Shown: positions 1-64,000 of the stretch, piece by piece
How the letters are laid out: each line of letters begins with the position of its first letter
Numbering within the stretch: the stretch's first letter is position 1
Assembly (NCBI RefSeq): GCF_014844075.1
Contig: NZ_CP062165.1
Location: 4,464,001 to 4,528,000 of the forward strand
Origin: Paenibacillus sp. JNUCC-31
GTDB lineage: Bacteria > Bacillota > Bacilli > Paenibacillales > Paenibacillaceae
Direction: 5' to 3'
Length of the DNA stretch: 64,000 nt
Notes under the pieces: generated by a model
Databases searched by the model: none
Told to the model about the DNA's origin: nothing
What the model saw: only the letters and a program-made list of their open reading frames with translations
Made by a program: the position numbers and the translations under genes

Positions 1-1
1 A

Positions 2-1510
2 CCTCCTGTAACGGCATCCTCCAGTGATACGGGGACTAGCAACTCTAATACAGGTTCAGGAGGCACTTCAGGACCATCAACACCAACGCCTGAACCAAGA
101 CCGCCTGTTGTCATTGTACCTCCGTCTCCCGAGAATCAACCGCCTGTTGTTCAATCGAACATACCCGACAAGAGCGTATTTTTAGGAGATGGTGCACAAG
201 AGATCGATCTGAGCACTATATTTACGGATGCGGATGAAGATGAATTAAGCTATGAAGTTTCAGAAATAGACCAAAGTATCGCTTCTGCTGACATTCAGGG
301 TTCCAAATTAAAAATACAGCCCATTGCTGTAGGTAATACACAGGTAACGGTGAAAGTTAAAGATGGCAAAGGAGGAAGTAAAACAACCTCTTTCCTCTAT
401 GTTGTTCATCCTTTTTTCATTCCACCGCCGATCCCACCAATTCCACCCATTGTAATCCCGCCAATCATATTGCCGCCCATAAACCATGCTCCTGAAGTGG
501 TTGAACCATTGCAAATGGTTGAAGTTGAAATGGGAGCTTCAAATGATCCGATAGACTTGAAAACTATTTTCTCAGACCCGGACGGAGATGAACTGACTTT
601 CGTTGTAACTTCATCCGATAACCACGTTGCGGATGCTGATATTACAGGAAGTATGATGACTCTGAACATCTATTCTCTGGGTAATGCTGAAATCACGGTA
701 ACCGCCAAGGACAGTAATGGAGCGGAAGTGGAGAACAGGTTTAATGTTAAGGTCAAAGCGCCTGTAGCTGTTAATCATAAGCCCACGGCAGTAAGGCAGA
801 TTTCCAAGTTGGAGGTAACTTTGGGAAAGGTAAGCGATACGGTTAACCTGGCTGGAGTGTTCGAGGATTCAGATGGAGACAGTCTATCTTACACGGCAGA
901 ATCTTCAGATGCGAATGTAGTAGATACAAGTGTGCAAGGAGAAACGTTGACTTTGCAATTCAAGAACGTTATGGGTTCAGCTACGGTTACGGTCAAAGCA
1001 ACCGATCCCCGTGGTGAAGAAGCTGAGACCACATTTACGGTTAACGTGGAAGATCCGGATGCAGGAAAGGGATTATTTATTTCCGAGGTAGTCTGGGGTG
1101 AGGATTCCAATCAGGCAATTGAGCTGTATAACCCTACATCCAAACCGCTTAATGCAGGAGATATCACGATTGTACGCAGTGATTCCAGTACTCCTATTAC
1201 GCTGGACTCAGGCACAATAATTCCATCAAATAGTACGTTGGTTCTCGCAGAAGAGTTTAGTGGATTTACAGATGAAGATTATTATTATTTGATTTTGGAT
1301 CTGGTTGAAAAACAGGAACCGGTAACACTAACGCTTTATTACAAAGGGGAAGTCATGGATACGGCAGTTATTGTACCGGCTCAATCTTTGACAAGAAAAT
1401 GGGATACCGTTCAAGGTGACAAAGTTTCTTATGAGCCATCCGAATGGAGCAATATTGGAGAAAACAATTATGGTAACTTGGGCAAGTTTGATTCTTTAAT
1501 CACTCCTTGA
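2..1510 (+). CDS. Cell-surface cadherin-like repeat protein, 5' truncated by the window
   Basis: The frame is open from base 2, so this is the last ~502 residues of a larger protein whose start lies outside. It begins with a Ser/Gly/Thr/Pro linker, then has three cadherin/dystroglycan-like modules (about residues 55-137, 161-255 and 257-350), each with an acidic DPDGD-like calcium-binding motif (DADED, DPDGD, DSDGD). A Pro-Ile-rich linker (about residues 138-161) separates modules one and two. The last ~145 residues, beginning GLFISEV and containing IELYNP, resemble a lamin-tail domain. Such modules are typical of extracellular, wall-attached proteins. The next gene ends in a similar domain and shares the repeats, so the two look like tandem paralogues. 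Function beyond surface display or adhesion cannot be told; any signal peptide or anchor would be upstream. Confidence 0.85.
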   Translation, partial: PPVTASSSDTGTSNSNTGSGGTSGPSTPTPEPRPPVVIVPPSPENQPPVVQSNIPDKSVFLGDGAQEIDLSTIFTDADEDELSYEVSEIDQSIASADIQGSKLKIQPIAVGNTQVTVKVKDGKGGSKTTSFLYVVHPFFIPPPIPPIPPIVIPPIILPPINHAPEVVEPLQMVEVEMGASNDPIDLKTIFSDPDGDELTFVVTSSDNHVADADITGSMMTLNIYSLGNAEITVTAKDSNGAEVENRFNVKVKAPVAVNHKPTAVRQISKLEVTLGKVSDTVNLAGVFEDSDGDSLSYTAESSDANVVDTSVQGETLTLQFKNVMGSATVTVKATDPRGEEAETTFTVNVEDPDAGKGLFISEVVWGEDSNQAIELYNPTSKPLNAGDITIVRSDSSTPITLDSGTIIPSNSTLVLAEEFSGFTDEDYYYLILDLVEKQEPVTLTLYYKGEVMDTAVIVPAQSLTRKWDTVQGDKVSYEPSEWSNIGENNYGNLGKFDSLITP

Positions 1511-1546
1511 TTTCGTTAACTTAACACCAGATACAGAAGGAGAATA

Positions 1547-4500
1547 ATGATGCGAAAAATGAAAAGAACAGCACAATTAGCCATAATTGCATTGCTTCTA
1601 AGTAATGCTGTTCCAGTTGCTGCACAGAGTCGGGATTCAGCAGATCGGATGTTAACCTCATCTAACATATCTTCAGCCTATAATGCTACAAATCAATTAA
1701 ATGATTCAATGGATAAGGCTGTAACTATGGGTATCATTAAAGGAGAACCGGACGGTAACCTTAGGGCAGCTGATCCGATCACTCGTCAGGAACTGGCGGT
1801 TGTTCTTGCACAGGCCCTTGGATTAACAACAAGTAAAAAAGCTTCAGCACCATTTGCAGATGTGAAGTCAGCTAGCTGGTCAGCACCTTCCATTCAAGCG
1901 GTGAAGAAGGCTGGTCTTTTACAAGGAGATGCCAAAGGTTATTTCCATCCAGGGGCAGAGATTACTGGGCAGGAATTAATCACCGTTTTGGTCAGAGCAA
2001 CGGCTTATGCTAAACAAGGTGATCAGGTAGAGTCGCTTCCTTCGGAATGGAAAGGGGCAAGTGCGTGGGCGGCTCCTTATATCCAAGCTGCTGAGAAGGC
2101 TAATCTTTTAAGTGAATATCAGGGAGAGAATAAAGTTAAACAAGGACTTGTTCGAGGCGAAGCCATAGGCATGATGTTGTCAGCGATCTTCCCAGAAACC
2201 CGCCTGTCTGTAGTTCAGTCCATCCAAGGAAGCCAAGTTCAGATCAACGGGGTTGTCTATCAGATCTCTGAACAAGTAGCGGGTCTTCTGAATGATCGTA
2301 ACAAGGCTGTGCTTAATCAGGCAGGAATACAGTTCATGAGCCGAAATCATATGATTACCGATATTAAGACCTTGGAAATTAGAAAAGGCGGAGAAGCAGC
2401 ACAGACAGGAGAGGCGGAATTCACCCGTAATCTGTTATTGAATGCTGGGGAAACCACACTGAATGGAGATTTGACGATTAAGGCAGACTTCATCTCGGTA
2501 CAAGAGCTTAAGATCAAGGGGAAACTGACGATAGCCCCGGAGATGGAGCATGACTTTTATGCCAAAAATATAAATGTGGAACAGCCTGTCTTAGTTCAGG
2601 GTGGCGACAGCAATACCGTTGTGTTCGAGAACGCTGTTCTAAATAATGTGAATGTAGACAAAAGTGATGTGCATATGGTGCTCTCGGGAAGTACCCATGC
2701 TCAAGAGGTTAGCATTGAATCCGACAGTGCGCTTAAAATTGCAGATACGGCTGAGCTGTCTTTGTTGAATATTGTAAATGGCGCAAGTAAGGTGGAATTG
2801 CAGGGAAGCGTCGATACGGTCAAGTTGAATACGTCACAGCCTCTGCAACTTAACGGTAATGTCAACTTGCGACAATTAACGGCAGATGGGGTTGGGGCAG
2901 TTAATCTTAATGCAGTGGGCACCATTCAACAACTTCAGGTGAATAATGCAGCAGCACAGGTTAATCTAACAGGAAATATTAAGGTTGCCGAGGTTTCCTT
3001 GGCAGCCGGAGTGCCATCTTCGGCCGTAAGTGGAAACACAGGAACAGTAACTTCGAATGTGGCATCTCCTTCGTCAGGAGGAACGGGAGGAAGCGAAACG
3101 ACTCCTGTTGTTGCCAATCGGTCACCTGAACTGCTGAAGCCATTTGAAAACCGCAAGTTTACAGCAAATGGTCAGGGTACATCGCTAAACCTGAACAACT
3201 ATGTGACTGATCCGGATGGTGATCCAATAACGTATACGGTTGCTTCGTCCAAATCCTCAGTAGCTAAGGTTGTGCTTAGTGGATCAAATCTCGAAGTTAT
3301 ACCATTGGAACATGGTACAGCCACAGTAACGGTGTCCTCAAATGATGGTCGTGGCAAAAGGTTGAGATCCACATTTGAAGTCAATGTGAATGCCCCTCCG
3401 CTCGCATCGCCTATTCCTGATCAAGAGTTAATAGCAGAGTCAGGCAACAAGGATGTGGATCTCATGGTCTATGTTATGGATGATGAGAAATATGAATCGG
3501 AGTTGCTTTACAGTGTAACGAATAGTGCCCCGGAAATCGTGGATACGGAGATCGTGAAATCGGAATATGGGCAGTCTGTATTGAGGTTAACGCCTAAAAA
3601 GGCTGGAGAGGTTGTTCTTAAAATCAAAGTGGATGATGGGCAAATCGCAGATGATGGCAGTACGGGTGTTACAGAACTCGACATGAGGGTTGTTGTTCTT
3701 CCGCCACTCAACCGTGTGCCTGTGGGGGAGGCTCCACCAAAAATAGACGTATATCTGGGGGATGACATCCCTGTAGTGAAACTGAACGAGCTATATACTG
3801 ATCCAGACGGTGACCCACTTACATTCAGCGCCAGTTCATCTGATCCGGACGGATTGATAGTAGAAGAAATTTCCGGAGTGCTGAATTTTACTGCTTTGAA
3901 ATTTGGAGAATATACCATTCACTTTTTGGTAGACGATGGTAGGGGCGGTTTCATTTCAACTGCATTTCAAGTAAGGGTTAATCCTAAGCCTAATGCTTCT
4001 CCAGTTCTTACGAGTAACCTACCTGCTCAAACGTTGTTTCTGGGTAAGGAAGATACTGTCATTGATCTCTCACAATATTTTAGTGATCCAGATGGGGATG
4101 TGTTAGAGTTTCAAACGCCACTTGACTTCAATAATCTCCTCATTGCAGAGGTGAATATTCAAGATAACAAGCTGATTATTCATCCCAAGCAAGTTGGCAA
4201 ATTTCAAGCTGATATTATAGCAAAAGATATATATGGCAAAGAGGCAACAGCCTCTATTGACATAGAGGTCTTAGAATCAGGAAGTATCGGTTCGATCCCG
4301 GATCAAACGGTAACATGGCCTTGGTCTACTTTGGATATAGACCTTACTCCGTATCTGTTGAATTTTGACATGAACACATTAACGGTTGATGCTTCTTCTG
4401 CAGACGTCAATATTGCAGCGGTCTTAACCAATGGCCCACAGATTTCGGTCACTCCAGTAGCAGAAGGACAAACAACGGTGACGCTGACGGTTTATGATTT

Positions 4501-5596
4501 GGCAGGACGAACAGAACAGATGTCGTTTGGTGTGACCGTTGCAGGGGAGCCTGCCAGTCCGAACGTGGCGCCAGAGGTTGTAAGCAGCATTTACGAACAA
4601 GTGTTAACGCCAACGGTAACGAATGATCGTACGTTTGATCTGAGTCAATTGTTCAGTGATCCTGATGGAGATACGTTGCAGTATACCGTCAGCAGCAGCT
4701 TGGACGAAGCAGTTAGTGCAAGCATTAATGGAAGCCTGTTAACATTGAAACCGGGAACAGGGAATACAGTTGCTCCTTTAACTATAACTGCGAAGGATGG
4801 AAAAGGTGGAGAGGTCGATTACACCTTTAATGTTCGTACGGCTTCACTGGTGAATGGCGGGGTGATGCAGATCAATACGAAGTCAGGGGTAAAGGATGCT
4901 CTAACTTATCCAACTTCGAATGCGTTCCCGGGACAGACGAGTTTCAAGGTATACAGCGGTACGCCAGATTCGACGTTTGCAGGACCGAATACGGTCAATG
5001 GGACGCAAATTCCTTTAACTGTATCTCCGTTGTTATTCTGGATTATCGGGAATGATGGTAGAGCGGTGGTAGTGCAAGTGAACTCGCTAGCACAAGGTTC
5101 ACCGGAATTATTTTTCTCCCAGTATATGGATGCGGGAGATGGGCGTAGTGTCGTCCAACTTTATTACACAGGTGATGGAGACCCGTCACATAAAGCAACT
5201 GGGTATCAGTTAGAAGTACATCAATGGATGAAAAAGACGTCAACAATGAAAGTGACGACGAAAAATGTACTCGATGTTAATCCAGGTATGCCTTATATAA
5301 ACATTAATACTATTTTTTACGACTTTTTCGATATCACTCCAGCCTCATACTACAATGATGAACTGGAATTATATAATCCGGATGAGTATAATGTCGTTGC
5401 ATTAGTTCTCAAAAAAGATGGACGAACTGTGGACGTTTTGGGCGACCCATCTTCGCATGATCAATTTATGCCTGCTGGCGGGACATTTATTCGCAAACGT
5501 GGAATTTACACGGGTTCACAACAATTTTCATTGACAGGTGAATGGAATGGGTTTCCTAAAGGAACGTTGCAGTATGTGAGTACACATACACCGTAG
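1547..5596 (+). CDS. S-layer-homology surface protein with cadherin-like repeats
   Basis: A 1349-residue secreted protein. The start has a clear AGAAGGAG site 4-11 bases upstream (a second ATG follows directly). Residues 1-27 are a signal peptide (basic start, hydrophobic core, AAQ). Residues about 50-220 hold SLH-like modules (GIIKGEPDGNL, ITRQELAVVLAQAL, FADV), which in this family bind pyruvylated secondary wall polymer. A beta-rich region of valine/asparagine repeats follows (about 230-500), then a Gly/Ser/Thr linker and roughly six Ig/cadherin-like modules with DPDGDP motifs. The C-terminus carries a lamin-tail-like segment (ELELYNP). It sits 36 bases after the preceding paralogue and ends at a strong terminator, suggesting one transcript. 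Role inferred: wall-anchored adhesin or scaffold; no catalytic motif was seen. Confidence 0.88.
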   Translation: MMRKMKRTAQLAIIALLLSNAVPVAAQSRDSADRMLTSSNISSAYNATNQLNDSMDKAVTMGIIKGEPDGNLRAADPITRQELAVVLAQALGLTTSKKASAPFADVKSASWSAPSIQAVKKAGLLQGDAKGYFHPGAEITGQELITVLVRATAYAKQGDQVESLPSEWKGASAWAAPYIQAAEKANLLSEYQGENKVKQGLVRGEAIGMMLSAIFPETRLSVVQSIQGSQVQINGVVYQISEQVAGLLNDRNKAVLNQAGIQFMSRNHMITDIKTLEIRKGGEAAQTGEAEFTRNLLLNAGETTLNGDLTIKADFISVQELKIKGKLTIAPEMEHDFYAKNINVEQPVLVQGGDSNTVVFENAVLNNVNVDKSDVHMVLSGSTHAQEVSIESDSALKIADTAELSLLNIVNGASKVELQGSVDTVKLNTSQPLQLNGNVNLRQLTADGVGAVNLNAVGTIQQLQVNNAAAQVNLTGNIKVAEVSLAAGVPSSAVSGNTGTVTSNVASPSSGGTGGSETTPVVANRSPELLKPFENRKFTANGQGTSLNLNNYVTDPDGDPITYTVASSKSSVAKVVLSGSNLEVIPLEHGTATVTVSSNDGRGKRLRSTFEVNVNAPPLASPIPDQELIAESGNKDVDLMVYVMDDEKYESELLYSVTNSAPEIVDTEIVKSEYGQSVLRLTPKKAGEVVLKIKVDDGQIADDGSTGVTELDMRVVVLPPLNRVPVGEAPPKIDVYLGDDIPVVKLNELYTDPDGDPLTFSASSSDPDGLIVEEISGVLNFTALKFGEYTIHFLVDDGRGGFISTAFQVRVNPKPNASPVLTSNLPAQTLFLGKEDTVIDLSQYFSDPDGDVLEFQTPLDFNNLLIAEVNIQDNKLIIHPKQVGKFQADIIAKDIYGKEATASIDIEVLESGSIGSIPDQTVTWPWSTLDIDLTPYLLNFDMNTLTVDASSADVNIAAVLTNGPQISVTPVAEGQTTVTLTVYDLAGRTEQMSFGVTVAGEPASPNVAPEVVSSIYEQVLTPTVTNDRTFDLSQLFSDPDGDTLQYTVSSSLDEAVSASINGSLLTLKPGTGNTVAPLTITAKDGKGGEVDYTFNVRTASLVNGGVMQINTKSGVKDALTYPTSNAFPGQTSFKVYSGTPDSTFAGPNTVNGTQIPLTVSPLLFWIIGNDGRAVVVQVNSLAQGSPELFFSQYMDAGDGRSVVQLYYTGDGDPSHKATGYQLEVHQWMKKTSTMKVTTKNVLDVNPGMPYININTIFYDFFDITPASYYNDELELYNPDEYNVVALVLKKDGRTVDVLGDPSSHDQFMPAGGTFIRKRGIYTGSQQFSLTGEWNGFPKGTLQYVSTHTP

Positions 5597-5659
5597 ATTG
5601 TGGGTAAAACCAAGTGTGTATGGTTTTACATGTAAAGTGTTTCGATAGCACCAGATATA

Positions 5660-5700
5660 AAAAATCCTCGATACTCAGAAAATGAGTATCGAGGATTTTT
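5660..5700. terminator. Bidirectional terminator
   Basis: Perfect 18-bp inverted repeat (5660-5677 and 5683-5700) with a 5-base loop, an A-run on the left and a T-run on the right. It separates the plus-strand surface-protein genes from the convergent small-gene cluster and can serve both. Confidence 0.9.
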
Positions 5701-6109
5701 ATTTAACGGGATAAGGAAACATGCAGCACCTGAGAATTTCTGCCTTCTGCTCTTCTGTACGTTCACGTGGGGCAAATTCTTCTGCGTAGGAACGCTCTAA
5801 CTTGTTGCGCATAAATGTCTCTGCATATGCATTGGGACGGGAGTGAAAGTCTTTGGCGAACTCTCTGAATGCACTGACCTTAAGCACCTTTTCCAGCACG
5901 CTGTTCAACAAGGGGCTGCCCGCGTATAACAGGGAATCGTTCTCTTCACATTCAAACTTGAGATAGAGAAGGGCCTTCTGTAATGCATTGATCTCGCCTT
6001 GGGTAAGGTGAATCGGTCGTGTAGCGTTTTCTCCCGATTCTTCACTGGACTGAGCAGGGTTCTTGTTAGGCTCATGTTTATTTCGGGAAGGTTCGTCCTG
6101 CTTACTCAT
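5699..6109 (-). CDS. Hypothetical small soluble protein
   Basis: 136 residues with a charged, low-complexity N-terminus (about 1-30) and a helical remainder. I do not recognise the family. A helix-rich segment (IHLTQGEINALQKALLYLKF) is followed by several charged helices and a CC pair near the C-terminus. No signal peptide or membrane segment is visible. It lies 14 bases after the stop of the HEAT-like gene, as the last member of a four-gene minus-strand run that includes a colicin-immunity-like gene. It might therefore be an immunity or accessory protein, but nothing in its own sequence shows that. Confidence 0.7.
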   Translation of the reverse strand: MSKQDEPSRNKHEPNKNPAQSSEESGENATRPIHLTQGEINALQKALLYLKFECEENDSLLYAGSPLLNSVLEKVLKVSAFREFAKDFHSRPNAYAETFMRNKLERSYAEEFAPRERTEEQKAEILRCCMFPYPVK

Positions 6110-6123
6110 TGAATATCACTTCC

Positions 6124-6636
6124 TTAATTCGGATGAAGTTCCCGTCTCGCAGATGCGCCAAAATCGGGATGGTATTGAAGTGACTCTAATGCGGACCTGG
6201 CACCAGAAACATGTTGATGTGCAACAAGAATAGCAAAGGCAGCCCATTTGACCAAAATATACGCATCCCCCTCCAGAACCTCCTGAGCCAATTGGATCTC
6301 GGCTTCTGTAATGGGCAATAACGCGAGAGTTTGTAAGACGTAGTTCTGTACATCCTCATCTTCTTCCGAATCGCGAACAAGTTGCGCGGCAGCATGAAGG
6401 ATCTCATCCAGAAGAGCAGAGGAGCCTGCCATACCAAGAGCACGCCAAGCTTCTATACGTACCAGATCTTCTTCGTGTGAATCCAAGCCAATAGCGAGGA
6501 CTTGGTGAATAAGGTGGTTATCCGTTAGCTCAATCAGATCACGAAGTGCCTGCAGTTTTTCTTCTCCACGGACTGCGGCAAAATCGGGCTGTTTATTTTT
6601 GTTGTTGTCGTTGTCGTTATAATTCATATCAGACAT
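6124..6636 (-). CDS. HEAT-like repeat protein
   Basis: 170 residues. After an Asn/Asp-rich N-terminus (about 1-18), paired amphipathic helices (RIEAWRALGMAG, NYVLQTLALLPI, VKWAAFAILVAHQHV) give the pattern of HEAT/armadillo-like repeats, a protein-protein interaction scaffold. No enzyme motif is present and it is predicted cytoplasmic. It lies between the immunity-like gene (6664-6906) and a small unknown gene (5699-6109) with short spacings, so co-transcription is likely. HEAT-like proteins occur in immunity clusters of polymorphic toxins, which is the most interesting reading here, but no toxin gene is in view. Confidence 0.75.
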   Translation of the reverse strand: MSDMNYNDNDNNKNKQPDFAAVRGEEKLQALRDLIELTDNHLIHQVLAIGLDSHEEDLVRIEAWRALGMAGSSALLDEILHAAAQLVRDSEEDEDVQNYVLQTLALLPITEAEIQLAQEVLEGDAYILVKWAAFAILVAHQHVSGARSALESLQYHPDFGASARRELHPN

Positions 6637-6663
6637 ATCCGATCATTCACCTCCTGAAGTTTG

Positions 6664-6906
6664 TTAGGGCTGGGGCGGAAGAATGATTGGACGAGCAGCC
6701 AGGGCCTCCTCCACGATCTGTTCGGGTGTCAAGTCCCGATCATCCCAGAAAATCAGATTACTGATCTCCGTATAAGGCAGCTCTTGCTCTAACTCGTTTA
6801 GCATGTCATCCAGTTCATCCTCGGTTCCTTCGGCATTCATCAGCTTGCGAACCAAATCGATTAAATGCACATGGTTGGACATATTCATACCTCCTAAATG
6901 AATCAT
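6664..6906 (-). CDS. Colicin E/pyocin immunity-family-like protein
   Basis: About 73-80 residues; the start is probably an internal ATG (MNMSNHV or MSNHV, behind a TAGGAGG site) rather than the upstream one. The layout LVRKLMNAEGTEDEL, then an acidic helix, then SNLIFWDDRDLTPEQIVEEAL matches the Im (colicin/pyocin immunity) fold as I know it. In that family a short acidic four-helix protein carries a conserved D/N-L-I-Y/F stretch followed by a SPE/TPE-x-IV helix, and inhibits a cognate HNH nuclease. In Bacillota these occur as orphan or arrayed immunity genes. No nuclease toxin is adjacent within the window. Family assignment is by motif only. Confidence 0.65.
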   Translation of the reverse strand: MIHLGGMNMSNHVHLIDLVRKLMNAEGTEDELDDMLNELEQELPYTEISNLIFWDDRDLTPEQIVEEALAARPIILPPQP

Positions 6907-6918
6907 AGAGTGAACAAA

Positions 6919-7209
6919 CTAGTCTTTCATGGGCTGATCCAATGGATCATACGTAACGAGTACAGGCAACCATTTCGGTTCTAGCGTCAGGCTCATGGGT
7001 TTTCCGTCTTGATCAGCATAAGAAATGATATAGCTACCAAAATGAGATTCATAGATGAAATCCCTGTATTGAAAGGAGTGTTCGGGGTACTTTATGTTCA
7101 CATATAATGTTGTTACCCCTCTGGAAAAGGTCTCTTTCAACATCGGAATTTGGGCCAAAAGCATAATAGCAACAAGAACAATGGCTGTACGTTTAGCGAG
7201 ACGGGTCAG
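6919..7209 (-). CDS. Small membrane-anchored hypothetical protein, possible CTG start
   Basis: The first ATG (at 7164) lies inside a hydrophobic stretch and has no ribosome binding site. Extending in frame to a CTG at 7207-7209 adds 15 residues that complete a basic N-terminus plus a membrane segment (LTRLAKRTAIVLVAIMLLA). It also places a GGGGTG site seven bases before the codon. The remaining ~70 residues (KYPEHSFQYRDF, GSYIISYADQDG) form an apparently extracellular beta-rich domain that I cannot assign; a DUF3139-like fold is one possibility. It is the first gene of the four-gene minus-strand cluster ending at 5699. Start choice is inference; an ATT codon is the other possibility. Confidence 0.55.
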   Translation of the reverse strand: MTRLAKRTAIVLVAIMLLAQIPMLKETFSRGVTTLYVNIKYPEHSFQYRDFIYESHFGSYIISYADQDGKPMSLTLEPKWLPVLVTYDPLDQPMKD

Positions 7210-7274
7210 ATGGATTCACCCCATTATCGAAAATGATTTTTACCCATTAATGAAGGTCCATCTAAAATCAGATG

Positions 7275-8270
7275 TCACTCCACGAGTATAGCAAGATTGC
7301 CAAACTGCTTGCCCTTTTCCATGCGTTCGAATGCTTGTGCTGTATCCTGCAACAGATATGTGCCATCGATTACAGGATGTATATCATGCCGTTCCACCCA
7401 TTGCAGCATCTGGACAAACTCTTCACGGCTTCCCATGGAAGTTCCAAGCAGGCTAACTTGCGGGAAAAAGATCGAGCGGATCGGAATATTCAGATCATCT
7501 CCCGAGCTTGCACCGTACATCACGATACGTCCACCTGGTCTGATTATATCAAAATATTTTGGGAACATGGTTTGTCCTATGCTATCCAAGATCATGTCAA
7601 CAGGTTCCAGACCGTTATGCGAATTCCAGTCTGTATGGCTATCCAATGCACGGTTAGCGCCCAGACGCAAGGCCTCTTTTCTTTTGGCTTCACTTCTGGA
7701 GGTGACGGTTACCTTGGCACCAGCAGCTACAGCCATGAGCAGGGCATAGGTCGCTACACCTCCACCGATGCCGGGAATGAGGATATGTTCACCCTGCTTA
7801 AGTGCGCCACGAGTGAATAGTGCGCGATATGCAGTCAATGCCGAAAGGGACAACACGCCTGCTTCCGTCCATGAGAGATGAGCGGGTTTGGGCAAGGCAT
7901 TTCTGGCAGGGAGCGTCATATATTGTGCGAGCGTTCCATCCGCAGGTCCCCCTATAATATCGGGCACGATAGGTATGTCAGCTGCATGCTCCCAACCGAG
8001 AGTAGGGTGGATGATGACCTCATCACCTACAGATAATCCGTCTACACCTTCTCCAATCTCTACGATTACACCTGCTCCATCTGAACCAAGAATGAGAGGT
8101 GTGTCCTGTGAGGTACGTCCTGCCATGATGAACAGATCTCGATGATTGATTCCAGCGGATTTCAGTTGGATCTGTACTTCACCTGCTCCGGGTGACCGAG
8201 ATGTTGAATTTGTATATTGAAGACCTCCAAGGCCGCTTTGGCCTGAATGTATTATAGCTTTCATTTTCAT
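7275..8270 (-). CDS. Zinc-less MDR quinone/NADPH oxidoreductase
   Basis: 331 residues from an ATG with GGGAGG four bases upstream; a longer frame to 8300 exists but lacks a site. It is a medium-chain dehydrogenase/reductase: N-terminal GroES-like domain (GSDGAGVIVEIGEGVDGLSVGDEV), then a Rossmann NAD(P)-binding domain with GIGGGVATYALLMAVAAGA and a basic TSRSEAKR turn suggesting NADPH. The catalytic and structural zinc cysteines of alcohol dehydrogenases are absent, as in the quinone oxidoreductase/YogA-like branch. Substrate unknown, probably an enone or quinone. It is divergent from the LysR gene at 8403, the usual layout for a LysR-controlled target. Confidence 0.88.
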   Translation of the reverse strand: MKMKAIIHSGQSGLGGLQYTNSTSRSPGAGEVQIQLKSAGINHRDLFIMAGRTSQDTPLILGSDGAGVIVEIGEGVDGLSVGDEVIIHPTLGWEHAADIPIVPDIIGGPADGTLAQYMTLPARNALPKPAHLSWTEAGVLSLSALTAYRALFTRGALKQGEHILIPGIGGGVATYALLMAVAAGAKVTVTSRSEAKRKEALRLGANRALDSHTDWNSHNGLEPVDMILDSIGQTMFPKYFDIIRPGGRIVMYGASSGDDLNIPIRSIFFPQVSLLGTSMGSREEFVQMLQWVERHDIHPVIDGTYLLQDTAQAFERMEKGKQFGNLAILVE

Positions 8271-8402
8271 AATTCCTCCCTGTCTATATAAATACTTCAC
8301 TATTGAGCCTCATTGTACAGATAGGGCAGATTCACGTAAAATGAACAAAAATGAATGTCAGTATCAATTCAGATCATAGATAACAAGAAGGTGACCAGGG
8401 GC

Positions 8403-9269
8403 ATGGATGCAGGAGATTTAAAAATATTTCAGGCGGTTGCCCGTGAAGGCAGTATCAGCAAAGCCGCATTAGCGCTGAATTATGTGCAATCCAATGTAAC
8501 AACGCGAATCAAACAGCTGGAAGAACAGCTGCAAGTGCCACTGTTTCATCGTTCCAATCGAGGCATGTCGCTCACACCGGCGGGTGAGAATTTGCTTGGA
8601 TATGCGGATAAAATATTACATTTGTTATATGAAGCGGAGCAGGCAACGCAGATCGGAAATCCACCTTCAGGTATGCTTCGTGTTGGTGCGATTGAGACCG
8701 CAGTCTCCAGTTATCTGACGCCGCTGCTCGCTGAATACCGTTTATGTTATCCCGAGGTTCAGCATTCGTTAATTACAGGGGGTACACATGAACTCAATCA
8801 GAAGGTCATTCAACATGAGCTGCATGGGGCTTTAATATATGGCCCGGTCGACCACCCTGAGCTGAACTATATGAAAGTGTACGACGAAGAATTGGTGCTG
8901 ATTGCCGAACCCGGGACCCATAAAATGCATGATTTATTGTGCAAACCCATGTTGTTTTTTGAAGTAGGCTGTACTCATCGCGAACAGGCAGAAGCCTTTT
9001 TGAAAGATCAAGGCGTGCACACCCTCAATGTCACGGAATACGGAACACTGGATACTATTTTGAACGGCGTATCTGTCGGGTTGGGTGTATCATTGCTTCC
9101 ACGTTCCTCGGTTACGAAAGCAGAACGAAGAGGTGAGGTTGCAGTCTTATCTTTGCCTGATCCGTATCGCAGGTTGGAAGTAGGATTCGTGCATTCCCGG
9201 AGTGAGCATCGATCCGGAGCACTGGGTGCATTGGTGCAGATGATGACGAAACAAGGACCAGAACAATAA
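8403..9269 (+). CDS. LysR-family transcriptional regulator
   Basis: 288 residues from the ATG at 8403 (MDAGDLKIF), with AGAAGGTGA about 10 bases upstream; the in-frame ATG at 8355 is less likely. An N-terminal winged helix-turn-helix (about 1-60: FQAVAREGSISKAALALNYVQ, VPLFHRSNRGMSLTPAG) is followed by a LysR substrate-binding domain (about 90-285). It is divergent from the oxidoreductase at 7275-8270 and 15 bases before the aldolase-like gene, so it may control either or both. The ~130-base divergent gap is the expected operator region. The inducer cannot be predicted. Confidence 0.9.
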   Translation: MDAGDLKIFQAVAREGSISKAALALNYVQSNVTTRIKQLEEQLQVPLFHRSNRGMSLTPAGENLLGYADKILHLLYEAEQATQIGNPPSGMLRVGAIETAVSSYLTPLLAEYRLCYPEVQHSLITGGTHELNQKVIQHELHGALIYGPVDHPELNYMKVYDEELVLIAEPGTHKMHDLLCKPMLFFEVGCTHREQAEAFLKDQGVHTLNVTEYGTLDTILNGVSVGLGVSLLPRSSVTKAERRGEVAVLSLPDPYRRLEVGFVHSRSEHRSGALGALVQMMTKQGPEQ

Positions 9270-9284
9270 AAGGAGTGAATAACC

Positions 9285-10385
9285 TTGAAGGATACAGAGC
9301 TAACGTTAGCGGAAGCATTTGATCAGGCGGAGTTTATTATAGGCGGCCATGGCAGCCGTAAAGTCAAAGTGCTTCAGGAAGTGCTGGCGCATGTGGATGG
9401 GGAACAATATAGTGATCATTATGGCAACGGTAAAATCATTGATCAATTCCAGCAGCAGATGGCTGACGTTCTGGGCAAGGAATCGGCTGTGTTTTTCCCC
9501 AGTGGTACGATGGCACAGCAAATTGCTTTACGTATCTGGTGTGACCGCAAAGGCATCAAGCGGGTAGCTTACCACCCTTTATCTCACCTGGAAATCCATG
9601 AGGAAGACGGACTGAAGGAACTGCATCAGATTGAAACCATTTTGCTGGCAGACAAGGATCGACTGATTCGATTGGAAGATGTAGAGGGGATCGATCAGGA
9701 CGTTGCCTGCCTGCTGCTTGAACTGCCGCAACGCGAGATTGGTGGACAATTGCCTGCGTATGAAGAATTGGAGGCGATCTCGTCCTATTGCCGTGAACGC
9801 GGGATCAAGCTTCATTTGGACGGGGCACGCCTGTTTGAGATCACTCCCTATTATCAGAAGACACCAGCTGAGATTTGCAGTCTGTTTGATAGTGTCTACG
9901 TGTCTTTTTACAAAGGCATTGGTGGGATTGCGGGTGCTATTTTGGCAGGGGATACGGATGTTATGCAAGAATCCAAGGTATGGAAACGTCGTCACGGCGG
10001 CGATCTGATCGGGTTGTATCCGTACATCCTTAGTTCTCAGTATTATTTCAATGAACGGATTGGCAAAATGGAGCTTTATTATGAGCAGGCCAAGGAACTG
10101 GCCTCCTTGTTAAATGCGTGTGACGGTATACATACGTTGCCAGAAGTGCCTGTCTCCAATATGTTTCACGTACATATTCCGTTGGCCCAAGCCGAGGTGG
10201 AGCGTATCCTGGCATCCATGGCTCAGCAATTCGGTATTGGGATCACGTCGTATCTGCAAGAGACAAGCGGTCACAGCTGCGCTTTTGAATTCTCCGCAGG
10301 TGATCGTTATGAAGGTGTTCCCAAGGACAAGCTGCGTTCTGCGCTGGAATGGCTGGATGAAGAGATGCGGAAACATGTGAAATAA
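9285..10385 (+). CDS. Threonine aldolase-like PLP-dependent lyase
   Basis: 366 residues with a TTG start behind AAAGGAGTGA. Fold-type I PLP enzyme of the beta-eliminating lyase/threonine aldolase group, which cleaves beta-hydroxy amino acids such as L-threonine or L-allo-threonine to glycine and an aldehyde. Visible features: HYGNGKIIDQFQQQMADVLGKE near the N-terminus in the place of the family's nucleotide-loop start, PSGTMAQQIALR, LHLDGARLFE (Asp binding the PLP ring nitrogen) and SFYKGIGG (Schiff-base Lys). It follows the LysR gene by 15 bases and ends at a terminator, so both are probably one transcript. The exact substrate is uncertain. Confidence 0.87.
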   Translation: MKDTELTLAEAFDQAEFIIGGHGSRKVKVLQEVLAHVDGEQYSDHYGNGKIIDQFQQQMADVLGKESAVFFPSGTMAQQIALRIWCDRKGIKRVAYHPLSHLEIHEEDGLKELHQIETILLADKDRLIRLEDVEGIDQDVACLLLELPQREIGGQLPAYEELEAISSYCRERGIKLHLDGARLFEITPYYQKTPAEICSLFDSVYVSFYKGIGGIAGAILAGDTDVMQESKVWKRRHGGDLIGLYPYILSSQYYFNERIGKMELYYEQAKELASLLNACDGIHTLPEVPVSNMFHVHIPLAQAEVERILASMAQQFGIGITSYLQETSGHSCAFEFSAGDRYEGVPKDKLRSALEWLDEEMRKHVK

Positions 10386-10415
10386 AAGAAGCTGACCAAA
10401 TCGATATGTATAGTT

Positions 10416-10447
10416 GCTCTATCCGTTTGTTGGATAGGGCTTTTTTT
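10416..10447 (+). terminator. Rho-independent terminator
   Basis: Nine-bp stem (10416-10424 with 10432-10440, one G-U pair), 7-base loop and a run of seven T. It ends the LysR/aldolase-like transcript. Confidence 0.85.
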
Positions 10448-10583
10448 ATGTTTTTAAAAGGGCACTCCTGCATGAATGGGCACTTGTCATTAGTCCAAAG
10501 TCCGGCTTCTATCTCGAAAATAGGATGAACGGATGCATGAACCTGTAGAGAAAACAGGTATGCAGGATTATTCCAATATTTTC

Positions 10584-10613
10584 TTTACCATGTAAAATAT
10601 AAAAAGGTAATAT
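10584..10613 (+). promoter_or_regulatory. Possible sigma-A promoter of the secreted metallopeptidase-like gene
   Basis: TTTACC (10584-10589), an 18-base spacer and TAATAT (10608-10613), about 70 bases before the start at 10684. The rest of this ~300-base gap holds only a small imperfect hairpin around 10540-10565. Match is by eye. Confidence 0.35.
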
Positions 10614-10683
10614 ATTCCATTAGAAATAAAGGAGCGAAACTATACCGTTTATTGATTTCAACTTCATTTTAGGGAGAGAAAGG

Positions 10684-12072
10684 ATGAATATCATGTTTTC
10701 ACGTCAAAAATTTACGTTAGCTGTGATGTCACTCGCTTTATCTGCAACCGTACTGGGAGGAAGTGCTGTCTGGGTTCCAGGTACATCCGTAGCGGCTGCA
10801 GCTGATTCTGGTGTATCGATCAACGCCGTATTGTCGGACATGCCTTCGGAATTGAGATCATCTATTGAGTGGGTGTATACCAATCGCATGATCAAGGAAG
10901 GTTCGGTGAACCGGAAGAACCTGATCTATGATCAGATTTTTGCCGGGAAAGGAACGATCAACTACGTAGTGCGCTGGCAATCGACCAAAAACCTTACACT
11001 GCAGCAGCGGAAGGATATTGAGAAGATGCTTGGGCGGCAAATGAATAACTGGACGAAGCATCTTAAAGGGTATGATGGCTGGCCATATGGAGATATTGCG
11101 GTTAAGGTTGTGGGTTGGGCTGTAGCCAATCCGGCACAAATTTTGGACAAGCAGTCCAGTGAAAAGGTCTACACCACAACAACAGTGGATGAACTGAGCA
11201 AAACAGACCCAAGAATCCCGGCGACTTTGCCGTACGCTCCGAGCGAATTGTCACGATTTGAACACTTCACCAATCCGAACTATGTCTATCCAGGTGGTTT
11301 GGACAAGCGGTTTGACATGTATTTGTGGGGAACGTCCAACTTCGGCGGTGGTGCAGGCGGAGACTGGGGACAGCGGGTGTCCGATGATTACATTTTGAGT
11401 ACTGTGAACAATAATGAAATCCAAATTACCGAGCATGAGATTGGACATGGGTTCGGAATGCCTGATTTCTACGAAGCGCAGGATCGTCCGCCGGGTGGTT
11501 TCCCGTTACCGACGATTATGTGGGCGGGCAATTCATCGACGATTACAAATTGGGACGTATGGTTGCTGCGTTATACGTGGAGCCAGTTGAAGAAGGATAC
11601 TGCACGTTTCCCGGTTGCACCGTCAACCAATCAACCTGTTAATGCTGCCGTCAGCGCCAACGTGACGACATCGTATGTTTCCCCATGGGAAACGATTACT
11701 GCGTTGAATGACGGATTGGACCCAGCGCACTCCAATGACCGAAGTCAGGCGGTGTATGGTAACTGGCCGGAGACGGGTACGCAATGGGTACAGTATGATT
11801 TGGATCGCGCTTATACGGTATCGCAGAGTGATGTCTACTGGTTCAAGGATAACGGCGGAATCGATGTACCTCGCTCGTACAAGATTCAATACTGGGACGG
11901 GAATGTATGGCGTGATGCAAGCAACGCGAAGGGGCTGGGCACACGTGCGGATACGTATAATACGACGACATTTGATCCGGTAAGCACAACGAAGATCCGG
12001 CTTCAGATGGAGGCGAGCAATCCGGCTTCCACTGGGATTCTGGAATGGAGAGTAACCGGTGTCGCGTTATAA
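10684..12072 (+). CDS. Secreted metzincin-like protein with C-terminal discoidin (F5/8C) domain
   Basis: 462 residues, start behind AGGGAGAGAAAGG. Residues 1 to about 41 are a signal peptide (hydrophobic core, ending VAAAAD). The central domain contains HEIGHGFGMPD (His251, Glu252, His255, Asp261), an HExxHxxGxxD arrangement as in metzincin-type zinc peptidases with Asp as the third ligand. A methionine in PTIMWAG downstream could be the Met-turn. Residues about 325-462 resemble a discoidin/F5-8C carbohydrate-binding domain (YDLDRAYTVSQSDVYWF, PRSYKIQYWDG, KIRLQMEAS). Relatives are often labelled only as cellulose-binding or discoidin proteins, so peptidase activity is an inference from the motif. 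It has its own promoter region and terminator and looks monocistronic. Confidence 0.82.
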   Translation: MNIMFSRQKFTLAVMSLALSATVLGGSAVWVPGTSVAAAADSGVSINAVLSDMPSELRSSIEWVYTNRMIKEGSVNRKNLIYDQIFAGKGTINYVVRWQSTKNLTLQQRKDIEKMLGRQMNNWTKHLKGYDGWPYGDIAVKVVGWAVANPAQILDKQSSEKVYTTTTVDELSKTDPRIPATLPYAPSELSRFEHFTNPNYVYPGGLDKRFDMYLWGTSNFGGGAGGDWGQRVSDDYILSTVNNNEIQITEHEIGHGFGMPDFYEAQDRPPGGFPLPTIMWAGNSSTITNWDVWLLRYTWSQLKKDTARFPVAPSTNQPVNAAVSANVTTSYVSPWETITALNDGLDPAHSNDRSQAVYGNWPETGTQWVQYDLDRAYTVSQSDVYWFKDNGGIDVPRSYKIQYWDGNVWRDASNAKGLGTRADTYNTTTFDPVSTTKIRLQMEASNPASTGILEWRVTGVAL

Positions 12073-12097
12073 GAAAGACTCTTTGAATTTGTAAACG

Positions 12098-12139
12098 AAC
12101 GGCTGTTCAGTGGATAAAGTCCCTGATCAGCCGTTTTTT
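12098..12139 (+). terminator. Rho-independent terminator
   Basis: Stem 12098-12105 with 12128-12135 (AACGGCTG/CAGCCGTT), followed by T. Ends the metallopeptidase-like gene. Confidence 0.75.
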
Positions 12140-12154
12140 GCAGGAAAAAGAAAA

Positions 12155-12248
12155 ATGCCTCTTCAAGTGGAGTGTTATGATCATAACGGTGAGCATAATA
12201 GACATCGATATAATCGGTCTGTAACATTTGCAACGATGCCGTGGTTGC
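12155..12248 (-). pseudogene. Aldo-keto reductase fragment (relic)
   Basis: On the minus strand, directly behind the stop of the AraC gene, a short frame reads ASLQMLQTDYIDVYYAHR followed by YDHNTPLEEA. This is the conserved strand-plus-catalytic-His region of YghZ/Kv-beta-type aldo-keto reductases (LGLDYIDIYYSHR..TPLEE). Nothing before or after it continues the family, and the frame runs into the plus-strand terminator. I read it as a ~28-codon remnant of a deleted reductase gene. Confidence 0.6.
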
Positions 12249-13280
12249 TCATTGTTCCTGCATGTATTTGCGATAGAGGGCAGGCGTAATCTCCTCGAAT
12301 TTTTTGAATATTTTGATAAAATACCCCGATTCATTGAACCCCAGTTCATCACTGATCTGTGACACGGGCATGTCCGTAACTTCAAGCAATTGCTTGGCCC
12401 ATTTGATTTTGAGTCGAGCAATATAAGTCGTGAAGTTTTCACCCGTTTCCTTGGCAAACAGCCTGCTGAAATAACTTGGACTCAAGTGGCACAGATCGGC
12501 CATTTGTTTAAGCGAGACTTGCTCACTCTTGTGACTATGAATATATTCAAAAGCAGGTTGGAGCACCGGGCTGGAGCTCTCTGTATCACTTGGACTGTTT
12601 TTAAGATAGGCATCCGCAATCGCATTGGTCATTTCTTTTTTGATCGACTCAATGTTACGGATAGAGTATCCAGGCAGAATAGTGGACAGATTCAGAGACT
12701 CTTGATTCCCCGAAGCTTTCTCGAACATCTCCACCAGCAAATTTTTATTGAGTGCTTCCTCGACAATGTAGTTACAGAGTAAAGATAGCATGTTGGAAAT
12801 TTTCACAACCTCTTCATAGGTCATGACAGGCAGCTGGTCATAATCGTCCCGTAATTCCTCCAGCTTTGCAGCATGCATAGGCACGTTCTTCGACGTAACG
12901 ATCTGTTCTAGATCTGTCCCTTTCTCCGGGTCAGCAAGCTTCACTTGTCCTGCCATTACAGCACCGATATATTTTCCATCAATCGTAATTGGAATGGCGA
13001 TGTCGACTATATTGAAATGACACAGGTAGACATAAGGTTCATTCAATCGAACGGCTTCCAGACCCCCACGAGAATCACATTTCTGGCAGTAGGGGAGCAG
13101 TTCGGGATCTTTGCGAACATTTTGGCAAAAGGACTGACAGCTGCTATGGCTGGTTACGGGAATGCCTTTATAATCAACAGTTAGAATGGCCAGCTTGGTT
13201 ACGGTGGCAAGGGAATCCTGTAGACGCTTCCATTTATTCAGATCAAGGATTTTATTGATATGCAGATATTCTTTAATCAT
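12249..13280 (-). CDS. PocR-domain AraC-family regulator of glycerol/dihydroxyacetone use
   Basis: 343 residues from the ATG at 13280 (MIKEYLH), with GGAGG eight bases upstream. The N-terminal half (about 5-165) is a PocR-type sensory domain with its Cys-rich core (CQSFCQ, PYCQKC, YLCHF), known in cobalamin/propanediol regulators to sense small diols or C1/C3 compounds. The C-terminal ~100 residues are a double AraC HTH (LKQMADLCHLSPSYFSRLFAKETG, ISDELGFNESGYFIKIFKK). It is divergent from gldA-dhaK across a ~305-base gap, so activation of that operon by glycerol, dihydroxyacetone or a related diol is the natural inference. Confidence 0.88.
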   Translation of the reverse strand: MIKEYLHINKILDLNKWKRLQDSLATVTKLAILTVDYKGIPVTSHSSCQSFCQNVRKDPELLPYCQKCDSRGGLEAVRLNEPYVYLCHFNIVDIAIPITIDGKYIGAVMAGQVKLADPEKGTDLEQIVTSKNVPMHAAKLEELRDDYDQLPVMTYEEVVKISNMLSLLCNYIVEEALNKNLLVEMFEKASGNQESLNLSTILPGYSIRNIESIKKEMTNAIADAYLKNSPSDTESSSPVLQPAFEYIHSHKSEQVSLKQMADLCHLSPSYFSRLFAKETGENFTTYIARLKIKWAKQLLEVTDMPVSQISDELGFNESGYFIKIFKKFEEITPALYRKYMQEQ

Positions 13281-13451
13281 GGGCAGAACCTCCATAGCTA
13301 ACCTGATGAATGATTTTGGTCGTTAAAAGTTAGCAAGTTGTACATATTAAGATGAGATAACAACGGGTACAGAGTGATGGAAGGTCAAAATTCAACCATC
13401 GCATGACAATAAGATACCATGATTCCACTAAAAAGCAAAAAATTACGATTG

Positions 13452-13468
13452 CAAATTATAATAATTTG
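13452..13468. promoter_or_regulatory. Palindrome in the gldA/regulator gap, candidate operator
   Basis: A 17-base perfect palindrome, CAAATTAT-A-ATAATTTG, lies about 118 bases before the gldA start in the ~305-base divergent region. AraC proteins often use direct repeats, so it could belong to another regulator. No convincing CcpA cre box was seen. Confidence 0.35.
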
Positions 13469-13585
13469 TTATCAAAGTCCACTGTAACCCTGACATGTAA
13501 GGTATATATTTATATTAATTGTGAGCCATTAAAATTGAATGTTTTAAACACTATATTAACGACGCTATAGGAGGCATATATCATT

Positions 13586-14731
13586 ATGAGAAAAGCATTT
13601 ATCAGTCCGACGAAATACGTGCAAGGCGAAGATGAATTGTTGAACCTGGGTTACTTTGTGAAATCCTTTGGTGAATCCGCCTTGCTGATCGCGCATCCCG
13701 ATGATGTAAATCGTGTAAAAGGGAAGCTCGATGCAACAGCACAGAAATTCAATATAACGTTTGTTGAAAGCGGTTTTAGAGGAGAATGTTCGCGCGAGGA
13801 AGTCGCTCGTCTGCAAGACATTGCGAAGGAAAAAGGATGTACATGCACCATCGGTCTAGGTGGCGGTAAAGCGATTGATGCAGCCAAATGTGTTGCAGAA
13901 GGCGAGGCGTTGATCATCTGCCCAACCATCGCTGCAACGGATGCACCAACAAGTCACTCTGCTGTGTTGTACACGCCGGAAGGTGCGTTTGATGACTATG
14001 CATATTTCAAACAAAGCCCAAGTGTTGTTCTTGTGGATACAACGGTTATCGCAAACGCTCCAACACGGTTTCTCGTATCAGGTATGGGTGACGCACTATC
14101 TACGTACTTCGAAGCAAGAGCTACAGCAAAATCATACTCTCGTGTGAATGCAAGTTTGCCTATGGGTTCACGTGAAGGATATACCCCATCCGCTGTAGGA
14201 ACGAATGCAGCACTTGCACTGGCGAAGCTGTGCTACGAAATGCTGCTGACTGACGGATTGAAAGCAAAAGTAGCCAGTGACAGCAACGTCGTGACTCAAG
14301 CGCTGGAAAACATCGTTGAGACAAACATCCTGTTGTCTGGTCTCGGATTTGAAAGTGGCGGGCTGGCCGCAGCACATGCGATCCACAATGGTTTGACCGT
14401 TCTGGAGGGTACACATCACTTCTTCCACGGTGAAAAAGTAAGCTTCGGTACGATTGCGCAGCTCGTACTCGAAAATGCGCCAACTGAAGAGCTGCATGAA
14501 GTCATGGACTTCTGTCTCGCAGTGGGACTGCCTGTAAGCTTGGCGGATATCGGTGTAGATACCATTAGTCAGGAAGAGTTGTTGAAAGTGGCCGAGATCG
14601 CTTGTATTCCGGAAGAATCCATTCACGCTATGCCATTCCCGATTACGGTTCCTGAAGTGGCTGCTGCCATTGCAGCGGCTGACCGTATGGGACGGGACTA
14701 CAAAGCAGCTCGCCGGGAGGTGAAATCATGA
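13586..14731 (+). CDS. gldA: Glycerol dehydrogenase-like enzyme
   Basis: 381 residues with a strong TAGGAGG site. Iron/zinc-containing alcohol dehydrogenase of the GldA type, oxidising glycerol to dihydroxyacetone with NAD+. It has the NAD-binding GLGGGKAIDAAK motif, the ATDAPTS loop, and the zinc ligands Asp169 (VSGMGDAL), His264 (AAAHAIH) and His281 (HHFFHGEK). Length equals the family norm. Its stop overlaps the dhaK start by ATGA, so translation is coupled and product dihydroxyacetone would be phosphorylated by the next enzyme. The PocR-AraC gene upstream is the likely regulator. Confidence 0.93.
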   Translation: MRKAFISPTKYVQGEDELLNLGYFVKSFGESALLIAHPDDVNRVKGKLDATAQKFNITFVESGFRGECSREEVARLQDIAKEKGCTCTIGLGGGKAIDAAKCVAEGEALIICPTIAATDAPTSHSAVLYTPEGAFDDYAYFKQSPSVVLVDTTVIANAPTRFLVSGMGDALSTYFEARATAKSYSRVNASLPMGSREGYTPSAVGTNAALALAKLCYEMLLTDGLKAKVASDSNVVTQALENIVETNILLSGLGFESGGLAAAHAIHNGLTVLEGTHHFFHGEKVSFGTIAQLVLENAPTEELHEVMDFCLAVGLPVSLADIGVDTISQEELLKVAEIACIPEESIHAMPFPITVPEVAAAIAAADRMGRDYKAARREVKS

Positions 14732-16497
14732 AGAAAATCATCAATCAGGCTGAAAATGTAGTCATGGAAATGTGCAACGGGATTGCGCTCGCGCACCCGG
14801 AGCTGGAATTCCTGAAAAAATATAAAGTCATCAAACGCAGAGAGATTCAAGCTGACAAAGTCAGCCTGATCAGCGGCGGCGGAAGCGGTCACGAACCGGC
14901 TCACGCAGGTTATGTGGGCAAAGGCATGCTGGATGCAGCCGTCTGCGGAGATGTGTTCGCGTCTCCTTCCCAGATTCAGGTGTACCAGGCGATCAAGGCC
15001 ACAGCCAGCAAGAAGGGCACGCTGCTAATCATCAAGAATTACAGCGGCGACATGATGAACTTCAAGAACGCGGCGCATCTTGCAGAGGAAGATGGCATTG
15101 ACGTGCAATATGTACGGGTTGAGGATGACATTGCTGTACAAGACAGTCTGTATACGGTTGGACGCCGTGGCGTTGCCGGAACCGTACTGGTGCACAAAAT
15201 CGCTGGAGCCGCAGCTGAAGAAGGCCGCAGTCTGGCAGAGGTAAAATCCGTTGCTGAGAAAGCAGCACAGAACGTACGGAGCATCGGATTTGGATTTACT
15301 TCCTGTACCGTGCCTGCCAAAGGCACACCGACGTTCGAAATTGCCGAAGATGAAATGGAATTCGGTGTAGGAATTCATGGTGAGCCAGGTATTCGCCGCG
15401 AGAAATGGGTATCTGCGGATGAGCTCGCAGGCCGCATGGTTGAAGCGCTGCTTGCAGACATGAAGCTGGACAGCGATGCATCCGCTGAGATTGCTGTGCT
15501 TATCAATGGCTTTGGCGCGACACCTTTACAGGAGCTGTATCTGCTCAATAATTCAGTTCAGCGTGAGCTGGCACAGCGTTCAGGTCTGGGTATAGCCACG
15601 ACGTTTGTTGGCAATTACATGACGAGCATTGATATGGCAGGCGCATCGGTGACGATCCTGAAACTGGACGATGAACTGAAAACGTTGCTGTTTAAGGAAA
15701 GTGATACACCTGCGTTCAAAGTATCTGGCCCTCCAGTAGCACAAGTGGAATACTCCGAAGCGTTGGAAGCCGTCGTGACTGAAGATGTTCCAGTATCCTA
15801 TGAAGTGGAGACCCCAGCAGCGTCTGCGGTAATCAACAACAATCAGTTCACCCTGGATAATATCGTCTACCTGATCGATAAGATGAGTGAGATCATCATT
15901 AAGAAAGAAGTCCCGTTCTGTGAACTGGATTCCCATGCAGGTGACGGCGACTTCGGCATGAGCGTAGCGAAGGGCTTTAGACAACTTAAGCGCGAATGGA
16001 ACCATATCGTGAACGAAGAGAAAACGAATATCGGTTCATTCCTCGATGCATGCTCTCTGGTCATTATGGAATACTGCGGCGGTGCATCCGGCCCGATCTG
16101 GGGTTCGGCATTCCGGGCGGCGGGCAAAGCTGTAGGTGACAAACAGCAATTGAATGTTGCCGAATTCGCTAATATGATGCAGGCGGCAGTACAAGGGATT
16201 CAATCGACAGGTGAGCGTTCCTTCGGACGTGGTGCCGTTGTAGGTGACAAAACATTGATCGACGCACTCGTTCCTTGTGCCGATGCCTGGACGCAAAGTG
16301 CGAAGTCCGGAGACGACTTCAAAACAGCGTTTGCCAAAGGTGCCGAAGCGGCAGTAGAAGGTGCGAAGAAAACCGAAGACATTGTGGCACGCATGGGCCG
16401 CGCGGGTGCTGTAGGTGATCGCAGTCTGGGCTACCCGGATGCTGGCGCATATGCGCTGGGGGTTATTTTCACAGAGCTATCCGAGTCCATGAAATAA
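14728..16497 (+). CDS. dhaK: ATP-dependent dihydroxyacetone kinase, fused DhaK-DhaL
   Basis: 589 residues, with GGGAGG upstream inside gldA. The N-terminal DhaK domain (about 1-330) has SGGGSGHEPAHAGYVGKGML and His217 (GVGIHGEPG), the residue that binds dihydroxyacetone covalently. The C-terminal DhaL domain (about 385-589) has LDSHAGDGDFG, whose Asp401, Asp406 and Asp408 hold Mg-ATP. Such single-chain enzymes (Citrobacter freundii type) use ATP directly rather than the phosphotransferase system. Codon use is more GC-rich than in the genes after 17.4 kb. The proposed transposon end begins about 30 bases after its stop. Confidence 0.94.
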   Translation: MKKIINQAENVVMEMCNGIALAHPELEFLKKYKVIKRREIQADKVSLISGGGSGHEPAHAGYVGKGMLDAAVCGDVFASPSQIQVYQAIKATASKKGTLLIIKNYSGDMMNFKNAAHLAEEDGIDVQYVRVEDDIAVQDSLYTVGRRGVAGTVLVHKIAGAAAEEGRSLAEVKSVAEKAAQNVRSIGFGFTSCTVPAKGTPTFEIAEDEMEFGVGIHGEPGIRREKWVSADELAGRMVEALLADMKLDSDASAEIAVLINGFGATPLQELYLLNNSVQRELAQRSGLGIATTFVGNYMTSIDMAGASVTILKLDDELKTLLFKESDTPAFKVSGPPVAQVEYSEALEAVVTEDVPVSYEVETPAASAVINNNQFTLDNIVYLIDKMSEIIIKKEVPFCELDSHAGDGDFGMSVAKGFRQLKREWNHIVNEEKTNIGSFLDACSLVIMEYCGGASGPIWGSAFRAAGKAVGDKQQLNVAEFANMMQAAVQGIQSTGERSFGRGAVVGDKTLIDALVPCADAWTQSAKSGDDFKTAFAKGAEAAVEGAKKTEDIVARMGRAGAVGDRSLGYPDAGAYALGVIFTELSESMK

Positions 16498-16527
16498 ATA
16501 TATTCTATGGGTTTGTTTGACCACTAG

Positions 16528-16612
16528 TGTTTGTTTTATATTATAATGTCGGTAACTTTATAGTATTTTGGCGGTAGTTTTATTTAATGTTGTCGGCAAA
16601 CACGAAAAAACT
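16528..16612 (+). repeat. Left-end 22-bp repeat array (TnsB-like binding sites)
   Basis: Three head-to-tail 22-bp units begin at 16547 (TGTCGGTAAC...), 16569 (TGGCGGTAGT...) and 16591 (TGTCGGCAAA...). Units 1 and 2 agree at 15 of 22 positions. The 19 bases from TGT at 16528 match the right-end outer segment at 14 of 19 positions. Confidence 0.7.
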
Positions 16613-16654
16613 CGAATTATTCAGTGAAAAATATAGGATTATGGATTGTTTCCT

Positions 16655-16695
16655 CCATAAAGTGCAGTATCACATAGTGATACTGCACTTTATGG
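16655..16695. repeat. Perfect 19-bp inverted repeat with 3-base loop
   Basis: Arms 16655-16673 and 16677-16695 are exactly complementary around ATA. The right arm runs straight into TATAATGTCG followed by a T-run, the same string found at the other border. It could be a terminator closing dhaK or the left boundary against read-through, or a folded part of the transposon end. Confidence 0.85.
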
Positions 16696-16780
16696 TATAA
16701 TGTCGTTTTTTTATTCTGCATTTATGGTACAAGATATTTTGAGCTAATACTATATCTTCATTATATAGCGATGGTACAAG
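16692..16780 (+). repeat. Inner left-end motif copies
   Basis: TTTATGGTATAATGTCGTTT (from 16692) matches the right-end inner copy TTTATAGTATAATGTCGTTT at 19 of 20 bases. The TGTCG at 16701 is 110 bases (5 x 22) from the copy at 16591. ATGGTACAAG then recurs at 16724 and 16771. These look like additional transposase sites spaced from the terminal array. Confidence 0.6.
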
Positions 16781-17233
16781 AATTCAGTTCTATAGAGAAA
16801 AATGCGTTGTATCATTATGATTTTTACCTGTTCGATGAGAACATCCACTAGTAGATATTAGTACCCGCGAAACAGTTCATTTTTGGCCTTTAAACATGGA
16901 CCTCCTTCGCACATAATTGAGATAAATATTAGAATGATGTCAGACGATCTACATCATTCAAAAAAGAAATGAAGGGACTGCTTTTAGTAGTCCCTTTGTG
17001 GTTTATATCATCAATTGAGACAACATATGTACTGCTGAAACCCAGTAAGGGCGGGGATTCAGCGTATAAACATTCTGAAGGTCTGTTATTCGTCTTCGTG
17101 GCAACAGGATTCAAGTGGAAATGCGTATGAGAAGGGGTTATCAATAATGGACCACCAGGCACTTGAGCATTGGAGCAAGAATTGTGTTGGCAGGGATTGA
17201 ACATTTTGAAAGAAATAAATCAGTAAACCATTG

Positions 17234-17260
17234 AAAGTCGCTGTAATAGCGGCTTTTTTT
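17234..17260 (+). terminator. Rho-independent terminator
   Basis: AAAGTCGCT/AGCGGCTTT stem with a 5-base loop and a T-run ending at 17260. No intact gene precedes it, so it may be left over from a lost gene between 16.8 and 17.2 kb. Confidence 0.7.
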
Positions 17261-17330
17261 TATTTTAGGAAACCAAGTACCAGCCATAAAGGACAAGAAT
17301 ATATTCTAATTGTTATTGAGGAAATACCAA

Positions 17331-17396
17331 ATGAACAAGGTAACTACCAGAATCGACAAATCCTATTGTATAAATTCGTTCGAACTATTAAATTAA
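17331..17396 (+). CDS. Tiny ORF upstream of tldD, possible peptide precursor (speculative)
   Basis: A 21-codon ORF starting MNKVTTRIDKSYC, with TTGAGGA about nine bases upstream, 91 bases before tldD and on its strand. It contains Thr, Ser, Cys and Asn residues that could be modified, but no double-Gly or other recognisable leader site. It is listed because a TldD/TldE-exporter operon would be expected to have a substrate peptide and this is the closest ORF; chance occurrence is quite possible. Confidence 0.2.
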   Translation: MNKVTTRIDKSYCINSFELLN

Positions 17397-17487
17397 GAAC
17401 ATATTTTATTGTGTTAATCAATCTTCCATGACACGATATGAATACTATCATATATGTATTATTAGAAACATGACAGGAGTGAATACG

Positions 17488-18867
17488 ATGCTATCACAAA
17501 TCGAGATTGAAAAAATGCTAAATGCTGCACTTGAAACAGGTGGTGATTTCGCCGAAATTTTCGTTGAGGATAAGACAAACGCCAGTTTGAGCATGTTAGG
17601 TGGAGTACTGGAGAAAGCTGTCTCAGGGCGGGATTTTGGTATCGGAATCCGCATATTAAAAGGAGATTTCTGTGTCTATGCCTATACGAATGATTTTGCA
17701 GAAGAAAATCTAATTAAGGTAGCCCGTACGGCTGCTCAAGGGATTCAAGGACAGAAACAGGATATTACTTTGAACTTGATAAAAAAAGAAAAGTTTAATG
17801 CTCACCCTATAGAAATACCAACCTACAGCATTAGCAAAAAAGAAAAAATTGATTGGTTGAGAAGGGCGCATCACGCGGCTAAGGATTATGATCCAGTCAT
17901 TGGTCAGACCCAAATGTCATATAGCGAAACGATTCAAAATGTATTGATTGCCAATACGGAAGGCATCTATGTCGAAGATCGCAGAACCCGGAACATACTT
18001 AACTTCATGGCGATTGCAACTGCTGGAACAAGTATGGAGACCGGCTATGTGAATCCGGGTTATGTAGGTGGACTAGAGCATATCCGAAATCTCGATATTG
18101 AGTCTTATGCCAGAGAAGCTGCCAGAAGTGCAAAAACCATTTTAAATGCTGATTATGCTCCGTCCGGGAAAATCCCGGTCATCATTGACAATGCTTTTGG
18201 TGGAGTGTTGTTCCATGAAGCTTGTGGACACGGTCTTGAGGCGACATGTGTTGCGGATAATGCTTCCGTATTCTCAGGAAAGCTGGGAGAGTATGTTGCT
18301 TCACCTCTTGTTAGTGCCTATGATGACGGAACGATTACCAATGCATGGGGATCTGAAAATATTGATGATGAAGGTATGCCGAGTCAAAGGAATCTCCTCA
18401 TCGAGAATGGCATACTTAAAGGATATCTTATTGATAAAATCGGCAGTCGCAAAATGAACATGGCCCCTACCGGATCAGCAAGACGTGAATCTTACCGTTA
18501 TAGTCCGACATCGAGAATGACGAATACCTTCATTGCCTCCGGCAATTCGACACCTGAAGAGATTATTTCCAACACGGAATACGGAATATTCGCCAAGTAT
18601 ATGGGAGGCGGGTCTGTAAACACAGCAACCGGCGAGTACAATTTTAATGTAAGTGAAGGGTACATGGTGAAAAACGGGAAACTCGCTGAGCCAATCAAGG
18701 GTGCAACGCTAATCGGAGACGGGATGAGCACGCTGAAGAATATTGATATGGTAGGTAGCAATTTGGATTATGGCGTTGGCATGTGTGGGGCAAGAAGTGG
18801 GACGATCCCCGTAACTGTAGGCCAACCAACGATTAGAGTTTCAGAACTAACTGTAGGTGGAAGATAG
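17488..18867 (+). CDS. tldD: TldD-like metallopeptidase subunit
   Basis: 459 residues from the ATG at 17488 (MLSQIEIEK), with CAGGAGTGA eight bases upstream; the longer frame from 17428 has no site. TldD family: the HExxxH zinc motif is intact (His243-Glu244-Ala-Cys-Gly-His248, in FHEACGHGLEAT), followed by the conserved NLLIENG, GSARRESYRY and C-terminal GVGMCGARSG blocks. In E. coli, TldD with TldE forms a protease that removes the microcin B17 leader and degrades CcdA. Here tldE follows after 14 bases, then two exporters and a PLP enzyme, suggesting that this pair matures a peptide. It is the first gene of the operon. Confidence 0.92.
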   Translation: MLSQIEIEKMLNAALETGGDFAEIFVEDKTNASLSMLGGVLEKAVSGRDFGIGIRILKGDFCVYAYTNDFAEENLIKVARTAAQGIQGQKQDITLNLIKKEKFNAHPIEIPTYSISKKEKIDWLRRAHHAAKDYDPVIGQTQMSYSETIQNVLIANTEGIYVEDRRTRNILNFMAIATAGTSMETGYVNPGYVGGLEHIRNLDIESYAREAARSAKTILNADYAPSGKIPVIIDNAFGGVLFHEACGHGLEATCVADNASVFSGKLGEYVASPLVSAYDDGTITNAWGSENIDDEGMPSQRNLLIENGILKGYLIDKIGSRKMNMAPTGSARRESYRYSPTSRMTNTFIASGNSTPEEIISNTEYGIFAKYMGGGSVNTATGEYNFNVSEGYMVKNGKLAEPIKGATLIGDGMSTLKNIDMVGSNLDYGVGMCGARSGTIPVTVGQPTIRVSELTVGGR

Positions 18868-18881
18868 GAGGAGATTGGACA

Positions 18882-20225
18882 ATGAATATATATGAATTTC
18901 AAAAAGGATTGTTTGAACAAGGAAAGCAATATGGATTCAGTGATATGGAAATATTCTTTTCATCGAGCAAATCCACGAACGTAAGTGTGCAGAACGGCAA
19001 GGTGAAAGACTATAACATCACGGAATCAGCGGGTCTTTCCTTCAGGGGAATCTATAAGGAGAAGATGGGTTATTCATATAGCGAAAAAATAAGCGATGAA
19101 TCTATAGATTTTCTGCTCAAAGAAGCCTTGGAGAACGCCGAAGTCATTGAAATCGATGATGAAGAGGAACTATTCGAGAGCAGTGAGCGCTATGAAGCCA
19201 TTAATAAATATTCTGAGGATATAGCTCTATTGCCTGTAGAGAAGCTAATCGAGTCAGCATTCTCAATGGAGAGAACGGTATTGCAAGCGGACTCTCGAAT
19301 TAAACAAGTGCTCGATTGTACCGCTTCTAAATATTTATATGAGGTAGCCATTATGAATACGAAAGGACTGAATTGTTATTCACAAGGTTCTACGGCAAGC
19401 GCAGCGGTATATGTAATGGCGAGTGAGGGGGAGCAGACCTCAACAGGCTTTTACTACGATTTTACGCTGACAGACTTCTCTGAAATTGATGTTTATCATA
19501 TTGCAGATACTGCAGCAGCTGAAGCTGTTTCGAAGTTAGGTGCGGAATCCTTGCCATCCGGAAGTTACCCTGTGATATTCCGTTATGACACGGCGACGAA
19601 TCTGTTAGGTTCTTTGGTATCCAGCCTCTCAGGTGAAAATGTAGAAAAAGGACTGTCCAAACTGCAGGATCAGTTAAATAAAAAAGTCGTCGGCTCAAAC
19701 ATTAATATCATTGAGGATCCTCTTATGATTGGAGCACCTGGTGCAGCGGCTTTTGATGCAGAGGGTTACCCAACCCAAACAATATCTTTGGTTGAGGCTG
19801 GAAAACTGTTAAGTTTCATGCATAATCGTAAATCGGCTAAAAAAGCAGGAGTCAGCTCTACCGGTAATGCTTCAAAGTACAGTTATCGCTCCACCGTGGC
19901 AGTTGGTCCTCATAATGTGTATCTCAAACCGGGCGAGAGAGATTTAGATGAAATCATCAAAGATACAGAAAAAGGTATCTTCATCATTGAACTTCAAGGT
20001 ACACACTCAGGCATAAACAGTGTATCAGGTGACTTCTCATTATATGCTTCAGGCTTCCTGATAGAGGACGGAAAACTTATCAAGCCAGTGAATCAAATCA
20101 CGGTATCCGGAAATATTTTTGATGCTCTGAACAATGTGGATGAGATCGCGAACGATCTAATGCTTCGAGGCAATGTTACAGCACCATCCGTGAAGGTGAG
20201 AACCTTAGCTATAGCGGGACAATAA
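18882..20225 (+). CDS. tldE: TldE/PmbA-like subunit
   Basis: 447 residues with GGAGGAGA upstream. Partner of TldD: same fold but no HExxxH, as expected for the non-catalytic TldE (PmbA). Recognisable blocks are the N-terminal EIFFSSSKSTNVSVQNGKV, SGSYPVIFRYDTATNLLGSL, the central EDPLMIGAPGAAAFDAEGYPTQ, and the C-terminal GTHSGINSVSGDFSLYASGFLIEDGK. The last block is strongly conserved in PmbA. Fourteen bases separate it from tldD and 38 from the first ABC gene, so the two subunits are almost certainly co-expressed. Together they would form a cytoplasmic heterodimer that threads an unfolded peptide into a central cavity. Confidence 0.92.
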   Translation: MNIYEFQKGLFEQGKQYGFSDMEIFFSSSKSTNVSVQNGKVKDYNITESAGLSFRGIYKEKMGYSYSEKISDESIDFLLKEALENAEVIEIDDEEELFESSERYEAINKYSEDIALLPVEKLIESAFSMERTVLQADSRIKQVLDCTASKYLYEVAIMNTKGLNCYSQGSTASAAVYVMASEGEQTSTGFYYDFTLTDFSEIDVYHIADTAAAEAVSKLGAESLPSGSYPVIFRYDTATNLLGSLVSSLSGENVEKGLSKLQDQLNKKVVGSNINIIEDPLMIGAPGAAAFDAEGYPTQTISLVEAGKLLSFMHNRKSAKKAGVSSTGNASKYSYRSTVAVGPHNVYLKPGERDLDEIIKDTEKGIFIIELQGTHSGINSVSGDFSLYASGFLIEDGKLIKPVNQITVSGNIFDALNNVDEIANDLMLRGNVTAPSVKVRTLAIAGQ

Positions 20226-20263
20226 TCGACAACGGTTTTGTGGTTGTACTAGGGGGAAATTTG

Positions 20264-22033
20264 ATGAGAAATCAAGCAAGTGTTCAACCCAATGTGCGGA
20301 TGTTATTGGATACGGATGAAGATCGAAAAGTAAAGGTATGGAAGCCTTTTTTTAAGCTTATTGCCATGGTAAGGCTTCCCTATTGGTGGATAGCTCTGTG
20401 TATAGTTGCAACACTCTCTCAGGGCAGTATCGCACTGCTCTACCCTCAGTATGTTCAGAAAATCTTAGCAGGTGATCTCAGCCAAGGAACTATGTGGATT
20501 ACGATCGCTTTATTATTTGGCATAGGTTTAACAGTGAGCTTGGTGCAATTTGTTGCGAGTGTAACAAGTGCCAAGATTTCTTTGAAATTCAGAAAATTGA
20601 TTTGGGAACATCTAATTCATCTGCCGGTTCCTTATTATGACGTCAATATGCCAAGAGAAATGATCAGCCGTACAACAGATGATACCACAAAACTAAGTGA
20701 TCTTTTTGCAAGAGATTTGGGCAATGCCATTTCTTCAATATACCTCTTGATTGGAACTTTTGTCATTCTGTTTAGTTATGACTGGCGTCTGGCCTTCGTC
20801 GAAGCATTAATAATCCCACTCATCATAGCGCTAGGGATTATTAATGGTCGACTTAGTTTTAAATGGACAAACAGAGTTCAAGCCAGTCTGGCCCAATTAA
20901 CTGAATTTTTGTCGGAACTTCTACTAAATATCCCGCTGATTAAAACATTCACAAAGGAGAACAGAGAAGACAACCGGGGAAAAGAGTTAATTGACAAGTT
21001 GTATATTACGCGACTCATGTATGAGGTCATCACTAAAACACTACTATTAATGAATGAACTGATCAGTGTTCTACAAACCATCATTGTTATAGTGCTAGGG
21101 ATCTATCTCGTCTCTAAAGATATCATCACATTACCCATATGGATTGCATTTTATCTCTATGCACAAGGACTAACCAGTTCTGTAACTGTTGTTATGAATG
21201 CTTGGACCAATCTAAAAACTTGCCAGGGAGCAGCAAGACGAATTACAGAAATCTCTATCGAACCCACTGAGCCATATAATACTGTCTCGCAATCTAAAGA
21301 AATAAATGGTGATTTGTTGTTTGAGAATGTAACTTTTAAATATGCTGAAAATAACATACTGACCAATGTGAGCTTTATGATCCCTCATGGGAAGGTTACC
21401 GCTATTATTGGGCCAAGTGGAGCTGGTAAATCTACCATTTTCAATCTGGTTGAGCGCTTTTATAAGCCCGATACTGGCGAGATAAAGTTGGGTGATTACT
21501 CTATTAATGACTATAACCTTCAGGAGTGGAGGAGGTCGATTGGTTGCGTTTCTCAGGAAACCAAATTATTCTCGGGTACAATCCGGGATAATATCACGTA
21601 TGGTATAGATCGGGAGTTAAAAGAAGACGAGATCATTCGTGCTGCTAAAGCTGCTTCTGCCTGGGATTTCATTACGTCCTTCGACAATGGACTAGACACT
21701 GAAGTGGGTGAAGTTGGTTCCAAATTGTCCGGTGGGCAGAGACAGAGAATCGCAATTGCTCGCGTAATCTTAAAAGATCCCGAATACGTATTACTTGATG
21801 AAGCGACATCAAATCTTGATGCTGAAGCAGGATACTTGGTCAATCAGGCTTTAAAGAAACTGTGCGTCGGCAGAACCACGATAATTATTGCACATCAGTT
21901 ATCAACTATTGAGGCAGCCGATCAGATCATTTTATTATCCGATGAACAAGTGAGTGGTACTGGTAGTCATGAGAGCTTATTGGAAAGTAACGCGTTGTAT
22001 AGGCAGATGATTAATATTCAACAAGGCATATAG
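20264..22033 (+). CDS. ABC exporter half-transporter 1
   Basis: 589 residues from the ATG at 20264, with AGGGGGA seven bases upstream (the in-frame GTG at 20240 lies before the site). An N-terminal membrane domain (about 35-320, six predicted segments) is fused to a nucleotide-binding domain with Walker A GPSGAGKST, signature LSGGQRQR, Walker B YVLLDEATS and a switch His (IIIAHQLST). This is the type of an exporter half that dimerises. There is no N-terminal C39 peptidase domain, so a leader, if any, must be removed by another enzyme, which fits TldD/TldE. The second half-transporter follows after 21 bases, suggesting a heterodimer. Confidence 0.92.
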   Translation: MRNQASVQPNVRMLLDTDEDRKVKVWKPFFKLIAMVRLPYWWIALCIVATLSQGSIALLYPQYVQKILAGDLSQGTMWITIALLFGIGLTVSLVQFVASVTSAKISLKFRKLIWEHLIHLPVPYYDVNMPREMISRTTDDTTKLSDLFARDLGNAISSIYLLIGTFVILFSYDWRLAFVEALIIPLIIALGIINGRLSFKWTNRVQASLAQLTEFLSELLLNIPLIKTFTKENREDNRGKELIDKLYITRLMYEVITKTLLLMNELISVLQTIIVIVLGIYLVSKDIITLPIWIAFYLYAQGLTSSVTVVMNAWTNLKTCQGAARRITEISIEPTEPYNTVSQSKEINGDLLFENVTFKYAENNILTNVSFMIPHGKVTAIIGPSGAGKSTIFNLVERFYKPDTGEIKLGDYSINDYNLQEWRRSIGCVSQETKLFSGTIRDNITYGIDRELKEDEIIRAAKAASAWDFITSFDNGLDTEVGEVGSKLSGGQRQRIAIARVILKDPEYVLLDEATSNLDAEAGYLVNQALKKLCVGRTTIIIAHQLSTIEAADQIILLSDEQVSGTGSHESLLESNALYRQMINIQQGI

Positions 22034-22054
22034 AAGCACAGAGGGGGTGACTAC

Positions 22055-23776
22055 ATGAGTAACGCTGTTGTAAGGGAGCAGGGGTGGGGAAATTTCATCA
22101 AATTATTATTAAAATCCAAATTGCCTTGGAAATGGTATGTGGTGCAAGTAGTCGCTGGCATTATTATGTCGACGGCTATTGTAAAGCTGCCACAATTAGC
22201 CGGACAAGTCATGCAGGGTCAAATATTTGATAAGCAGCTGGTTACTCAATTTATTGTTTTAACAGTTGTCACTACGCTGCTAAAGGCATCGGTAAACATA
22301 TTTACCAGTTGGGTTAACTTGAACACGGATCGCAACATTGAGAAGTCTATTTGGACAAAATTAATCAGAATGCCGATGAGTTTCATAAATAGTCTGAATC
22401 CTTCTTCACTAACAAGTCGTGTGACAAGTGATGCTATAAGTGTCAGTCAGGCCCTTAGTCAGTTCTTTGCTCTCTTTTATGTGACATATACATTAATTTT
22501 AACTTTAATTACGGTCTATGACATGAATACGAAAATTTTTATGGCTATGTTTGCTCTTATTCCATGGGTCTTACTTGTAACCATACTGCCTGGAAGATTT
22601 ATGTTTCGTGCTCAAAACAAAATACAATCCAGATATTCGGAATTCACCAATTTTGTCACGGAGCGATTAGCCAACTTGCGCCTGATCAAATCTGCAAGTT
22701 CTGAAAAACATGAGGTACAGAAAGGCTTCGCAACAGCAGAAGACCAGTATAAATCAGAACTGTATATGGCCAAAGTTAACTTGATTGTGCAACCATTTAT
22801 ATTCTCAACACAAGGCGTTTGTATGGCCATCATACTTATTTATGGCGGTGTTCTTGTTAATCAAAACGAACTGGATATAGGGCAGCTGATTACGTTGTTG
22901 ATGTACTCGCAAATTATCCCAGGAATGGTCTCACAATATATATTATGCTACCAGGAGATCAAAAGAGCACAAGGCGCTACAAACAAGATTAGTGAGATTA
23001 TGGAGTCTGACAGTGAGAACGTTGAAGGGAAAATATCGTTTGCCCTGCCGGATGATGATATTGTCTTCAATAAAGTGTCGTTCAGTTATGGCAGAGAGAA
23101 TGTGTTATCCGACTTGAGTTTTGTCATTCCTAAGGGAAAAGTAACGGCCATTGTGGGGCCCAGTGGTTCGGGTAAATCGACTATCCTGAATATGCTGGAA
23201 CGTTTCTATAAACCAAAATCCGGGAAAATTTCGTTTGGCAATGTACCCGCGGAGGATATTCATCTGGATGAGTGGAGAAGTGCAATTGGTTATGTTCCAC
23301 AGAACAGCCCGCTTCTTTCTGGGTCCATTTGGGATAATATCGTGTACGGACTTGATCGAGAAGTGAAAGAAGAAGAAGTCATTCGCGCAGCTGAACAGGC
23401 AAATATCTACGAGTACATTAATAAGTTACCAGCAAGATTTCACACGAAAATTGGAGATTTGGGCTCCAAATTGTCTGGTGGACAGAAACAACGTATCGCT
23501 ATAGCTAGAACAATTATTACCAATCCTGATTACTTGCTACTGGATGAAGCCACCTGCAGTCTTGATCCGCAAAATGAACATGAGGTTCAGAAGGCTTTGA
23601 ATAATCTAATGCAAGGACGAACAACGGTAGTTGTAGCTCACAATATCAAAACGATCGCCAATGCGGATAATATCATTGTACTGAATCAAGGTAAAGTTAG
23701 TGCAACAGGAAAACATGATCAACTCTACATCGAAAATTCGCTTTATCGCAAATATTTTGACTTACAGTTTCATTAA
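22055..23776 (+). CDS. ABC exporter half-transporter 2
   Basis: 573 residues behind AGAGGGGGTGA. Same membrane-plus-ATPase build as the preceding gene: membrane domain about 25-310, Walker A GPSGSGKST, signature LSGGQKQR, Walker B YLLLDEATC, His in VVVAHNIKT. Walker B ends in C rather than the usual S after EAT. Being adjacent and diverged, the two probably form a heterodimeric exporter of a peptide or lipid. No accessory membrane-fusion protein is encoded nearby. The next gene starts about 49 bases after the stop. Confidence 0.92.
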   Translation: MSNAVVREQGWGNFIKLLLKSKLPWKWYVVQVVAGIIMSTAIVKLPQLAGQVMQGQIFDKQLVTQFIVLTVVTTLLKASVNIFTSWVNLNTDRNIEKSIWTKLIRMPMSFINSLNPSSLTSRVTSDAISVSQALSQFFALFYVTYTLILTLITVYDMNTKIFMAMFALIPWVLLVTILPGRFMFRAQNKIQSRYSEFTNFVTERLANLRLIKSASSEKHEVQKGFATAEDQYKSELYMAKVNLIVQPFIFSTQGVCMAIILIYGGVLVNQNELDIGQLITLLMYSQIIPGMVSQYILCYQEIKRAQGATNKISEIMESDSENVEGKISFALPDDDIVFNKVSFSYGRENVLSDLSFVIPKGKVTAIVGPSGSGKSTILNMLERFYKPKSGKISFGNVPAEDIHLDEWRSAIGYVPQNSPLLSGSIWDNIVYGLDREVKEEEVIRAAEQANIYEYINKLPARFHTKIGDLGSKLSGGQKQRIAIARTIITNPDYLLLDEATCSLDPQNEHEVQKALNNLMQGRTTVVVAHNIKTIANADNIIVLNQGKVSATGKHDQLYIENSLYRKYFDLQFH

Positions 23777-23825
23777 AAACATCAGTTTGTTCGCTTATCA
23801 TTCTAAGGTGAAGGAGTTTAAGGAT

Positions 23826-25004
23826 TTGAATGTGGAAAACAGTGTTACTACCTGTATACACGGAGTGCATACAGCCCCTAAGAAGATTGGTCCCATTGCC
23901 AGCAAGATCATACCGGCTGTAGGATACTCATTTCCGGATTTGGACAGTGCTGTTGACACGGTTTCCGGAAAAGTGAATGGGAATTTCTATGGTAGATACG
24001 GGAATCCGACAACCCAGACTTTGCAAAGCAAAATCGCCAGTTTGGAGCATGGAGAAGCATCCCTTGGCGTAAGCAGTGGAATGGCAGCCATATCGAGTGC
24101 TTTATTGATGTTTCTTCAAAATGATGATCATGTAATATGTACGAAGGATGTTTATGGAGGCAGTTATAAGTTCCTTACGAATATAGCACATCGTTATGGA
24201 ATCACAACAGATTTTGTTGATTGTACTGACATTTCTGCAGTTGAAAGATCAATCAGGCGGAATACGAAAGTGTTATATATCGAGACGCCATCGAATCCTT
24301 GTCTTACCATTCTGGATATTCAAATGTTATCTGAGCTTGCCCATTCATATGGTGTGAAAGTGATTGTCGATAATACGTTTATGACGCCAATTCTGCAATG
24401 TCCATTAGACCTGGGTGCCGACATTGTTGTTCATAGTGCAACCAAGTATTTAAATGGTCATGGGGATGTCATTGCTGGGTTTATCGTCGGAGATGCTGAA
24501 TCCATTGATATGATGAATAAAAAAATGGTTGGTGATCTGGGACAGGTACAAAATGCGTGGGATTCATTTCTAATTGATCGAGGATTAAAAACGTTGGGTG
24601 TACGTATGAAGCAGCATTGTCAAAGCTCCATGAAACTTGCTGAATTCCTGGAACAGCATCCATGTATTGAAAGAGTGTATTATCCAGGACTCACTTCACA
24701 TCCACAACACTTGCTCGCCAAGAAACAAATGAAAGATATGGGTGGCATTGTATCGTTTGAGCTAAAGGGAGGATATGAGGAGGCAAGAAGGTTTATCAAC
24801 GCCCTGAAGATGGCCATGATTTCGTTTAGTTTAGGTGATCCCGAAACGCTCGTTCAGCATCCTGCAACGATGACCCATGCCAGTGTACCACTAGAAGAAA
24901 AGTTAAAGTGCAATATAACTGACAGTCTGGTTCGAATATCTATAGGATTAGAAGATACAAAAGATATTATATTGGATATAGAGCAGGCGCTTTCTAAAGT
25001 ATGA
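23826..25004 (+). CDS. Cystathionine gamma-synthase/lyase-like PLP enzyme
   Basis: 392 residues from a TTG at 23826 with AAGGAG upstream; a GTG two codons later is an equally good start. The longer open frame to 23700 overlaps the ABC gene and is rejected. Cys/Met-metabolism PLP family: YGRYGNPTTQTLQ, GEASLGVSSGMAAIS, VKVIVDNTFMTP (Asp for PLP N1), HSATKYLNGHGD (Schiff-base Lys), and the C-terminal DPETLVQHPATMTH block. The family performs gamma/beta-elimination or replacement at Cys, Met and homoserine esters. As the last gene of the tldD operon it could alter sulfur amino acids or a peptide, or simply supply thiol metabolism; the sequence does not decide. Confidence 0.9.
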   Translation: MNVENSVTTCIHGVHTAPKKIGPIASKIIPAVGYSFPDLDSAVDTVSGKVNGNFYGRYGNPTTQTLQSKIASLEHGEASLGVSSGMAAISSALLMFLQNDDHVICTKDVYGGSYKFLTNIAHRYGITTDFVDCTDISAVERSIRRNTKVLYIETPSNPCLTILDIQMLSELAHSYGVKVIVDNTFMTPILQCPLDLGADIVVHSATKYLNGHGDVIAGFIVGDAESIDMMNKKMVGDLGQVQNAWDSFLIDRGLKTLGVRMKQHCQSSMKLAEFLEQHPCIERVYYPGLTSHPQHLLAKKQMKDMGGIVSFELKGGYEEARRFINALKMAMISFSLGDPETLVQHPATMTHASVPLEEKLKCNITDSLVRISIGLEDTKDIILDIEQALSKV

Positions 25005-25025
25005 GTGGTTCCATCCTTATTAATA

Positions 25026-25064
25026 TGCATCATGATACAGATGCTGGATCTGTATCATGGTGCA
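25026..25064. repeat. Long stem-loop after the tldD operon
   Basis: Arms of 17 bases (25026-25042, 25048-25064) pair at 16 of 17 positions around GCTGG. No T-run follows, so it may act as an RNA-protecting hairpin or weak terminator between the plus-strand operon and the convergent methyltransferase gene. Confidence 0.75.
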
Positions 25065-25165
25065 TTAGCTACATATTTATCAAATGTTGCTCCTGTGATC
25101 ATCCAAATCCAAAAAAAAGATAAATTCCGTCATACTCGAGTTAGTGATGAGTGGATTTGTTTTCT

Positions 25166-25735
25166 TCAATTTCCGTCTTCTTTTTTGCGACAAGTGTACA
25201 CATAGACGGGAGGGAAATTGTAGGGTACAAACTTAATATTCTCAATAATCAATTGCTCAGCCAACTTTTTCTTCATATGAAGTGAGTGTTGGTATAACAC
25301 TAACAAACCTCCAGGCTTTAGTGCCGTTGTAATCTGAGAAAGGATGTTCTCTCTCATTTCCCTTGAAAAATTAAAAAACGGTAATCCGCAAATAATACAA
25401 TCCAGCTGATGGACGTGCTCTTGATGCATCTTTTTTAATAAATAGGATGCATTGGAATGGAACATAAAATCAGGATATTTCCCTTTCAGATTATTCCTCA
25501 TACCTTTGTCTCTTTCAAACAAAAACACGGTTGTTGAGCATGGTAAGTGTGCTTTCATGAGATGTGTGATAGCGCCTGTACCTGAACCAAGCTCTGCAAT
25601 GATGCTAACTTCATTCCATGGTATAGACTGGACGATTTTACTTGCCAGAAACTTTGAACTGGGTAGGATACTTCCTACTCGTTTTGGATTTTTAAGAAAT
25701 GCTTGAAGAAAAAGGAGAGTTTCAAATTTTTTCAT
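25166..25735 (-). CDS. PmtA-like SAM-dependent methyltransferase, copy 1
   Basis: 189 residues from the ATG at 25735 (MKKFETLL), with GGAGG five bases upstream. Class I SAM methyltransferase fold: motif I AELGSGTGAITHLM, acidic motif II LFERD, motif IV IICGLPFFNFS, then LKPGGLLVLYQHS. The GLPFF motif, short length and PSS(K/R)FLA start are seen in the phospholipid N-methyltransferase (PmtA)/rRNA-dimethylase-like group, so phosphatidylethanolamine or another aminolipid is a plausible substrate; rRNA remains an alternative. A paralogue lies at 27673-28254. Just upstream is a copy of the shared 11-bp repeat operator. It directly follows the RR-HK pair on the same strand. Confidence 0.8.
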   Translation of the reverse strand: MKKFETLLFLQAFLKNPKRVGSILPSSKFLASKIVQSIPWNEVSIIAELGSGTGAITHLMKAHLPCSTTVFLFERDKGMRNNLKGKYPDFMFHSNASYLLKKMHQEHVHQLDCIICGLPFFNFSREMRENILSQITTALKPGGLLVLYQHSLHMKKKLAEQLIIENIKFVPYNFPPVYVYTCRKKEDGN

Positions 25736-25760
25736 GTTATCCTCCATCTGTGTTCATTAA

Positions 25761-25784
25761 GATGTTCTAAAAGAGTTCTGAAAG
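25761..25784 (-). promoter_or_regulatory. OmpR-type direct-repeat operator A (methyltransferase 1)
   Basis: Minus strand reads CTTTCAGAACT then CTTTTAGAACA, an 11-bp direct repeat with a third weaker unit, 25 bases before the gene start. It resembles the sites before dedA (28846-28867) and mprF (32782-32803). Confidence 0.5.
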
Positions 25785-25809
25785 ATGAAGGGACGAGCAA
25801 GGGTAAATA

Positions 25810-26910
25810 TCACTGGACGTTGGATGGCAAGCTTAACTGAAACGTAAATGCGTTATGGACATGTTGAAGTGTTAACGTGCCTTGATGTAACTCCGCAATA
25901 TTTCTTGCAATCGAAAGACCCAGACCAGACCCCGATTGAATGCCTTCGCTACTCCTTGAATAATCAACCTTATAAAAGCGATCAAACAGTTTATCTTTTT
26001 GTTCTATTGTGAGCGGCGCACCTTTATTTTCGACTTCAATGGTAATGTGTTCATGACGCATGTTCATTCGAATATGAATCATACCAGGCTTAAAGGAATA
26101 TTTAAGGGCATTCATAAGAAGATTATCGATGGCCCGAGCAATCTTATCACTATCCACGCAGGCAATAATTGGGACATTGCCGATCTCTTTCTCGATATGA
26201 ATACCATTCTCCTGTGCTAAAGGTTCAAATTCAAACAACAACTGGTCCAATAGCTGATACAGATCAACCTTTTTCAAGTCCAATTGCGTATCTACGGACG
26301 TTAGACGCGTGTATTCAAATAAATCATCAAGCAGCTTCTTTAAATGCGTTGCTTTGTTATAAGTGTTTTGAATGAACCGGTCATACTCTGCTTTGTCTCG
26401 AAAGGATTCTGTTCTTAGAAGCTCAATATACCCGATTATGCTGGTAAGCGGTGTACGCAGGTCATGTGAGATGCCCGTGATCATGTCCATCTTGGATTTC
26501 TCCAATTCACGTTCTTTAGCGATCTGTTGCTGTAACTGTTCTGTCATGTGATTGATGTTGGAAGCGACTCGCCCCAGTTCATCTTGCCGAACTACAGGCA
26601 CCCGGTAGTCCAGATTACCTTCAGATATGAATTGAAGCCCCTGCTCTAACTGAATGATGTCTTTAACCATTCGGCGTGTTAATAACAGAAAGGTTATGAT
26701 GAAAGTTAATATAAAAATCGGAGTAATGACATAGGGAAGCGAATTACGGAACCAGGCCTGCTCCCAAGCTTTGAAAACATCTATAGAAAGGAAAATGAGC
26801 ATATTATTAAAACCAGCTGCAGCAATAGTACTCAAAATAACTCGGATCAAAATGTTAACCTGAATTTTTTTCTTTCGGTTTCGCTGAGGAGGGTTAGATT
26901 GATTAGTCAA
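25810..26910 (-). CDS. Sensor histidine kinase
   Basis: 366 residues with a TTG start overlapping the response-regulator gene by 8 bases, behind GGGGAGTGGG. Two membrane segments (about 20-40 and 58-80) flank only a very short outer loop, an intramembrane-sensing style. Then HAMP (about 80-130), HisKA with ISHDLRTPLTSI (phospho-acceptor His), and an ATPase domain with NLLMNALKYS (N box) and GSGLGLSIARNIAE (G box). Short-loop kinases in Bacillota often respond to envelope damage or antimicrobial peptides. The neighbourhood (lipid-modifying enzymes, MprF) supports that inference. Confidence 0.9.
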   Translation of the reverse strand: MTNQSNPPQRNRKKKIQVNILIRVILSTIAAAGFNNMLIFLSIDVFKAWEQAWFRNSLPYVITPIFILTFIITFLLLTRRMVKDIIQLEQGLQFISEGNLDYRVPVVRQDELGRVASNINHMTEQLQQQIAKERELEKSKMDMITGISHDLRTPLTSIIGYIELLRTESFRDKAEYDRFIQNTYNKATHLKKLLDDLFEYTRLTSVDTQLDLKKVDLYQLLDQLLFEFEPLAQENGIHIEKEIGNVPIIACVDSDKIARAIDNLLMNALKYSFKPGMIHIRMNMRHEHITIEVENKGAPLTIEQKDKLFDRFYKVDYSRSSEGIQSGSGLGLSIARNIAELHQGTLTLQHVHNAFTFQLSLPSNVQ

Positions 26911-27583
26911 TTTTATAGCCCACTCCCCATACCGTTTTAATATACTGAGGGTCCCGTGGGTTCACTTCCAATTTCTCTCGCAAATTACGAATGTGGACCA
27001 TCACCGTATTATCCGAGTACCCATAAGGCTCTTTCCATACGGTTTCGTAAATCTTCTCGGAGCTAAATACTTGTCCGGGATGGCTGGCAAGCAACACCAG
27101 AATGGAAAACTCCAGTGGAGTTAGTGGAATGTCATTCTCTTTTAGCTTCACGGAATGTTTACTTTTATCAATGACAAGGTCCTTAATCAGGATAAGTGAA
27201 TTGAATTCTGCTTTGCCAATCAGTGTTTGACGCCGTAGCTGAGCCTTAACACGGGCCAGTAATTCTAACGGATTAAACGGTTTGACCATGTAGTCATCAG
27301 CCCCGGTAGTCAGGCCTGTAATTTTATCAATGTCCTCTTCCTTGGCGGATAGCATTATAATGGGAGTCGTTGATACTTCCCTTATTTTGAAACAGGCTTT
27401 GATTCCGTCCATAATGGGCATCATGACATCCAGTATAACGAGCTGGACTGATGTTGTTTTGATAATATTTAATGCTTCTTCACCATTGGCTGCCTCAACA
27501 ACATGATATCCTTCGTTACGTAAATAGACATGAATGACATCACGGATATCGGGTTCATCATCAACAACGAGAATGGTACTCAT
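26903..27583 (-). CDS. OmpR-family response regulator
   Basis: 226 residues from ATG at 27583 (MSTILVVDDEP; another ATG one codon earlier), with AAAAGGAG eight bases upstream. Receiver domain about 1-115 with the acidic pair in VVDDEP, phospho-acceptor Asp in LVILDVMMP and Lys in MVKPF. The C-terminal winged-helix (about 130-226) has LTPLEFSILVLLASHPGQVFS and VHIRNLREKLE. It pairs with the overlapping kinase gene. The 11-bp direct repeats in front of three nearby transcripts are the expected kind of OmpR-family binding site and are its most likely targets. Confidence 0.92.
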   Translation of the reverse strand: MSTILVVDDEPDIRDVIHVYLRNEGYHVVEAANGEEALNIIKTTSVQLVILDVMMPIMDGIKACFKIREVSTTPIIMLSAKEEDIDKITGLTTGADDYMVKPFNPLELLARVKAQLRRQTLIGKAEFNSLILIKDLVIDKSKHSVKLKENDIPLTPLEFSILVLLASHPGQVFSSEKIYETVWKEPYGYSDNTVMVHIRNLREKLEVNPRDPQYIKTVWGVGYKID

Positions 27584-27672
27584 CATCAACACTCCTTTTA
27601 TGACTTGTTTTAAATAAAATTTTAATCCTTTTAAAGAAGAATAATATCAGTGTAAACGATAGCCCAGGATGT

Positions 27673-28254
27673 TTAAATTGTTTCCTTCTTGCGACAGACA
27701 TAAACGAACGCAGCTGGGATATTCAAAGGCACTAATTCTATTTTTTCGATGCTAAAGTGTTTGGATAATGTTTTTTTCATTTGAAGTGAATATTGAAAGG
27801 CGATGAATAAACCTCCAGGTTTGAGAGCCTTATGGATCTGATCTACTAAGGTATTTCTCAATTCAGGTTCAAAATTAAAAAAAGGTAAACCACTAAATAT
27901 AACATCTAATTGCTCAATGTTTTCTTGCTTCATTGAATCCACCAAGTGAGCAGCATTCGGAAAGCAAATGGACTCTGGATATGCTCTTTGTAGATTATTT
28001 CTCATCATCTCATCCATCTCAAATAATAATACTTTCGTGGAATCGTGTACCTTACTATAAATATAACGTGTGATAGCTCCAGTACCTGATCCAAGTTCAG
28101 CTACAGCTTTAGCCTCAAACCAAGGAGCATGATTAACCATGTTGTTGGCCAGAAAACGGGAACTGGGTATGATACTCCCTACATTTTTTGGGCTGTGAAG
28201 AAAGCTTCTCATAAATAAGATATAGTCATTTGAATTCAATTTGTATTCCTCCAT
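27673..28254 (-). CDS. PmtA-like SAM-dependent methyltransferase, copy 2
   Basis: 193 residues, with ATGGAGGAA around the start (an ATG within the site; ribosome binding is weak). Same family and order of motifs as the copy at 25166: VGSIIPSSRFLA, AELGSGTGAIT, LFEMDEMMRNNL, FSGLPFFNFE, LKPGGLFIAFQYS, FVYVCRKKE. The two copies are clearly paralogous but well diverged, so they may act in successive or alternative methylations. It lies 22 bases downstream of dedA and is probably in the same transcript, controlled by operator B. Substrate inferred only: an aminophospholipid. Confidence 0.8.
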   Translation of the reverse strand: MEEYKLNSNDYILFMRSFLHSPKNVGSIIPSSRFLANNMVNHAPWFEAKAVAELGSGTGAITRYIYSKVHDSTKVLLFEMDEMMRNNLQRAYPESICFPNAAHLVDSMKQENIEQLDVIFSGLPFFNFEPELRNTLVDQIHKALKPGGLFIAFQYSLQMKKTLSKHFSIEKIELVPLNIPAAFVYVCRKKETI

Positions 28255-28276
28255 AGGGTTTATTTAGGGCAAATCA

Positions 28277-28780
28277 CTAAAACTTAATGTGATGGAGTAT
28301 GGTTAAGAAGGGATAACCAAAGTAGATGCCGATAGTAAAATAAATTATGGTCCATAACAGAGCACTGGAATATGAGATAAGTGCAAACTTCCTGAAAGGT
28401 AAGCCGTTTAAGCCGATTACTATTGGGAGAACATATCGTACCAGTGGGATGAATAGGCCGAAACTCATTGCCCAATTACCACGTTTGTTCAAAATCTGTT
28501 CGGCTTTGATAAAGTGTTTATTATGTTGGAATCGTAGCTTGATTTTTGGTCCGAAAAATTTCCCGGCAGAATATGCAATAGTAATGGCTGTTAAAAGCCC
28601 AGACAAAATACAGAAGTACGTTATCCATGCATTGATTACACCTGTGTGGCTTAATATAGCTCCGCTGATAATTGTGATTTCATTCGGAATTGGAATGCCA
28701 AAAGGTCCAAGGGAGAAGGCGAAATAAAAAATCAAATATCCGTACTGATGAAGTAGTTCCAATATGGTATTACTGATCAT
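28277..28780 (-). CDS. DedA-family membrane protein
   Basis: 167 residues with four to five hydrophobic segments. The DedA/VTT signature is present: F.FSLGPFGIPIPNEITIISGA near the N-terminus (E in place of the usual re-entrant-loop acid) and FGLFIPLVRYVLPIVIGLNGLPFRKFA with the key Arg. DedA proteins act as lipid (undecaprenyl phosphate, phosphatidylethanolamine) flippases and affect resistance to cationic peptides. It starts an operon with methyltransferase 2, and its promoter shares 47 of 55 bases with that of mprF. Confidence 0.9.
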   Translation of the reverse strand: MISNTILELLHQYGYLIFYFAFSLGPFGIPIPNEITIISGAILSHTGVINAWITYFCILSGLLTAITIAYSAGKFFGPKIKLRFQHNKHFIKAEQILNKRGNWAMSFGLFIPLVRYVLPIVIGLNGLPFRKFALISYSSALLWTIIYFTIGIYFGYPFLTILHHIKF

Positions 28781-28812
28781 CGATGTAGCTCCTCTTTCGT
28801 TGATAATGACAG

Positions 28813-28867
28813 CATAATAAAAAAAACTGAGGAATTAATGAGGATAATTCTGAAGGAAATCTAAAGA
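28813..28867 (-). promoter_or_regulatory. dedA promoter with OmpR-type operator B
   Basis: Minus strand: TCTTTAGATTTCCTTCAGAA (28848-28867, repeat continues to 28846), an 11-bp direct repeat, then 24 bases later a TATTATG -10-like element (28813-28821). The same two parts at identical spacing occur before mprF; 47 of 55 bases agree. Confidence 0.65.
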
Positions 28868-28905
28868 TTTGATAAGTGATGACTTATGAGTCAGTATTTA
28901 ATCAA

Positions 28906-28941
28906 AAAAATCTTGCCAACTTGTATATTGGCAAGATTTTT
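28906..28941. terminator. Bidirectional hairpin, kinase remnant/dedA boundary
   Basis: Perfect 14-bp arms (28906-28919 and 28928-28941) with A- and T-runs at the two edges. On the minus strand it would end transcription from the degenerate kinase gene or mprF before dedA. Confidence 0.85.
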
Positions 28942-28954
28942 AATGTTTTATTCC

Positions 28955-29887
28955 TCAGTACTGAACAAGCGGGAGTGTGAAAATTATAATGTGGTCAACT
29001 GTGCTTAAGGATAGTGAACTCCCGTGCAACTCAATAACATTCCTAGCTATATGAATTCCTAAGGCCGTTTTGAGGTTGATCCCACGTTGATTGCTTTTAC
29101 GCCGATAATAAGGTGATTATGATCTCTTTGGATACTATGGCGAATAAGTCCTGATTAAGTGAAGGGCAACTGCTTCTCAACCAAAAAATCCTGTTCGATG
29201 GCAATGGGTATAAATTTAGTTAAGCTATGATTAGTAACACGGACTATCTCTGTGTCTTTTAAAGACATGAATTTAATGGGAAGATAAACGGGCATATTGT
29301 GACAAATCATTAATTAACTTCCTTAACTCGTATGCTGCAGTATACGTTTCATGAACAATTTGTACATGATCCTCTTCACTTTGATACGAATGTCTTTTTA
29401 GCATGCCTAGGTTACGAATTATAGCATCTAGAGGCGTGTGCAACTCATTGATTACTTGTTCAATCCATTCCTTTTCAGCACTTTCACTTTCACGTTCATT
29501 TGCGATCTGATCTTGGATATGTTCTACCATAGAGTTTACTTGAAGCGAAAACATCTTTAATTCAATGAGATGCATCGGCGGGATACGGTGGTTAAAATCT
29601 CCGTCCGAGATCGTGTCTATCGCACTTTCTAGAGCCACGACCTCTTTAATTATAGGATGAGTCAATATGAAAAAGGAAAGTATAAAAAAAACAGCAGATA
29701 CCATAGGAATAAACTGTGAAAGATACAACCCATATATCTGCAGTTCGGCTAAATAAGGGAATGCAGATAGCATAAACATCGACATAAAATTCATGAAGTT
29801 AGCAAATACAAAACTGAAACCAAAGCTAAGTACAATATTGGATCGAATACTACTGTTCTTTAACAACCATGGTACGCGATCTGTCAA
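28955..29887 (-). pseudogene. Decayed sensor histidine kinase
   Basis: The open part (29273-29887, TTG start behind AGGAGTGAT) gives 204 residues: two membrane segments, a HAMP-like stretch (AIDTISDGDFNHRIP) and a helical region VINELHTPLDAI. The latter aligns with the H box SHELRTPL but has Asn where the phospho-acceptor His should be. The frame then stops; further along, 28955-29059 still encodes GIHIARNVIELHGSSLSLST, the end of an ATPase domain, in another frame with stops between. So the catalytic domain is broken. The intact N-terminus resembles the kinase at 25810, suggesting a decayed duplicate. A retained truncated membrane protein cannot be excluded. Confidence 0.75.
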
Positions 29888-29972
29888 AGTTCATATCACT
29901 CCTATCTGCTGTTATATGTTGTTTGCGACCGCATTAGAGAGAATAATAAGAATGGTTAGGCTGGAAGTCATC

Positions 29973-30003
29973 GCGCAAGTGAAACTTGAAATTATACTTG
30001 CGC
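29973..30003. terminator. Hairpin downstream of mprF
   Basis: GCGCAAGT (29973-29980) pairs with ACTTGCGC (29996-30003) across a 15-base loop. It lacks a T-run on the minus strand, so termination is uncertain. Confidence 0.4.
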
Positions 30004-30041
30004 CTCTAAGAATCAGGTAACTTGTTAACAATGAATACAGA

Positions 30042-32690
30042 TCAATCCGGCTGGCGAGACACCAAACGAATAAGATCAATTGTCAGTATAGGAAGTGCAA
30101 TACCTGCGGGATACGCTAAATATCGTGCATGCCATTCGGGAGAAAATTTTTCTTTATATCGACGTAATCCTTCAAACCCGTACCAGTATCCACCATATCG
30201 AAACACCAAGCGTGCTAATTTTTCTTGACGATGAGCATTGTGGTTTTTACCCACACTCGAGAGTGGGGACATCCCTAGATTAAAATAGGAATAACCTTGT
30301 CTTTTAGCCCATTCAATTAATCGTACAAATAAAACATCCATAGTACCGTTCGGCGTATCATTTAGATGGCGCATCAAATCAATAGAGATAACCTGTTGTT
30401 GGCTGTATGATGGAGCCAGCGACGCAAAAGCCAGAATATGGCCATCAGCATTACGGAGTATGGTTACGGGTGAGCGCTGAATATAAGCTTCGTCGAACCA
30501 CCCTAATGAGTAGGTTTTTTCCTTACGACTGCCGAGCCACTCATCTGAAATCTGACGCAACGCAGATAATAATTCTGAAGCATATGGAGGATAGAGTATT
30601 TCAAAAGTCTGACCTTCACGTTCTGATTTGTTTAGGGCTGTTCGTAAATTTTGGTTACATCTTCCCCTTAAAGTAAAGGTGTTTAGAGGTACCATAGCTT
30701 CTTCGCCTAATTTGAAAAATTTGTACCCATTCTCATGATAGATTGATAGATAATCAGGTGTGGCCTGATAAAATACAACCATCAATGCATAGTGATGCGC
30801 GTAGTTCTGAAATTCTTGAATAGCAGCACCAACAAAATTTTTATTTCCCATCGGATCACCAAGTACGATTAGTTTCCGACCCACTCGTGAGTAGGGAATC
30901 AAAATCTGGTCATTTTGTGCCCAGTAAAAATTTTTGTCTCCTAGATATAAAAGATGCGTGAGCAGATTGCCGTCTTCTGCGGCGATAAATTGAGTCAGTT
31001 TTTCAAAATCTTCTGGACCAGGACGCATTCCTGAGTAGCGAGATGGACGTAATGTGAAGACGAATGCTATGAGAACCAAAGCTCCCATTAATACGCTAAG
31101 TGCTGTCAGTGCATAATTATGGGGGCGTAAAACCCATTGCTGCGCTCTTGTGGGCAGATGTTGTACAATAGCTGGATGCATATTTGAACCAACAATGTAA
31201 TATGAAACCGACAGGATCAGAGCAAGGAATGCACCAAGGTAGATGCTTTTTCCTGAAATAGGAACACTCTCGCGGTCAAACCGCGTAGGAGATATCCATA
31301 GAATGAATGCTACGGTTAATAAAATGAGAGCCTCTTCATAGTCAAATCCTTTTGTGAACGTGAAGACTGCACCTGCTAATAATAATACTCCCGTCCATAG
31401 GTAAGCGCGGCGAATACGCATGGATATTCCGCGTGATATCACAATAAGCATGGCACCAATAATAACGGACAACTGTTCTGATAAACGCATAATTGGTAAT
31501 GATAACAGATGCTCCATGAAGCTTAAGCGATTAATTAGACCTGGTGAAGCTGCAGAGATGAGCAGGAGGATACCACTAGCGAATACTAATTTCCCAAGCA
31601 ACCATGCCCCTAAATCATTAAGCAATCGGAATCGAGATGGCCAACTCCAAAATCTGATCCCTGTATTACGTGCAGTATTCACACAGGTCATCATGATTTC
31701 ACGCCATTGCTTACAACTTGGACTCAACTCAAGCCCAGCTAGAACAAGTCCAATAAACCAAGGAATCACAAAGTAAAACATCCTAAACAATAACAAGATT
31801 GTTAGTGCTCGTGAGGATTCAACACCTAATGTTTGCAATCCAAGTAATGCAATTAGATCAAAGGCACCAATTCCCCCCGGCGCCATACTAATAATCCCCG
31901 CAATAGCTGCTACCACATATACACCGAAAACCGGAGCGAATGGTATATGAATTGAGTCATGAAAGACGAATAACCAAAATAATGTTCCCGCACAAACCCA
32001 TTCCAAAACAGAAGAACCCAGCGAAGCAATAATCACTTTCCATGGTAATTTACCGTTGCCTTTGTTGAACCACTTAGCGAATAGGGAGGATCGTTGCATA
32101 AGCAAGAAGAACGGCAAGTACAAAGCAACTCCCCACACGCCGTAACGGAGCCATGAATGTTTCTCAAATACAGGGTTCACTGGCAAGATACCTATTAATG
32201 CAAGAGAACCAAGTAAGGATAAACCAACTAATAAGATCGGCGATAGAAAAAGTACAGCAGCACCCATCGTTTTCATTGGAATACCACTTTTCTTGTAGAG
32301 AAATGTACGTAATCCTACACCGGTAAGACCCGCGAATCCAACCATGTTGTTAAATGTATTAGCAATCCATGCATACCGAAACGTGGTCAGCCAGTGAACA
32401 TCGAGCTTAAATTGTTTTCGAATTAGAAAATCATACATGCTCATAACCGATACAGCTACAAATGAAGCGAAGATCAATTGAAACAATACATGTAAAGGTT
32501 TCATATGTAATTCATAGAAGATGTTGGCTAAATTAATACTTTGGAGCTCATGTCTTCCATATATAAAGATCAGGACCAATATAGCTAAAGGGATTAGTGC
32601 TCGAATGAGTTTGGAACGAAAGCATGCACTTAGAAACTGGATTAATTTTTGGTTTTGAAGCAAATCTTTCATTTGTGTCGTCGACTCCAT
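30042..32690 (-). CDS. mprF: MprF-like phosphatidylglycerol aminoacyltransferase/flippase
   Basis: 882 residues, close to the family norm. The N-terminal ~500 residues hold about 14 membrane segments with the flippase block SMAPGGIGAFDLIALLGLQTLG. The C-terminal ~340 residues (from about 540) are the cytosolic synthase domain: GRKLIVLGDPMG, LNKSEREG, SDEWLGSRKEKTYSLGWFDE, YFNLGMSPLSSVG, FRYGGYWYGFEGLRRYKEKF. MprF adds Lys (or Ala) from aminoacyl-tRNA to phosphatidylglycerol and flips the product outward, lowering net negative charge and giving resistance to cationic peptides. It has its own promoter with operator C. The start may instead be the ATG at 32672. Confidence 0.93.
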   Translation of the reverse strand: MESTTQMKDLLQNQKLIQFLSACFRSKLIRALIPLAILVLIFIYGRHELQSINLANIFYELHMKPLHVLFQLIFASFVAVSVMSMYDFLIRKQFKLDVHWLTTFRYAWIANTFNNMVGFAGLTGVGLRTFLYKKSGIPMKTMGAAVLFLSPILLVGLSLLGSLALIGILPVNPVFEKHSWLRYGVWGVALYLPFFLLMQRSSLFAKWFNKGNGKLPWKVIIASLGSSVLEWVCAGTLFWLFVFHDSIHIPFAPVFGVYVVAAIAGIISMAPGGIGAFDLIALLGLQTLGVESSRALTILLLFRMFYFVIPWFIGLVLAGLELSPSCKQWREIMMTCVNTARNTGIRFWSWPSRFRLLNDLGAWLLGKLVFASGILLLISAASPGLINRLSFMEHLLSLPIMRLSEQLSVIIGAMLIVISRGISMRIRRAYLWTGVLLLAGAVFTFTKGFDYEEALILLTVAFILWISPTRFDRESVPISGKSIYLGAFLALILSVSYYIVGSNMHPAIVQHLPTRAQQWVLRPHNYALTALSVLMGALVLIAFVFTLRPSRYSGMRPGPEDFEKLTQFIAAEDGNLLTHLLYLGDKNFYWAQNDQILIPYSRVGRKLIVLGDPMGNKNFVGAAIQEFQNYAHHYALMVVFYQATPDYLSIYHENGYKFFKLGEEAMVPLNTFTLRGRCNQNLRTALNKSEREGQTFEILYPPYASELLSALRQISDEWLGSRKEKTYSLGWFDEAYIQRSPVTILRNADGHILAFASLAPSYSQQQVISIDLMRHLNDTPNGTMDVLFVRLIEWAKRQGYSYFNLGMSPLSSVGKNHNAHRQEKLARLVFRYGGYWYGFEGLRRYKEKFSPEWHARYLAYPAGIALPILTIDLIRLVSRQPD

Positions 32691-32748
32691 CTTTAAGCAA
32701 ATTCAATCGGATTAAATATTAATTGATTATGTTACCGATTGAAGACAT

Positions 32749-32803
32749 CATAATAAAAAAAACTAAGGAATTCATGGGTATAAATCTAAAGAAAATCTGA
32801 AGA
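32749..32803 (-). promoter_or_regulatory. mprF promoter with OmpR-type operator C
   Basis: Minus strand: TCTTCAGATTTTCTTTAGAT (32784-32803, repeat continues to 32782), an 11-bp direct repeat, then a TATTATG -10-like box (32749-32757). Layout and spacing match the dedA promoter. Confidence 0.65.
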
Positions 32804-33121
32804 AATTGCCCAAAGTTCTTTTTTTCTAAACGTATCAAATAGAATTCCTAGAAAACAATATTCTAAGATTCGAGGAAAGTGGATGTTCGAGGGCTCAACT
32901 CCTAAAACGAATTGTTCAATATTTCCCTATTAGAGATAAACTCTGAAGAACGTGATAGGTATTCTCTCATAAAATTCTTAATCTATAGTAAATTTTGACT
33001 TGAAAAGGAACGGAATAAGCATTGAAGCTACCAGAATTGACTGACATCCTAGACTTGCTTTACCTTGGATGATAGCATTTACAACATGAAGTACATTATT
33101 TACTTTGGGAGGCGTTGGAAA
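32804..33121. other. Gap between mprF and the thioredoxin gene
   Basis: AT-rich, no supported gene. A 16-codon TTG-start ORF (33022-33072, beginning MKLPELTDILD) follows AAAGGAA, but evidence for translation is weak. The promoter of the thioredoxin gene must lie here. Confidence 0.5.
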
Positions 33122-33436
33122 ATGGCTATCACAGAATATAATCCGGAAACGTATGTTGAAATGATTAAGGAAGGTTTCACCATTGTTGATTTTTACGGAG
33201 AACGATGTGGTCCGTGTGATTACTTGTCCAATGTATTGGATGAGCTGGTGTACGAACTACCATTCCTCGATATTATTAAAGTGAATACAACCGTTGAACA
33301 AGAGCTCGCCGAGAAAAATAATATTCGCGGTGTTCCTGTGATCTATTTTTATAAGGATGGCGAAGTGGTCAAAGATCATGTGGGTAGCATTGGTTTGGCT
33401 CAAATCAAAGAGCTAATCAGCGAGATTATGTATTGA
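33122..33436 (+). CDS. Thioredoxin-family protein
   Basis: 104 residues from ATG at 33122 (MAITEYN), with GGGAGGCG upstream; the longer frame to 33065 is unlikely. Thioredoxin fold with VDFYGERCGPC (the usual WCGPC is RCGPC), the conserved cis-Pro loop GVPVIYFYKDG and a final helix. It would reduce or exchange disulfides in the cytoplasm. The Trp-to-Arg change before the active site is unusual and suggests a specialised rather than a housekeeping thioredoxin. The next gene is a trigger-factor-like isomerase, so both could assist folding of one partner or the peptide made by the tldD operon (inference). Confidence 0.9.
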   Translation: MAITEYNPETYVEMIKEGFTIVDFYGERCGPCDYLSNVLDELVYELPFLDIIKVNTTVEQELAEKNNIRGVPVIYFYKDGEVVKDHVGSIGLAQIKELISEIMY

Positions 33437-33552
33437 AAAATCAATAAGTCATTGAAATTTAGGTCACCCCCTAATTCCAATGGCTATTTTTTATATGGGC
33501 AAACATCAAATAAATTGCGATTCAATTCATAATAACGGAGGAGAATAACGAA

Positions 33553-34476
33553 ATGCTAAAGTCTAAATTAATTAAGCTAGCTAACTATAAGGATATGGAA
33601 ATTACCGATGATATGTGTGGAGAACCGATGAATGAGAATGAAATAGAGGGTTTTCTTGATAAACTTGCCAAAAGGAATGTTGTAACTACAGATGTTGAGA
33701 AGATTGAGAATGGCGATTTTGCAGTACTGAATCTCACATCAGAACAGGAAAAATTCAATCGAAAAAATCTGAAATTAACGGTAGGCTTAGGAATGTTTAG
33801 TTCCGAACTTGAAACTCAAGTGATTGGGATGAGTAGAGGTGAGGTTAAAACTCTGAATGTTCACGGGCATGATGTTTTGGTTGATGTACAAAGTGTACAG
33901 AGAAGGAGTCTTGCTGAAGTATCCAACGACATTATTTCATCGCTTAATATAAATGGCGTAACAACAGTCAGTGAATATAGGGCACACATAATAAATCAGG
34001 ATTATATGCAAAAAAGACAAAGAGTTATCTGTCAGCACATCATAGACTTTATGATCAGTGAAAGTGAATTTGTGATTTCTGATGAAGATATTTCGTACCT
34101 GTATCAACTGCAATTGGATACTTACGATCGTATTGCCCAGCGTGAAAAAAAATCCTTGGAGGAGCTAGTAAAACATTATTTTGGAAAGTCAGTAGATGAG
34201 TTCAAAGAATCATTGATTAATGGAGTCCCTAATTCAATAAAATATATCCTTTTATTTGAAGAATATAGTAAAGAAGATCAAAATATAGAACTTATTCAAG
34301 CGCACTATGAAGAGCAAATAAAAGAGGACTCAGCAAATTATGGTGTATCTATTGAGGAAGCGAAAGAAGCTCACCCCTATGATTTCTTCGTGATCAGCAG
34401 ATATAAGGGAATGGTGATCTCTAAATGGTTTGACTACGCAGAAGAGAGAATAAATCAAGAGGAACCGGCCAAATAA
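33553..34476 (+). CDS. Trigger-factor-like peptidyl-prolyl isomerase/chaperone
   Basis: 307 residues behind ACGGAGGAG. About residues 40-115 match an FKBP-like domain as found in trigger factor (VEKIENGDFAVLNLT, LKLTVGLGMFSSELETQVIGMSRGEVKTLNV). The remaining helical part (about 125-300) resembles the trigger-factor C-terminal chaperone arms (TVSEYRAHI, FVISDEDISYLYQLQLD). The ribosome-docking N-terminal domain (with GFRxGKxP) is missing, making it much shorter than the ~430-residue housekeeping protein. No signal peptide is seen. Together with the adjacent thioredoxin it may be a dedicated folding aid. Client unknown. Confidence 0.7.
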   Translation: MLKSKLIKLANYKDMEITDDMCGEPMNENEIEGFLDKLAKRNVVTTDVEKIENGDFAVLNLTSEQEKFNRKNLKLTVGLGMFSSELETQVIGMSRGEVKTLNVHGHDVLVDVQSVQRRSLAEVSNDIISSLNINGVTTVSEYRAHIINQDYMQKRQRVICQHIIDFMISESEFVISDEDISYLYQLQLDTYDRIAQREKKSLEELVKHYFGKSVDEFKESLINGVPNSIKYILLFEEYSKEDQNIELIQAHYEEQIKEDSANYGVSIEEAKEAHPYDFFVISRYKGMVISKWFDYAEERINQEEPAK

Positions 34477-34854
34477 AGGAGTAAAGGTAAAGAAAGAACA
34501 GAACAGATTAGAAGTGTAGGGATTTAAGATAACTTAAATCTCTTCGCTTTGTTCACTTGATTGTGATGGACAGTAACAAGGAAATTCTTCTTATAAAATT
34601 GATTTAACCCCCGTACTTTTCTCTAAAAATGTGCCATTTACTATGGAATTCAACTGTACAGAAATGCGATGTTTTATTAATAAAATGAATCTCTCCCCCC
34701 TATCTTTTTTATCCGATATAATTTTAATTATTGAATTGTAGTACAAAGACATGCTAAATTGAGCTTAATTTTAATTAATTATCTGTACTGTCGCAAGTGT
34801 TATTAAATTATACAAACGTTGATCATTGCAGCTTACGGGGGAGGGCATTTCTTG
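34477..34854. other. Gap before the LytTR gene; hairpin, no pheromone gene seen
   Basis: AT-rich. A hairpin GATTTAAG-ATAA-CTTAAATC (34521-34540) follows the isomerase gene and may end its transcript. AgrC-type kinases usually come with agrB/agrD genes; none is here. Two tiny ORFs (around 34567 and 34630) lack ribosome sites. Confidence 0.5.
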
Positions 34855-35598
34855 ATGAATAAACAGTTGGACGTGTTGTTAGTGGATGACGAGCGAATAA
34901 GTCTGGATATTCTTCAGAGCTCCCTAAAAGTCTTTAATTATGTTAACGTGGTTGGTGAAGTTACTAATGGTAATGATGTGATTAAATATCTGCAACAATA
35001 CGAAGTTGATGTCATATTTCTTGATATTATGATGCAAGATGTCAATGGATTTGAACTGGCAGAGCACATACAATCTATATACCCGGATGTTTTGTTAGTT
35101 TTCCTGACTGGAAATGTCGATTTTGCGTTAGGGGGATATGAGTATAGACCTGTCGATTTTCTAATAAAACCTGTGCCATTATTGCGACTCGAACGGGCAT
35201 TATCCAAGGTAAGGGAATTGAAATATAGTTCAAAAGAGAGAAAAGCGTCTCAGATTGGCATCCATGTCGAAGGTGGGATGGAAATCATTAATGTTTCTGA
35301 TATCACATATATAGAAAAAAGCGGACGTAAAGTGTATATCTGTTGTGAAGGAGGAAAAAAAATTCATTCAAGCGATTCTTTACAGAAGTTGGAGTCTGTA
35401 TTTGCTGAATACAATTTTTTTCGCTCACATCAATCTTTTTTAGTTCCTTTAGAGCGAATAGAGAGCATTCATATCGATGACTTCAAGAGGTCTTATAGGC
35501 TTCGGTTGAAAAATGTAAAAGACATTCTTCCCCTAAGTAGGGACAAACATAGTGAATTGAAAAAATGTCTCTCACGAAAGGGAATGAAGTTCCATTGA
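34855..35598 (+). CDS. LytTR-family response regulator
   Basis: 247 residues from ATG at 34855 (MNKQLDVLLVDDE), with GGGGGAGG about 10 bases upstream. Receiver domain about 1-120: VDDERIS, VDVIFLDIMMQD (phospho-acceptor Asp), FLIKPVP. The LytTR DNA-binding domain, about 145-245, has IEKSGRKVYICCEGGKK, FRSHQSFLVPLERIESI and LPLSRDKHSELK. LytTR regulators typically control quorum-sensing, bacteriocin or wall genes by binding direct repeats. The kinase gene follows with a TTGA overlap. Unlike the OmpR-type systems elsewhere in the element, this pair is of the peptide-pheromone type. Confidence 0.92.
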   Translation: MNKQLDVLLVDDERISLDILQSSLKVFNYVNVVGEVTNGNDVIKYLQQYEVDVIFLDIMMQDVNGFELAEHIQSIYPDVLLVFLTGNVDFALGGYEYRPVDFLIKPVPLLRLERALSKVRELKYSSKERKASQIGIHVEGGMEIINVSDITYIEKSGRKVYICCEGGKKIHSSDSLQKLESVFAEYNFFRSHQSFLVPLERIESIHIDDFKRSYRLRLKNVKDILPLSRDKHSELKKCLSRKGMKFH

Positions 35599-36887
35599 AA
35601 ATTGAACAATTTCAAATTTTCCAACTTTGTTCAATCTTTGGCCCACTCATGTTAGGGCTCTCCTTAATTGGCCAAAACCCCAAAAAAGTATGGAGAGAGG
35701 TCGGCTTTGCAGTAGTGATCATGGCTGTTATCGTCTGGGGATTCAGTAGTGTTGTCAGCTACAGCCACTTTATTTTCATTATCCTTTTACTGTGGATCCC
35801 CTTATTAAAGAAAGTATTGAAAATTTCATATGCATTCACTGTGATTGCGGTTTTGCTCGCTTTCGTGTTATTCATGTTTCAGATCATGATCAGTCAAACT
35901 ATACCTCATTATACGAGTATAAGTTCAAATGAATATAAACTATACGTAAATTTGATATTAGCATTACTATGTTCTGTACTTTCATTCGTTGTACATTTGA
36001 CCAAACTTACGATCTTCCCACAGAATATTGAAGTGTATGCTGTCGCTGAAAAAAGTCAAAAGACGAATTTTAAATATTATTTAGTTCTAATGATGATTGT
36101 CTTAAGCATTCTAATAGTTTGGATTGGATTTCTTATTGGAAATTTAAGTATGTATCCTCTCTCGCACCAAGTTTTTTTCGCGTCAGTTACCTTTATCTTA
36201 TTTATCATTTTTGTTTCTTTCATGAGACGATTGTCCATTGATGCAATGGAACGTATAGAAGCGATTCTGGATAAGCAATATCAAACAGAATTGCTCGGTT
36301 TTATGCATATTATCCGTTCACAGCGTCATGATTTTAACTTTCACCTTCAAGCCATTTATGGCATGTTAGAGAACAAAAACTATTCGGATTGCAGTGATTA
36401 TGTTAAGACAATGGTAGAGGATGCCAGTACCATGAATGATGTATTGCCTTTGAGTCATCCTGCTATAAGTGCATTACTGAATACGTTTAGTGAAATGGCT
36501 TCGCTAAAGGGGATTAAATTGGAGTTTATGATCTATTATAATCTAGAACAAATGCCATGCACAGTGTATGAAACCAATAAGGTTATTGGAAACTTGATTC
36601 AAAATGCCATAGATGAAGTGGAGCAGCATCCCGATCGTCCATCTTGGATCAAGGTAATGATCTTAAAGCGTAGTAATAACAATGTGATTAAAGTATCCAA
36701 TAGCATTCAAAATAATATGGACAGTTATAAAAACATGTTTAATCCAGGGTATTCTACGAAAGAATCGCATGAAGGAATTGGACTGACTACCGTTCAGAGA
36801 ATCGTATCTAAATACAACGGAACTATATATCCTGAATTTGAAGGAGACATCATTCACTTTATTGTGAAAATACCTTTTAAGTATTAA
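35595..36887 (+). CDS. AgrC-type (HPK10) sensor histidine kinase
   Basis: 430 residues from a TTG at 35595 that overlaps the regulator stop as TTGA; the ATG at 35565 is the alternative, but lacks a ribosome site. About six membrane helices (residues 10-210) form the sensor, as in AgrC/ComD peptide-pheromone receptors. The H box is the HPK10 form, SQRHDFNFHLQAI, followed by NLIQNAIDEVEQ (N box) and a G box SHEGIGLTTVQRIV. Paired with the LytTR regulator just upstream. The ligand is probably a peptide, but no pheromone or AgrB processing gene was found nearby. Confidence 0.9.
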   Translation: MKIEQFQIFQLCSIFGPLMLGLSLIGQNPKKVWREVGFAVVIMAVIVWGFSSVVSYSHFIFIILLLWIPLLKKVLKISYAFTVIAVLLAFVLFMFQIMISQTIPHYTSISSNEYKLYVNLILALLCSVLSFVVHLTKLTIFPQNIEVYAVAEKSQKTNFKYYLVLMMIVLSILIVWIGFLIGNLSMYPLSHQVFFASVTFILFIIFVSFMRRLSIDAMERIEAILDKQYQTELLGFMHIIRSQRHDFNFHLQAIYGMLENKNYSDCSDYVKTMVEDASTMNDVLPLSHPAISALLNTFSEMASLKGIKLEFMIYYNLEQMPCTVYETNKVIGNLIQNAIDEVEQHPDRPSWIKVMILKRSNNNVIKVSNSIQNNMDSYKNMFNPGYSTKESHEGIGLTTVQRIVSKYNGTIYPEFEGDIIHFIVKIPFKY

Positions 36888-36956
36888 TTTTTAATTAGAA
36901 ACAATCAATGATTGTAGTCATGAGTTACATCCATAATCATTTGTTTTAAAGAAGAG

Positions 36957-36982
36957 GCTGCTGTTTAGTATAGCGGCTTTTT
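36957..36982 (+). terminator. Rho-independent terminator
   Basis: GCTGCT (36957-36962) pairs with AGCGGC (36972-36977), followed by TTTTT. Ends the LytTR/kinase operon. Confidence 0.65.
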
Positions 36983-37182
36983 GTATTTTAGTTACATCAA
37001 GAATGGAGTAATGTTACTCCGAATATATAGGGCTCGATAGAATTGTCTAAGTTTAAGTTAATAATATTCATTCATCTATGGATAAGTCCAACGTAGAATG
37101 AAAAATGATAATGTGAGAGGGATATAGATAGTTAAACGTGGGCCTGTTTAAACCAAATATTAAAGAATAGAGGGCATACATC

Positions 37183-39498
37183 ATGAAACCAAAAAAAATC
37201 TGGTTCAATCGTCCTGCTGACAAATGGGAAGAAGCGTTTCCCATAGGGAATGGGACCCTTGGCGGCATGGTTTTTGGTAAAAACCATATCGAGAGGGTAC
37301 AACTAAACGAAGACAGTCTGTGGTACGGTGGTCCAATGGAACGAAACAACCCTCATGCTCTTGAACATCTGGATGAGATTAGAGACCTTGTTTTCAAAGG
37401 AGAAATAAGACAGGCAGAAGAGCTCGCATCTATTGCTTTAGTTGGAGTGCCTGATGGACAGCGACACTATGAGCCTTTAGGTGATTTTTACATACAAATG
37501 GATCATGTAGACAAAGATTTAAGGGATTACCATAGGCATCTCGATCTTAGTAAAGGGACTGTACACGTTGGGTATACTGCGGATCAAACTTCGTATAAGC
37601 GTGAATATTTTTCGAGTTTTCCAGACCAGGTACTTGTGGTTCATCTGAAATCTAGCATACCTGGAAAACTATCATTCTCAACCTTGTTTGGAAGGGGGAC
37701 GCTTCTCGAGCCCACACCATGGTCTGATATCCTCAAACATCCCGTTGGTTTCCAAGCCTATTTGGATCGAATCGAAAGACAGGGTCCAGATACTGTGATT
37801 ATCCGCGGAAGAAGTGGTGGAGAGGGAGGTATACGATTCTGTTGCGCAATTCGAATCGTATCAGAGGAAGGACGAATTCATTATGCAAGTGGACAACTTT
37901 CTTTGAAACATGGCACTTCAGCTACCATTTTGATTGCGGCTTGCACAGACTTTCGAGTTCCTGTGGAACAAATGGTTGATGAATGTATCCGGAGAGTCGA
38001 ACTGGCATCAGTCAAGACATATCATGAACTTTTGACCAATCATGTCACCGACTATCATTCTCTGATGAACCGGGTGGAAATGGATCTGCAAGGGGAGGAG
38101 AATGATAGCCTGTATTCTGCACTCCCCACTGATCAACGGCTGGAAAGGCTGAAATCTGGGAAATCTGATCCCGAACTTATTAGCTTGTACTTTCAGTTCG
38201 GTCGTTATCTACTTATTTCAAGTAGTCGGGCGGGTTCATTACCAGCTAATCTTCAAGGAATCTGGAATAAAGACATGCTTCCGATCTGGGACAGCAAGTA
38301 TACGATCAACATTAATACCCAGATGAACTACTGGCCAGCGGAAAGTTGTAACCTTGCTGAATGCCACGTTCCGTTATTTGAATTTATAGAAAGGCTACGA
38401 GTTCGAGGACAGAAGACTGCGCAAATGATGTATGGGTGCAGAGGGTTCGTCGCTCATCATAATTCAGATATCTGGGCAGATACTGCCCCGCAGGATGTAT
38501 GTATTACTTCAACCTTTTGGACGGTGGGAGGAGCATGGCTTTCATTACATTTGTGGGATCACTATGAGTACACCACAGATATTGATTTTCTTAAAAAGGC
38601 ATACAGTACAATGAAAGAGGCAGCCTTGTTTCTCTTGGACTATTTGGTGGAAGACCCCTCTGGAAACTGGGTAGTATGCCCTTCGTCCTCACCTGAAAAT
38701 CGTTATACTCTGCCTAACGGAGAATCCGGAGCTTTATGTTACGGTGCTTCAATGGATAGCCAGATTATCAGAGAGCTTTTTATGAGATGCATTGAAAGTA
38801 CGCGTATATTACAAGAGGATCAGGAGTTTGGGGAAGAACTACGCTACGCTTTGACGAGAATCCCGGAGCCGGAGATTGGGAAACATGGTCAGATTCAGGA
38901 GTGGAGTATCGACTATAATGAGCTGGAGCCTGGCCATAGGCATATATCCCATTTATTTGCACTCCATCCTGGAACACAAATTACGTTGGAAGCGACCCCA
39001 GATTTGGCTAAAGCAGCCCGAGTCACATTGGATAGAAGGTTACAACATGGAGGAGGACACACTGGGTGGAGTAGGGCATGGATCTTAAACATGTGGGCCA
39101 GGCTGGAGGAAGCGGAGCTTGCTTACAATAATATTATTGAACTTCTGCGTTCCTCTACACTACCGAATCTTTTTTGTGATCATCCTCCATTTCAAATTGA
39201 TGGAAACCTAGGGGGAACGGCGGGGATCGCTGAAATGCTTCTCCACAGCCATGGTGGAGAAATTCGTTTGCTTCCTGCTTTGCCAAAAGCTTGGCCTAAA
39301 GGGGCTGTTCGTGGCCTTCGGGCACGTGGGGGATTTGAAGTAGATATGGAGTGGAAACATGGACAACTTCAGCATGCGGGCATTTGGTCTGTGGAGAAAG
39401 CAAAAGTTACGATATCCTATCAGGACCAAAAAATAGATTTAACTTTCCCAGAACCCGGATCGTATATCTCATTGATGGAAAATGGACACCTTAAGTAG
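37183..39498 (+). CDS. GH95-type glycoside hydrolase (alpha-L-fucosidase/galactosidase-like)
   Basis: 771 residues, start behind AGAGGGCA. The family layout is clear: N-terminal beta domain from WFNRPADKWEEAFPIGNGTLGGMVFG through QLNEDSLWYGGP, then the (alpha/alpha)6 catalytic barrel with NINTQMNYWPAESCNLAECH, VAHHNSDIWADTAPQD, CPSSSPENRY and GHTGWSRAWILNMWARL. The late FQIDGNLGGTAGIAEMLLHSH block contains the expected catalytic Asp. GH95 enzymes invert alpha-1,2-L-fucoside or related alpha-L-galactoside bonds. No signal peptide, so it is intracellular, acting on imported oligosaccharides. No transporter is adjacent. Confidence 0.93.
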   Translation: MKPKKIWFNRPADKWEEAFPIGNGTLGGMVFGKNHIERVQLNEDSLWYGGPMERNNPHALEHLDEIRDLVFKGEIRQAEELASIALVGVPDGQRHYEPLGDFYIQMDHVDKDLRDYHRHLDLSKGTVHVGYTADQTSYKREYFSSFPDQVLVVHLKSSIPGKLSFSTLFGRGTLLEPTPWSDILKHPVGFQAYLDRIERQGPDTVIIRGRSGGEGGIRFCCAIRIVSEEGRIHYASGQLSLKHGTSATILIAACTDFRVPVEQMVDECIRRVELASVKTYHELLTNHVTDYHSLMNRVEMDLQGEENDSLYSALPTDQRLERLKSGKSDPELISLYFQFGRYLLISSSRAGSLPANLQGIWNKDMLPIWDSKYTININTQMNYWPAESCNLAECHVPLFEFIERLRVRGQKTAQMMYGCRGFVAHHNSDIWADTAPQDVCITSTFWTVGGAWLSLHLWDHYEYTTDIDFLKKAYSTMKEAALFLLDYLVEDPSGNWVVCPSSSPENRYTLPNGESGALCYGASMDSQIIRELFMRCIESTRILQEDQEFGEELRYALTRIPEPEIGKHGQIQEWSIDYNELEPGHRHISHLFALHPGTQITLEATPDLAKAARVTLDRRLQHGGGHTGWSRAWILNMWARLEEAELAYNNIIELLRSSTLPNLFCDHPPFQIDGNLGGTAGIAEMLLHSHGGEIRLLPALPKAWPKGAVRGLRARGGFEVDMEWKHGQLQHAGIWSVEKAKVTISYQDQKIDLTFPEPGSYISLMENGHLK

Positions 39499-39605
39499 GG
39501 AGTGTTTTAGTTCATCTGTTTCACAATCTGTCAGTTGTAGGAGAAAAGTCTTTTGCATACAACGCATTGATTAGCAGAATGGTTAGGCGTTTGAATTAAT
39601 TTTCA

Positions 39606-39649
39606 GTTCAGAAAAAGCTTCCTTCATGAAAAGGAAGCTTTTTCTGAAC
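39606..39649. terminator. Bidirectional terminator
   Basis: Perfect 19-bp arms (39606-39624, 39631-39649) with a 6-base loop and A/T-runs inside, between the GH95 gene and the convergent MMPL gene. Confidence 0.9.
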
Positions 39650-39692
39650 TATGCGAACCGCCAAGCTTCAGGATACCTCACTTTTTGTTGCG

Positions 39693-41957
39693 TTAAACTT
39701 TGGGTTCATTCTCTTTCAGTTTGGATAACAGTTTGTCTCCCTCGACATCTAAATTCGGGAGTATACGGTCTAACCATTTCGGCAATTTCCATGCTTTATC
39801 ACCGAAGACTGCCATGACAGCAGGGACGAGTATCATACGAACGATAAAGGCGTCAATAAGAATACCAATAGCGAGTGTGAAACCGATCTGTTTAATACTG
39901 ATATCTGAGCTTAGAGCAAATCCGGCAAATACGGATACCATTATTACGGCTGCTGCTATGACAACGCGGCTCGACTGCTCATACCCGTGAACGATGCTGT
40001 CCCTTCCATTATATCCATGAACATAGGACTCACGCATGGAACTGACAAGGAAAACCTGATAATCCATAGCCAATCCGTAAAGAATTCCGGTGACCATGAT
40101 GGGCATAAAGCTTAGTATTGGACCGCCGGTGTCAAAGCCTAAGAGCGAATGCAACCAACCCCACTGGAACACCGCAGTACAGATCCCGAAGGTGGCAAGT
40201 ATACTAAGAAGGAAGCCGATTGTAGCTTTAATTGGAACAATAATCGACCGAAACACAAGAAGTAGAATAATCAGCGATAGGATAACAATAATCCCTACGT
40301 AGAGCGGGAATACCTGCGCCAGCTTTGAGGACATATCAATATTAATTGCAGTAAACCCGGTTACGCCGATCGTCATATCATTAGTCTTTGCAATACTCGA
40401 ATCGGTATCACGTAAATCCTGTACAAGCTTTTTGGTGGCTTTGTCAGAAGGTCCTGTTTTCGGAATGAGACTAATAATCGCCATGTCTCCCGTTTTATTA
40501 ATGTTCACTGGTATCACCTGTGCAACATTATCTTGTTTCTGGAGATCAGCTACAAGATTGTTCATCATTTCCGTTGAGATTTTCTTGGAAGAATCTTTGG
40601 ACTGGGAGACAAGAAGCAATGGACCGTTGAAGCCTTCGCCGAAACCTCTCGAAATGGCGTCGTAACTCTGCCTTGCTTCTGTTTTTAAATTGGCTGTGGC
40701 GCTAGAAGGAATTCCTAAATCCATTTTCGCAGCCGGAATTGCGGCAATGCCTAGTACAGCAATTGAACAGATAATAATAAGCCAACGATACTTAATTGTT
40801 CCCTTAACCCAGCGAGTCGCAATTCCATTGCCAGCATTGTTCTTATGACTGCTGTACTTCATACGTTCCTTTTTAGAGACTATACGTTCACCTACTAAAC
40901 CAAGCAGAGCAGGTAGGAGGGTTAGGGATATAAGTACGTTGACAAGGACGCTCGCTGCTGCGACCAGAGCCATTGTTGATAAAAACTCGATTCCAATCAC
41001 CAGTAAGCCGCACAAGGCACTAATGACTGTTAAGCCTGCAAAAAATACAGCGCTGCCTGCGGTGCCAATCGCTCTGCTCGCCGCTTCACGTGCGCTAAGT
41101 TTTTGGTCTAATATCATTCTACGCTGACGGTTTATAATGAATAGAGAATAATCGATTCCGACAGCCAATCCAACCATGAGTGCCAAGGCTGGAGTGGTAC
41201 CGTCCATATTAATGAATTTCGATAGTGCGAAGGCTCCAATCAAGCTGATGCCGACTCCGAGAATTGCAGTCAAAAGTGGTAGACCAGCTGCAACCATTGA
41301 ACCTAGTGTTATGAAAAGAACAATGGCAGCAACAACAAGTCCGATTGCCTCTGTAATACTGATTGGACTTACAGATATAAGCGAATCACCTGGCAAAGCA
41401 GTAATACCGGAATTATGCAGCTCGGTAGCTTTAATCGCATCCAATACAGAGTCTATTGTAGATTGAGGCAACGAATCAACCTGAACAGTAAAGTTAATCT
41501 GGAATAGACCTACGTTTCCGTCAGGGGAAAGCCTCACGTCAGGCATGAGTGCTTCGGATGCGCCTGCTGTTTTTGCTGCATCATGCTGTTTAGTCCCCGT
41601 ACTCGAACTGTCGGCTTTCCCACTCAATTCACTTGGATTTACCACATAATCCAGCTTGTAAACGTCTTGAATGGCTTTATTAATTAAGCTCAAACGTTCG
41701 GGTGTGTCCAGTCGTTCGCTTTTAGGTGTTGTGAACACGATTCTAGCTTGTCCACCGGTTGCTTCGGGACGTTCTTTAGCTAATTGATCCAAAACCTTTT
41801 GGGATTCTGTACCCTCAATTTTTATCCCCGAACTAAGATGAATACCGTTTGCTAGAAGTAATGACAGAACAACTCCAAGGATAGCGACCCAACCAACAAT
41901 AAAATACCAGGGTTTGTTATAGGCAGATTTGCCCACTTTGTACAAAAATGACGACAT
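39693..41957 (-). CDS. MMPL/RND-family membrane transporter
   Basis: 754 residues from ATG at 41957 (MSSFLYKVG), with AGAGGAGA about 10 bases upstream; the 33-residue longer frame overlaps the kinase gene. Typical MMPL: one N-terminal helix, outer domain, six helices with LALMVGLAVGIDYSLFI (motif with GxDY), a second outer domain, then six helices with GLAMDYQVFLVSSMRE. In Bacillota and actinobacteria such proteins export lipids, peptides or drugs using proton motive force. It is the third gene of an RR-HK-MMPL operon and so is likely induced by that two-component system. Confidence 0.92.
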   Translation of the reverse strand: MSSFLYKVGKSAYNKPWYFIVGWVAILGVVLSLLLANGIHLSSGIKIEGTESQKVLDQLAKERPEATGGQARIVFTTPKSERLDTPERLSLINKAIQDVYKLDYVVNPSELSGKADSSSTGTKQHDAAKTAGASEALMPDVRLSPDGNVGLFQINFTVQVDSLPQSTIDSVLDAIKATELHNSGITALPGDSLISVSPISITEAIGLVVAAIVLFITLGSMVAAGLPLLTAILGVGISLIGAFALSKFINMDGTTPALALMVGLAVGIDYSLFIINRQRRMILDQKLSAREAASRAIGTAGSAVFFAGLTVISALCGLLVIGIEFLSTMALVAAASVLVNVLISLTLLPALLGLVGERIVSKKERMKYSSHKNNAGNGIATRWVKGTIKYRWLIIICSIAVLGIAAIPAAKMDLGIPSSATANLKTEARQSYDAISRGFGEGFNGPLLLVSQSKDSSKKISTEMMNNLVADLQKQDNVAQVIPVNINKTGDMAIISLIPKTGPSDKATKKLVQDLRDTDSSIAKTNDMTIGVTGFTAINIDMSSKLAQVFPLYVGIIVILSLIILLLVFRSIIVPIKATIGFLLSILATFGICTAVFQWGWLHSLLGFDTGGPILSFMPIMVTGILYGLAMDYQVFLVSSMRESYVHGYNGRDSIVHGYEQSSRVVIAAAVIMVSVFAGFALSSDISIKQIGFTLAIGILIDAFIVRMILVPAVMAVFGDKAWKLPKWLDRILPNLDVEGDKLLSKLKENEPKV

Positions 41958-42045
41958 AATAATATGTTCTCTCCTCTTTCTATTGAATGAACATATTCTA
42001 TTGCATGTTTTTAAACTGAGTATAAACAAAAAACCACGAAACGCT

Positions 42046-43374
42046 TTAGCGCTCATGGTCAGGTAAAGTTACACTTATAATCGTTCCATGGTTCAGTTGG
42101 CTCTGCACATCGATCTGGCCTTGATGTAAAGCCGTAATTTTTTGTACAATCGCAAGTCCAAGACCGCTTCCCTCTTGTGAACGATTTCTTGCTTTATCAG
42201 ATTTATAGAACCTTTGGAAAATGAGCAGTGCATCTTCATCGGCAATCCCAATGCCAGTATCGATAATTCGAACAGTCAACTTGTTCTCACACTTTGTAAG
42301 TGAAATGGAGATACGCCCGCCTGGAGGGGTGAATTTTATGGCATTCGTTAATAAATTTATCCACACTTGCGCAAGTTGATCCTCATCCGCATTAACGAGA
42401 ATTTCCTGCATATCTAAATCAATATCCAATTTTTTTTTCGACCATAGCGGCTCTGTGGAGATTACCGTGCGTCTAAGCTGCTCGTCCAGACGAAAAAAGG
42501 TAGGGTTAAAAGGATGATGTTCCGACTCAAGCGAAGCCAGCTTCAATAAATCTTCACTTAAACGGGATACGCGCTCGCTTTCATCAGCAATTATCGACAA
42601 ATAACGTTTACGGTCAGCATCAGAAATATTATTTTGCAGCAAAGTGGTCGAAAAGCCAAGGATGGAAGTTAGCGGAGATTGGATTTCATGGGACACATTC
42701 GATACAAACTCCTGCCTCATCTGTTCGATTTGCCTCAGTTTTTTTACCATCTGATTGAAGCTGTCCGAAAGGATGCCCAACTCGTCTTTGTATTTGACCT
42801 GGACATTAACATGATAGTTGCCGGCTGCGATTTTTTTCGTAGCTTTAGTTAACATTTTAATGGGTCTAACCAGATAACGCGATGCGACAAAAATAAGTAA
42901 ACTTCCTATGATTAAACAGAGAACTAAAGCAGTCAAAACAATTTGATTGTAATTTTTAAGATAACTTTCAATGTGAAAATCAGCAAAAAGAGCATAGGAT
43001 TCTCCGTCAATGGATAGTGGAAGTCCAATAACAGCAACGTTATTGTTACTTTGATAGAGGCTTCCGTGTAATACTGCGTATATATCATTTTGATTTATGG
43101 AACGATTTGGATTTAAACTTGTTAGATCACTTTTATACAAACTCAACTTGTATTTCGAAACGGCCATCACACTCTCCATGTATCCATTAATATCCTCAAT
43201 TTGTTTCTCTGTAATATAGTTGACGATTTGCTTCCCCGCATATAAAGAATTCGCTTGAATCTTTAAGACAAAATAGTTACTGAATAGCACTCTTAATACT
43301 AAAAATGTTATTAGCATACTCATTAAGGTAATCCCTAGAAAAGTGACGACTACCCGGATATAGATTGATTTCAT
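42046..43374 (-). CDS. Sensor histidine kinase of the MMPL operon
   Basis: 442 residues, overlapping the response-regulator stop by ATGA. Two membrane segments (about 7-30 and 147-167) enclose an extracellular sensor of ~115 residues. Then HAMP (about 168-220), HisKA with VSNVSHEIQSPLTSILGFS, and an ATPase domain with NLLTNAIKFTPPGG, RIIDTGIGI and GSGLGLAIVQKI. All catalytic boxes are intact. Its large outer domain distinguishes it from the short-loop kinase at 25810, indicating a different signal. The MMPL exporter gene follows after ~88 bases. Confidence 0.92.
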   Translation of the reverse strand: MKSIYIRVVVTFLGITLMSMLITFLVLRVLFSNYFVLKIQANSLYAGKQIVNYITEKQIEDINGYMESVMAVSKYKLSLYKSDLTSLNPNRSINQNDIYAVLHGSLYQSNNNVAVIGLPLSIDGESYALFADFHIESYLKNYNQIVLTALVLCLIIGSLLIFVASRYLVRPIKMLTKATKKIAAGNYHVNVQVKYKDELGILSDSFNQMVKKLRQIEQMRQEFVSNVSHEIQSPLTSILGFSTTLLQNNISDADRKRYLSIIADESERVSRLSEDLLKLASLESEHHPFNPTFFRLDEQLRRTVISTEPLWSKKKLDIDLDMQEILVNADEDQLAQVWINLLTNAIKFTPPGGRISISLTKCENKLTVRIIDTGIGIADEDALLIFQRFYKSDKARNRSQEGSGLGLAIVQKITALHQGQIDVQSQLNHGTIISVTLPDHER

Positions 43375-44063
43375 GTTTCAGCGCCAACCTCCAGCCGATA
43401 GCCTAAACCGCGGATTGTGACAAGCCGGAAATCGTTCGTGACTTTAGCGAAACGCTCTCGCAGTCTATTGATATGAACGTCGACTGTACGGTCCACTCCT
43501 GTATAATCTAATCCCCATATTTGTTCGATCAATTGCTCCCTGGTGAAAATTTGTCCGGGATAGCTTGCCAGCTTGAACAGAAGCTCAAATTCTTTCAAAG
43601 GCATAGGAATCTGTTCATTATCTGTAGCCCTTATTACTTTCGCTTCAAGTCTGTTACGATCTAATTGAATATTGCCGATCTGGATTGTCTGCGACATGGA
43701 GATTCGGTACCGCTTTAATAGTGCTTTCACACGCATCACCATTTCCATCGGATCAAATGGCTTTACCAAATAATCATCTGTACCTAATTGGAATCCTTTC
43801 ATTTTGTGCGCAGACTCGCTTTTTGCCGTTACCATCAAAATGGGTATATCGCGATCCTCGCGCAAATACCTGCATAGCTCGTAACCGTCCATCTCAGGCA
43901 TCATAATGTCCAATATTACCAAATCAATCTTCTGTTCTTCTAAAACCTGTAAAGCTTTTTTGCCATTTTCCGCTTCCCATATATGAAAACCTTCCTTTTT
44001 TAAGTGATGGGCTATCAATTCTCTAATAAAAGCATCGTCATCGACGATTATGATTCTAGTCAA
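43371..44063 (-). CDS. OmpR-family response regulator of the MMPL operon
   Basis: About 230 residues from a TTG at 44063 (MTRIIIVDDD), which puts AGGAGG seven bases upstream; the in-frame ATG at 44069 would sit almost on the site. Receiver domain about 1-118 (VDDDAF, LVILDIMMPEMDG, YLVKPFDPME) and winged helix about 130-230 (MPLKEFELLFKLASYPGQIFTR, VDVHINRLRERF). First gene of the RR-HK-MMPL operon; the upstream ~235 bases to the MFS gene hold the promoter. Confidence 0.92.
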   Translation of the reverse strand: MTRIIIVDDDAFIRELIAHHLKKEGFHIWEAENGKKALQVLEEQKIDLVILDIMMPEMDGYELCRYLREDRDIPILMVTAKSESAHKMKGFQLGTDDYLVKPFDPMEMVMRVKALLKRYRISMSQTIQIGNIQLDRNRLEAKVIRATDNEQIPMPLKEFELLFKLASYPGQIFTREQLIEQIWGLDYTGVDRTVDVHINRLRERFAKVTNDFRLVTIRGLGYRLEVGAET

Positions 44064-44297
44064 GATCATTCCTCCTAATACAATTCCTCTTTCCATTCAA
44101 GGATCCAAGGTAACAATTGAATGTAAACTCCATATTAACTGGATTAAAAAAATGACGTTATATCAATAAGGATATTGGAATTTTTTTATTACTTGATATT
44201 GCGTTGGGTATCAAACGGTAATAATCAAAAAAAGCGAGAGATCAGACGTAAACGTCTTGATCTGCCGCCTGGATAGCAAACTTAACAATATGAAGCC

Positions 44298-45776
44298 TCA
44301 TTGGCTTACAATTTGTTTGTAGTCTTCCTCATCGACTTGTTTGGTTCGTTTGATAAAGAAGGAAAGAATCAATCCAACAAAAGCGATTCCGATGATAACA
44401 ACATAAGCATCATTGATACCTTGGATCATAGATTCTGTGGCCAACTGCTGTTGACTGAGGGCGTTGGCTGAACCCGTAGCTACGATATCCTGTGCATGTA
44501 CCTTTGCACGGGAAGTCATGACACTCACGAGTAATGAAGTACCTACAGCGCCAGAAACTTGTCTGATGGTATTAGAGATGGCTGTACCGTGTGCGCTGAG
44601 TCTTGAGGGCAGTTGGTTAAGCCCTGCAGTTTGAATCGGCATCATGAGCAAAGCGATACCAATTCGGCGGCTGGTTGACATTAATACCAAGAAACCATAA
44701 CTGGTTGAATCGGTTAAGTCGATGAAAGCAGTCGTTGTCAAGATGGTGATTACCATGCCGATAACAGCCAACCATTTTCCTCCGAATCGGTCAAATAACT
44801 TTCCGGTCACAGGCATAAGGAAACCCATAACAAGGGCACCCGGAAGGAGCAATAATCCAGATTCAAGTGCAGTAAATCCACGTGCGTTCTGGAGATACAA
44901 GGGAAGTAACATCATGTCAGCATACATGATCATCGTAATCGCGACATTAATGATCGTAGTTAGGGAAAACATGCTGTACTTGAAAGCCCGCAAATCAAGC
45001 AGGGGAGTATCGGAAACGAGCTGGCGCCATGTAAATAAGGCAAGAGCAACAATTCCTACAGCAATGAAGACAAGTACTTCTGCACTTGACCATCCCAGAC
45101 TTCCTGCCCTGCTGAATCCATACAATAATGCTCCGAATCCGATGGTCGACAGTACAACACTGATGATGTCGAATTTAGAGTTGACCCGTTCGGATACATT
45201 TTTCAGGTATACAAAAGCAAAACCGATGACCATAAGAGTTAACGGAATCATTCCGTAAAACATCGTTTGCCAAGTATAATTCACCAAAATATAACCGGTA
45301 AGAGTAGGCCCGATTGCAGGAGCAAAAATGATAGCAAAACCAACCATGCCCATTGCAGTTCCTCGTTTCTCAGGAGGATACAAGGTCATAACAACGTTCA
45401 TCAGGAGTGGCATGATAATACCAGCACCCGCAGCCTGAATCATGCGACCTGTTAGTAATATTCCGAAATTGGAAGCAAGGGCGGATACGATGGTGCCGAT
45501 TAAGAAAATAAACATGGAAGCTTGGAATAATTGTTTGGTTGAGAAACGTTGCATGAAATAGGCTGTGATGGGAATGAGAACTCCATTCACTAGCATGTAA
45601 CCTGTTGTTAACCACTGTGCCGTTGCTGCGGAAATGTTAAAGTCACCCATTAGCTCAGGGGTTGCGACACTCATGATGGTTTGATTCAACGTTGCAAGGA
45701 AGGCTCCCAAAATCATAATAAACAAGATGGGGCCTTTCTTTACAGAGAGTTCATCTTGCACTCTAGCTTGACTCAA
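44298..45776 (-). CDS. DHA2-family multidrug MFS exporter
   Basis: 492 residues with about 14 membrane helices, the DHA2 (EmrB/QacA) layout. Key motifs: LNQTIMSVATPELMGDF in helix 1, QWLTTGYMLVNGVLIPITAYFMQRFSTKQLF (motif A), GRMIQAAGAGIIMPLLMNV (motif B) and GWRD-equivalent FAPAIGPTLTGYI (motif C). It exports drugs by proton antiport. It is divergent from a TetR gene across a ~224-base gap with a 12-bp palindrome, the classic repressor-exporter layout. Confidence 0.92.
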   Translation of the reverse strand: MSQARVQDELSVKKGPILFIMILGAFLATLNQTIMSVATPELMGDFNISAATAQWLTTGYMLVNGVLIPITAYFMQRFSTKQLFQASMFIFLIGTIVSALASNFGILLTGRMIQAAGAGIIMPLLMNVVMTLYPPEKRGTAMGMVGFAIIFAPAIGPTLTGYILVNYTWQTMFYGMIPLTLMVIGFAFVYLKNVSERVNSKFDIISVVLSTIGFGALLYGFSRAGSLGWSSAEVLVFIAVGIVALALFTWRQLVSDTPLLDLRAFKYSMFSLTTIINVAITMIMYADMMLLPLYLQNARGFTALESGLLLLPGALVMGFLMPVTGKLFDRFGGKWLAVIGMVITILTTTAFIDLTDSTSYGFLVLMSTSRRIGIALLMMPIQTAGLNQLPSRLSAHGTAISNTIRQVSGAVGTSLLVSVMTSRAKVHAQDIVATGSANALSQQQLATESMIQGINDAYVVIIGIAFVGLILSFFIKRTKQVDEEDYKQIVSQ

Positions 45777-45834
45777 TTCTATTCATCCTTTCAATCCACG
45801 CATGACTAATTGTACAACGTGTAGTATAGTTTAC

Positions 45835-45846
45835 AATGTATACATT
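45835..45846. promoter_or_regulatory. Palindrome AATGTATACATT, candidate TetR operator
   Basis: Perfect 12-bp palindrome about 59 bases before the MFS start, in the divergent gap with the tetR gene. A position near the MFS promoter would allow repression. Confidence 0.45.
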
Positions 45847-46000
45847 AGGATTATATATATATTTGAACAGATTGCAATTTACGTATTGGTCATTTTTGTT
45901 GCTTATCTTACAAAAAAATAAGAACTTGTTGTGTAAATCAAAAATAAATAACAAATTTTTGTTGAATATTTAATGTTAAAAATTTGAAGGAGGGCTCGGC

Positions 46001-46585
46001 ATGAAGGGCGATAAGAAATCAGCGTTAGACCCAAGAATTGTGCGAACGCGTCAGTTAATCCGAGGTGCGTTTGTTGAATTGCTGAAGGAAATGGATATCG
46101 AAAAAATGTCGGTAAATAAAATTGCAAAACGTGCGACAATCAGTCGAGTAACTTTCTATCTGCACTATAACGATATCACGGATATGTTGGAGAAGATCGC
46201 CGATGAGATGATTCAGCACATTGAGCAAATTGTGGATGTATATGCTCCTGAATTTGAGAAGAAAAGAACGGAAGAGGCTTGGCCGGTTTTGGTGAAACTA
46301 CTTGAACATTTTGCAGAAAACTCTGAGTTCTATCAAGTGGTACTTACCACGAAGCGCACACCGATTTTCACAGAACGACTTCTCAAATTGTTCAGTAGAC
46401 TGGTCCAAGCTAAAAACGATCGAGTAGAAGTGGTCGGTCAACAAAATGAATCCGGTAATCACAAAGAGATTGCAATATGGTACGGTTCTTCCGCCCTGAT
46501 TGGAACTATTGATGCCTGGTTGCGACATGATATGCCTTATTCACCCCATTACCTTGCTAAACGTCTTATACTTCTAATGACCTGA
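46001..46585 (+). CDS. TetR-family regulator of the MFS exporter
   Basis: 194 residues behind GGAGGGCTCGGC. N-terminal HTH (about 12-58: VRTRQLIRGAFVELLKEMDIEKMSVNKIAKRATISRVTFYLHY), with the C-terminal ligand domain of the group often labelled TetR_C_7 or _8. Divergent from the multidrug exporter, so probably represses it and is released by its substrate. It is the last intact gene before the decayed region next to the right end of the element. Confidence 0.9.
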   Translation: MKGDKKSALDPRIVRTRQLIRGAFVELLKEMDIEKMSVNKIAKRATISRVTFYLHYNDITDMLEKIADEMIQHIEQIVDVYAPEFEKKRTEEAWPVLVKLLEHFAENSEFYQVVLTTKRTPIFTERLLKLFSRLVQAKNDRVEVVGQQNESGNHKEIAIWYGSSALIGTIDAWLRHDMPYSPHYLAKRLILLMT

Positions 46586-47013
46586 TACAATTAAACTACA
46601 ATCCACATACGGCAAACGTTGTCAGGTGTGAAGAAAATAATTTATTCCTCGCTCCATCCATACCTAATAGAGGAGGAATAATGTAATGAAACATAGTGTA
46701 GAGCGCATCTATGTGAGAATTCGGAAGGTCTAAGATAAATTTTAGTTGGTATGCTCATGGATTTTTTATGGAATTATCCCCGTTCATCCTTGATTCATCA
46801 GATGCTAGCTGGATTCTTTCGTGGAATAGTATGATCGTTCTAGATAAACGTAATACAATTGGCATTAGAACATTAAAGTAGTACACAGAAGAGGTATTGA
46901 TTCAAATATAAAATTTTAGCTTTATGCCACTATATTCTATGTAGACGAGACAAAAAGAAATTTAATCAAATTATTCGATTCTTTATTTTATCCGGTATTT
47001 TATAATAGAATTT
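46586..47013. other. AT-rich gap without genes
   Basis: No ORF with a ribosome site longer than a few codons; one AGGAGGAATAATGTAATG stretch at about 46671 starts a frame that stops almost at once, probably a remnant of a lost gene. Confidence 0.5.
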
Positions 47014-47053
47014 CAACAAAAAAAGCAGCTTTTGAAAGCAGCTTTTTTTGTTG
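47014..47053 (+). terminator. Long nested hairpin
   Basis: Outer 13-bp arms (47014-47026, 47041-47053) and an inner 5-bp stem (47028-47032, 47035-47039) with only an A-A mismatch between; T-run in the right arm. Looks like a strong terminator whose gene is gone. Confidence 0.7.
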
Positions 47054-47329
47054 AATAACGAACGTAGGTTCCCTTTGTGTAATGGAAAGCAAACAAAAGT
47101 TCTTGTGGCCGTTGAGATTATTTATGAGGATCAGAGCGGCATGATAACGAGACGTCGTATGCAGGTCAAAATTATCCGATCCGGAATGATCAAAGTTGAT
47201 AATCTATTGTCCTGCATCCTATCCAATCAGAACAACGACTTGGTAGGCGAATATATGTTAGTTTATATTAATAGATTAAGCATTAATTTAACTAATAAAA
47301 AACCCAAGTTGGTAATAAAACCTACTTGA
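47048..47329 (+). pseudogene. Possible WYL-like small ORF or remnant
   Basis: A 93-codon open frame from a TTG inside the hairpin. The stretch VEIIYEDQSGMITRRRMQV resembles the start of small WYL-type proteins (I-x-Y-x-D-x-x-G-x-x-T-x-R-R), but the rest does not continue convincingly and there is no ribosome site. Read as a probable remnant. Confidence 0.3.
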
Positions 47330-47390
47330 GTTAGGGCAACTACTAAACTAAAAATATTATGTTGTAATATTTTCAAACATAAAATTAAGA

Positions 47391-47417
47391 AGAGACCGGA
47401 TCTATTGACCGGTCTCT
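47391..47417. terminator. Terminator-like hairpin
   Basis: AGAGACCGG (47391-47399) pairs with CCGGTCTCT (47409-47417). A T-rich stretch follows within 15 bases. Confidence 0.6.
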
Positions 47418-47796
47418 TTCGTTTGATTTTTTTCTGTAGGAGGATAGATATACACAGCTGGAAATACTTTTTTTAGGAGGGGTGAGGTTCAATGCCTTTT
47501 TCAAGACCTATTCTGAACTACGGAGGTGCCATAGCAAATGCGAATATTAAGTAATAATGATGTTAAAAAAGTATCAGATATTCAGCAAGTAATCAATCCC
47601 AGGCAAGGCAGGTATGGATATTAAACGGGTTACTTAAAGCATGACAAGGTGTTTGGACATAAAACAGTGACATGGTTTGCAGATACCGAGGGAATTCTCA
47701 TAATTTTACCCTTATCAAGTGGGCCCTTATGTAGCTGGATTTATAGAAGTAAAAGTACCCTACACAAGAATCGAGTCCAACAACACTATGCTTTTT

Positions 47797-48108
47797 AGAT
47801 TTAACAAAAGACTCAGTTAAATATTTGAAGCAAGGATAATTACCTAGTTTCAAAGAAATAGGCTTTGGAAAAACCATAAAACAAGTATCTGAGGCACTGG
47901 ATAGCAAAGTGAGAGAATCCTATTATGAGAGTGGAGGACTATTTTGGATTTTGAAGGATGGAACTATGCTTCTTTTAATTTCAGTGAAGAATCTGGGCGA
48001 CTAGCCTATGTATATTTAAGTTCTAGAGCTTTTCCTATGAAAGGGTTCGATGATATCGAGAAGATCTTGGGCAAAGGCATAAGGTTTGAAAGTACAAGAG
48101 TGGAGTGA
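47797..48108 (+). pseudogene. Decayed gene, DUF4309-like by pattern
   Basis: Two frames together read like one protein: DLTKDSVKYLKQG, an in-frame stop, LPSFKEIGFGKTIKQVSEAL, YYESGG, then after a frameshift ILDFEGWNYASFNF, EESGRLAYVYLSS and GFDDIEKILGKG before a stop. The order G-x-(L/I)-PS, G-x-G-T/K-T-I-x-x-V, D-I-x-K-x-LG-K recalls DUF4309-type proteins, but I cannot confirm that. At least one stop and one frameshift break it. Confidence 0.4.
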
Positions 48109-48251
48109 CTATCTCCGAATTTATTAATACCAAACTACCAGAGAAGTTTATAAATTCGGTGAAAAAATATCAGACTCTATCTGGACAAACTCGATTCCGA
48201 AAAATACCTTGTCAGTCGCCTTGATGTAGTTCATATCAAACGAGTACTACA

Positions 48252-48770
48252 ATGATCCGTTCTAAGAAGCCAAACATGACTTGGAATGGACAACAATATG
48301 ATCATGTTCATAGGTGTTCTGTTTGTTATGTAAAATACGGTTTCATTAAAAATGCAGAAGAACCTAATAAGCTTAATCAGGTGATTAAAGGAAAGTTAGA
48401 TGGTGCTGCGATGAGACAAAGGGCAGAGACATATATAAACAATCAAATTGCCAAAAATGAGATTATAGCAGACATCTATCTTTACAAGTATTTAGATACT
48501 ACTAAAAAGACTGTTAAAAAGTTATTTCCTGAGCTATTGGAATGGATTGAGGAACAGAAACAGTTACAGAAAGCGCGAATGAATAACAAAGTAGAGGAGG
48601 AGCGAATAGAGCGCATTAAAGAAGCCGTAATTCTTATCACAAATCATGGGGATTATCCAACTTATGAAAATGTTGTTGAAATAAGCGGAGTTCCTAAAAA
48701 TTACATTAGAACTCATAAGAAGGTAAGCAACGTCTTTAATGAGTTAAAGAAAAGATATAGGAGAAAATAA
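48252..48770 (+). CDS. TnsD/TniQ-like protein, probably 5'-truncated
   Basis: 172 residues; the start lacks a ribosome site, and the upstream sequence is broken by stops in all frames, so this is likely the C-terminal part of a once larger protein. It has a Zn-finger-like HRCSVCYVKYGFIKN early, a helical middle (YLDTTKKTVKKLFPELLEWIEEQ), and a C-terminal module ERIKEAVILITNHGDYPTYENVVEISGV. That last module (R-I-x-x-I-x-x-A-V ... G-x-Y-P-T ... V-x-x-x-S-G-V) resembles the C-terminal DNA-binding part of TnsD/TniQ proteins, which choose the Tn7 target. Similar modules also occur in Tn554 TnpC-like proteins. It ends ~80 bases before the right-end repeats, on the strand pointing to that end. Confidence 0.45.
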   Translation: MIRSKKPNMTWNGQQYDHVHRCSVCYVKYGFIKNAEEPNKLNQVIKGKLDGAAMRQRAETYINNQIAKNEIIADIYLYKYLDTTKKTVKKLFPELLEWIEEQKQLQKARMNNKVEEERIERIKEAVILITNHGDYPTYENVVEISGVPKNYIRTHKKVSNVFNELKKRYRRK

Positions 48771-48850
48771 TTTCTTCAAAATACTGCGGCAATTTATAAA
48801 CGAGCTGCTTATTTGTTCTTTTATTAAGCTAAAGAAGACTAATGATCAAA

Positions 48851-48942
48851 AACGACATTATACTATAAATTTACCGACAAAAAGACTATAAAATATTCAT
48901 CATATTAATGATTTTTACCGACAAAATAAAATAAAATTAACA
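48851..48942 (-). repeat. Right-end 22-bp repeat array (TnsB-like binding sites)
   Basis: Reading the minus strand from 48942: TGT, then TGTCGGTAA at 48923, a degenerate unit ending TTTTATAGTCTTTT, TGTCGGTAA again at 48879 and TGTCG at 48857. Spacings are 19, 44 and 22 bases. The copy at 48879 agrees with the left copy at 16547 at 19 of 22 bases. Confidence 0.7.
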
Positions 48943-48954
48943 AGTACAATTCAG

Positions 48955-49001
48955 CGAGCATAAAATCAAGCGGCGTATCGCTTGATTTTATGCTCGTTTT
49001 T
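48955..49001 (+). terminator. Strong terminator outside the right end
   Basis: CGAGCATAAAATCAAGCG pairs perfectly with its complement ending at about 48996 across GCGTAT, followed by TTTTT. It insulates the SDR region from the element. Confidence 0.85.
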
Positions 49002-49136
49002 CTTCCCGGTTTGCCGATGGTTCACATAAATGTGCAATGATTATTCGAGATGATTACAAGTGATCAGCAAAATGTAATGCTATTGTTGATGTAACACTGT
49101 CCGCTTTAGATATCACAGACCACAAAAATAATTCTT

Positions 49137-49214
49137 TACCGATCGTTCTTGAAATGATATAGTAACAGCAAGTTAGATCTAATTGTTTTTTTGCGACTTT
49201 GGGAACGATCGTTC
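49137..49214. promoter_or_regulatory. Two TetR-type palindromes upstream of the SDR operon
   Basis: GAACGATCGTTC at 49203-49214 is a perfect 12-bp palindrome; TACCGATCGTTC at 49137-49148 matches it at 10 of 12 positions. They lie 59-136 bases before the SDR start. The tetR gene at 52367 closes the same gene group and is the likely binder. Confidence 0.6.
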
Positions 49215-49272
49215 TAAAATTGTTTTGCAAGCTTATCTACACTAATCTGAATAATCTGAGGGAGAGAATAAG

Positions 49273-50025
49273 ATGAAATACACAGTGATCACAGGAGCAA
49301 GTTCAGGGATTGGATATGAGACGGCATTGGCCTTTGCTGCACGCGGCAAAAACTTGATTTTGGTAGCTAGAAGATTGGATAAATTGGAAGAACTCAAGTC
49401 AGCAATTCAGGATATTGATCCTGCTGTAGATGTTATTGTTCGTACAATTGACCTGTCTGTTACAGATCAGGCTTACACGCTGTACGACAATTTAAAAGAA
49501 TACCAAATTGAGACGTGGATTAACAATGCAGGGCTTGGTGAAGGTTCTTTTGTAGCAGAACAGAAGCTGGATAAGGTTGAAACGATGTTGCGTGTTAATA
49601 TCGAATCCTTGACCATCCTTTCTACACGATATGTAAGAGATTATGCTGATGTAGAAGGTACTCAACTCATTAACGTCTCATCCGCACTTGGATATGCCAT
49701 TGCTGTTGGAAGCGTCGCTTACTCTGCATCTAAATATTACGTGAGTGCCTTCACAGAAGGGCTGGCCAAAGAACTCGAACTGAAAGGTGCAAAGCTAAAG
49801 GCAAAAATTCTGGCACCAGCGATAACGGAAACGGAATTCGTCAAGAAATCATTAGATGCTGAGGAATTTGATTACAAAGTAAACATGCCTAGGTACCATA
49901 CTGCCAAACAAATGGCGGGCTTCATGGTGGATTTGTATGATAGCAACGAAGTGGTAGGGATTGTAGATCAGAACTATGATTTCAATCTGAGAGGCCCAAT
50001 CTATCCAATCCTTTCAGAATTTTAA
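49273..50025 (+). CDS. Short-chain dehydrogenase/reductase
   Basis: 250 residues behind GAGGGAGAG. Classical SDR: TGASSGIGYE (cofactor loop), ARR turn after beta-2 (favouring NADPH), NNAGLG, catalytic Ser in INVSSALGY and YSASK (Tyr, Lys). Substrate unknown; relatives are annotated as DltE-like or general ketone reductases. It heads a set of redox genes (old yellow enzyme, MDR oxidoreductase, TetR), which together look like a repressor-controlled response to electrophilic compounds. Confidence 0.92.
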   Translation: MKYTVITGASSGIGYETALAFAARGKNLILVARRLDKLEELKSAIQDIDPAVDVIVRTIDLSVTDQAYTLYDNLKEYQIETWINNAGLGEGSFVAEQKLDKVETMLRVNIESLTILSTRYVRDYADVEGTQLINVSSALGYAIAVGSVAYSASKYYVSAFTEGLAKELELKGAKLKAKILAPAITETEFVKKSLDAEEFDYKVNMPRYHTAKQMAGFMVDLYDSNEVVGIVDQNYDFNLRGPIYPILSEF

Positions 50026-50074
50026 ATTCAATTCGTATATGCATGGAACTTTATCGAAAGAGGAGAGTCTCGAA

Positions 50075-51154
50075 ATGGAAAAGTTGTGGAGTAAGACGAA
50101 GATTGGAACAATGGAATTAGCTCATCGTTTAGCAATGGCACCGATGACACGTAGTAGATCACAAGAAGATGGGACACCGGGAGAGCTAACATCCCTTTAT
50201 TATGCTCAACGAGCGTCAATGGGACTCCTTATTACTGAGGGGGTACAGCCTTCTGATGATGGGCAAGGTTACTTATGGTCCCCTGGGATCTATACGGATA
50301 AACATATTGAAGGATGGAGAAAGGTTACAGATGCAGTGCACAAAGCAGGTGGATATATGTATATCCAATTAATGCATGCTGGTCGCATGTCACATCCAGA
50401 CAACACACCACATCATCGCCAACCTGTTGCACCATCTGCAATCGCACCCGGTGTAGAGATGTTTACTGCCAAAGGAATGCAGGAGATCCCTGTTCCGCGT
50501 GAGTTAAGTAAAGAGGATATTCAAACGACCATTGCGGATTTCCGGAAAGCGGCAGCAGCAGCTATTAAAGCAGGTGCGGACGGCGTTGAAATTCATGGAG
50601 CCAATGGGTATCTGATCAATCAATTTATCGGAGAAAATTCGAATACACGGACAGATGAATATGGGGGATCAATCGAAAATCGTGCTCGCTTTGCGATCGA
50701 AGTAACAAAAGCTATCGTCGATGAAATTGGAGCGGAAAGAACAGGCTTCCGTATTTCGCCAGGGACACCTCTTGGTGGGATTCAAGATGGTGAACAAGGT
50801 CCAGAACTTTATAGCTACCTTGTTAAGGAATTAGCTCCATTGGATTTAGCTTACCTTCATGTCATGCATCTTGGGAACGAACAACTGCTCCAAGACATTC
50901 GTTCAATCTGGACGAATCCATTGTTAGTCAATCGTGCTGGACGAGCTCTGGAAGATCTTAGCGTGGATATAGATAACGGCATTGCTGATCTGGTACCCGT
51001 TGGTGTGTGGTCATTAGCCAATCCGGATTTAGTGGAACGACTGCAAGCAGGTGCGCCATTGAACGAAGCAGATCCAACAACATTTTTTGGCCTGGGAAGC
51101 AAAGGTTATACGGATTATCCTACGATGGAAGAATTAAAATCCCGAAAAGGTTAA
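50075..51154 (+). CDS. Old yellow enzyme family alkene reductase
   Basis: 359 residues from ATG at 50075 (MEKLWSKTK), with AAGAGGAGA upstream. FMN-dependent NADPH oxidoreductase: LAMAPMTRSRS at the N-terminus, TEGVQPS, IQLMHAGRMSHP, the substrate-binding pair in GVEIHGANGYLINQF (His, Asn), NTRTDEYGGSIENRARF and LVNRAG. Closest in style to NemA/XenA-like reductases of enones, N-ethylmaleimide and nitrate esters. It follows the SDR by ~50 bases and ends at a terminator. Confidence 0.93.
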   Translation: MEKLWSKTKIGTMELAHRLAMAPMTRSRSQEDGTPGELTSLYYAQRASMGLLITEGVQPSDDGQGYLWSPGIYTDKHIEGWRKVTDAVHKAGGYMYIQLMHAGRMSHPDNTPHHRQPVAPSAIAPGVEMFTAKGMQEIPVPRELSKEDIQTTIADFRKAAAAAIKAGADGVEIHGANGYLINQFIGENSNTRTDEYGGSIENRARFAIEVTKAIVDEIGAERTGFRISPGTPLGGIQDGEQGPELYSYLVKELAPLDLAYLHVMHLGNEQLLQDIRSIWTNPLLVNRAGRALEDLSVDIDNGIADLVPVGVWSLANPDLVERLQAGAPLNEADPTTFFGLGSKGYTDYPTMEELKSRKG

Positions 51155-51171
51155 TCATAATGTAAATGGTA

Positions 51172-51208
51172 AATCATGGCGTACAACGGATCGTTGTGCG
51201 CCATGATT
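51172..51208 (+). terminator. Terminator after the old yellow enzyme gene
   Basis: 17-bp arms (51172-51188, 51192-51208) with a 3-base loop and one G-T/A-C type imperfection; no long T-run, so efficiency is uncertain. Confidence 0.65.
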
Positions 51209-51352
51209 TATTCACAAACGTTCATGTGAGCGGCGTAACCTAAACATTTTAGCTTGATGCATACATTACATTCTATCGGCAGGGTGAACCGTGTTTTGGT
51301 TTAAGGCATTCGCATCCACCCTGATTTTATTAGCAAAGGAAGAGGATGGATC

Positions 51353-52351
51353 ATGAAAGCAGCACAAATACGGAAATATTCAAAGAAAATCCAGGTGGAA
51401 TTAAATGATGTAAGCATACCACAGATCAATAGCCGTGAGGTGCTTGTCAAAGTAAAAGCAGCAGGTGTAAATCCGCTGGACATTCTTAATATGAATGGTA
51501 GCGTTCGGTTGATTGCCGATTATGCGTTGCCATTAACTTTAGGAAATGAACTGTCTGGCGTTATTGAAGCCGTTGGTGATGATGTTTTGAATTTTAAGGT
51601 GGGTGACCCTGTCTATACGAGGCTGCCACTTGCTAAAATAGGTGCTTTTGCCGAATATGCGGCCGTGAATGAAGATGCTTTATCCATCATGCCTGAACAT
51701 CTATCTTTTATTGAAGCTGCTGCAGTACCCCTTACTGCCTTGACAGCTTATCAGGCATTGCATGATGTACTAGCTGCCCAGCCGAATAAAAAGCTATTCA
51801 TTCCTGGGGGAACCGGCGGCTTCGGCGCTATGGCCATCCCCATTGCCAAATCCATGGGATTACATGTTATTACAAGTGGCAGTGAAAGAGGCAGATCTCG
51901 TGCAATGTCGATCGGCGCGGATCAATTCATTAATTATAAGACAGAGAATTATGCTGACGTCCTATCCAATATTGATTATGTGATTGACACTTTGGGGGCT
52001 AACGAGATCAAAGCTGAACTGGCTATTTTAAAACCGCAAGGGAAATTGGTCTCATTAAAAGCCGGGCCTAATTATCGCTTTGCAGTTGATCATGATTTTC
52101 CATTGTGGAAAAAAGCATTGTTTGGTTTAGTGGGTGCTCGGTTAGATTCTTTAGCTCGTAAGAATCAAAATGAATATCGTTTTTTATTTGTACAAGAAAA
52201 TGGAAGTCAGTTACAGAAAATCACTACACTTGTTGAAAAAGAAAATATCAAGCCCTCTATAGATTCAACTTATACATTTGAAGACATTAACAAGGCGTTG
52301 ATTAAAGTGTCGACGGGTCATTCCCAGGGCAAAGTGATTGTAACCTTCTAG
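51353..52351 (+). CDS. NADP-dependent MDR oxidoreductase
   Basis: 332 residues behind GGAAGAGG. Zinc-free medium-chain reductase: VKVKAAGVNPLDILNMNG, TLGNELSGVIEAVGDDV.FKVGDPVYTR, AAAVPLTALTAYQAL, and the NADP loop IPGGTGGFGAMAIPIAK. Similar to quinone oxidoreductase/enoyl reductase-like enzymes. TetR follows 15 bases later, so the two are co-transcribed and autoregulation is likely. Confidence 0.92.
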   Translation: MKAAQIRKYSKKIQVELNDVSIPQINSREVLVKVKAAGVNPLDILNMNGSVRLIADYALPLTLGNELSGVIEAVGDDVLNFKVGDPVYTRLPLAKIGAFAEYAAVNEDALSIMPEHLSFIEAAAVPLTALTAYQALHDVLAAQPNKKLFIPGGTGGFGAMAIPIAKSMGLHVITSGSERGRSRAMSIGADQFINYKTENYADVLSNIDYVIDTLGANEIKAELAILKPQGKLVSLKAGPNYRFAVDHDFPLWKKALFGLVGARLDSLARKNQNEYRFLFVQENGSQLQKITTLVEKENIKPSIDSTYTFEDINKALIKVSTGHSQGKVIVTF

Positions 52352-52366
52352 ACAGGAGGAATCCAA

Positions 52367-52945
52367 ATGGCCAGAAGCAAAGAGTTCGAAGAGTCCATCG
52401 TATTAGATAAAGCGATGAGACTTTTTTGGGAACAGGGCTACGAGAAGACATCCATGACCGATCTTGTCGGGCATATGGGAATCCATCGCAGAAGCTTGTA
52501 TGACACATTTGGCAACAAACATACGCTGTTTCTAAAGGCAGTAGAGCTTTATGATCAACAAATTAGCACCGCACTTGCAGCAGGGGTAAAGCGTTCCAAA
52601 ACGGCAACGGAAGCACTTCAGTTTATTGTGGGCTTCTTGATCTCAGGAGAAGAGAATCCAGCTTCTGGTTGCTTAATCGTGAATTCGACGGTGGAACTTT
52701 CTGCCCGTGACGCCGATATGAATAATAAATCCATGGAGATGTTTGCGGCCGAAGAGCAATTATTCAGGGACATTATTCTGTGGGGGCAGCAAGACGGTGA
52801 GTTCACACCGCAGTATGATGCGGGGGAATTGGCGGAATATGTGCACAATGTAGCGGTGGGATTAAGGGTCATTGCCAAAACTTCGATTACCAAAGAAAAA
52901 CTTCTTCGTATAGCTAATCTATCGATCCAGCTTATCGCAAAATGA
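52367..52945 (+). CDS. TetR/AcrR-family regulator
   Basis: 192 residues behind CAGGAGGAA. N-terminal HTH (about 8-55: VLDKAMRLFWEQGYEKTSMTDLVGHMGIHRRSLYDTFGNKHTLF) of the YcdC/AcrR style, and a C-terminal domain with GCLIVNSTVELS, a block typical of TetR_C_16-like sensors of electrophiles and aldehydes. It probably represses the MDR gene just upstream and, through the GATCGTTC palindromes, the SDR-OYE operon. Confidence 0.9.
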   Translation: MARSKEFEESIVLDKAMRLFWEQGYEKTSMTDLVGHMGIHRRSLYDTFGNKHTLFLKAVELYDQQISTALAAGVKRSKTATEALQFIVGFLISGEENPASGCLIVNSTVELSARDADMNNKSMEMFAAEEQLFRDIILWGQQDGEFTPQYDAGELAEYVHNVAVGLRVIAKTSITKEKLLRIANLSIQLIAK

Positions 52946-52964
52946 TATTTTTTTCACAATATTA

Positions 52965-53062
52965 ATGAAGGGCGCGATCATCGAGGCCGGGCAGGTGGCG
53001 GAAGAAGGATATCGAGGCTTTTGCGAGGGAAGATGTTAATTATGCCAGGTGCTCGAAACTGA
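52965..53062 (+). pseudogene. SDR C-terminal fragment (relic)
   Basis: Reads MKGAIIEAGQVAEEGYRGF, then with a one-frame shift KMLIMPGARN and stop. This is the C-terminal A-x-x-G-Y-R-G-L-x-x-G-K-x-x-x-x-P-G pattern of DltE-like short-chain dehydrogenases. The rest is missing. The remaining gap to 53299 holds only a terminator near 53150-53190. Confidence 0.55.
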
Positions 53063-53150
53063 ATGAAAAAAGATTGAATTAGCGGTGTATAAGCGATGAA
53101 GCAGTTTAACGATAGCGTATGCTTTCGAAGCAGCCTTCTCTCGGATGATT

Positions 53151-53186
53151 AGGTTAACCGGAATCCTCTTGGTTGGCCTTTTTTGT
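53151..53186 (+). terminator. Terminator-like hairpin
   Basis: AGGTTAACC pairs with GGTTGGCCT through G-U pairs, followed by six T. Confidence 0.55.
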
Positions 53187-53299
53187 AATTGTCATGCGAT
53201 TACGGAAGGCAGAAATTGGCATGAGTCTGCGAGATAGTGTAATCTGTAGTCAAGTACATAGGTAGCCGAGATTGAACGAGAAGGGATTGGGATGATTCA

Positions 53300-54478
53300 A
53301 TGACGCAAAAAATCTATTATGACTTCGCGTACACACGGGAGTGGCATACACAAATTACAGGTAGAGTGGACAAGGAAGATGGTATATATGTCACACTGGC
53401 GGAAACAGCTTTTTACCCACATGGAGGTGGACAACCTTGTGATCTGGGGCAGATTGGTGGCATTGCCGTGCTGGATGTGATCAGTGAGGACGGTGAGGTC
53501 TTGCATAAGCTGGAGCGTGCGCCCGAGCAGAATGAGGTGGATTGCCAAATCGATTGGCAGCGCAGATTCGATCATATGCAGCAGCATACCGGGCAGCATT
53601 TGCTGTCGGCCATTACGCTGAAGCAGGCAGATGCGATGACTTTCAGTTTTCATCTAGGGACAGATTATATCACGATTGATGTAGCCGCAGCCGAACTGGG
53701 AGCGAACCAACTGGCTGCAATTGAAATGGAGGCCAATCAGCAGATTTACCGAAATGCTAAAATCAACAGTTCCTGGGTCACTGCGGAAGAAGCGGCACGT
53801 CTGCCGCTGGTAAAGCAGCCTTCCGTAACCGAAGATATTCGCATCGTGGAGATCGAGGGTGTGGAATATAATGCTTGCGGTGGAACACATGTGTCAGCCA
53901 CAGGTGAGATCGGGATCATTAAACTGTTGAAAACCGAGAAAGTGAAGGGTGGCACCCGGGTTTATTTTAAATGCGGATATCGGGCACTGAATGAGTTCAA
54001 CGCCGCGCAGAGCGTGCTTACAGGGATTACAGCCAAATTGAAGACCAGCCGGGAAGAGCTTGCGGAGCGAATCGATAAAATGGAAGCAGAACAAAAGAAG
54101 CTGCAAGCCGAGCTGAACGCTGTGAAAACTTCGAATGACGCTTATTATGCGCAGGAGCTTTTATCCGCACGGGAAGGGCTTGTCATTGCTCAAATCTTTG
54201 AGGATAAATCGCTCAAGGATATGCAGAGTCTGGCGACCAAGCTAACGTCAGAACATGAGGGACTTGTGCTCTTTGCGAGCATCTCGGAGGCAAAAGTCGT
54301 TCTGGCACAGAACGGACAGCCGCCGGAGTGGGCTTGCGGACCTTTCTTCAAGGGCAATCTCGGAGCCTACCAGGGCAAAGGCGGCGGCAACGACAAGATC
54401 GCTCAGGCGGGCTTTGCCAGCAGCGAAGATGCGATCGCTTTTTATGAATTTACGAAGGACCAACTCGGACATCACTGA
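53300..54478 (+). CDS. AlaX-type alanyl-tRNA editing protein with DHHA1 domain
   Basis: 392 residues. Editing domain of alanyl-tRNA synthetase as a free protein: ETAFYPHGGGQPCDLG, the zinc motif HTGQHLL (HxxxH) and the distal CGGTHV (CxxxH). A coiled coil (about 245-285) and a C-terminal DHHA1-like domain with GPFFKGNLGAYQGKGGGNDKIAQAGF follow, making it the long AlaX form. It removes Ser or Gly wrongly loaded on tRNA-Ala. No synthetase body is present. Start context is weak (GGGATTGGGATG). Confidence 0.93.
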   Translation: MTQKIYYDFAYTREWHTQITGRVDKEDGIYVTLAETAFYPHGGGQPCDLGQIGGIAVLDVISEDGEVLHKLERAPEQNEVDCQIDWQRRFDHMQQHTGQHLLSAITLKQADAMTFSFHLGTDYITIDVAAAELGANQLAAIEMEANQQIYRNAKINSSWVTAEEAARLPLVKQPSVTEDIRIVEIEGVEYNACGGTHVSATGEIGIIKLLKTEKVKGGTRVYFKCGYRALNEFNAAQSVLTGITAKLKTSREELAERIDKMEAEQKKLQAELNAVKTSNDAYYAQELLSAREGLVIAQIFEDKSLKDMQSLATKLTSEHEGLVLFASISEAKVVLAQNGQPPEWACGPFFKGNLGAYQGKGGGNDKIAQAGFASSEDAIAFYEFTKDQLGHH

Positions 54479-54566
54479 TCAACAAGCCGGCTGATCGATA
54501 TGATATTGTGCGCTCAGCGCAGCGCATCGTGAGGTGAATCACACAAGCAGAGGGGGTCCCCATAGG

Positions 54567-55871
54567 ATGACAGAACGCATTCCGTGTATACGAGAGGGTT
54601 GCGCAAATACGATTTTGCCAGCAACGGCTGTCAGAACAGGCGGGTACTGCATGCCTTGCAAGCAGGAGATGGAACGTGAGGCACAACAAAAATACATTGA
54701 GGCCAATCGGCGAAATGTGAACTTGTATGAGGGAATGACGGACCCTGTGGAGATTTTGAAAATCATGCATACTCGCCAGGCTCATGATCCATTGATCCGT
54801 TATGTACCATATGAGGAATCCCAGGAACAGGTATATCTGTCCTTGTCTATGGAGCAGCAAGCTCTCATGATTGATTATGCGATGCAGCTGATTCGTGCAG
54901 GAGATGATGATACGGGTAAAGATATTCTGGTATATCTGGTTTGTTACCATGATATTTCGTTGTCTGCACAGATTTTGGAGCTGCTGGAGCGCGAAATCTA
55001 CTACCCTGTCATTTTGTATAAGAGTGCCTCTGCCGAAGTACGTGATCAACTCATACAGCAGGTGAACACCGATGATGAGAATCGGAATAATCTATTGCTC
55101 ATGCTCGCCTATATTGGAGATGAAGTGGTCGTACGTCAGTTCCAGCAATGGAGGCAGTCTCCACCTCACTGGGCAGTTCAGCTGCATGTCGCACCAGAGC
55201 ACCATACAACCGAAGCCGGTTGGGAGTTAACGAATGAAGGCCAGCGCAGGGATTTATTCACCACCCCAAGTTATGCACTCTATAAAGTAATAGAGAATAC
55301 AGGTACTGACGACACGTTAATTGGCGATCCAATGTCCATGCTTTTACCCAGTGCCAATAACTGTAAGTGGTGTGGCAGGAAGTTAACGACCTTAATTGAG
55401 CTGGATGTCGGGCATCCAGCATTGCAGGACGTAGCTTGGAACAGTGAGCGACTTCGAGTGCAGACTTGCGTGATATGCAGCTGTTATGGCGTCGTTTATA
55501 TGGAGATGGATTCAGCAGGTGAACTGTGCTGGAGTGCGCATAATGTGATGCCCATGGGGGCGGATGATCTTGACCCGGATGACTATGCTCAGCTTGCACC
55601 GGATGCAGGGCGGCAGTTTCGGATTGCGATTGCATCACGTCAGGCGTACCATGCCAGTGAGTGGGCGATGGAGCCTTCTTTATCCCAGATTGGGGGCCAT
55701 CCTGGATGGGTTCAGGACGCGGAGTATCCAAATTGTCCATGCTGCTCTTCAAGGATGAGGGCCGTTGGTCAACTGGACTGGAGCGAGGTTGAGGAGTATG
55801 GGGATGGTATGTATTACATGTTCATTTGCGAGCCATGCCAGATGACTGCGGTATCTTATCAACAGTCCTGA
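54567..55871 (+). CDS. Zinc-finger plus DUF1963-like protein
   Basis: 434 residues from ATG at 54567 (MTERIPCIREGC), with AGAGGGGGT upstream; the frame to 54534 is longer but less likely. N-terminal finger CIREGCANTI..YCMPCK, then a helical stretch with HEAT-like character (residues ~100-200). The C-terminal ~230 residues contain CKWCGR, SLSQIGGHPGWVQDAEYPNCPCCSSRM and QLDW, the DUF1963 (YwqG-like) hallmark. Relatives are often single proteins with no known role. Terminator follows. Confidence 0.8.
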   Translation: MTERIPCIREGCANTILPATAVRTGGYCMPCKQEMEREAQQKYIEANRRNVNLYEGMTDPVEILKIMHTRQAHDPLIRYVPYEESQEQVYLSLSMEQQALMIDYAMQLIRAGDDDTGKDILVYLVCYHDISLSAQILELLEREIYYPVILYKSASAEVRDQLIQQVNTDDENRNNLLLMLAYIGDEVVVRQFQQWRQSPPHWAVQLHVAPEHHTTEAGWELTNEGQRRDLFTTPSYALYKVIENTGTDDTLIGDPMSMLLPSANNCKWCGRKLTTLIELDVGHPALQDVAWNSERLRVQTCVICSCYGVVYMEMDSAGELCWSAHNVMPMGADDLDPDDYAQLAPDAGRQFRIAIASRQAYHASEWAMEPSLSQIGGHPGWVQDAEYPNCPCCSSRMRAVGQLDWSEVEEYGDGMYYMFICEPCQMTAVSYQQS

Positions 55872-55938
55872 TGAAGGAAGCAAAGATCTGATATTTCATA
55901 GATGCAATACAGAAGTTGTAAAGACAGTCGAATATTTA

Positions 55939-55980
55939 AAAGGGGCTATTCCGTATCTAGAACATTACGGAAAGCCCCTT
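55939..55980 (+). terminator. Strong terminator
   Basis: AAGGGGCT-A-TTCCGTA pairs with TACGGAA-AGCCCCTT around a 10-base loop. No long T-run; followed by CGTAT. Confidence 0.75.
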
Positions 55981-56051
55981 CGTATGAACAGGGGGATGTC
56001 CATAAGTCATGAGGATGACACTGGACGCCCCTTGTTCACCTTATTTTGGTT

Positions 56052-56195
56052 TAACGAACCTGACACACGTTATTCGCACCCATTTGCACCATGCTGAGAT
56101 GTAACGAATTACAGAGACGTTATTTCATCGATGGGGTCGATTATAAGGCTTTGACGCCGTTGTTGCACCGAAATAACGCCACTGAGATTCGTTAA
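56052..56195. repeat. Three 23-bp TAACGAA...CGTTATT repeats
   Basis: Each copy is TAACGAA, nine variable bases, CGTTATT: 56052-56074 and 56102-56124 on the plus strand, 56173-56195 inverted. A fourth half (TTCGTTA at 56238) is degenerate. The second and third (50-base spacing and inversion) can fold together. This explains the otherwise empty 55.9-56.3 kb gap; probably a REP-like intergenic element. Confidence 0.65.
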
Positions 56196-56311
56196 AGTTT
56201 CCATTTCTTAAGAATCAGCCATTTAGGGTGTAACAGATTCGTTAGCGTCTTGGCCAAATGGAGAAATGAAAATTCAAGATAGTCTCACTATTTGATCGTA
56301 TTCTCTAATGC

Positions 56312-56659
56312 TTAGAGTTCTGCCGATGCCTGAGTCAGAAGACGAGTCAACCATTCATAATCCGGCGTATCTTTTTCCTTGATTTTGATGGTTTTGCGTT
56401 CTGCCGGGCCTTCGAATATACCATCTGGCAGGTCAAGCCCGGTTGCATTGAAGATCGTGAAGGATACTGCCGGCTTGGACGGGGAGATGACCGCCGCGTA
56501 TTTACCGTTTTTCAGGAAATGAGGTTTCTTGTACTGCACACGTTCCTGTACTTCAGGGATCGACTCATGTACCAACTCCCGCAGTTTGCTTGCAACCTGG
56601 ACTTGCCAGGGAACCGGGATCTGTTCGATAAATTCAGTGACTTCCGCATTCATATTCAT
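56312..56659 (-). CDS. DUF1801-like protein
   Basis: 115 residues from ATG at 56659 (MNMNAEVTEF), overlapping the GNAT stop by ATGA, with GGAGGGTGG upstream. Small YdhG/DUF1801-like fold: VASKLRELVHESIPEVQERVQYKKPHFLKNGKYAAVISPSKPAVSFTIFNA. The group is conserved but of unknown function (iron-chaperone-like in some). Translationally coupled to the acetyltransferase. Confidence 0.85.
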   Translation of the reverse strand: MNMNAEVTEFIEQIPVPWQVQVASKLRELVHESIPEVQERVQYKKPHFLKNGKYAAVISPSKPAVSFTIFNATGLDLPDGIFEGPAERKTIKIKEKDTPDYEWLTRLLTQASAEL

Positions 56660-57231
56660 GCTTGTCCACCCTCCACATTGATCTGATTGTGTGCTTCCCA
56701 TTCTGGTCGTAGAATGCCCATCCATAAGCGATCGTAGCGCTTGCCGTCACGATACACGGCTGATCTGGCGCGACCTTCCAACTGAAAGCCGACCTTCTCA
56801 TAGGCACGGATGCCTTTTGCATTATAGGCGATGACATCCAGACCTACCCGGTCCAGATTCAATTCATGGAAGGCATACCGCAAAATAAGATTCAACGCTT
56901 CCGTTCCGTACCCTTTGTTGCGATGCTCTGCGAGCCCGATGCCAATGGCAAGCTGTCCGCACCGGTTGTTCCATTCAATGCTGTGAATGACAACGAATCC
57001 GATCAGTTGTTCATCCTCACGTGTTCGAAGCCGGAAGTAAACTTCCTTGTCCTTCGTCTCACCTTCATCTTCAAGTTGCCTTTCCGAAAAAGGAATGGCA
57101 ATATCCGTATCCACATTTCGCAAATATTCGGGATCTTCATTCCATTGCAGCATGGTCTGCACGTCTTCTGCACGGGGCGGAGTCATTTTCAATCGTTTGC
57201 TATAAAACAGATTTTCAGTCGATAGTGTCAT
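56656..57231 (-). CDS. GNAT acetyltransferase, RimJ/RimL type
   Basis: 191 residues. GNAT fold with the acetyl-CoA loop IGLAEHRNKGYGTEALNLIL, preceded by the YFRLRTREDEQLIGFVVIH strands and followed by LDRVGLDVIAYNAKGIRAYEKVGF, the RimL-like C-terminal pattern. Substrate unknown (N-terminal amine of a protein or a small molecule). The DUF1801 gene overlaps its stop. Confidence 0.9.
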   Translation of the reverse strand: MTLSTENLFYSKRLKMTPPRAEDVQTMLQWNEDPEYLRNVDTDIAIPFSERQLEDEGETKDKEVYFRLRTREDEQLIGFVVIHSIEWNNRCGQLAIGIGLAEHRNKGYGTEALNLILRYAFHELNLDRVGLDVIAYNAKGIRAYEKVGFQLEGRARSAVYRDGKRYDRLWMGILRPEWEAHNQINVEGGQA

Positions 57232-57487
57232 GGGGGTCTCCTTTGAATAAGTTAAGTTTGCTTCACCTCAAAACGACGATTAACTACATAGCTGCTACGC
57301 AATATTCTTCGCTCCTTTTGGTTTCAGATAGCCTCACTATAATGGAAATTTCAGGGCATCACAATAGACATTTCATTTGTGTTTTTGAAGCTGTTGTCAG
57401 AAAACCTGTCATGGTAGTACTATATAAACAATAGTCATGTATTCTGTGATACAACATACAACAAAATTGTCGGCAGGAGTGGTAGAT

Positions 57488-57943
57488 ATGGAGATCAAAG
57501 TAGACGATTTGAGCGGTCATCAAGTCATTGGATTAATTGCAGAACATTTGCAAGGCATGGCAGCAGATTCGCCGCCGGAAAGCATTCACGCCCTGGATCT
57601 GGATGGGTTAAAGAAACCTGAGATTACATTCTGGTGTGCATGGGAAGCAGATGAGCTGCTCGGCTGCGGTGCCATGAAGGAGCTGAATTCGGAGCATGCA
57701 GAGTTGAAGTCCATGCGTACAGCCAAGGCTCACCTCAGAAAAGGCGTCGCGAGACAAATCCTTGCCCATATTATCGGGGTTGCCCAGAATCGGGGGTATC
57801 AGCGGATCAGTCTGGAGACAGGTTCGATGGATTCTTTTATCCCGGCGCGGAAGCTGTATGAGGACTTTGGATTTGTTTACTGTGAGCCATTTGCAGATTA
57901 TCGTTTGGACCCGAACAGTGCTTTTATGACGAAGGAATTATAA
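57488..57943 (+). CDS. GNAT acetyltransferase
   Basis: 151 residues from ATG at 57488 (MEIKVDDL), with CAGGAGTGG upstream. GNAT of the YsnE/ElaA-like sort: ELLGCGAMKELNSEHAELKSMRTAKAHLRKGVARQILAHII, then QRISLETGSMDSFIPARKLYEDFGF. The HLRKGVAR loop is the acetyl-CoA site. Substrate unknown. Terminator follows at 57990. Confidence 0.9.
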   Translation: MEIKVDDLSGHQVIGLIAEHLQGMAADSPPESIHALDLDGLKKPEITFWCAWEADELLGCGAMKELNSEHAELKSMRTAKAHLRKGVARQILAHIIGVAQNRGYQRISLETGSMDSFIPARKLYEDFGFVYCEPFADYRLDPNSAFMTKEL

Positions 57944-57989
57944 ATGGATGATAGATATATAGGCATAACGGCATAACGTGAACACAGAT

Positions 57990-58026
57990 AACCAGCATTC
58001 TGTTGCATACAGACCGCTGGTTTTTT
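57990..58026 (+). terminator. Rho-independent terminator
   Basis: AACCAGC/GCTGGTT stem with an inner TCTGT/ACAGA pair, ending in six T. The gap that follows to 58309 holds no other gene; it must carry the permease promoter. Confidence 0.75.
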
Positions 58027-58309
58027 CGTGTGCATAATTGTTTTGAACATAGTGGTGGATTGCAACAAATCATACATATTCAAGGGCGCAAGGAGAGTAG
58101 AATATATTTAAATGAATAGGTTACGATGCATACCGATTGGCTCGTATCATTGTAGGGTATAAAACATACGTCATGTCAGCATAGGCTTGGGATGAATTGG
58201 CCGTACGGAACTGCTGGGCTGAGGCATGCACAATAGGGTATACTGGACATTATGTTTATATAAACATGAAACAGGAATGCAGACGTTTTTTACATCAGGA
58301 GGATTGGAA

Positions 58310-59665
58310 TTGGCTCAGACAGAAGGAACATTGCAGAAGAAACTTAAACCAAGACATATTAGCTTTATGGCTATGGGCGGTGTCATTGGAACCGGAATTT
58401 TCAAAGGAAGCGCCGAAACGATTGGACTCGCAGGTCCGGGAGTCATTGTAACGTACATTTTTGCTGGATTATTGTTACTGGTTGTCATGGCTGCGATGGC
58501 GGAGATGGCTACGGTTTACAAGAACAAAAATATGAAGGATTTTGTGCAGGAAGCATTCGGCAGCCGAGTCTCCTTTGTCATGGGATGGATGTATTGCTTC
58601 CTATGGTTATCGGTTTGTGTAATTGAGGTAATTGCCGCAGGCAGCTTTCTGCAGTATTGGTTCACGGAAGTGCCGCTGTGGATGCTTAGTCTGGCGTGCG
58701 CGGTGTTTATTATACTGATTAATCTGCTGAGTGTAGGTGTATTTGGGGAATTTGAATTTTGGCTGGCAGGCATTAAAATCGCCATGATTATTATTTTTAT
58801 TATTCTTGGTGCTGGTCTGATCTTTGGAATTATTCCAAGTGACAATACACCGTATTTGCAAAACTACACGCAAGCTGGGGGCTTCCTCCCGAACGGTTGG
58901 TCATCAATTTTCTCGGCTCTGCTGGTTGTTATGTTCTCTTATGGAGGTTCGGAGTTGATTGGTTTGACACTGACCGAGACGGAAAATGCGGACAAGGTGA
59001 TGCCCAAAATTGTGGGGAACTTCATGCTGAGAATCATTTTATTTTTCACGCTGCCGATTCTCATCATCTGTGGCCTCATTCCGTGGAATGAGTTGGGTCC
59101 AGAGAGCAGTCCCTTTGTACAGGTGCTGGCTTCCACGGGACTCCCAGGTGCAGCGCATATTATGAACTTTATTTTGGTGACAGCCGTTTTGTCTGCTGCA
59201 AATTCGGGCATTTACGGTGCATCCCGAATGATGCACTCCATGGCGGTAGGTGGTGAAGCGCCCAAGGCATTATCACAAACGAATCGTAACGGCAGCCCAG
59301 TTAACACACTACTGGTATGTGCCGTGGTCTTGCTCGGAGGTTCCATGTTGGGACTATTCGCACAGGATCAGCTCTTCCGCGTGTTGCTGGCGGTTCCGGG
59401 GTTCGTGGTGATGCTTGTGTGGATTTGTATTGCGTCTTCACAGCTGAAGCTGCGCAAGAAATACCCGCTAAAACCGACATTCAAAGTTTGGGGATTCCCT
59501 TACATCACTGGAGCAGTGGTGCTTTGTCTTAGTGTAATTGCAGTGATGTTTGTGTTTGATGAGGGCAATCGTTTCAGCATCAGCATCTGTTTATCTGTAC
59601 TCGCGTTACTGGTTATCTGGTCCCTGATTCGATTCAGGAAGACGGATGGACGGGCAGGGAGTTAG
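58310..59665 (+). CDS. APC-superfamily amino-acid permease
   Basis: 451 residues from a TTG at 58310 (MAQTEGTLQKKL), with AGGAGG seven bases upstream; the frame from 58226 is longer but unlikely. Twelve membrane helices, with helix 1 FMAMGGVIGTGIFKGSAETIG (the GxIGxGIF substrate motif) and VVMFSYGGSELIGLTLTETENA. Typical of AAT-family uptake systems (GabP/AnsP/ProY-like); the exact amino acid is not decidable. Followed by a terminator. Confidence 0.92.
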   Translation: MAQTEGTLQKKLKPRHISFMAMGGVIGTGIFKGSAETIGLAGPGVIVTYIFAGLLLLVVMAAMAEMATVYKNKNMKDFVQEAFGSRVSFVMGWMYCFLWLSVCVIEVIAAGSFLQYWFTEVPLWMLSLACAVFIILINLLSVGVFGEFEFWLAGIKIAMIIIFIILGAGLIFGIIPSDNTPYLQNYTQAGGFLPNGWSSIFSALLVVMFSYGGSELIGLTLTETENADKVMPKIVGNFMLRIILFFTLPILIICGLIPWNELGPESSPFVQVLASTGLPGAAHIMNFILVTAVLSAANSGIYGASRMMHSMAVGGEAPKALSQTNRNGSPVNTLLVCAVVLLGGSMLGLFAQDQLFRVLLAVPGFVVMLVWICIASSQLKLRKKYPLKPTFKVWGFPYITGAVVLCLSVIAVMFVFDEGNRFSISICLSVLALLVIWSLIRFRKTDGRAGS

Positions 59666-59705
59666 TTTGTATCAAAATTTTATACAAATCTCTGGATCAT
59701 AACGA

Positions 59706-59735
59706 CATCTCGGCGCTCGCGCCGGGGTGTTTTTT
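59706..59735 (+). terminator. Rho-independent terminator
   Basis: CATCTCGGCG pairs with CGCCGGGGTG (two G-U) around CTCG, then a T-run. Confidence 0.8.
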
Positions 59736-59765
59736 ATACCGAAATTGTACTTCAAGCTTCGGAAT

Positions 59766-60671
59766 TCATAACTGGTCCAGCTCAATCGCCTGTCTGAAGC
59801 GTTGGGCAAAGCGCTCCGCGGCTATAGCAACCTCCTTGGATTCGGTCTGTACGAAGCCGATTTGCATTTTAGGTTGGTCTATCGAAGCGATCTCTACCAT
59901 TTTTGCAATGCCTTCTTTCCATAGCGGATGTTGGTGGAAGGAGAAGTCATGACCAATGGTAGCGGCAATATTATTTCTTAGAACTGTGGTGATTGCTTCC
60001 GAGTTGTTCGTTTTGAAGAGGATGGACAGAGGGCCATAATCATACGTGAACTCCTGCAGGAAATCTTCGATGAATCCATCACGATACAAAGCCAGCTTAT
60101 GTTCTTTTAATTGCTCGGGAGTGACTCGGCTAAGCTTGGCTAGTTCGGATTGGTGATGAGTGCATACGACCAATTTACCCGAATACATCGGACTGAAGTG
60201 CAGTCCATCGAATTCCCGCAATTGTTTGGCGTAGATGGCAATGAAGCCCAGGTGGGTCTTGTTGTTCCGGATATCCTCGATAATTTCCATGGAACCTTTC
60301 TCTTCAATGGCAATATTCAATTGGGGATGTTCGCGTTTCATATCTGCCGCCGTTTGCACAAGGTAAGGCATCACACTTGGAAAGGTGGCGACATGCAGTT
60401 CTCCGGTTAAAGAGGACGTCTCGGCATTCAGTGATTTCAATTCATCAATTCGCTGCAAAATATCGAGTGCCTTGGCAATAAATGGTTTTCCTTCAGGAGT
60501 GGGAAATGTCCCCTGCCGGGAGCGTTCGAACAGAATCATACCGAGCTCGTTTTCCAGGCGGTGGATCGACTGGCTGATTGCCGACTGAGTGACATGCAGG
60601 TGCTCCGAGGCAGCCGAGAATGATTGGGTTTTGGCAATTTCAACAACATATTCAAGCTGTTCCAGATTCAT
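59766..60671 (-). CDS. LysR-family regulator
   Basis: 301 residues. N-terminal HTH (about 1-60: LEYVVEIAKTQSFSAASEHLHVTQSAISQSIHRLENELGMILFERS), then a substrate-binding domain (about 90-295) of the CysB/YwbI-like group. Divergent from the Zn-dehydrogenase at 60812 across ~140 bases that contain two direct repeats, the probable operator. It likely activates that gene in response to a metabolite. Confidence 0.92.
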   Translation of the reverse strand: MNLEQLEYVVEIAKTQSFSAASEHLHVTQSAISQSIHRLENELGMILFERSRQGTFPTPEGKPFIAKALDILQRIDELKSLNAETSSLTGELHVATFPSVMPYLVQTAADMKREHPQLNIAIEEKGSMEIIEDIRNNKTHLGFIAIYAKQLREFDGLHFSPMYSGKLVVCTHHQSELAKLSRVTPEQLKEHKLALYRDGFIEDFLQEFTYDYGPLSILFKTNNSEAITTVLRNNIAATIGHDFSFHQHPLWKEGIAKMVEIASIDQPKMQIGFVQTESKEVAIAAERFAQRFRQAIELDQL

Positions 60672-60690
60672 GGTTTCATCTCCGTTTTAG

Positions 60691-60719
60691 CATTAGTACA
60701 AGTAATATTAACATTAGTA
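60691..60719. promoter_or_regulatory. CATTAGTA direct repeat, candidate LysR operator
   Basis: Exact CATTAGTA copies at 60691-60698 and 60712-60719, 21 bases (two helical turns) apart, in the gap between the divergent LysR and dehydrogenase genes. Confidence 0.5.
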
Positions 60720-60811
60720 TCTATAAATATGAATAATACGTGAACAGCGATATAATGTATAGACAGAGTTGGAATTTAGATGGACTAGACAAACAAAGGG
60801 GGATGAATCGA

Positions 60812-61855
60812 ATGAAAGCAGCAGTATGGTACGCCAAAAAAGATGTCCGGGTCGAAGAACGGGAAATACCGGTAGCCCAATCAGGACAAGTAAAAATCAA
60901 AGTCGAGTACGCAGGAATCTGTGGCAGTGACTTGCACGCTTACCATCATGGCGTAGGCATTCAGGAAGGGCAGAACCACCCGCTTTCAGGGCAGCAAGCG
61001 CCGCTGACACTTGGTCATGAGTTTGCAGGAACCGTTAGTGAACTGGGAAGTGATGTAAGCGGTATCAACATAGGCGATCGTGTTGTTATTGAACCGTTGT
61101 ATCACTGTGGACAGTGTGAGTACTGTATCCAGGGGCGCTATAACCAATGTACCCAATTCGGATTTGTTGGGCTGAATGGCGACGGTGGCTTTGCTGAATA
61201 CGTTGTAGTTGAGGCGTACATGGTGCATAAATTGCCGGACAACGTATCCTTCGAGGAGGGCGCACTGATTGAGCCTACGGCCGTAGCCTTTCATGCCGTT
61301 CGCCACAGCAAGCTGAAAGTGGGCCAGAAGGTTGCCGTGTATGGCGCGGGTCCAATTGGACTGCTGACGATTCTGTCAGCCAAAGCTGCAGGAGCTTCCG
61401 AAATCTATGCGGTAGACGTGTTTGAAGAACGCCTGAATCTGGCAGCCAAGCTGGGTGCCATTCCGGTGAATAGTGCCAAGGTCAATGCCACTGAAGTGAT
61501 TATGCAGCAATCTGGCGGAATTGATATCGCATTTGAAGCGGCTGGTGTACAGCCAACCATGGATAGCGCCGTAGCCGTCATTAAAAAAGGTGGAGAAGTT
61601 GTTGTCATCGCAGCCATTCCGAATCCATTGCAGGTGAATTTCTTCGACCTGCTGGTGAAGGAAGCGAACCTGACTGCGACGCTAGCCTATCGTCATATCT
61701 TCCCTGAGGTCATCTCTTTGATTGCTGAGGGAGCACTTGATGTGAAACAGGTGATTACCAAGAAAATCAAGCTGGACGACATTGTACAGGAAGGGCTTGA
61801 ACTGCTGATGAGCGATAAAAGCCATGCGAAAATTTTGGTGGAAATCGGCGGTTAA
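60812..61855 (+). CDS. bdhA: Zn-dependent (R,R)-2,3-butanediol dehydrogenase-like enzyme
   Basis: 347 residues from ATG at 60812 (MKAAVWYAK), with AAAGGGGGATG upstream. Zinc MDR: catalytic Cys in GICGSDLHAYHHG, TLGHEFAGTV (His-Glu), the four-Cys structural zinc loop CGQCEYCIQGRYNQC, and Rossmann YGAGPIGLLTILSAKAAGA. The insert QEGQNHPLSGQQAPLTLGHEF is typical of 2,3-butanediol dehydrogenases (BdhA/BDH1), which interconvert acetoin and butanediol; sorbitol-type polyol dehydrogenases are the alternative. Probably under the divergent LysR. Confidence 0.88.
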   Translation: MKAAVWYAKKDVRVEEREIPVAQSGQVKIKVEYAGICGSDLHAYHHGVGIQEGQNHPLSGQQAPLTLGHEFAGTVSELGSDVSGINIGDRVVIEPLYHCGQCEYCIQGRYNQCTQFGFVGLNGDGGFAEYVVVEAYMVHKLPDNVSFEEGALIEPTAVAFHAVRHSKLKVGQKVAVYGAGPIGLLTILSAKAAGASEIYAVDVFEERLNLAAKLGAIPVNSAKVNATEVIMQQSGGIDIAFEAAGVQPTMDSAVAVIKKGGEVVVIAAIPNPLQVNFFDLLVKEANLTATLAYRHIFPEVISLIAEGALDVKQVITKKIKLDDIVQEGLELLMSDKSHAKILVEIGG

Positions 61856-61920
61856 TCATGTGGAAAATGATGCGAATAGCATTTGCTGCTCGATACCGAT
61901 TTTTTAGCTCAGAATAACGC

Positions 61921-61970
61921 AAAAAGGGATGTCCATACGTCAGTTAACTGATGTTGGGACATCCCTTTTT
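61921..61970 (+). terminator. Strong terminator, usable in both directions
   Basis: 14-bp arms (61921-61934, 61957-61970) with A/T-runs; ends bdhA and faces the convergent GNAT gene. Confidence 0.88.
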
Positions 61971-62003
61971 CTGCTATCCATGGTTTATTACCATTTGCGA
62001 GAA

Positions 62004-62513
62004 TTATGAATCATAACGGTAGCAGATCGCTTTGCCTCCACTACTTTCGGAACTGAATTCCGGGTCTTCTACAAAACCGAAACGTTCGTATAATCGGATC
62101 GCGTTCACCATCTGGCCACCCGTATATAAATACACCGTATTTTTGCCCATGTCTTTGGCAGATTCAACACATTGTTGAAGCAGTTCTCTGGCAATGCCGT
62201 GACCTCTCCACTTGGGATCAACGCCCAACAGTCGAATAAACGGATAATCAATAGGCAGCTCGAAGTTCGGGTAAGCCTTATGTGCGGTCTCAAACAATTG
62301 AACCGTTCCAACAATCTGATGTTCTATTTTGGCAATCCATAATTGCTTAATATAAGGATTGCTCGGCGATTCCCGAATATCCTTCAAATAATGTTCCCAT
62401 TGTTCCTGTGTTTGGAAAGTGTCCCGGTACTCGGAGTAACTTTCAATGAGAATATGTACAATTTCTTCATGGTCAGCTTCTGTAGCGGGATGAATCGTTA
62501 CTGCCGTTGTCAT
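62004..62513 (-). CDS. GNAT acetyltransferase
   Basis: 169 residues from ATG at 62513 (MTTAVTIHPA), with AGAAGGAGAA upstream. GNAT domain with FIRLLGVDPKWRGHGIARELLQQCVESAK (acetyl-CoA loop) and AIRLYERFGFVEDPEF. Substrate unknown. Monocistronic, convergent with bdhA. Confidence 0.9.
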   Translation of the reverse strand: MTTAVTIHPATEADHEEIVHILIESYSEYRDTFQTQEQWEHYLKDIRESPSNPYIKQLWIAKIEHQIVGTVQLFETAHKAYPNFELPIDYPFIRLLGVDPKWRGHGIARELLQQCVESAKDMGKNTVYLYTGGQMVNAIRLYERFGFVEDPEFSSESSGGKAICYRYDS

Positions 62514-62681
62514 CTCAAGTTCTCCTTCTGTTCTTGGTTTGATAAGAGATATAGCTGACTTGAATTGTAACACACCTGATGGTGCTGGATTAATTCAAAT
62601 TTTCTATATATGACTCATGAAATTCTATGAGTTGGTGCATTCGCACAAGCACATCCAAGGTTCGCGCCCGTACAAGATTCA

Positions 62682-63449
62682 TTATAAGCGGTTGAGCTGT
62701 GTGGAATACAGATTATTGCGATATTCGGTGGGTGTATTGCCCTCGTATTGTTTGAACATACGCAGGAATAGTTTGTAATCGGAAAAACCGCATTGTCCCG
62801 CAATTTCTTTCACACTGGCATTGGTATTGAGCAGCATCTGCTTGGCCCGGTGAATCCGTTCCGTGAGGATATAGGTTTTGAGTCCGATGCCTTTCTCGCG
62901 TTTCACCATTTTGGAGATATAGTCCTTGTTAAAATTAAAGGTCTCCGCAATTTTGCCTACCGTAATCTCAGTATGAAGATGAATATCCACCCACTTGCAG
63001 ATATGGTCAACGATTGCATTGTGTGGCCGATAACCAGCTTGAGTGTTGCGTTCCAGCTCTTTGAGCAGCAGTAACAATGCCGCATCTGCTTCTTCCGGTG
63101 AGAACGATGAACTGTGCAGCAGCTGCTTGAACAGCTGATTAGCCGTGGACGGAACCTGAATGGTCGCATGGGTGGGATACTGGTCGAACTCTCCCTCATT
63201 CGAATCATAATGAACCCAGTAAAAGCTGACGGGAGCATCGCTGACCTGATAGCCATAGTGGATGCGTCCAGCCCTCAGAAATAGCAGATCATTCGTACGC
63301 ACCACGTACTGCTGTTCCTCCTCCGCAATGTACATCTCGCCTTCCAGCATCAAAATGACCTCGTGAACAGGCATGCTGCGCTTCATGTGGCTCCAGTTGC
63401 CTTCGGATATGAATTTGCCGCACAGGTAATGCTCCAGTGGTTTTGGCAT
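62682..63449 (-). CDS. AraC-family regulator of the adjacent GH127 gene
   Basis: 255 residues from ATG at 63449 (MPKPLEHYL), with AGGTGGAGA upstream; the frame to 63602 is rejected. N-terminal cupin-like sugar-sensing domain (EVILMLEGEMYIAEEEQQYVVRTNDLLFLRAG), then a C-terminal double HTH (VGKIAETFNFNKDYISKMVKREKG, VKEIAGQCGFSDYKLFLRMFKQ). Divergent from the GH127 gene at 63649, so probably its arabinose-responsive activator. Confidence 0.9.
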   Translation of the reverse strand: MPKPLEHYLCGKFISEGNWSHMKRSMPVHEVILMLEGEMYIAEEEQQYVVRTNDLLFLRAGRIHYGYQVSDAPVSFYWVHYDSNEGEFDQYPTHATIQVPSTANQLFKQLLHSSSFSPEEADAALLLLLKELERNTQAGYRPHNAIVDHICKWVDIHLHTEITVGKIAETFNFNKDYISKMVKREKGIGLKTYILTERIHRAKQMLLNTNASVKEIAGQCGFSDYKLFLRMFKQYEGNTPTEYRNNLYSTQLNRL

Positions 63450-63648
63450 AGGACGGATTTCTCCACCTTTTCTTGGATTATGAGTCTGATGTAGTTGTAT
63501 TTTATTTGATAATATGAGGATATTCAAGGATTGGATTGAAAAAGAACGCAAGGAATATATGAACCGCAACACGGATTTTATCCTTATCCTTCGTACATCC
63601 ATTAAAGTACATCTGAATATCGACTACATTTCGAGGAGGAGCGAGATA

Positions 63649-64000
63649 ATGATTGAAACGAAAAAAGGTTTTTTGGGACCTGAGCATGTAGATCTGTTAA
63701 ATGGCGTTTTCCAAACGTCACAAGAGGTTGGGGAACGTTATCTGTTAACACTGGACATTGATCGTTTTCTTGCGCCGTGTTTTGAAGCCCATGGATTACC
63801 TGCCAAAAAGGAACGGTACGCGGGTTGGGAAGCACGCACCATCAGCGGGCATTCTCTCGGACACTATCTGTCTGCCCTGGCTGTAACCTATCAGGCGACA
63901 GGGAATGAAACGCTAAAACAAACCCTGGATTATGCCGTCAGCGAGCTTGCATCCATTCAACAGACAACAGGCAGCGGGAACATCGGCGGATTGTCCGAAG
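63649..64000 (+). CDS. GH127-type beta-L-arabinofuranosidase, 3' truncated by the window
   Basis: First 117 residues, with GAGGAGGAGCGA upstream. The opening GFLGPEHVDLLNGVFQTSQEVGERYLLTLDIDRFLAPCFEAHGLPAKKERYAGWEARTISGHSLGHYLSALA is the conserved N-terminus of GH127/DUF1680 proteins. The catalytic Cys/Glu lie further on, beyond the window. No signal peptide, so it is cytoplasmic. Acts on terminal beta-L-arabinofuranosyl residues of plant glycans, fitting a Paenibacillus-like saprophyte. Confidence 0.9.
   Translation, partial: MIETKKGFLGPEHVDLLNGVFQTSQEVGERYLLTLDIDRFLAPCFEAHGLPAKKERYAGWEARTISGHSLGHYLSALAVTYQATGNETLKQTLDYAVSELASIQQTTGSGNIGGLSE

Follow-up and report, generated by a model that had tools for sequence, protein, structure and literature searches.

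Tn7 is a glmS-homing transposon characterized by TnsABCD and a 5-bp target-site duplication. For Tn7-like transposons more widely, the consulted sections of a 2021 survey in mBio (PMC8649781) describe arrays of ~20-bp sites that delineate the element, median sizes of 14-29 kb with a longest element of 140 kb, and an operational definition that requires tnsB together with one or more further tns genes. The same sections group Tn5053, Tn5090, Tn552, and CAST as having repeated transposase sites at their ends. As described there, the survey takes tnsB as its starting point and covers up to 125 kb in each direction; therefore, an element that lacks tnsB would be missed.

We analyzed a 64,000-nucleotide stretch of the Paenibacillus sp. 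JNUCC-31 genome (the window), in which inverted arrays of a 22-bp unit at 16528 and 48942 enclose 32.4 kb (Table 1). This element is very probably a Tn7-type transposon that inserted by homing at the dhaK 3' end and has since lost tnsABC. It resembles Tn7 in its inverted ~22-bp arrays, its asymmetric ends (four sites versus three), its TGT/ACA termini, its insertion tens of base pairs past a conserved gene, and its TniQ/TnsD-type protein. It differs from Tn7 in its location at dhaK, the lack of any tnsABC match, a broken tnsD, another end motif, and the absence of a 5-bp duplication, as the flanks (ACTAG and AGTAC) match at three of five bases. Its size is close to the range given for Tn7-like elements in the sections of PMC8649781 consulted, and it shows traits of such elements, namely inverted ~20-bp arrays at both ends and, in three genomes, a fixed distance past a conserved gene. 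The element falls outside the tnsB-based definition, with TnsB queries negative throughout it. Repeated end sites are shared with Tn5053, Tn5090, Tn552, and CAST; Pfam scans of the cargo ORFs found no tniA/tniB, cas, or resolvase family, and the lack of any cas family among the ORFs scanned separates the element from CRISPR-associated transposons.

Table 1. Features of the dhaK locus in the window
Feature	Coordinates	Strand	Evidence
dhaK, Dak1+Dak2 fusion, 589 aa	14728..16497	+	PF02733 E 7e-129, PF02734
dhaK-proximal terminus TGT	16528..16530	+	
Proximal 22-bp site 1	16534..16555	+	matrix score 33.5
Proximal 22-bp site 2	16556..16577	+	matrix score 28.6
Proximal 22-bp site 3, weak	16578..16599	+	score 13.6, within noise; 25-mer identical in G060
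Inverted repeat between sites 3 and 4, 19-bp arms, 3-nt loop	16655..16695	+	read by eye
Proximal 22-bp site 4 (+154)	16688..16709	+	matrix score 30.3
Cargo	17428..46585	.	Pfam scans
Broken copy of a protein like L113:18480-19553	47704..48105	+	tblastx pieces, several frames, E 1.8e-30
Decayed tnsD/tniQ remnant	48096..48770	+	inside right end
Distal 22-bp site (+66)	48849..48870	-	matrix score 24.5
Distal 22-bp site (+44)	48871..48892	-	matrix score 18.4
Distal 22-bp site 1	48915..48936	-	matrix score 24.7
Distal terminus (ACA on +)	48940..48942	-	
Extra foreign segment beyond right end	48943..53210	.	SDR, OYE-type, Zn-ADH, 192-aa ORF (Pfam)
Conserved gene after dhaK in relatives	53300..54478	+	downstream of dhaK in 23/23 relatives

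The initial annotation had placed inverted arrays of the 22-bp unit at 16.5 and 48.9 kb, with copies at 0, 22, 44, and 154 on the left and 0, 44, and 66 on the right and a TGT 19 bases outside the first copy on both sides. We reproduced this arrangement. Cores of the TGTCGG type lie at 16547, 16569, 16591, and 16701 on the plus strand of the proximal end and at 48923, 48879, and 48857 on the minus strand of the distal end, and the TGT at 16528 and the ACA ending at 48942 are each 19 bases outward from the first core on their side. The best left/right pair, initially put at 19 of 22 identical positions, agrees at 21 of 22 when recomputed (sites 16701 and 48857). End arrays of this type read TGTTAA-TGTCGGTAA; the left terminus in the window is TGTTTG, versus TGTTAA in most other arrays. 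When the window was scored with a matrix built from 15 sites of other genomes, six of its seven sites were its six highest matches (18.4-33.5), the weakest of which barely exceeds the noise maximum of 17.8 from 40 second-order Markov windows. The seventh site (core 16591) falls inside the noise, and was accepted because it keeps the 22-bp register and is identical to its copy in G060. We infer that a TnsB transposase would bind these putative sites. Across the whole JNUCC-31 genome (7,551,121 bases), the exact two-core pattern matches twice, at the two window ends. A common dispersed repeat, one of two outcomes that the initial annotation had said would undermine its proposal, was rejected on this ground. 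A tRNA as the element boundary was also rejected, as the window contains no tRNA.

The initial annotation regarded the element as defined only by its ends, which overlooks a decayed tnsD/tniQ gene inside the right end. This remnant consists of a stretch with the Cys motif, one in-frame stop, and a 172-aa ORF (48252-48770) with the C-terminal part. An eight-protein TniQ/TnsD profile picked one of 669 reading-frame fragments in the window (48225-48767, E = 3e-8), for which a two-sequence profile gave an E value of 2.4e-12. The match is weak at 24-30% identity, is made up of two collinear blocks, and has an hhalign probability of 91-92%. When the TnsD of G047 was used to query the whole JNUCC-31 genome, the single match was this remnant; at the protein level, a query made of its residues 280-660 matched nothing besides G047 TnsD itself. 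The remnant is the only trace of a target selector in the element and suggests that the element was once fuller. The G047 and G009 elements, which have the closest TnsD relatives, showed no array of the window type, and a de novo search for their ends found no convincing array. Therefore, the tnsD and the ends may stem from different elements.

In line with the initial annotation, the element gave no tnsABC match. tblastn searches for TnsA, TnsB, and TnsC were negative in the window element, and none of twelve TnsA/B/C queries had a hit at E 0.01 across six element sequences, of which two were covered in part. Elsewhere in the JNUCC-31 genome, PF09299 had no match (this model misses the G009 tnsB and matches 0 of 14 controls), PF08722 (tnsA) matched neither the genome nor any control, and the one TniB match (2533576, in an 841-aa frame) is unspecific, with 13 of 14 controls matching. 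A four-TnsB profile gave only a 60-residue match at 1389050. This sole TnsB-like piece of the genome (1389034-1389290) lies 3.1 Mb away, is nearest to the TnsB of G010, and has no array of the window type in the surrounding 59.7 kb. Given its distance, its different lineage, and the lack of such arrays around it, it does not change how we weigh the readings below.

At the dhaK locus, the distance from the dhaK stop to the terminus is nearly constant, being 30 nt in the window, 27 nt in G053, and 31 nt in G060. This spacing points to dhaK as the target gene and its 3' end as the attachment site. Among 60 dhaK-bearing relatives, 23 were compared (stretch L168 of G022 was left out), and the order of dhaK and the conserved gene was kept in all 23, with a gap of <0.5 kb in seven. 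The dhaK positions in this comparison are approximate; a separate comparison of seven loci yielded identical spacing. The window's cargo, sought in the dhaK stretches of these relatives only, lies between the two genes in none of the 23, so the other outcome that the initial annotation had named as refuting, the same genes at this locus in relatives and no empty site, was not seen. The site is thus empty at the locus level in 23 of 23 relatives, and at the base level for G053 only, where the rejoined flanks equal the arrangement of G048, G052, and G077 plus one extra T, a duplication of 1 bp relative to these relatives. In G047, G048, G052, and G077, the 3' flank of dhaK is similar to the inward portion of the proximal end, including the inverted repeat between sites 3 and 4; in each of eight comparisons, the score was reached by 0 of 300 shuffles. 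Our literature searches did not find dhaK described as a Tn7-type attachment site. The papers retrieved on Tn7-like elements in Paenibacillus and on dihydroxyacetone kinase with Tn7 mention neither subject in title or abstract, and the word "kinase" does not occur in the consulted portion of PMC10293859.

Ends of the window type are present in five other genomes of the genus and one further record. A strict tandem pattern, which fails to match the window ends themselves, was found in 5 of 394 family genomes. Of 12 matching stretches in a genome collection, five are Paenibacillus-group loci with real arrays; the seven outside this group have at most one scoring site at a threshold of 12 and were treated as chance. 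The 27-bp end pattern had no match in IMG/VR and the right end had no plasmid or phage match, so that nothing indicates that the ends came from a phage or a plasmid. The initial annotation had proposed looking for a second copy with tnsABC. A second two-ended element does exist, at dhaK in G053 (16.4 kb, with cargo unrelated to that of the window), and it too shows no transposition gene. The right ends of the two elements are 96% identical over 79 bp (window 48864-48942), whereas the aligned stretch of dhaK plus left end is 83% identical; at 17% divergence, the probability of three or fewer mismatches in the right end is 0.0003. G060 has a proximal end at the dhaK site, with no distal end found, and at the ABC-2/TraB locus (G022, G058, G052, and L132) a single end of the window type was found. 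Therefore, some arrays are solo remnants.

Within the element, Pfam scans identified a TldD/PmbA-type pair, two ABC transporters, a Cys/Met PLP enzyme, methyltransferases, two-component systems, an LPG synthase (MprF-like), a LytTR/GHKL pair, GH95, MMPL, MFS, and TetR, and no transposition or recombinase family in those cargo ORFs that were scanned. GC content is 0.393 in the element, 0.462 to its left, 0.426 in 48943-53210, and 0.469 beyond, in agreement with the AT-richer interior first described. The foreign DNA is not confined to the stretch between the arrays and continues for ~4.3 kb beyond the right end, as far as about 53210, where homology to G053 restarts. Nothing in the dhaK stretches of the 23 relatives matched this extra segment at E 1e-15, and its far side is not bounded by an array of this type. 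The dhaK locus is best explained as a place where foreign DNA accretes.

In the Tn7-type reading, a TnsB-type transposase would have occupied the 22-bp sites of the two ends and TnsD would have recognized the 3' end of dhaK, with insertion ~30 bp past the dhaK stop and the four-site end adjoining dhaK. The tnsABC genes, presumably once inside, and most of tnsD would have been lost afterwards, leaving an immobile, or at most trans-mobilizable, 32.4-kb cargo island. The tnsD remnant, the near-constant distance from dhaK, and the recurrence of the same ends at dhaK in G053 and G060 support the Tn7-like assignment made initially. Ends without a linked TnsB, the missing 5-bp duplication, a TnsB fragment of foreign lineage, the weak TnsD match, the TGTTTG left terminus, and the loci with a single end speak against it. 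If the arrays instead serve a host protein or a different kind of recombinase, and the tnsD scrap is cargo of no relevance to the ends, then the unlinked TnsB and the 1-bp duplication in G053 would be accounted for. We consider this very unlikely, since contiguous inverted 22-bp sites, TGT/ACA termini, a near-constant distance from one gene, and a TnsD-type remnant jointly fit a Tn7-type element, and the cargo ORFs scanned include no recombinase family. Rather unlikely, though more probable than the other alternatives, is a chimaeric island in which the left and right ends stem from separate insertions beside dhaK, one after the other, and were fused by loss of the DNA between them, so that 16528-48942 never moved as a unit. 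The unmatched 5-bp flanks in the window and G053, left ends about as divergent as dhaK (83-84% identity) beside much closer right ends, relatives' dhaK 3' flanks that look like older ends overwritten, and two end families at one G052 locus are all consistent with such a history. However, the window and G053 elements each pair a left-type with a right-type end in the correct orientation, and the G053 flanks rejoin within 1 bp.

The ends may also belong to a family that normally lacks tnsABC and depends for its movement on a complete Tn7-type element acting in trans within the same cell. The two-ended copies in the window and G053, which show no transposition gene and have no cargo in common but have nearly identical right ends, fit this description, as does the presence of TnsB in three of the six genomes with these ends (G052, G060, and G022). 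However, neither PF09299 nor the four-TnsB profile found TnsB in G053 or G058, and JNUCC-31 itself (G000) has a fragment only. The nearby machineries compared, those of G052 and G022, have other repeats. At the ABC-2/TraB locus, G052 has a complete Tn7-type element of the same genus (tnsA, tnsB, tnsC, and two TniQ/TnsD genes) at a locus shared with a window-type array, which lies on the tnsABC contig just inside ends of the other type; this element differs in its own inverted end repeats, TCATAATTAGTGAGAC. The G022 machinery carries a 23-bp GGTACAAGTTCTTGTCC repeat without any window-type array, and no tnsB flanked by window-type arrays was found among 19 TnsB stretches, L044-L046, and further stretches compared. 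Together with the tnsD remnant, which points to a fuller past element, these findings make such a non-autonomous family unlikely. Similarly improbable is the broader possibility that large Tn7-type islands lacking tnsABC form a lineage of their own, whose members retain functional ends, swap cargoes, home to dhaK or the ABC-2 permease, and use TnsABCD from other elements.

Islands that keep their ends without the enzymes escape a tnsB-based survey of the kind described in the consulted sections of PMC8649781. Here, the end arrays alone revealed the window island, and a search with these arrays led to a second two-ended island in another species. The locus suggests that dhaK serves as an attachment site, and the window ends provide a concrete starting set for identifying the TnsB, if there is one, that can still mobilize them.

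On recheck, the registers of the 22-bp sites that the initial annotation had described at both ends were exact, and its claim that the two ends share sites was borne out, with a best left/right pair agreeing at 21 of 22 positions, above the 19 reported. A two-core pattern matched only the 16.5- and 48.9-kb arrays in the whole single-contig genome of 7,551,121 bases, which agrees with the earlier impression that the arrays are confined to these two places. To avoid circularity, we scored sites using a matrix made from 15 sites of other genomes, with the window sites left out. Six of the seven window sites were the six top matches in the window (scores of 18.4-33.5), and the best score in 40 second-order Markov windows was 17.8. 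The seventh site (core 16591) scored 13.6, which is within noise. In proximal (dhaK-side) ends of the dhaK type, a strong hairpin lies between sites 3 and 4 (16655-16695 in the window). Proximal ends of the ABC-2 type have a terminator-like stem at the same place (L119:12806-12821, a stretch from a relative). These structures possibly substitute for a terminator parted from the target gene by insertion.

Coordinates of element ends, the paired element in G053, and the adjoining ORFs
Feature	Position	Strand	Remark
Left cores	16547, 16569, 16591, 16701	+	Sequence inspection of window
Right cores	48923, 48879, 48857	-	Sequence inspection of window
Termini	TGT at 16528, ACA at 48942		Left and right ends of element
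G053 element	L041 1309-17705		16.4 kb; two window-type ends
SDR, OYE-type, Zn-ADH and 192-aa ORFs	48943-53210		Directly outside right end

A three-core pattern matched two of 75 genomes of the genus, the window's own and that of the relative G053, in which the array (G053:C1:1067984) lies directly 3′ of dhaK. Ends of the window type occur at dhaK and on contig C35 in G060, downstream of an ABC-2 permease gene in G022, G058, and G052, and near a TraB-family gene in P. xylanilyticus LMG 21957 (stretch L132, which has no ABC-2 gene). Except on C35 and at the left end in the window, which reads TGTTTG, the termini start with TGTTAA. The initial annotation had proposed a motif search across the genome and relatives; few relatives have these ends, and by a strict tandem pattern they are always genus-mates (5 of 394 family genomes, a count that leaves out the window, whose own ends this pattern misses).

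Both ends are present only in the window and G053. The cargo of the G053 element comprises a PTS/GH1 operon along with genes for MFS transporters, a nitroreductase, and a TetR regulator; the nucleotide likeness of this element to the window is limited to the ends. The right ends share 96% identity over 79 bp, and dhaK plus the left end share 83% over 1445 bp; the window left end is 83% identical to that of G053 and 84% to that of G060. The initial annotation had suggested looking for a second copy with tnsABC; no transposition family was detected among the nine G053 element ORFs scanned.

The terminus lies 30 nt past the dhaK stop in the window, 27 nt in G053, and 31 nt in G060. We compared the locus in 23 of 60 genomes with dhaK. 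In 23/23, dhaK is followed by a homologue of window 53300-54478 without the window cargo in between, as expected of the empty locus suggested earlier; the distance is <0.5 kb in seven genomes, about 2-7 kb in another 14, and about 20 kb in the remaining two (G053 and G060). At E 1e-15, 22 cargo queries yielded only 28-30% matches in these dhaK stretches, to two ABC-transporter queries and one TetR query, and the four ORFs outside the right end yielded none. Because the relatives' stretches lack both gene sets, the foreign block runs from 16528 to about 53210, comprising the 32.4-kb array-bounded element and 4.3 kb beyond its right end; no window-type array was found at the far side of these 4.3 kb. 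The 5-bp flanks of the window element are alike at 3/5 bases, which is uninformative. G053 minus its element reproduces the arrangement of G048, G052, and G077 plus one extra T, bar a few substitutions. This join is very precise, yet the duplication is 1 bp instead of 5 bp. Within the window element, 17428-25004 may form a cluster for maturing or exporting a peptide; it encodes a TldD/PmbA-type pair and, after this, two ABC transporters plus a Cys/Met PLP enzyme. The G060 dhaK island contains one 2567-aa ORF (L117:6877-14580).

When the TnsD of G047 was compared with the whole genome, the sole match was window 48096-48494, with one stop within. An eight-protein TniQ/TnsD profile picked only 48225-48767 from 669 window fragments (E 3e-8; E 2.4e-12 with a two-sequence profile). 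The match falls into two blocks in collinear order, one covering the Cys-motif region and the other a C-terminal part, with the stretch between them absent. Together with an hhalign probability of 91-92%, these results argue that a TnsD-type gene formerly adjoined the right end.

Consistent with the initial annotation, no tnsABC was found in the element: searches of six element sequences with twelve TnsA/B/C proteins from four loci gave no match at E 0.01, the sequences of G022 and G058 covering only part of a possible element. PF09299 matched 17 of 75 genus genomes, zero controls, and nothing in the window's genome; this model overlooks the tnsABC set of G009, which is 40-48% identical to that of G047. 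A four-TnsB profile matched 23 of 75 genomes and, in the window's own, a single 60-residue piece (1389050-1389229). This lone fragment (G000:C1:1389034-1389290; L205:10034-10290) lies 3.1 Mb from the window and is 48% identical to G010 TnsB over about 80 residues. Neither other tns matches nor window-type arrays of at least 10 bits were found in the 59.7 kb around it. The TnsA model matched nothing anywhere, controls included, and the TniB model (TnsC) was unspecific in the genome search. Among the six genomes with window-type ends, TnsB was found in G052 and G060 (PF09299) and in G022 (profile; TnsA and TniQ alongside), and only the fragment in the window's genome; neither search detected TnsB in G053 or G058.

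In G052, TCATAATTAGTGAGAC repeats at 2303 (+) and 26685 (-) enclose 24.4 kb in which tnsABC lie together with two TniQ/TnsD genes, and a window-type array (26451-26573) lies about 110 bp inward of one repeat. On L132, a TCATAATTAGTGAGAC repeat adjoins the window-type end on its outer side. The tnsABC of G052 may act on window-type ends. The second end family, with TCATAATTAGTGAGAC repeats, was seen on stretches L103 and L123 (both G052:C29), L132, L046, L118, and L164, and at the G052 ABC-2/TraB locus it also encloses PycTM-, cyclase-, and DndB-type genes. Other Tn7-type loci include a tnsA, tnsB, tnsC, 476-aa TniQ, and 664-aa TnsD set in G047 (L044), the ends of which were not found and which adjoins genes resembling, by eye, a nucleotidyltransferase-type defence cassette. 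In G022 (L208; G022:C7:48000-67900), TnsA-, TnsB- (664 aa), and TniQ-like genes lie near 23-bp GGTACAAGTTCTTGTCC repeats.

The 3′ flank of dhaK in G047, G048, G052, and G077 (about 170 bp) is similar to the inner half of the window-type proximal end, including the hairpin and fourth site (0/300 shuffles in each of eight comparisons). These flanks are either relics of older insertions or host sequence carried along by the end, and both origins agree with repeated insertion at one site. This leaves room for a chimaera, in which the left and right ends came from two successive insertions at dhaK and were joined by loss of the intervening DNA. PMC8649781 defines a Tn7-like transposon operationally by tnsB plus another tns gene. 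The window element falls outside this definition because tnsB was looked for in it and not found. Its anatomy (the ends, the distance to dhaK, and the tnsD scrap) looks like that of a relic of a Tn7-like transposon. Since three of six genomes with these ends lack an intact TnsB by either search, and no window-type arrays bound the machinery in the TnsB neighbourhoods examined (G052, G060, and G022), a relic seems more likely than an element mobilised in trans.
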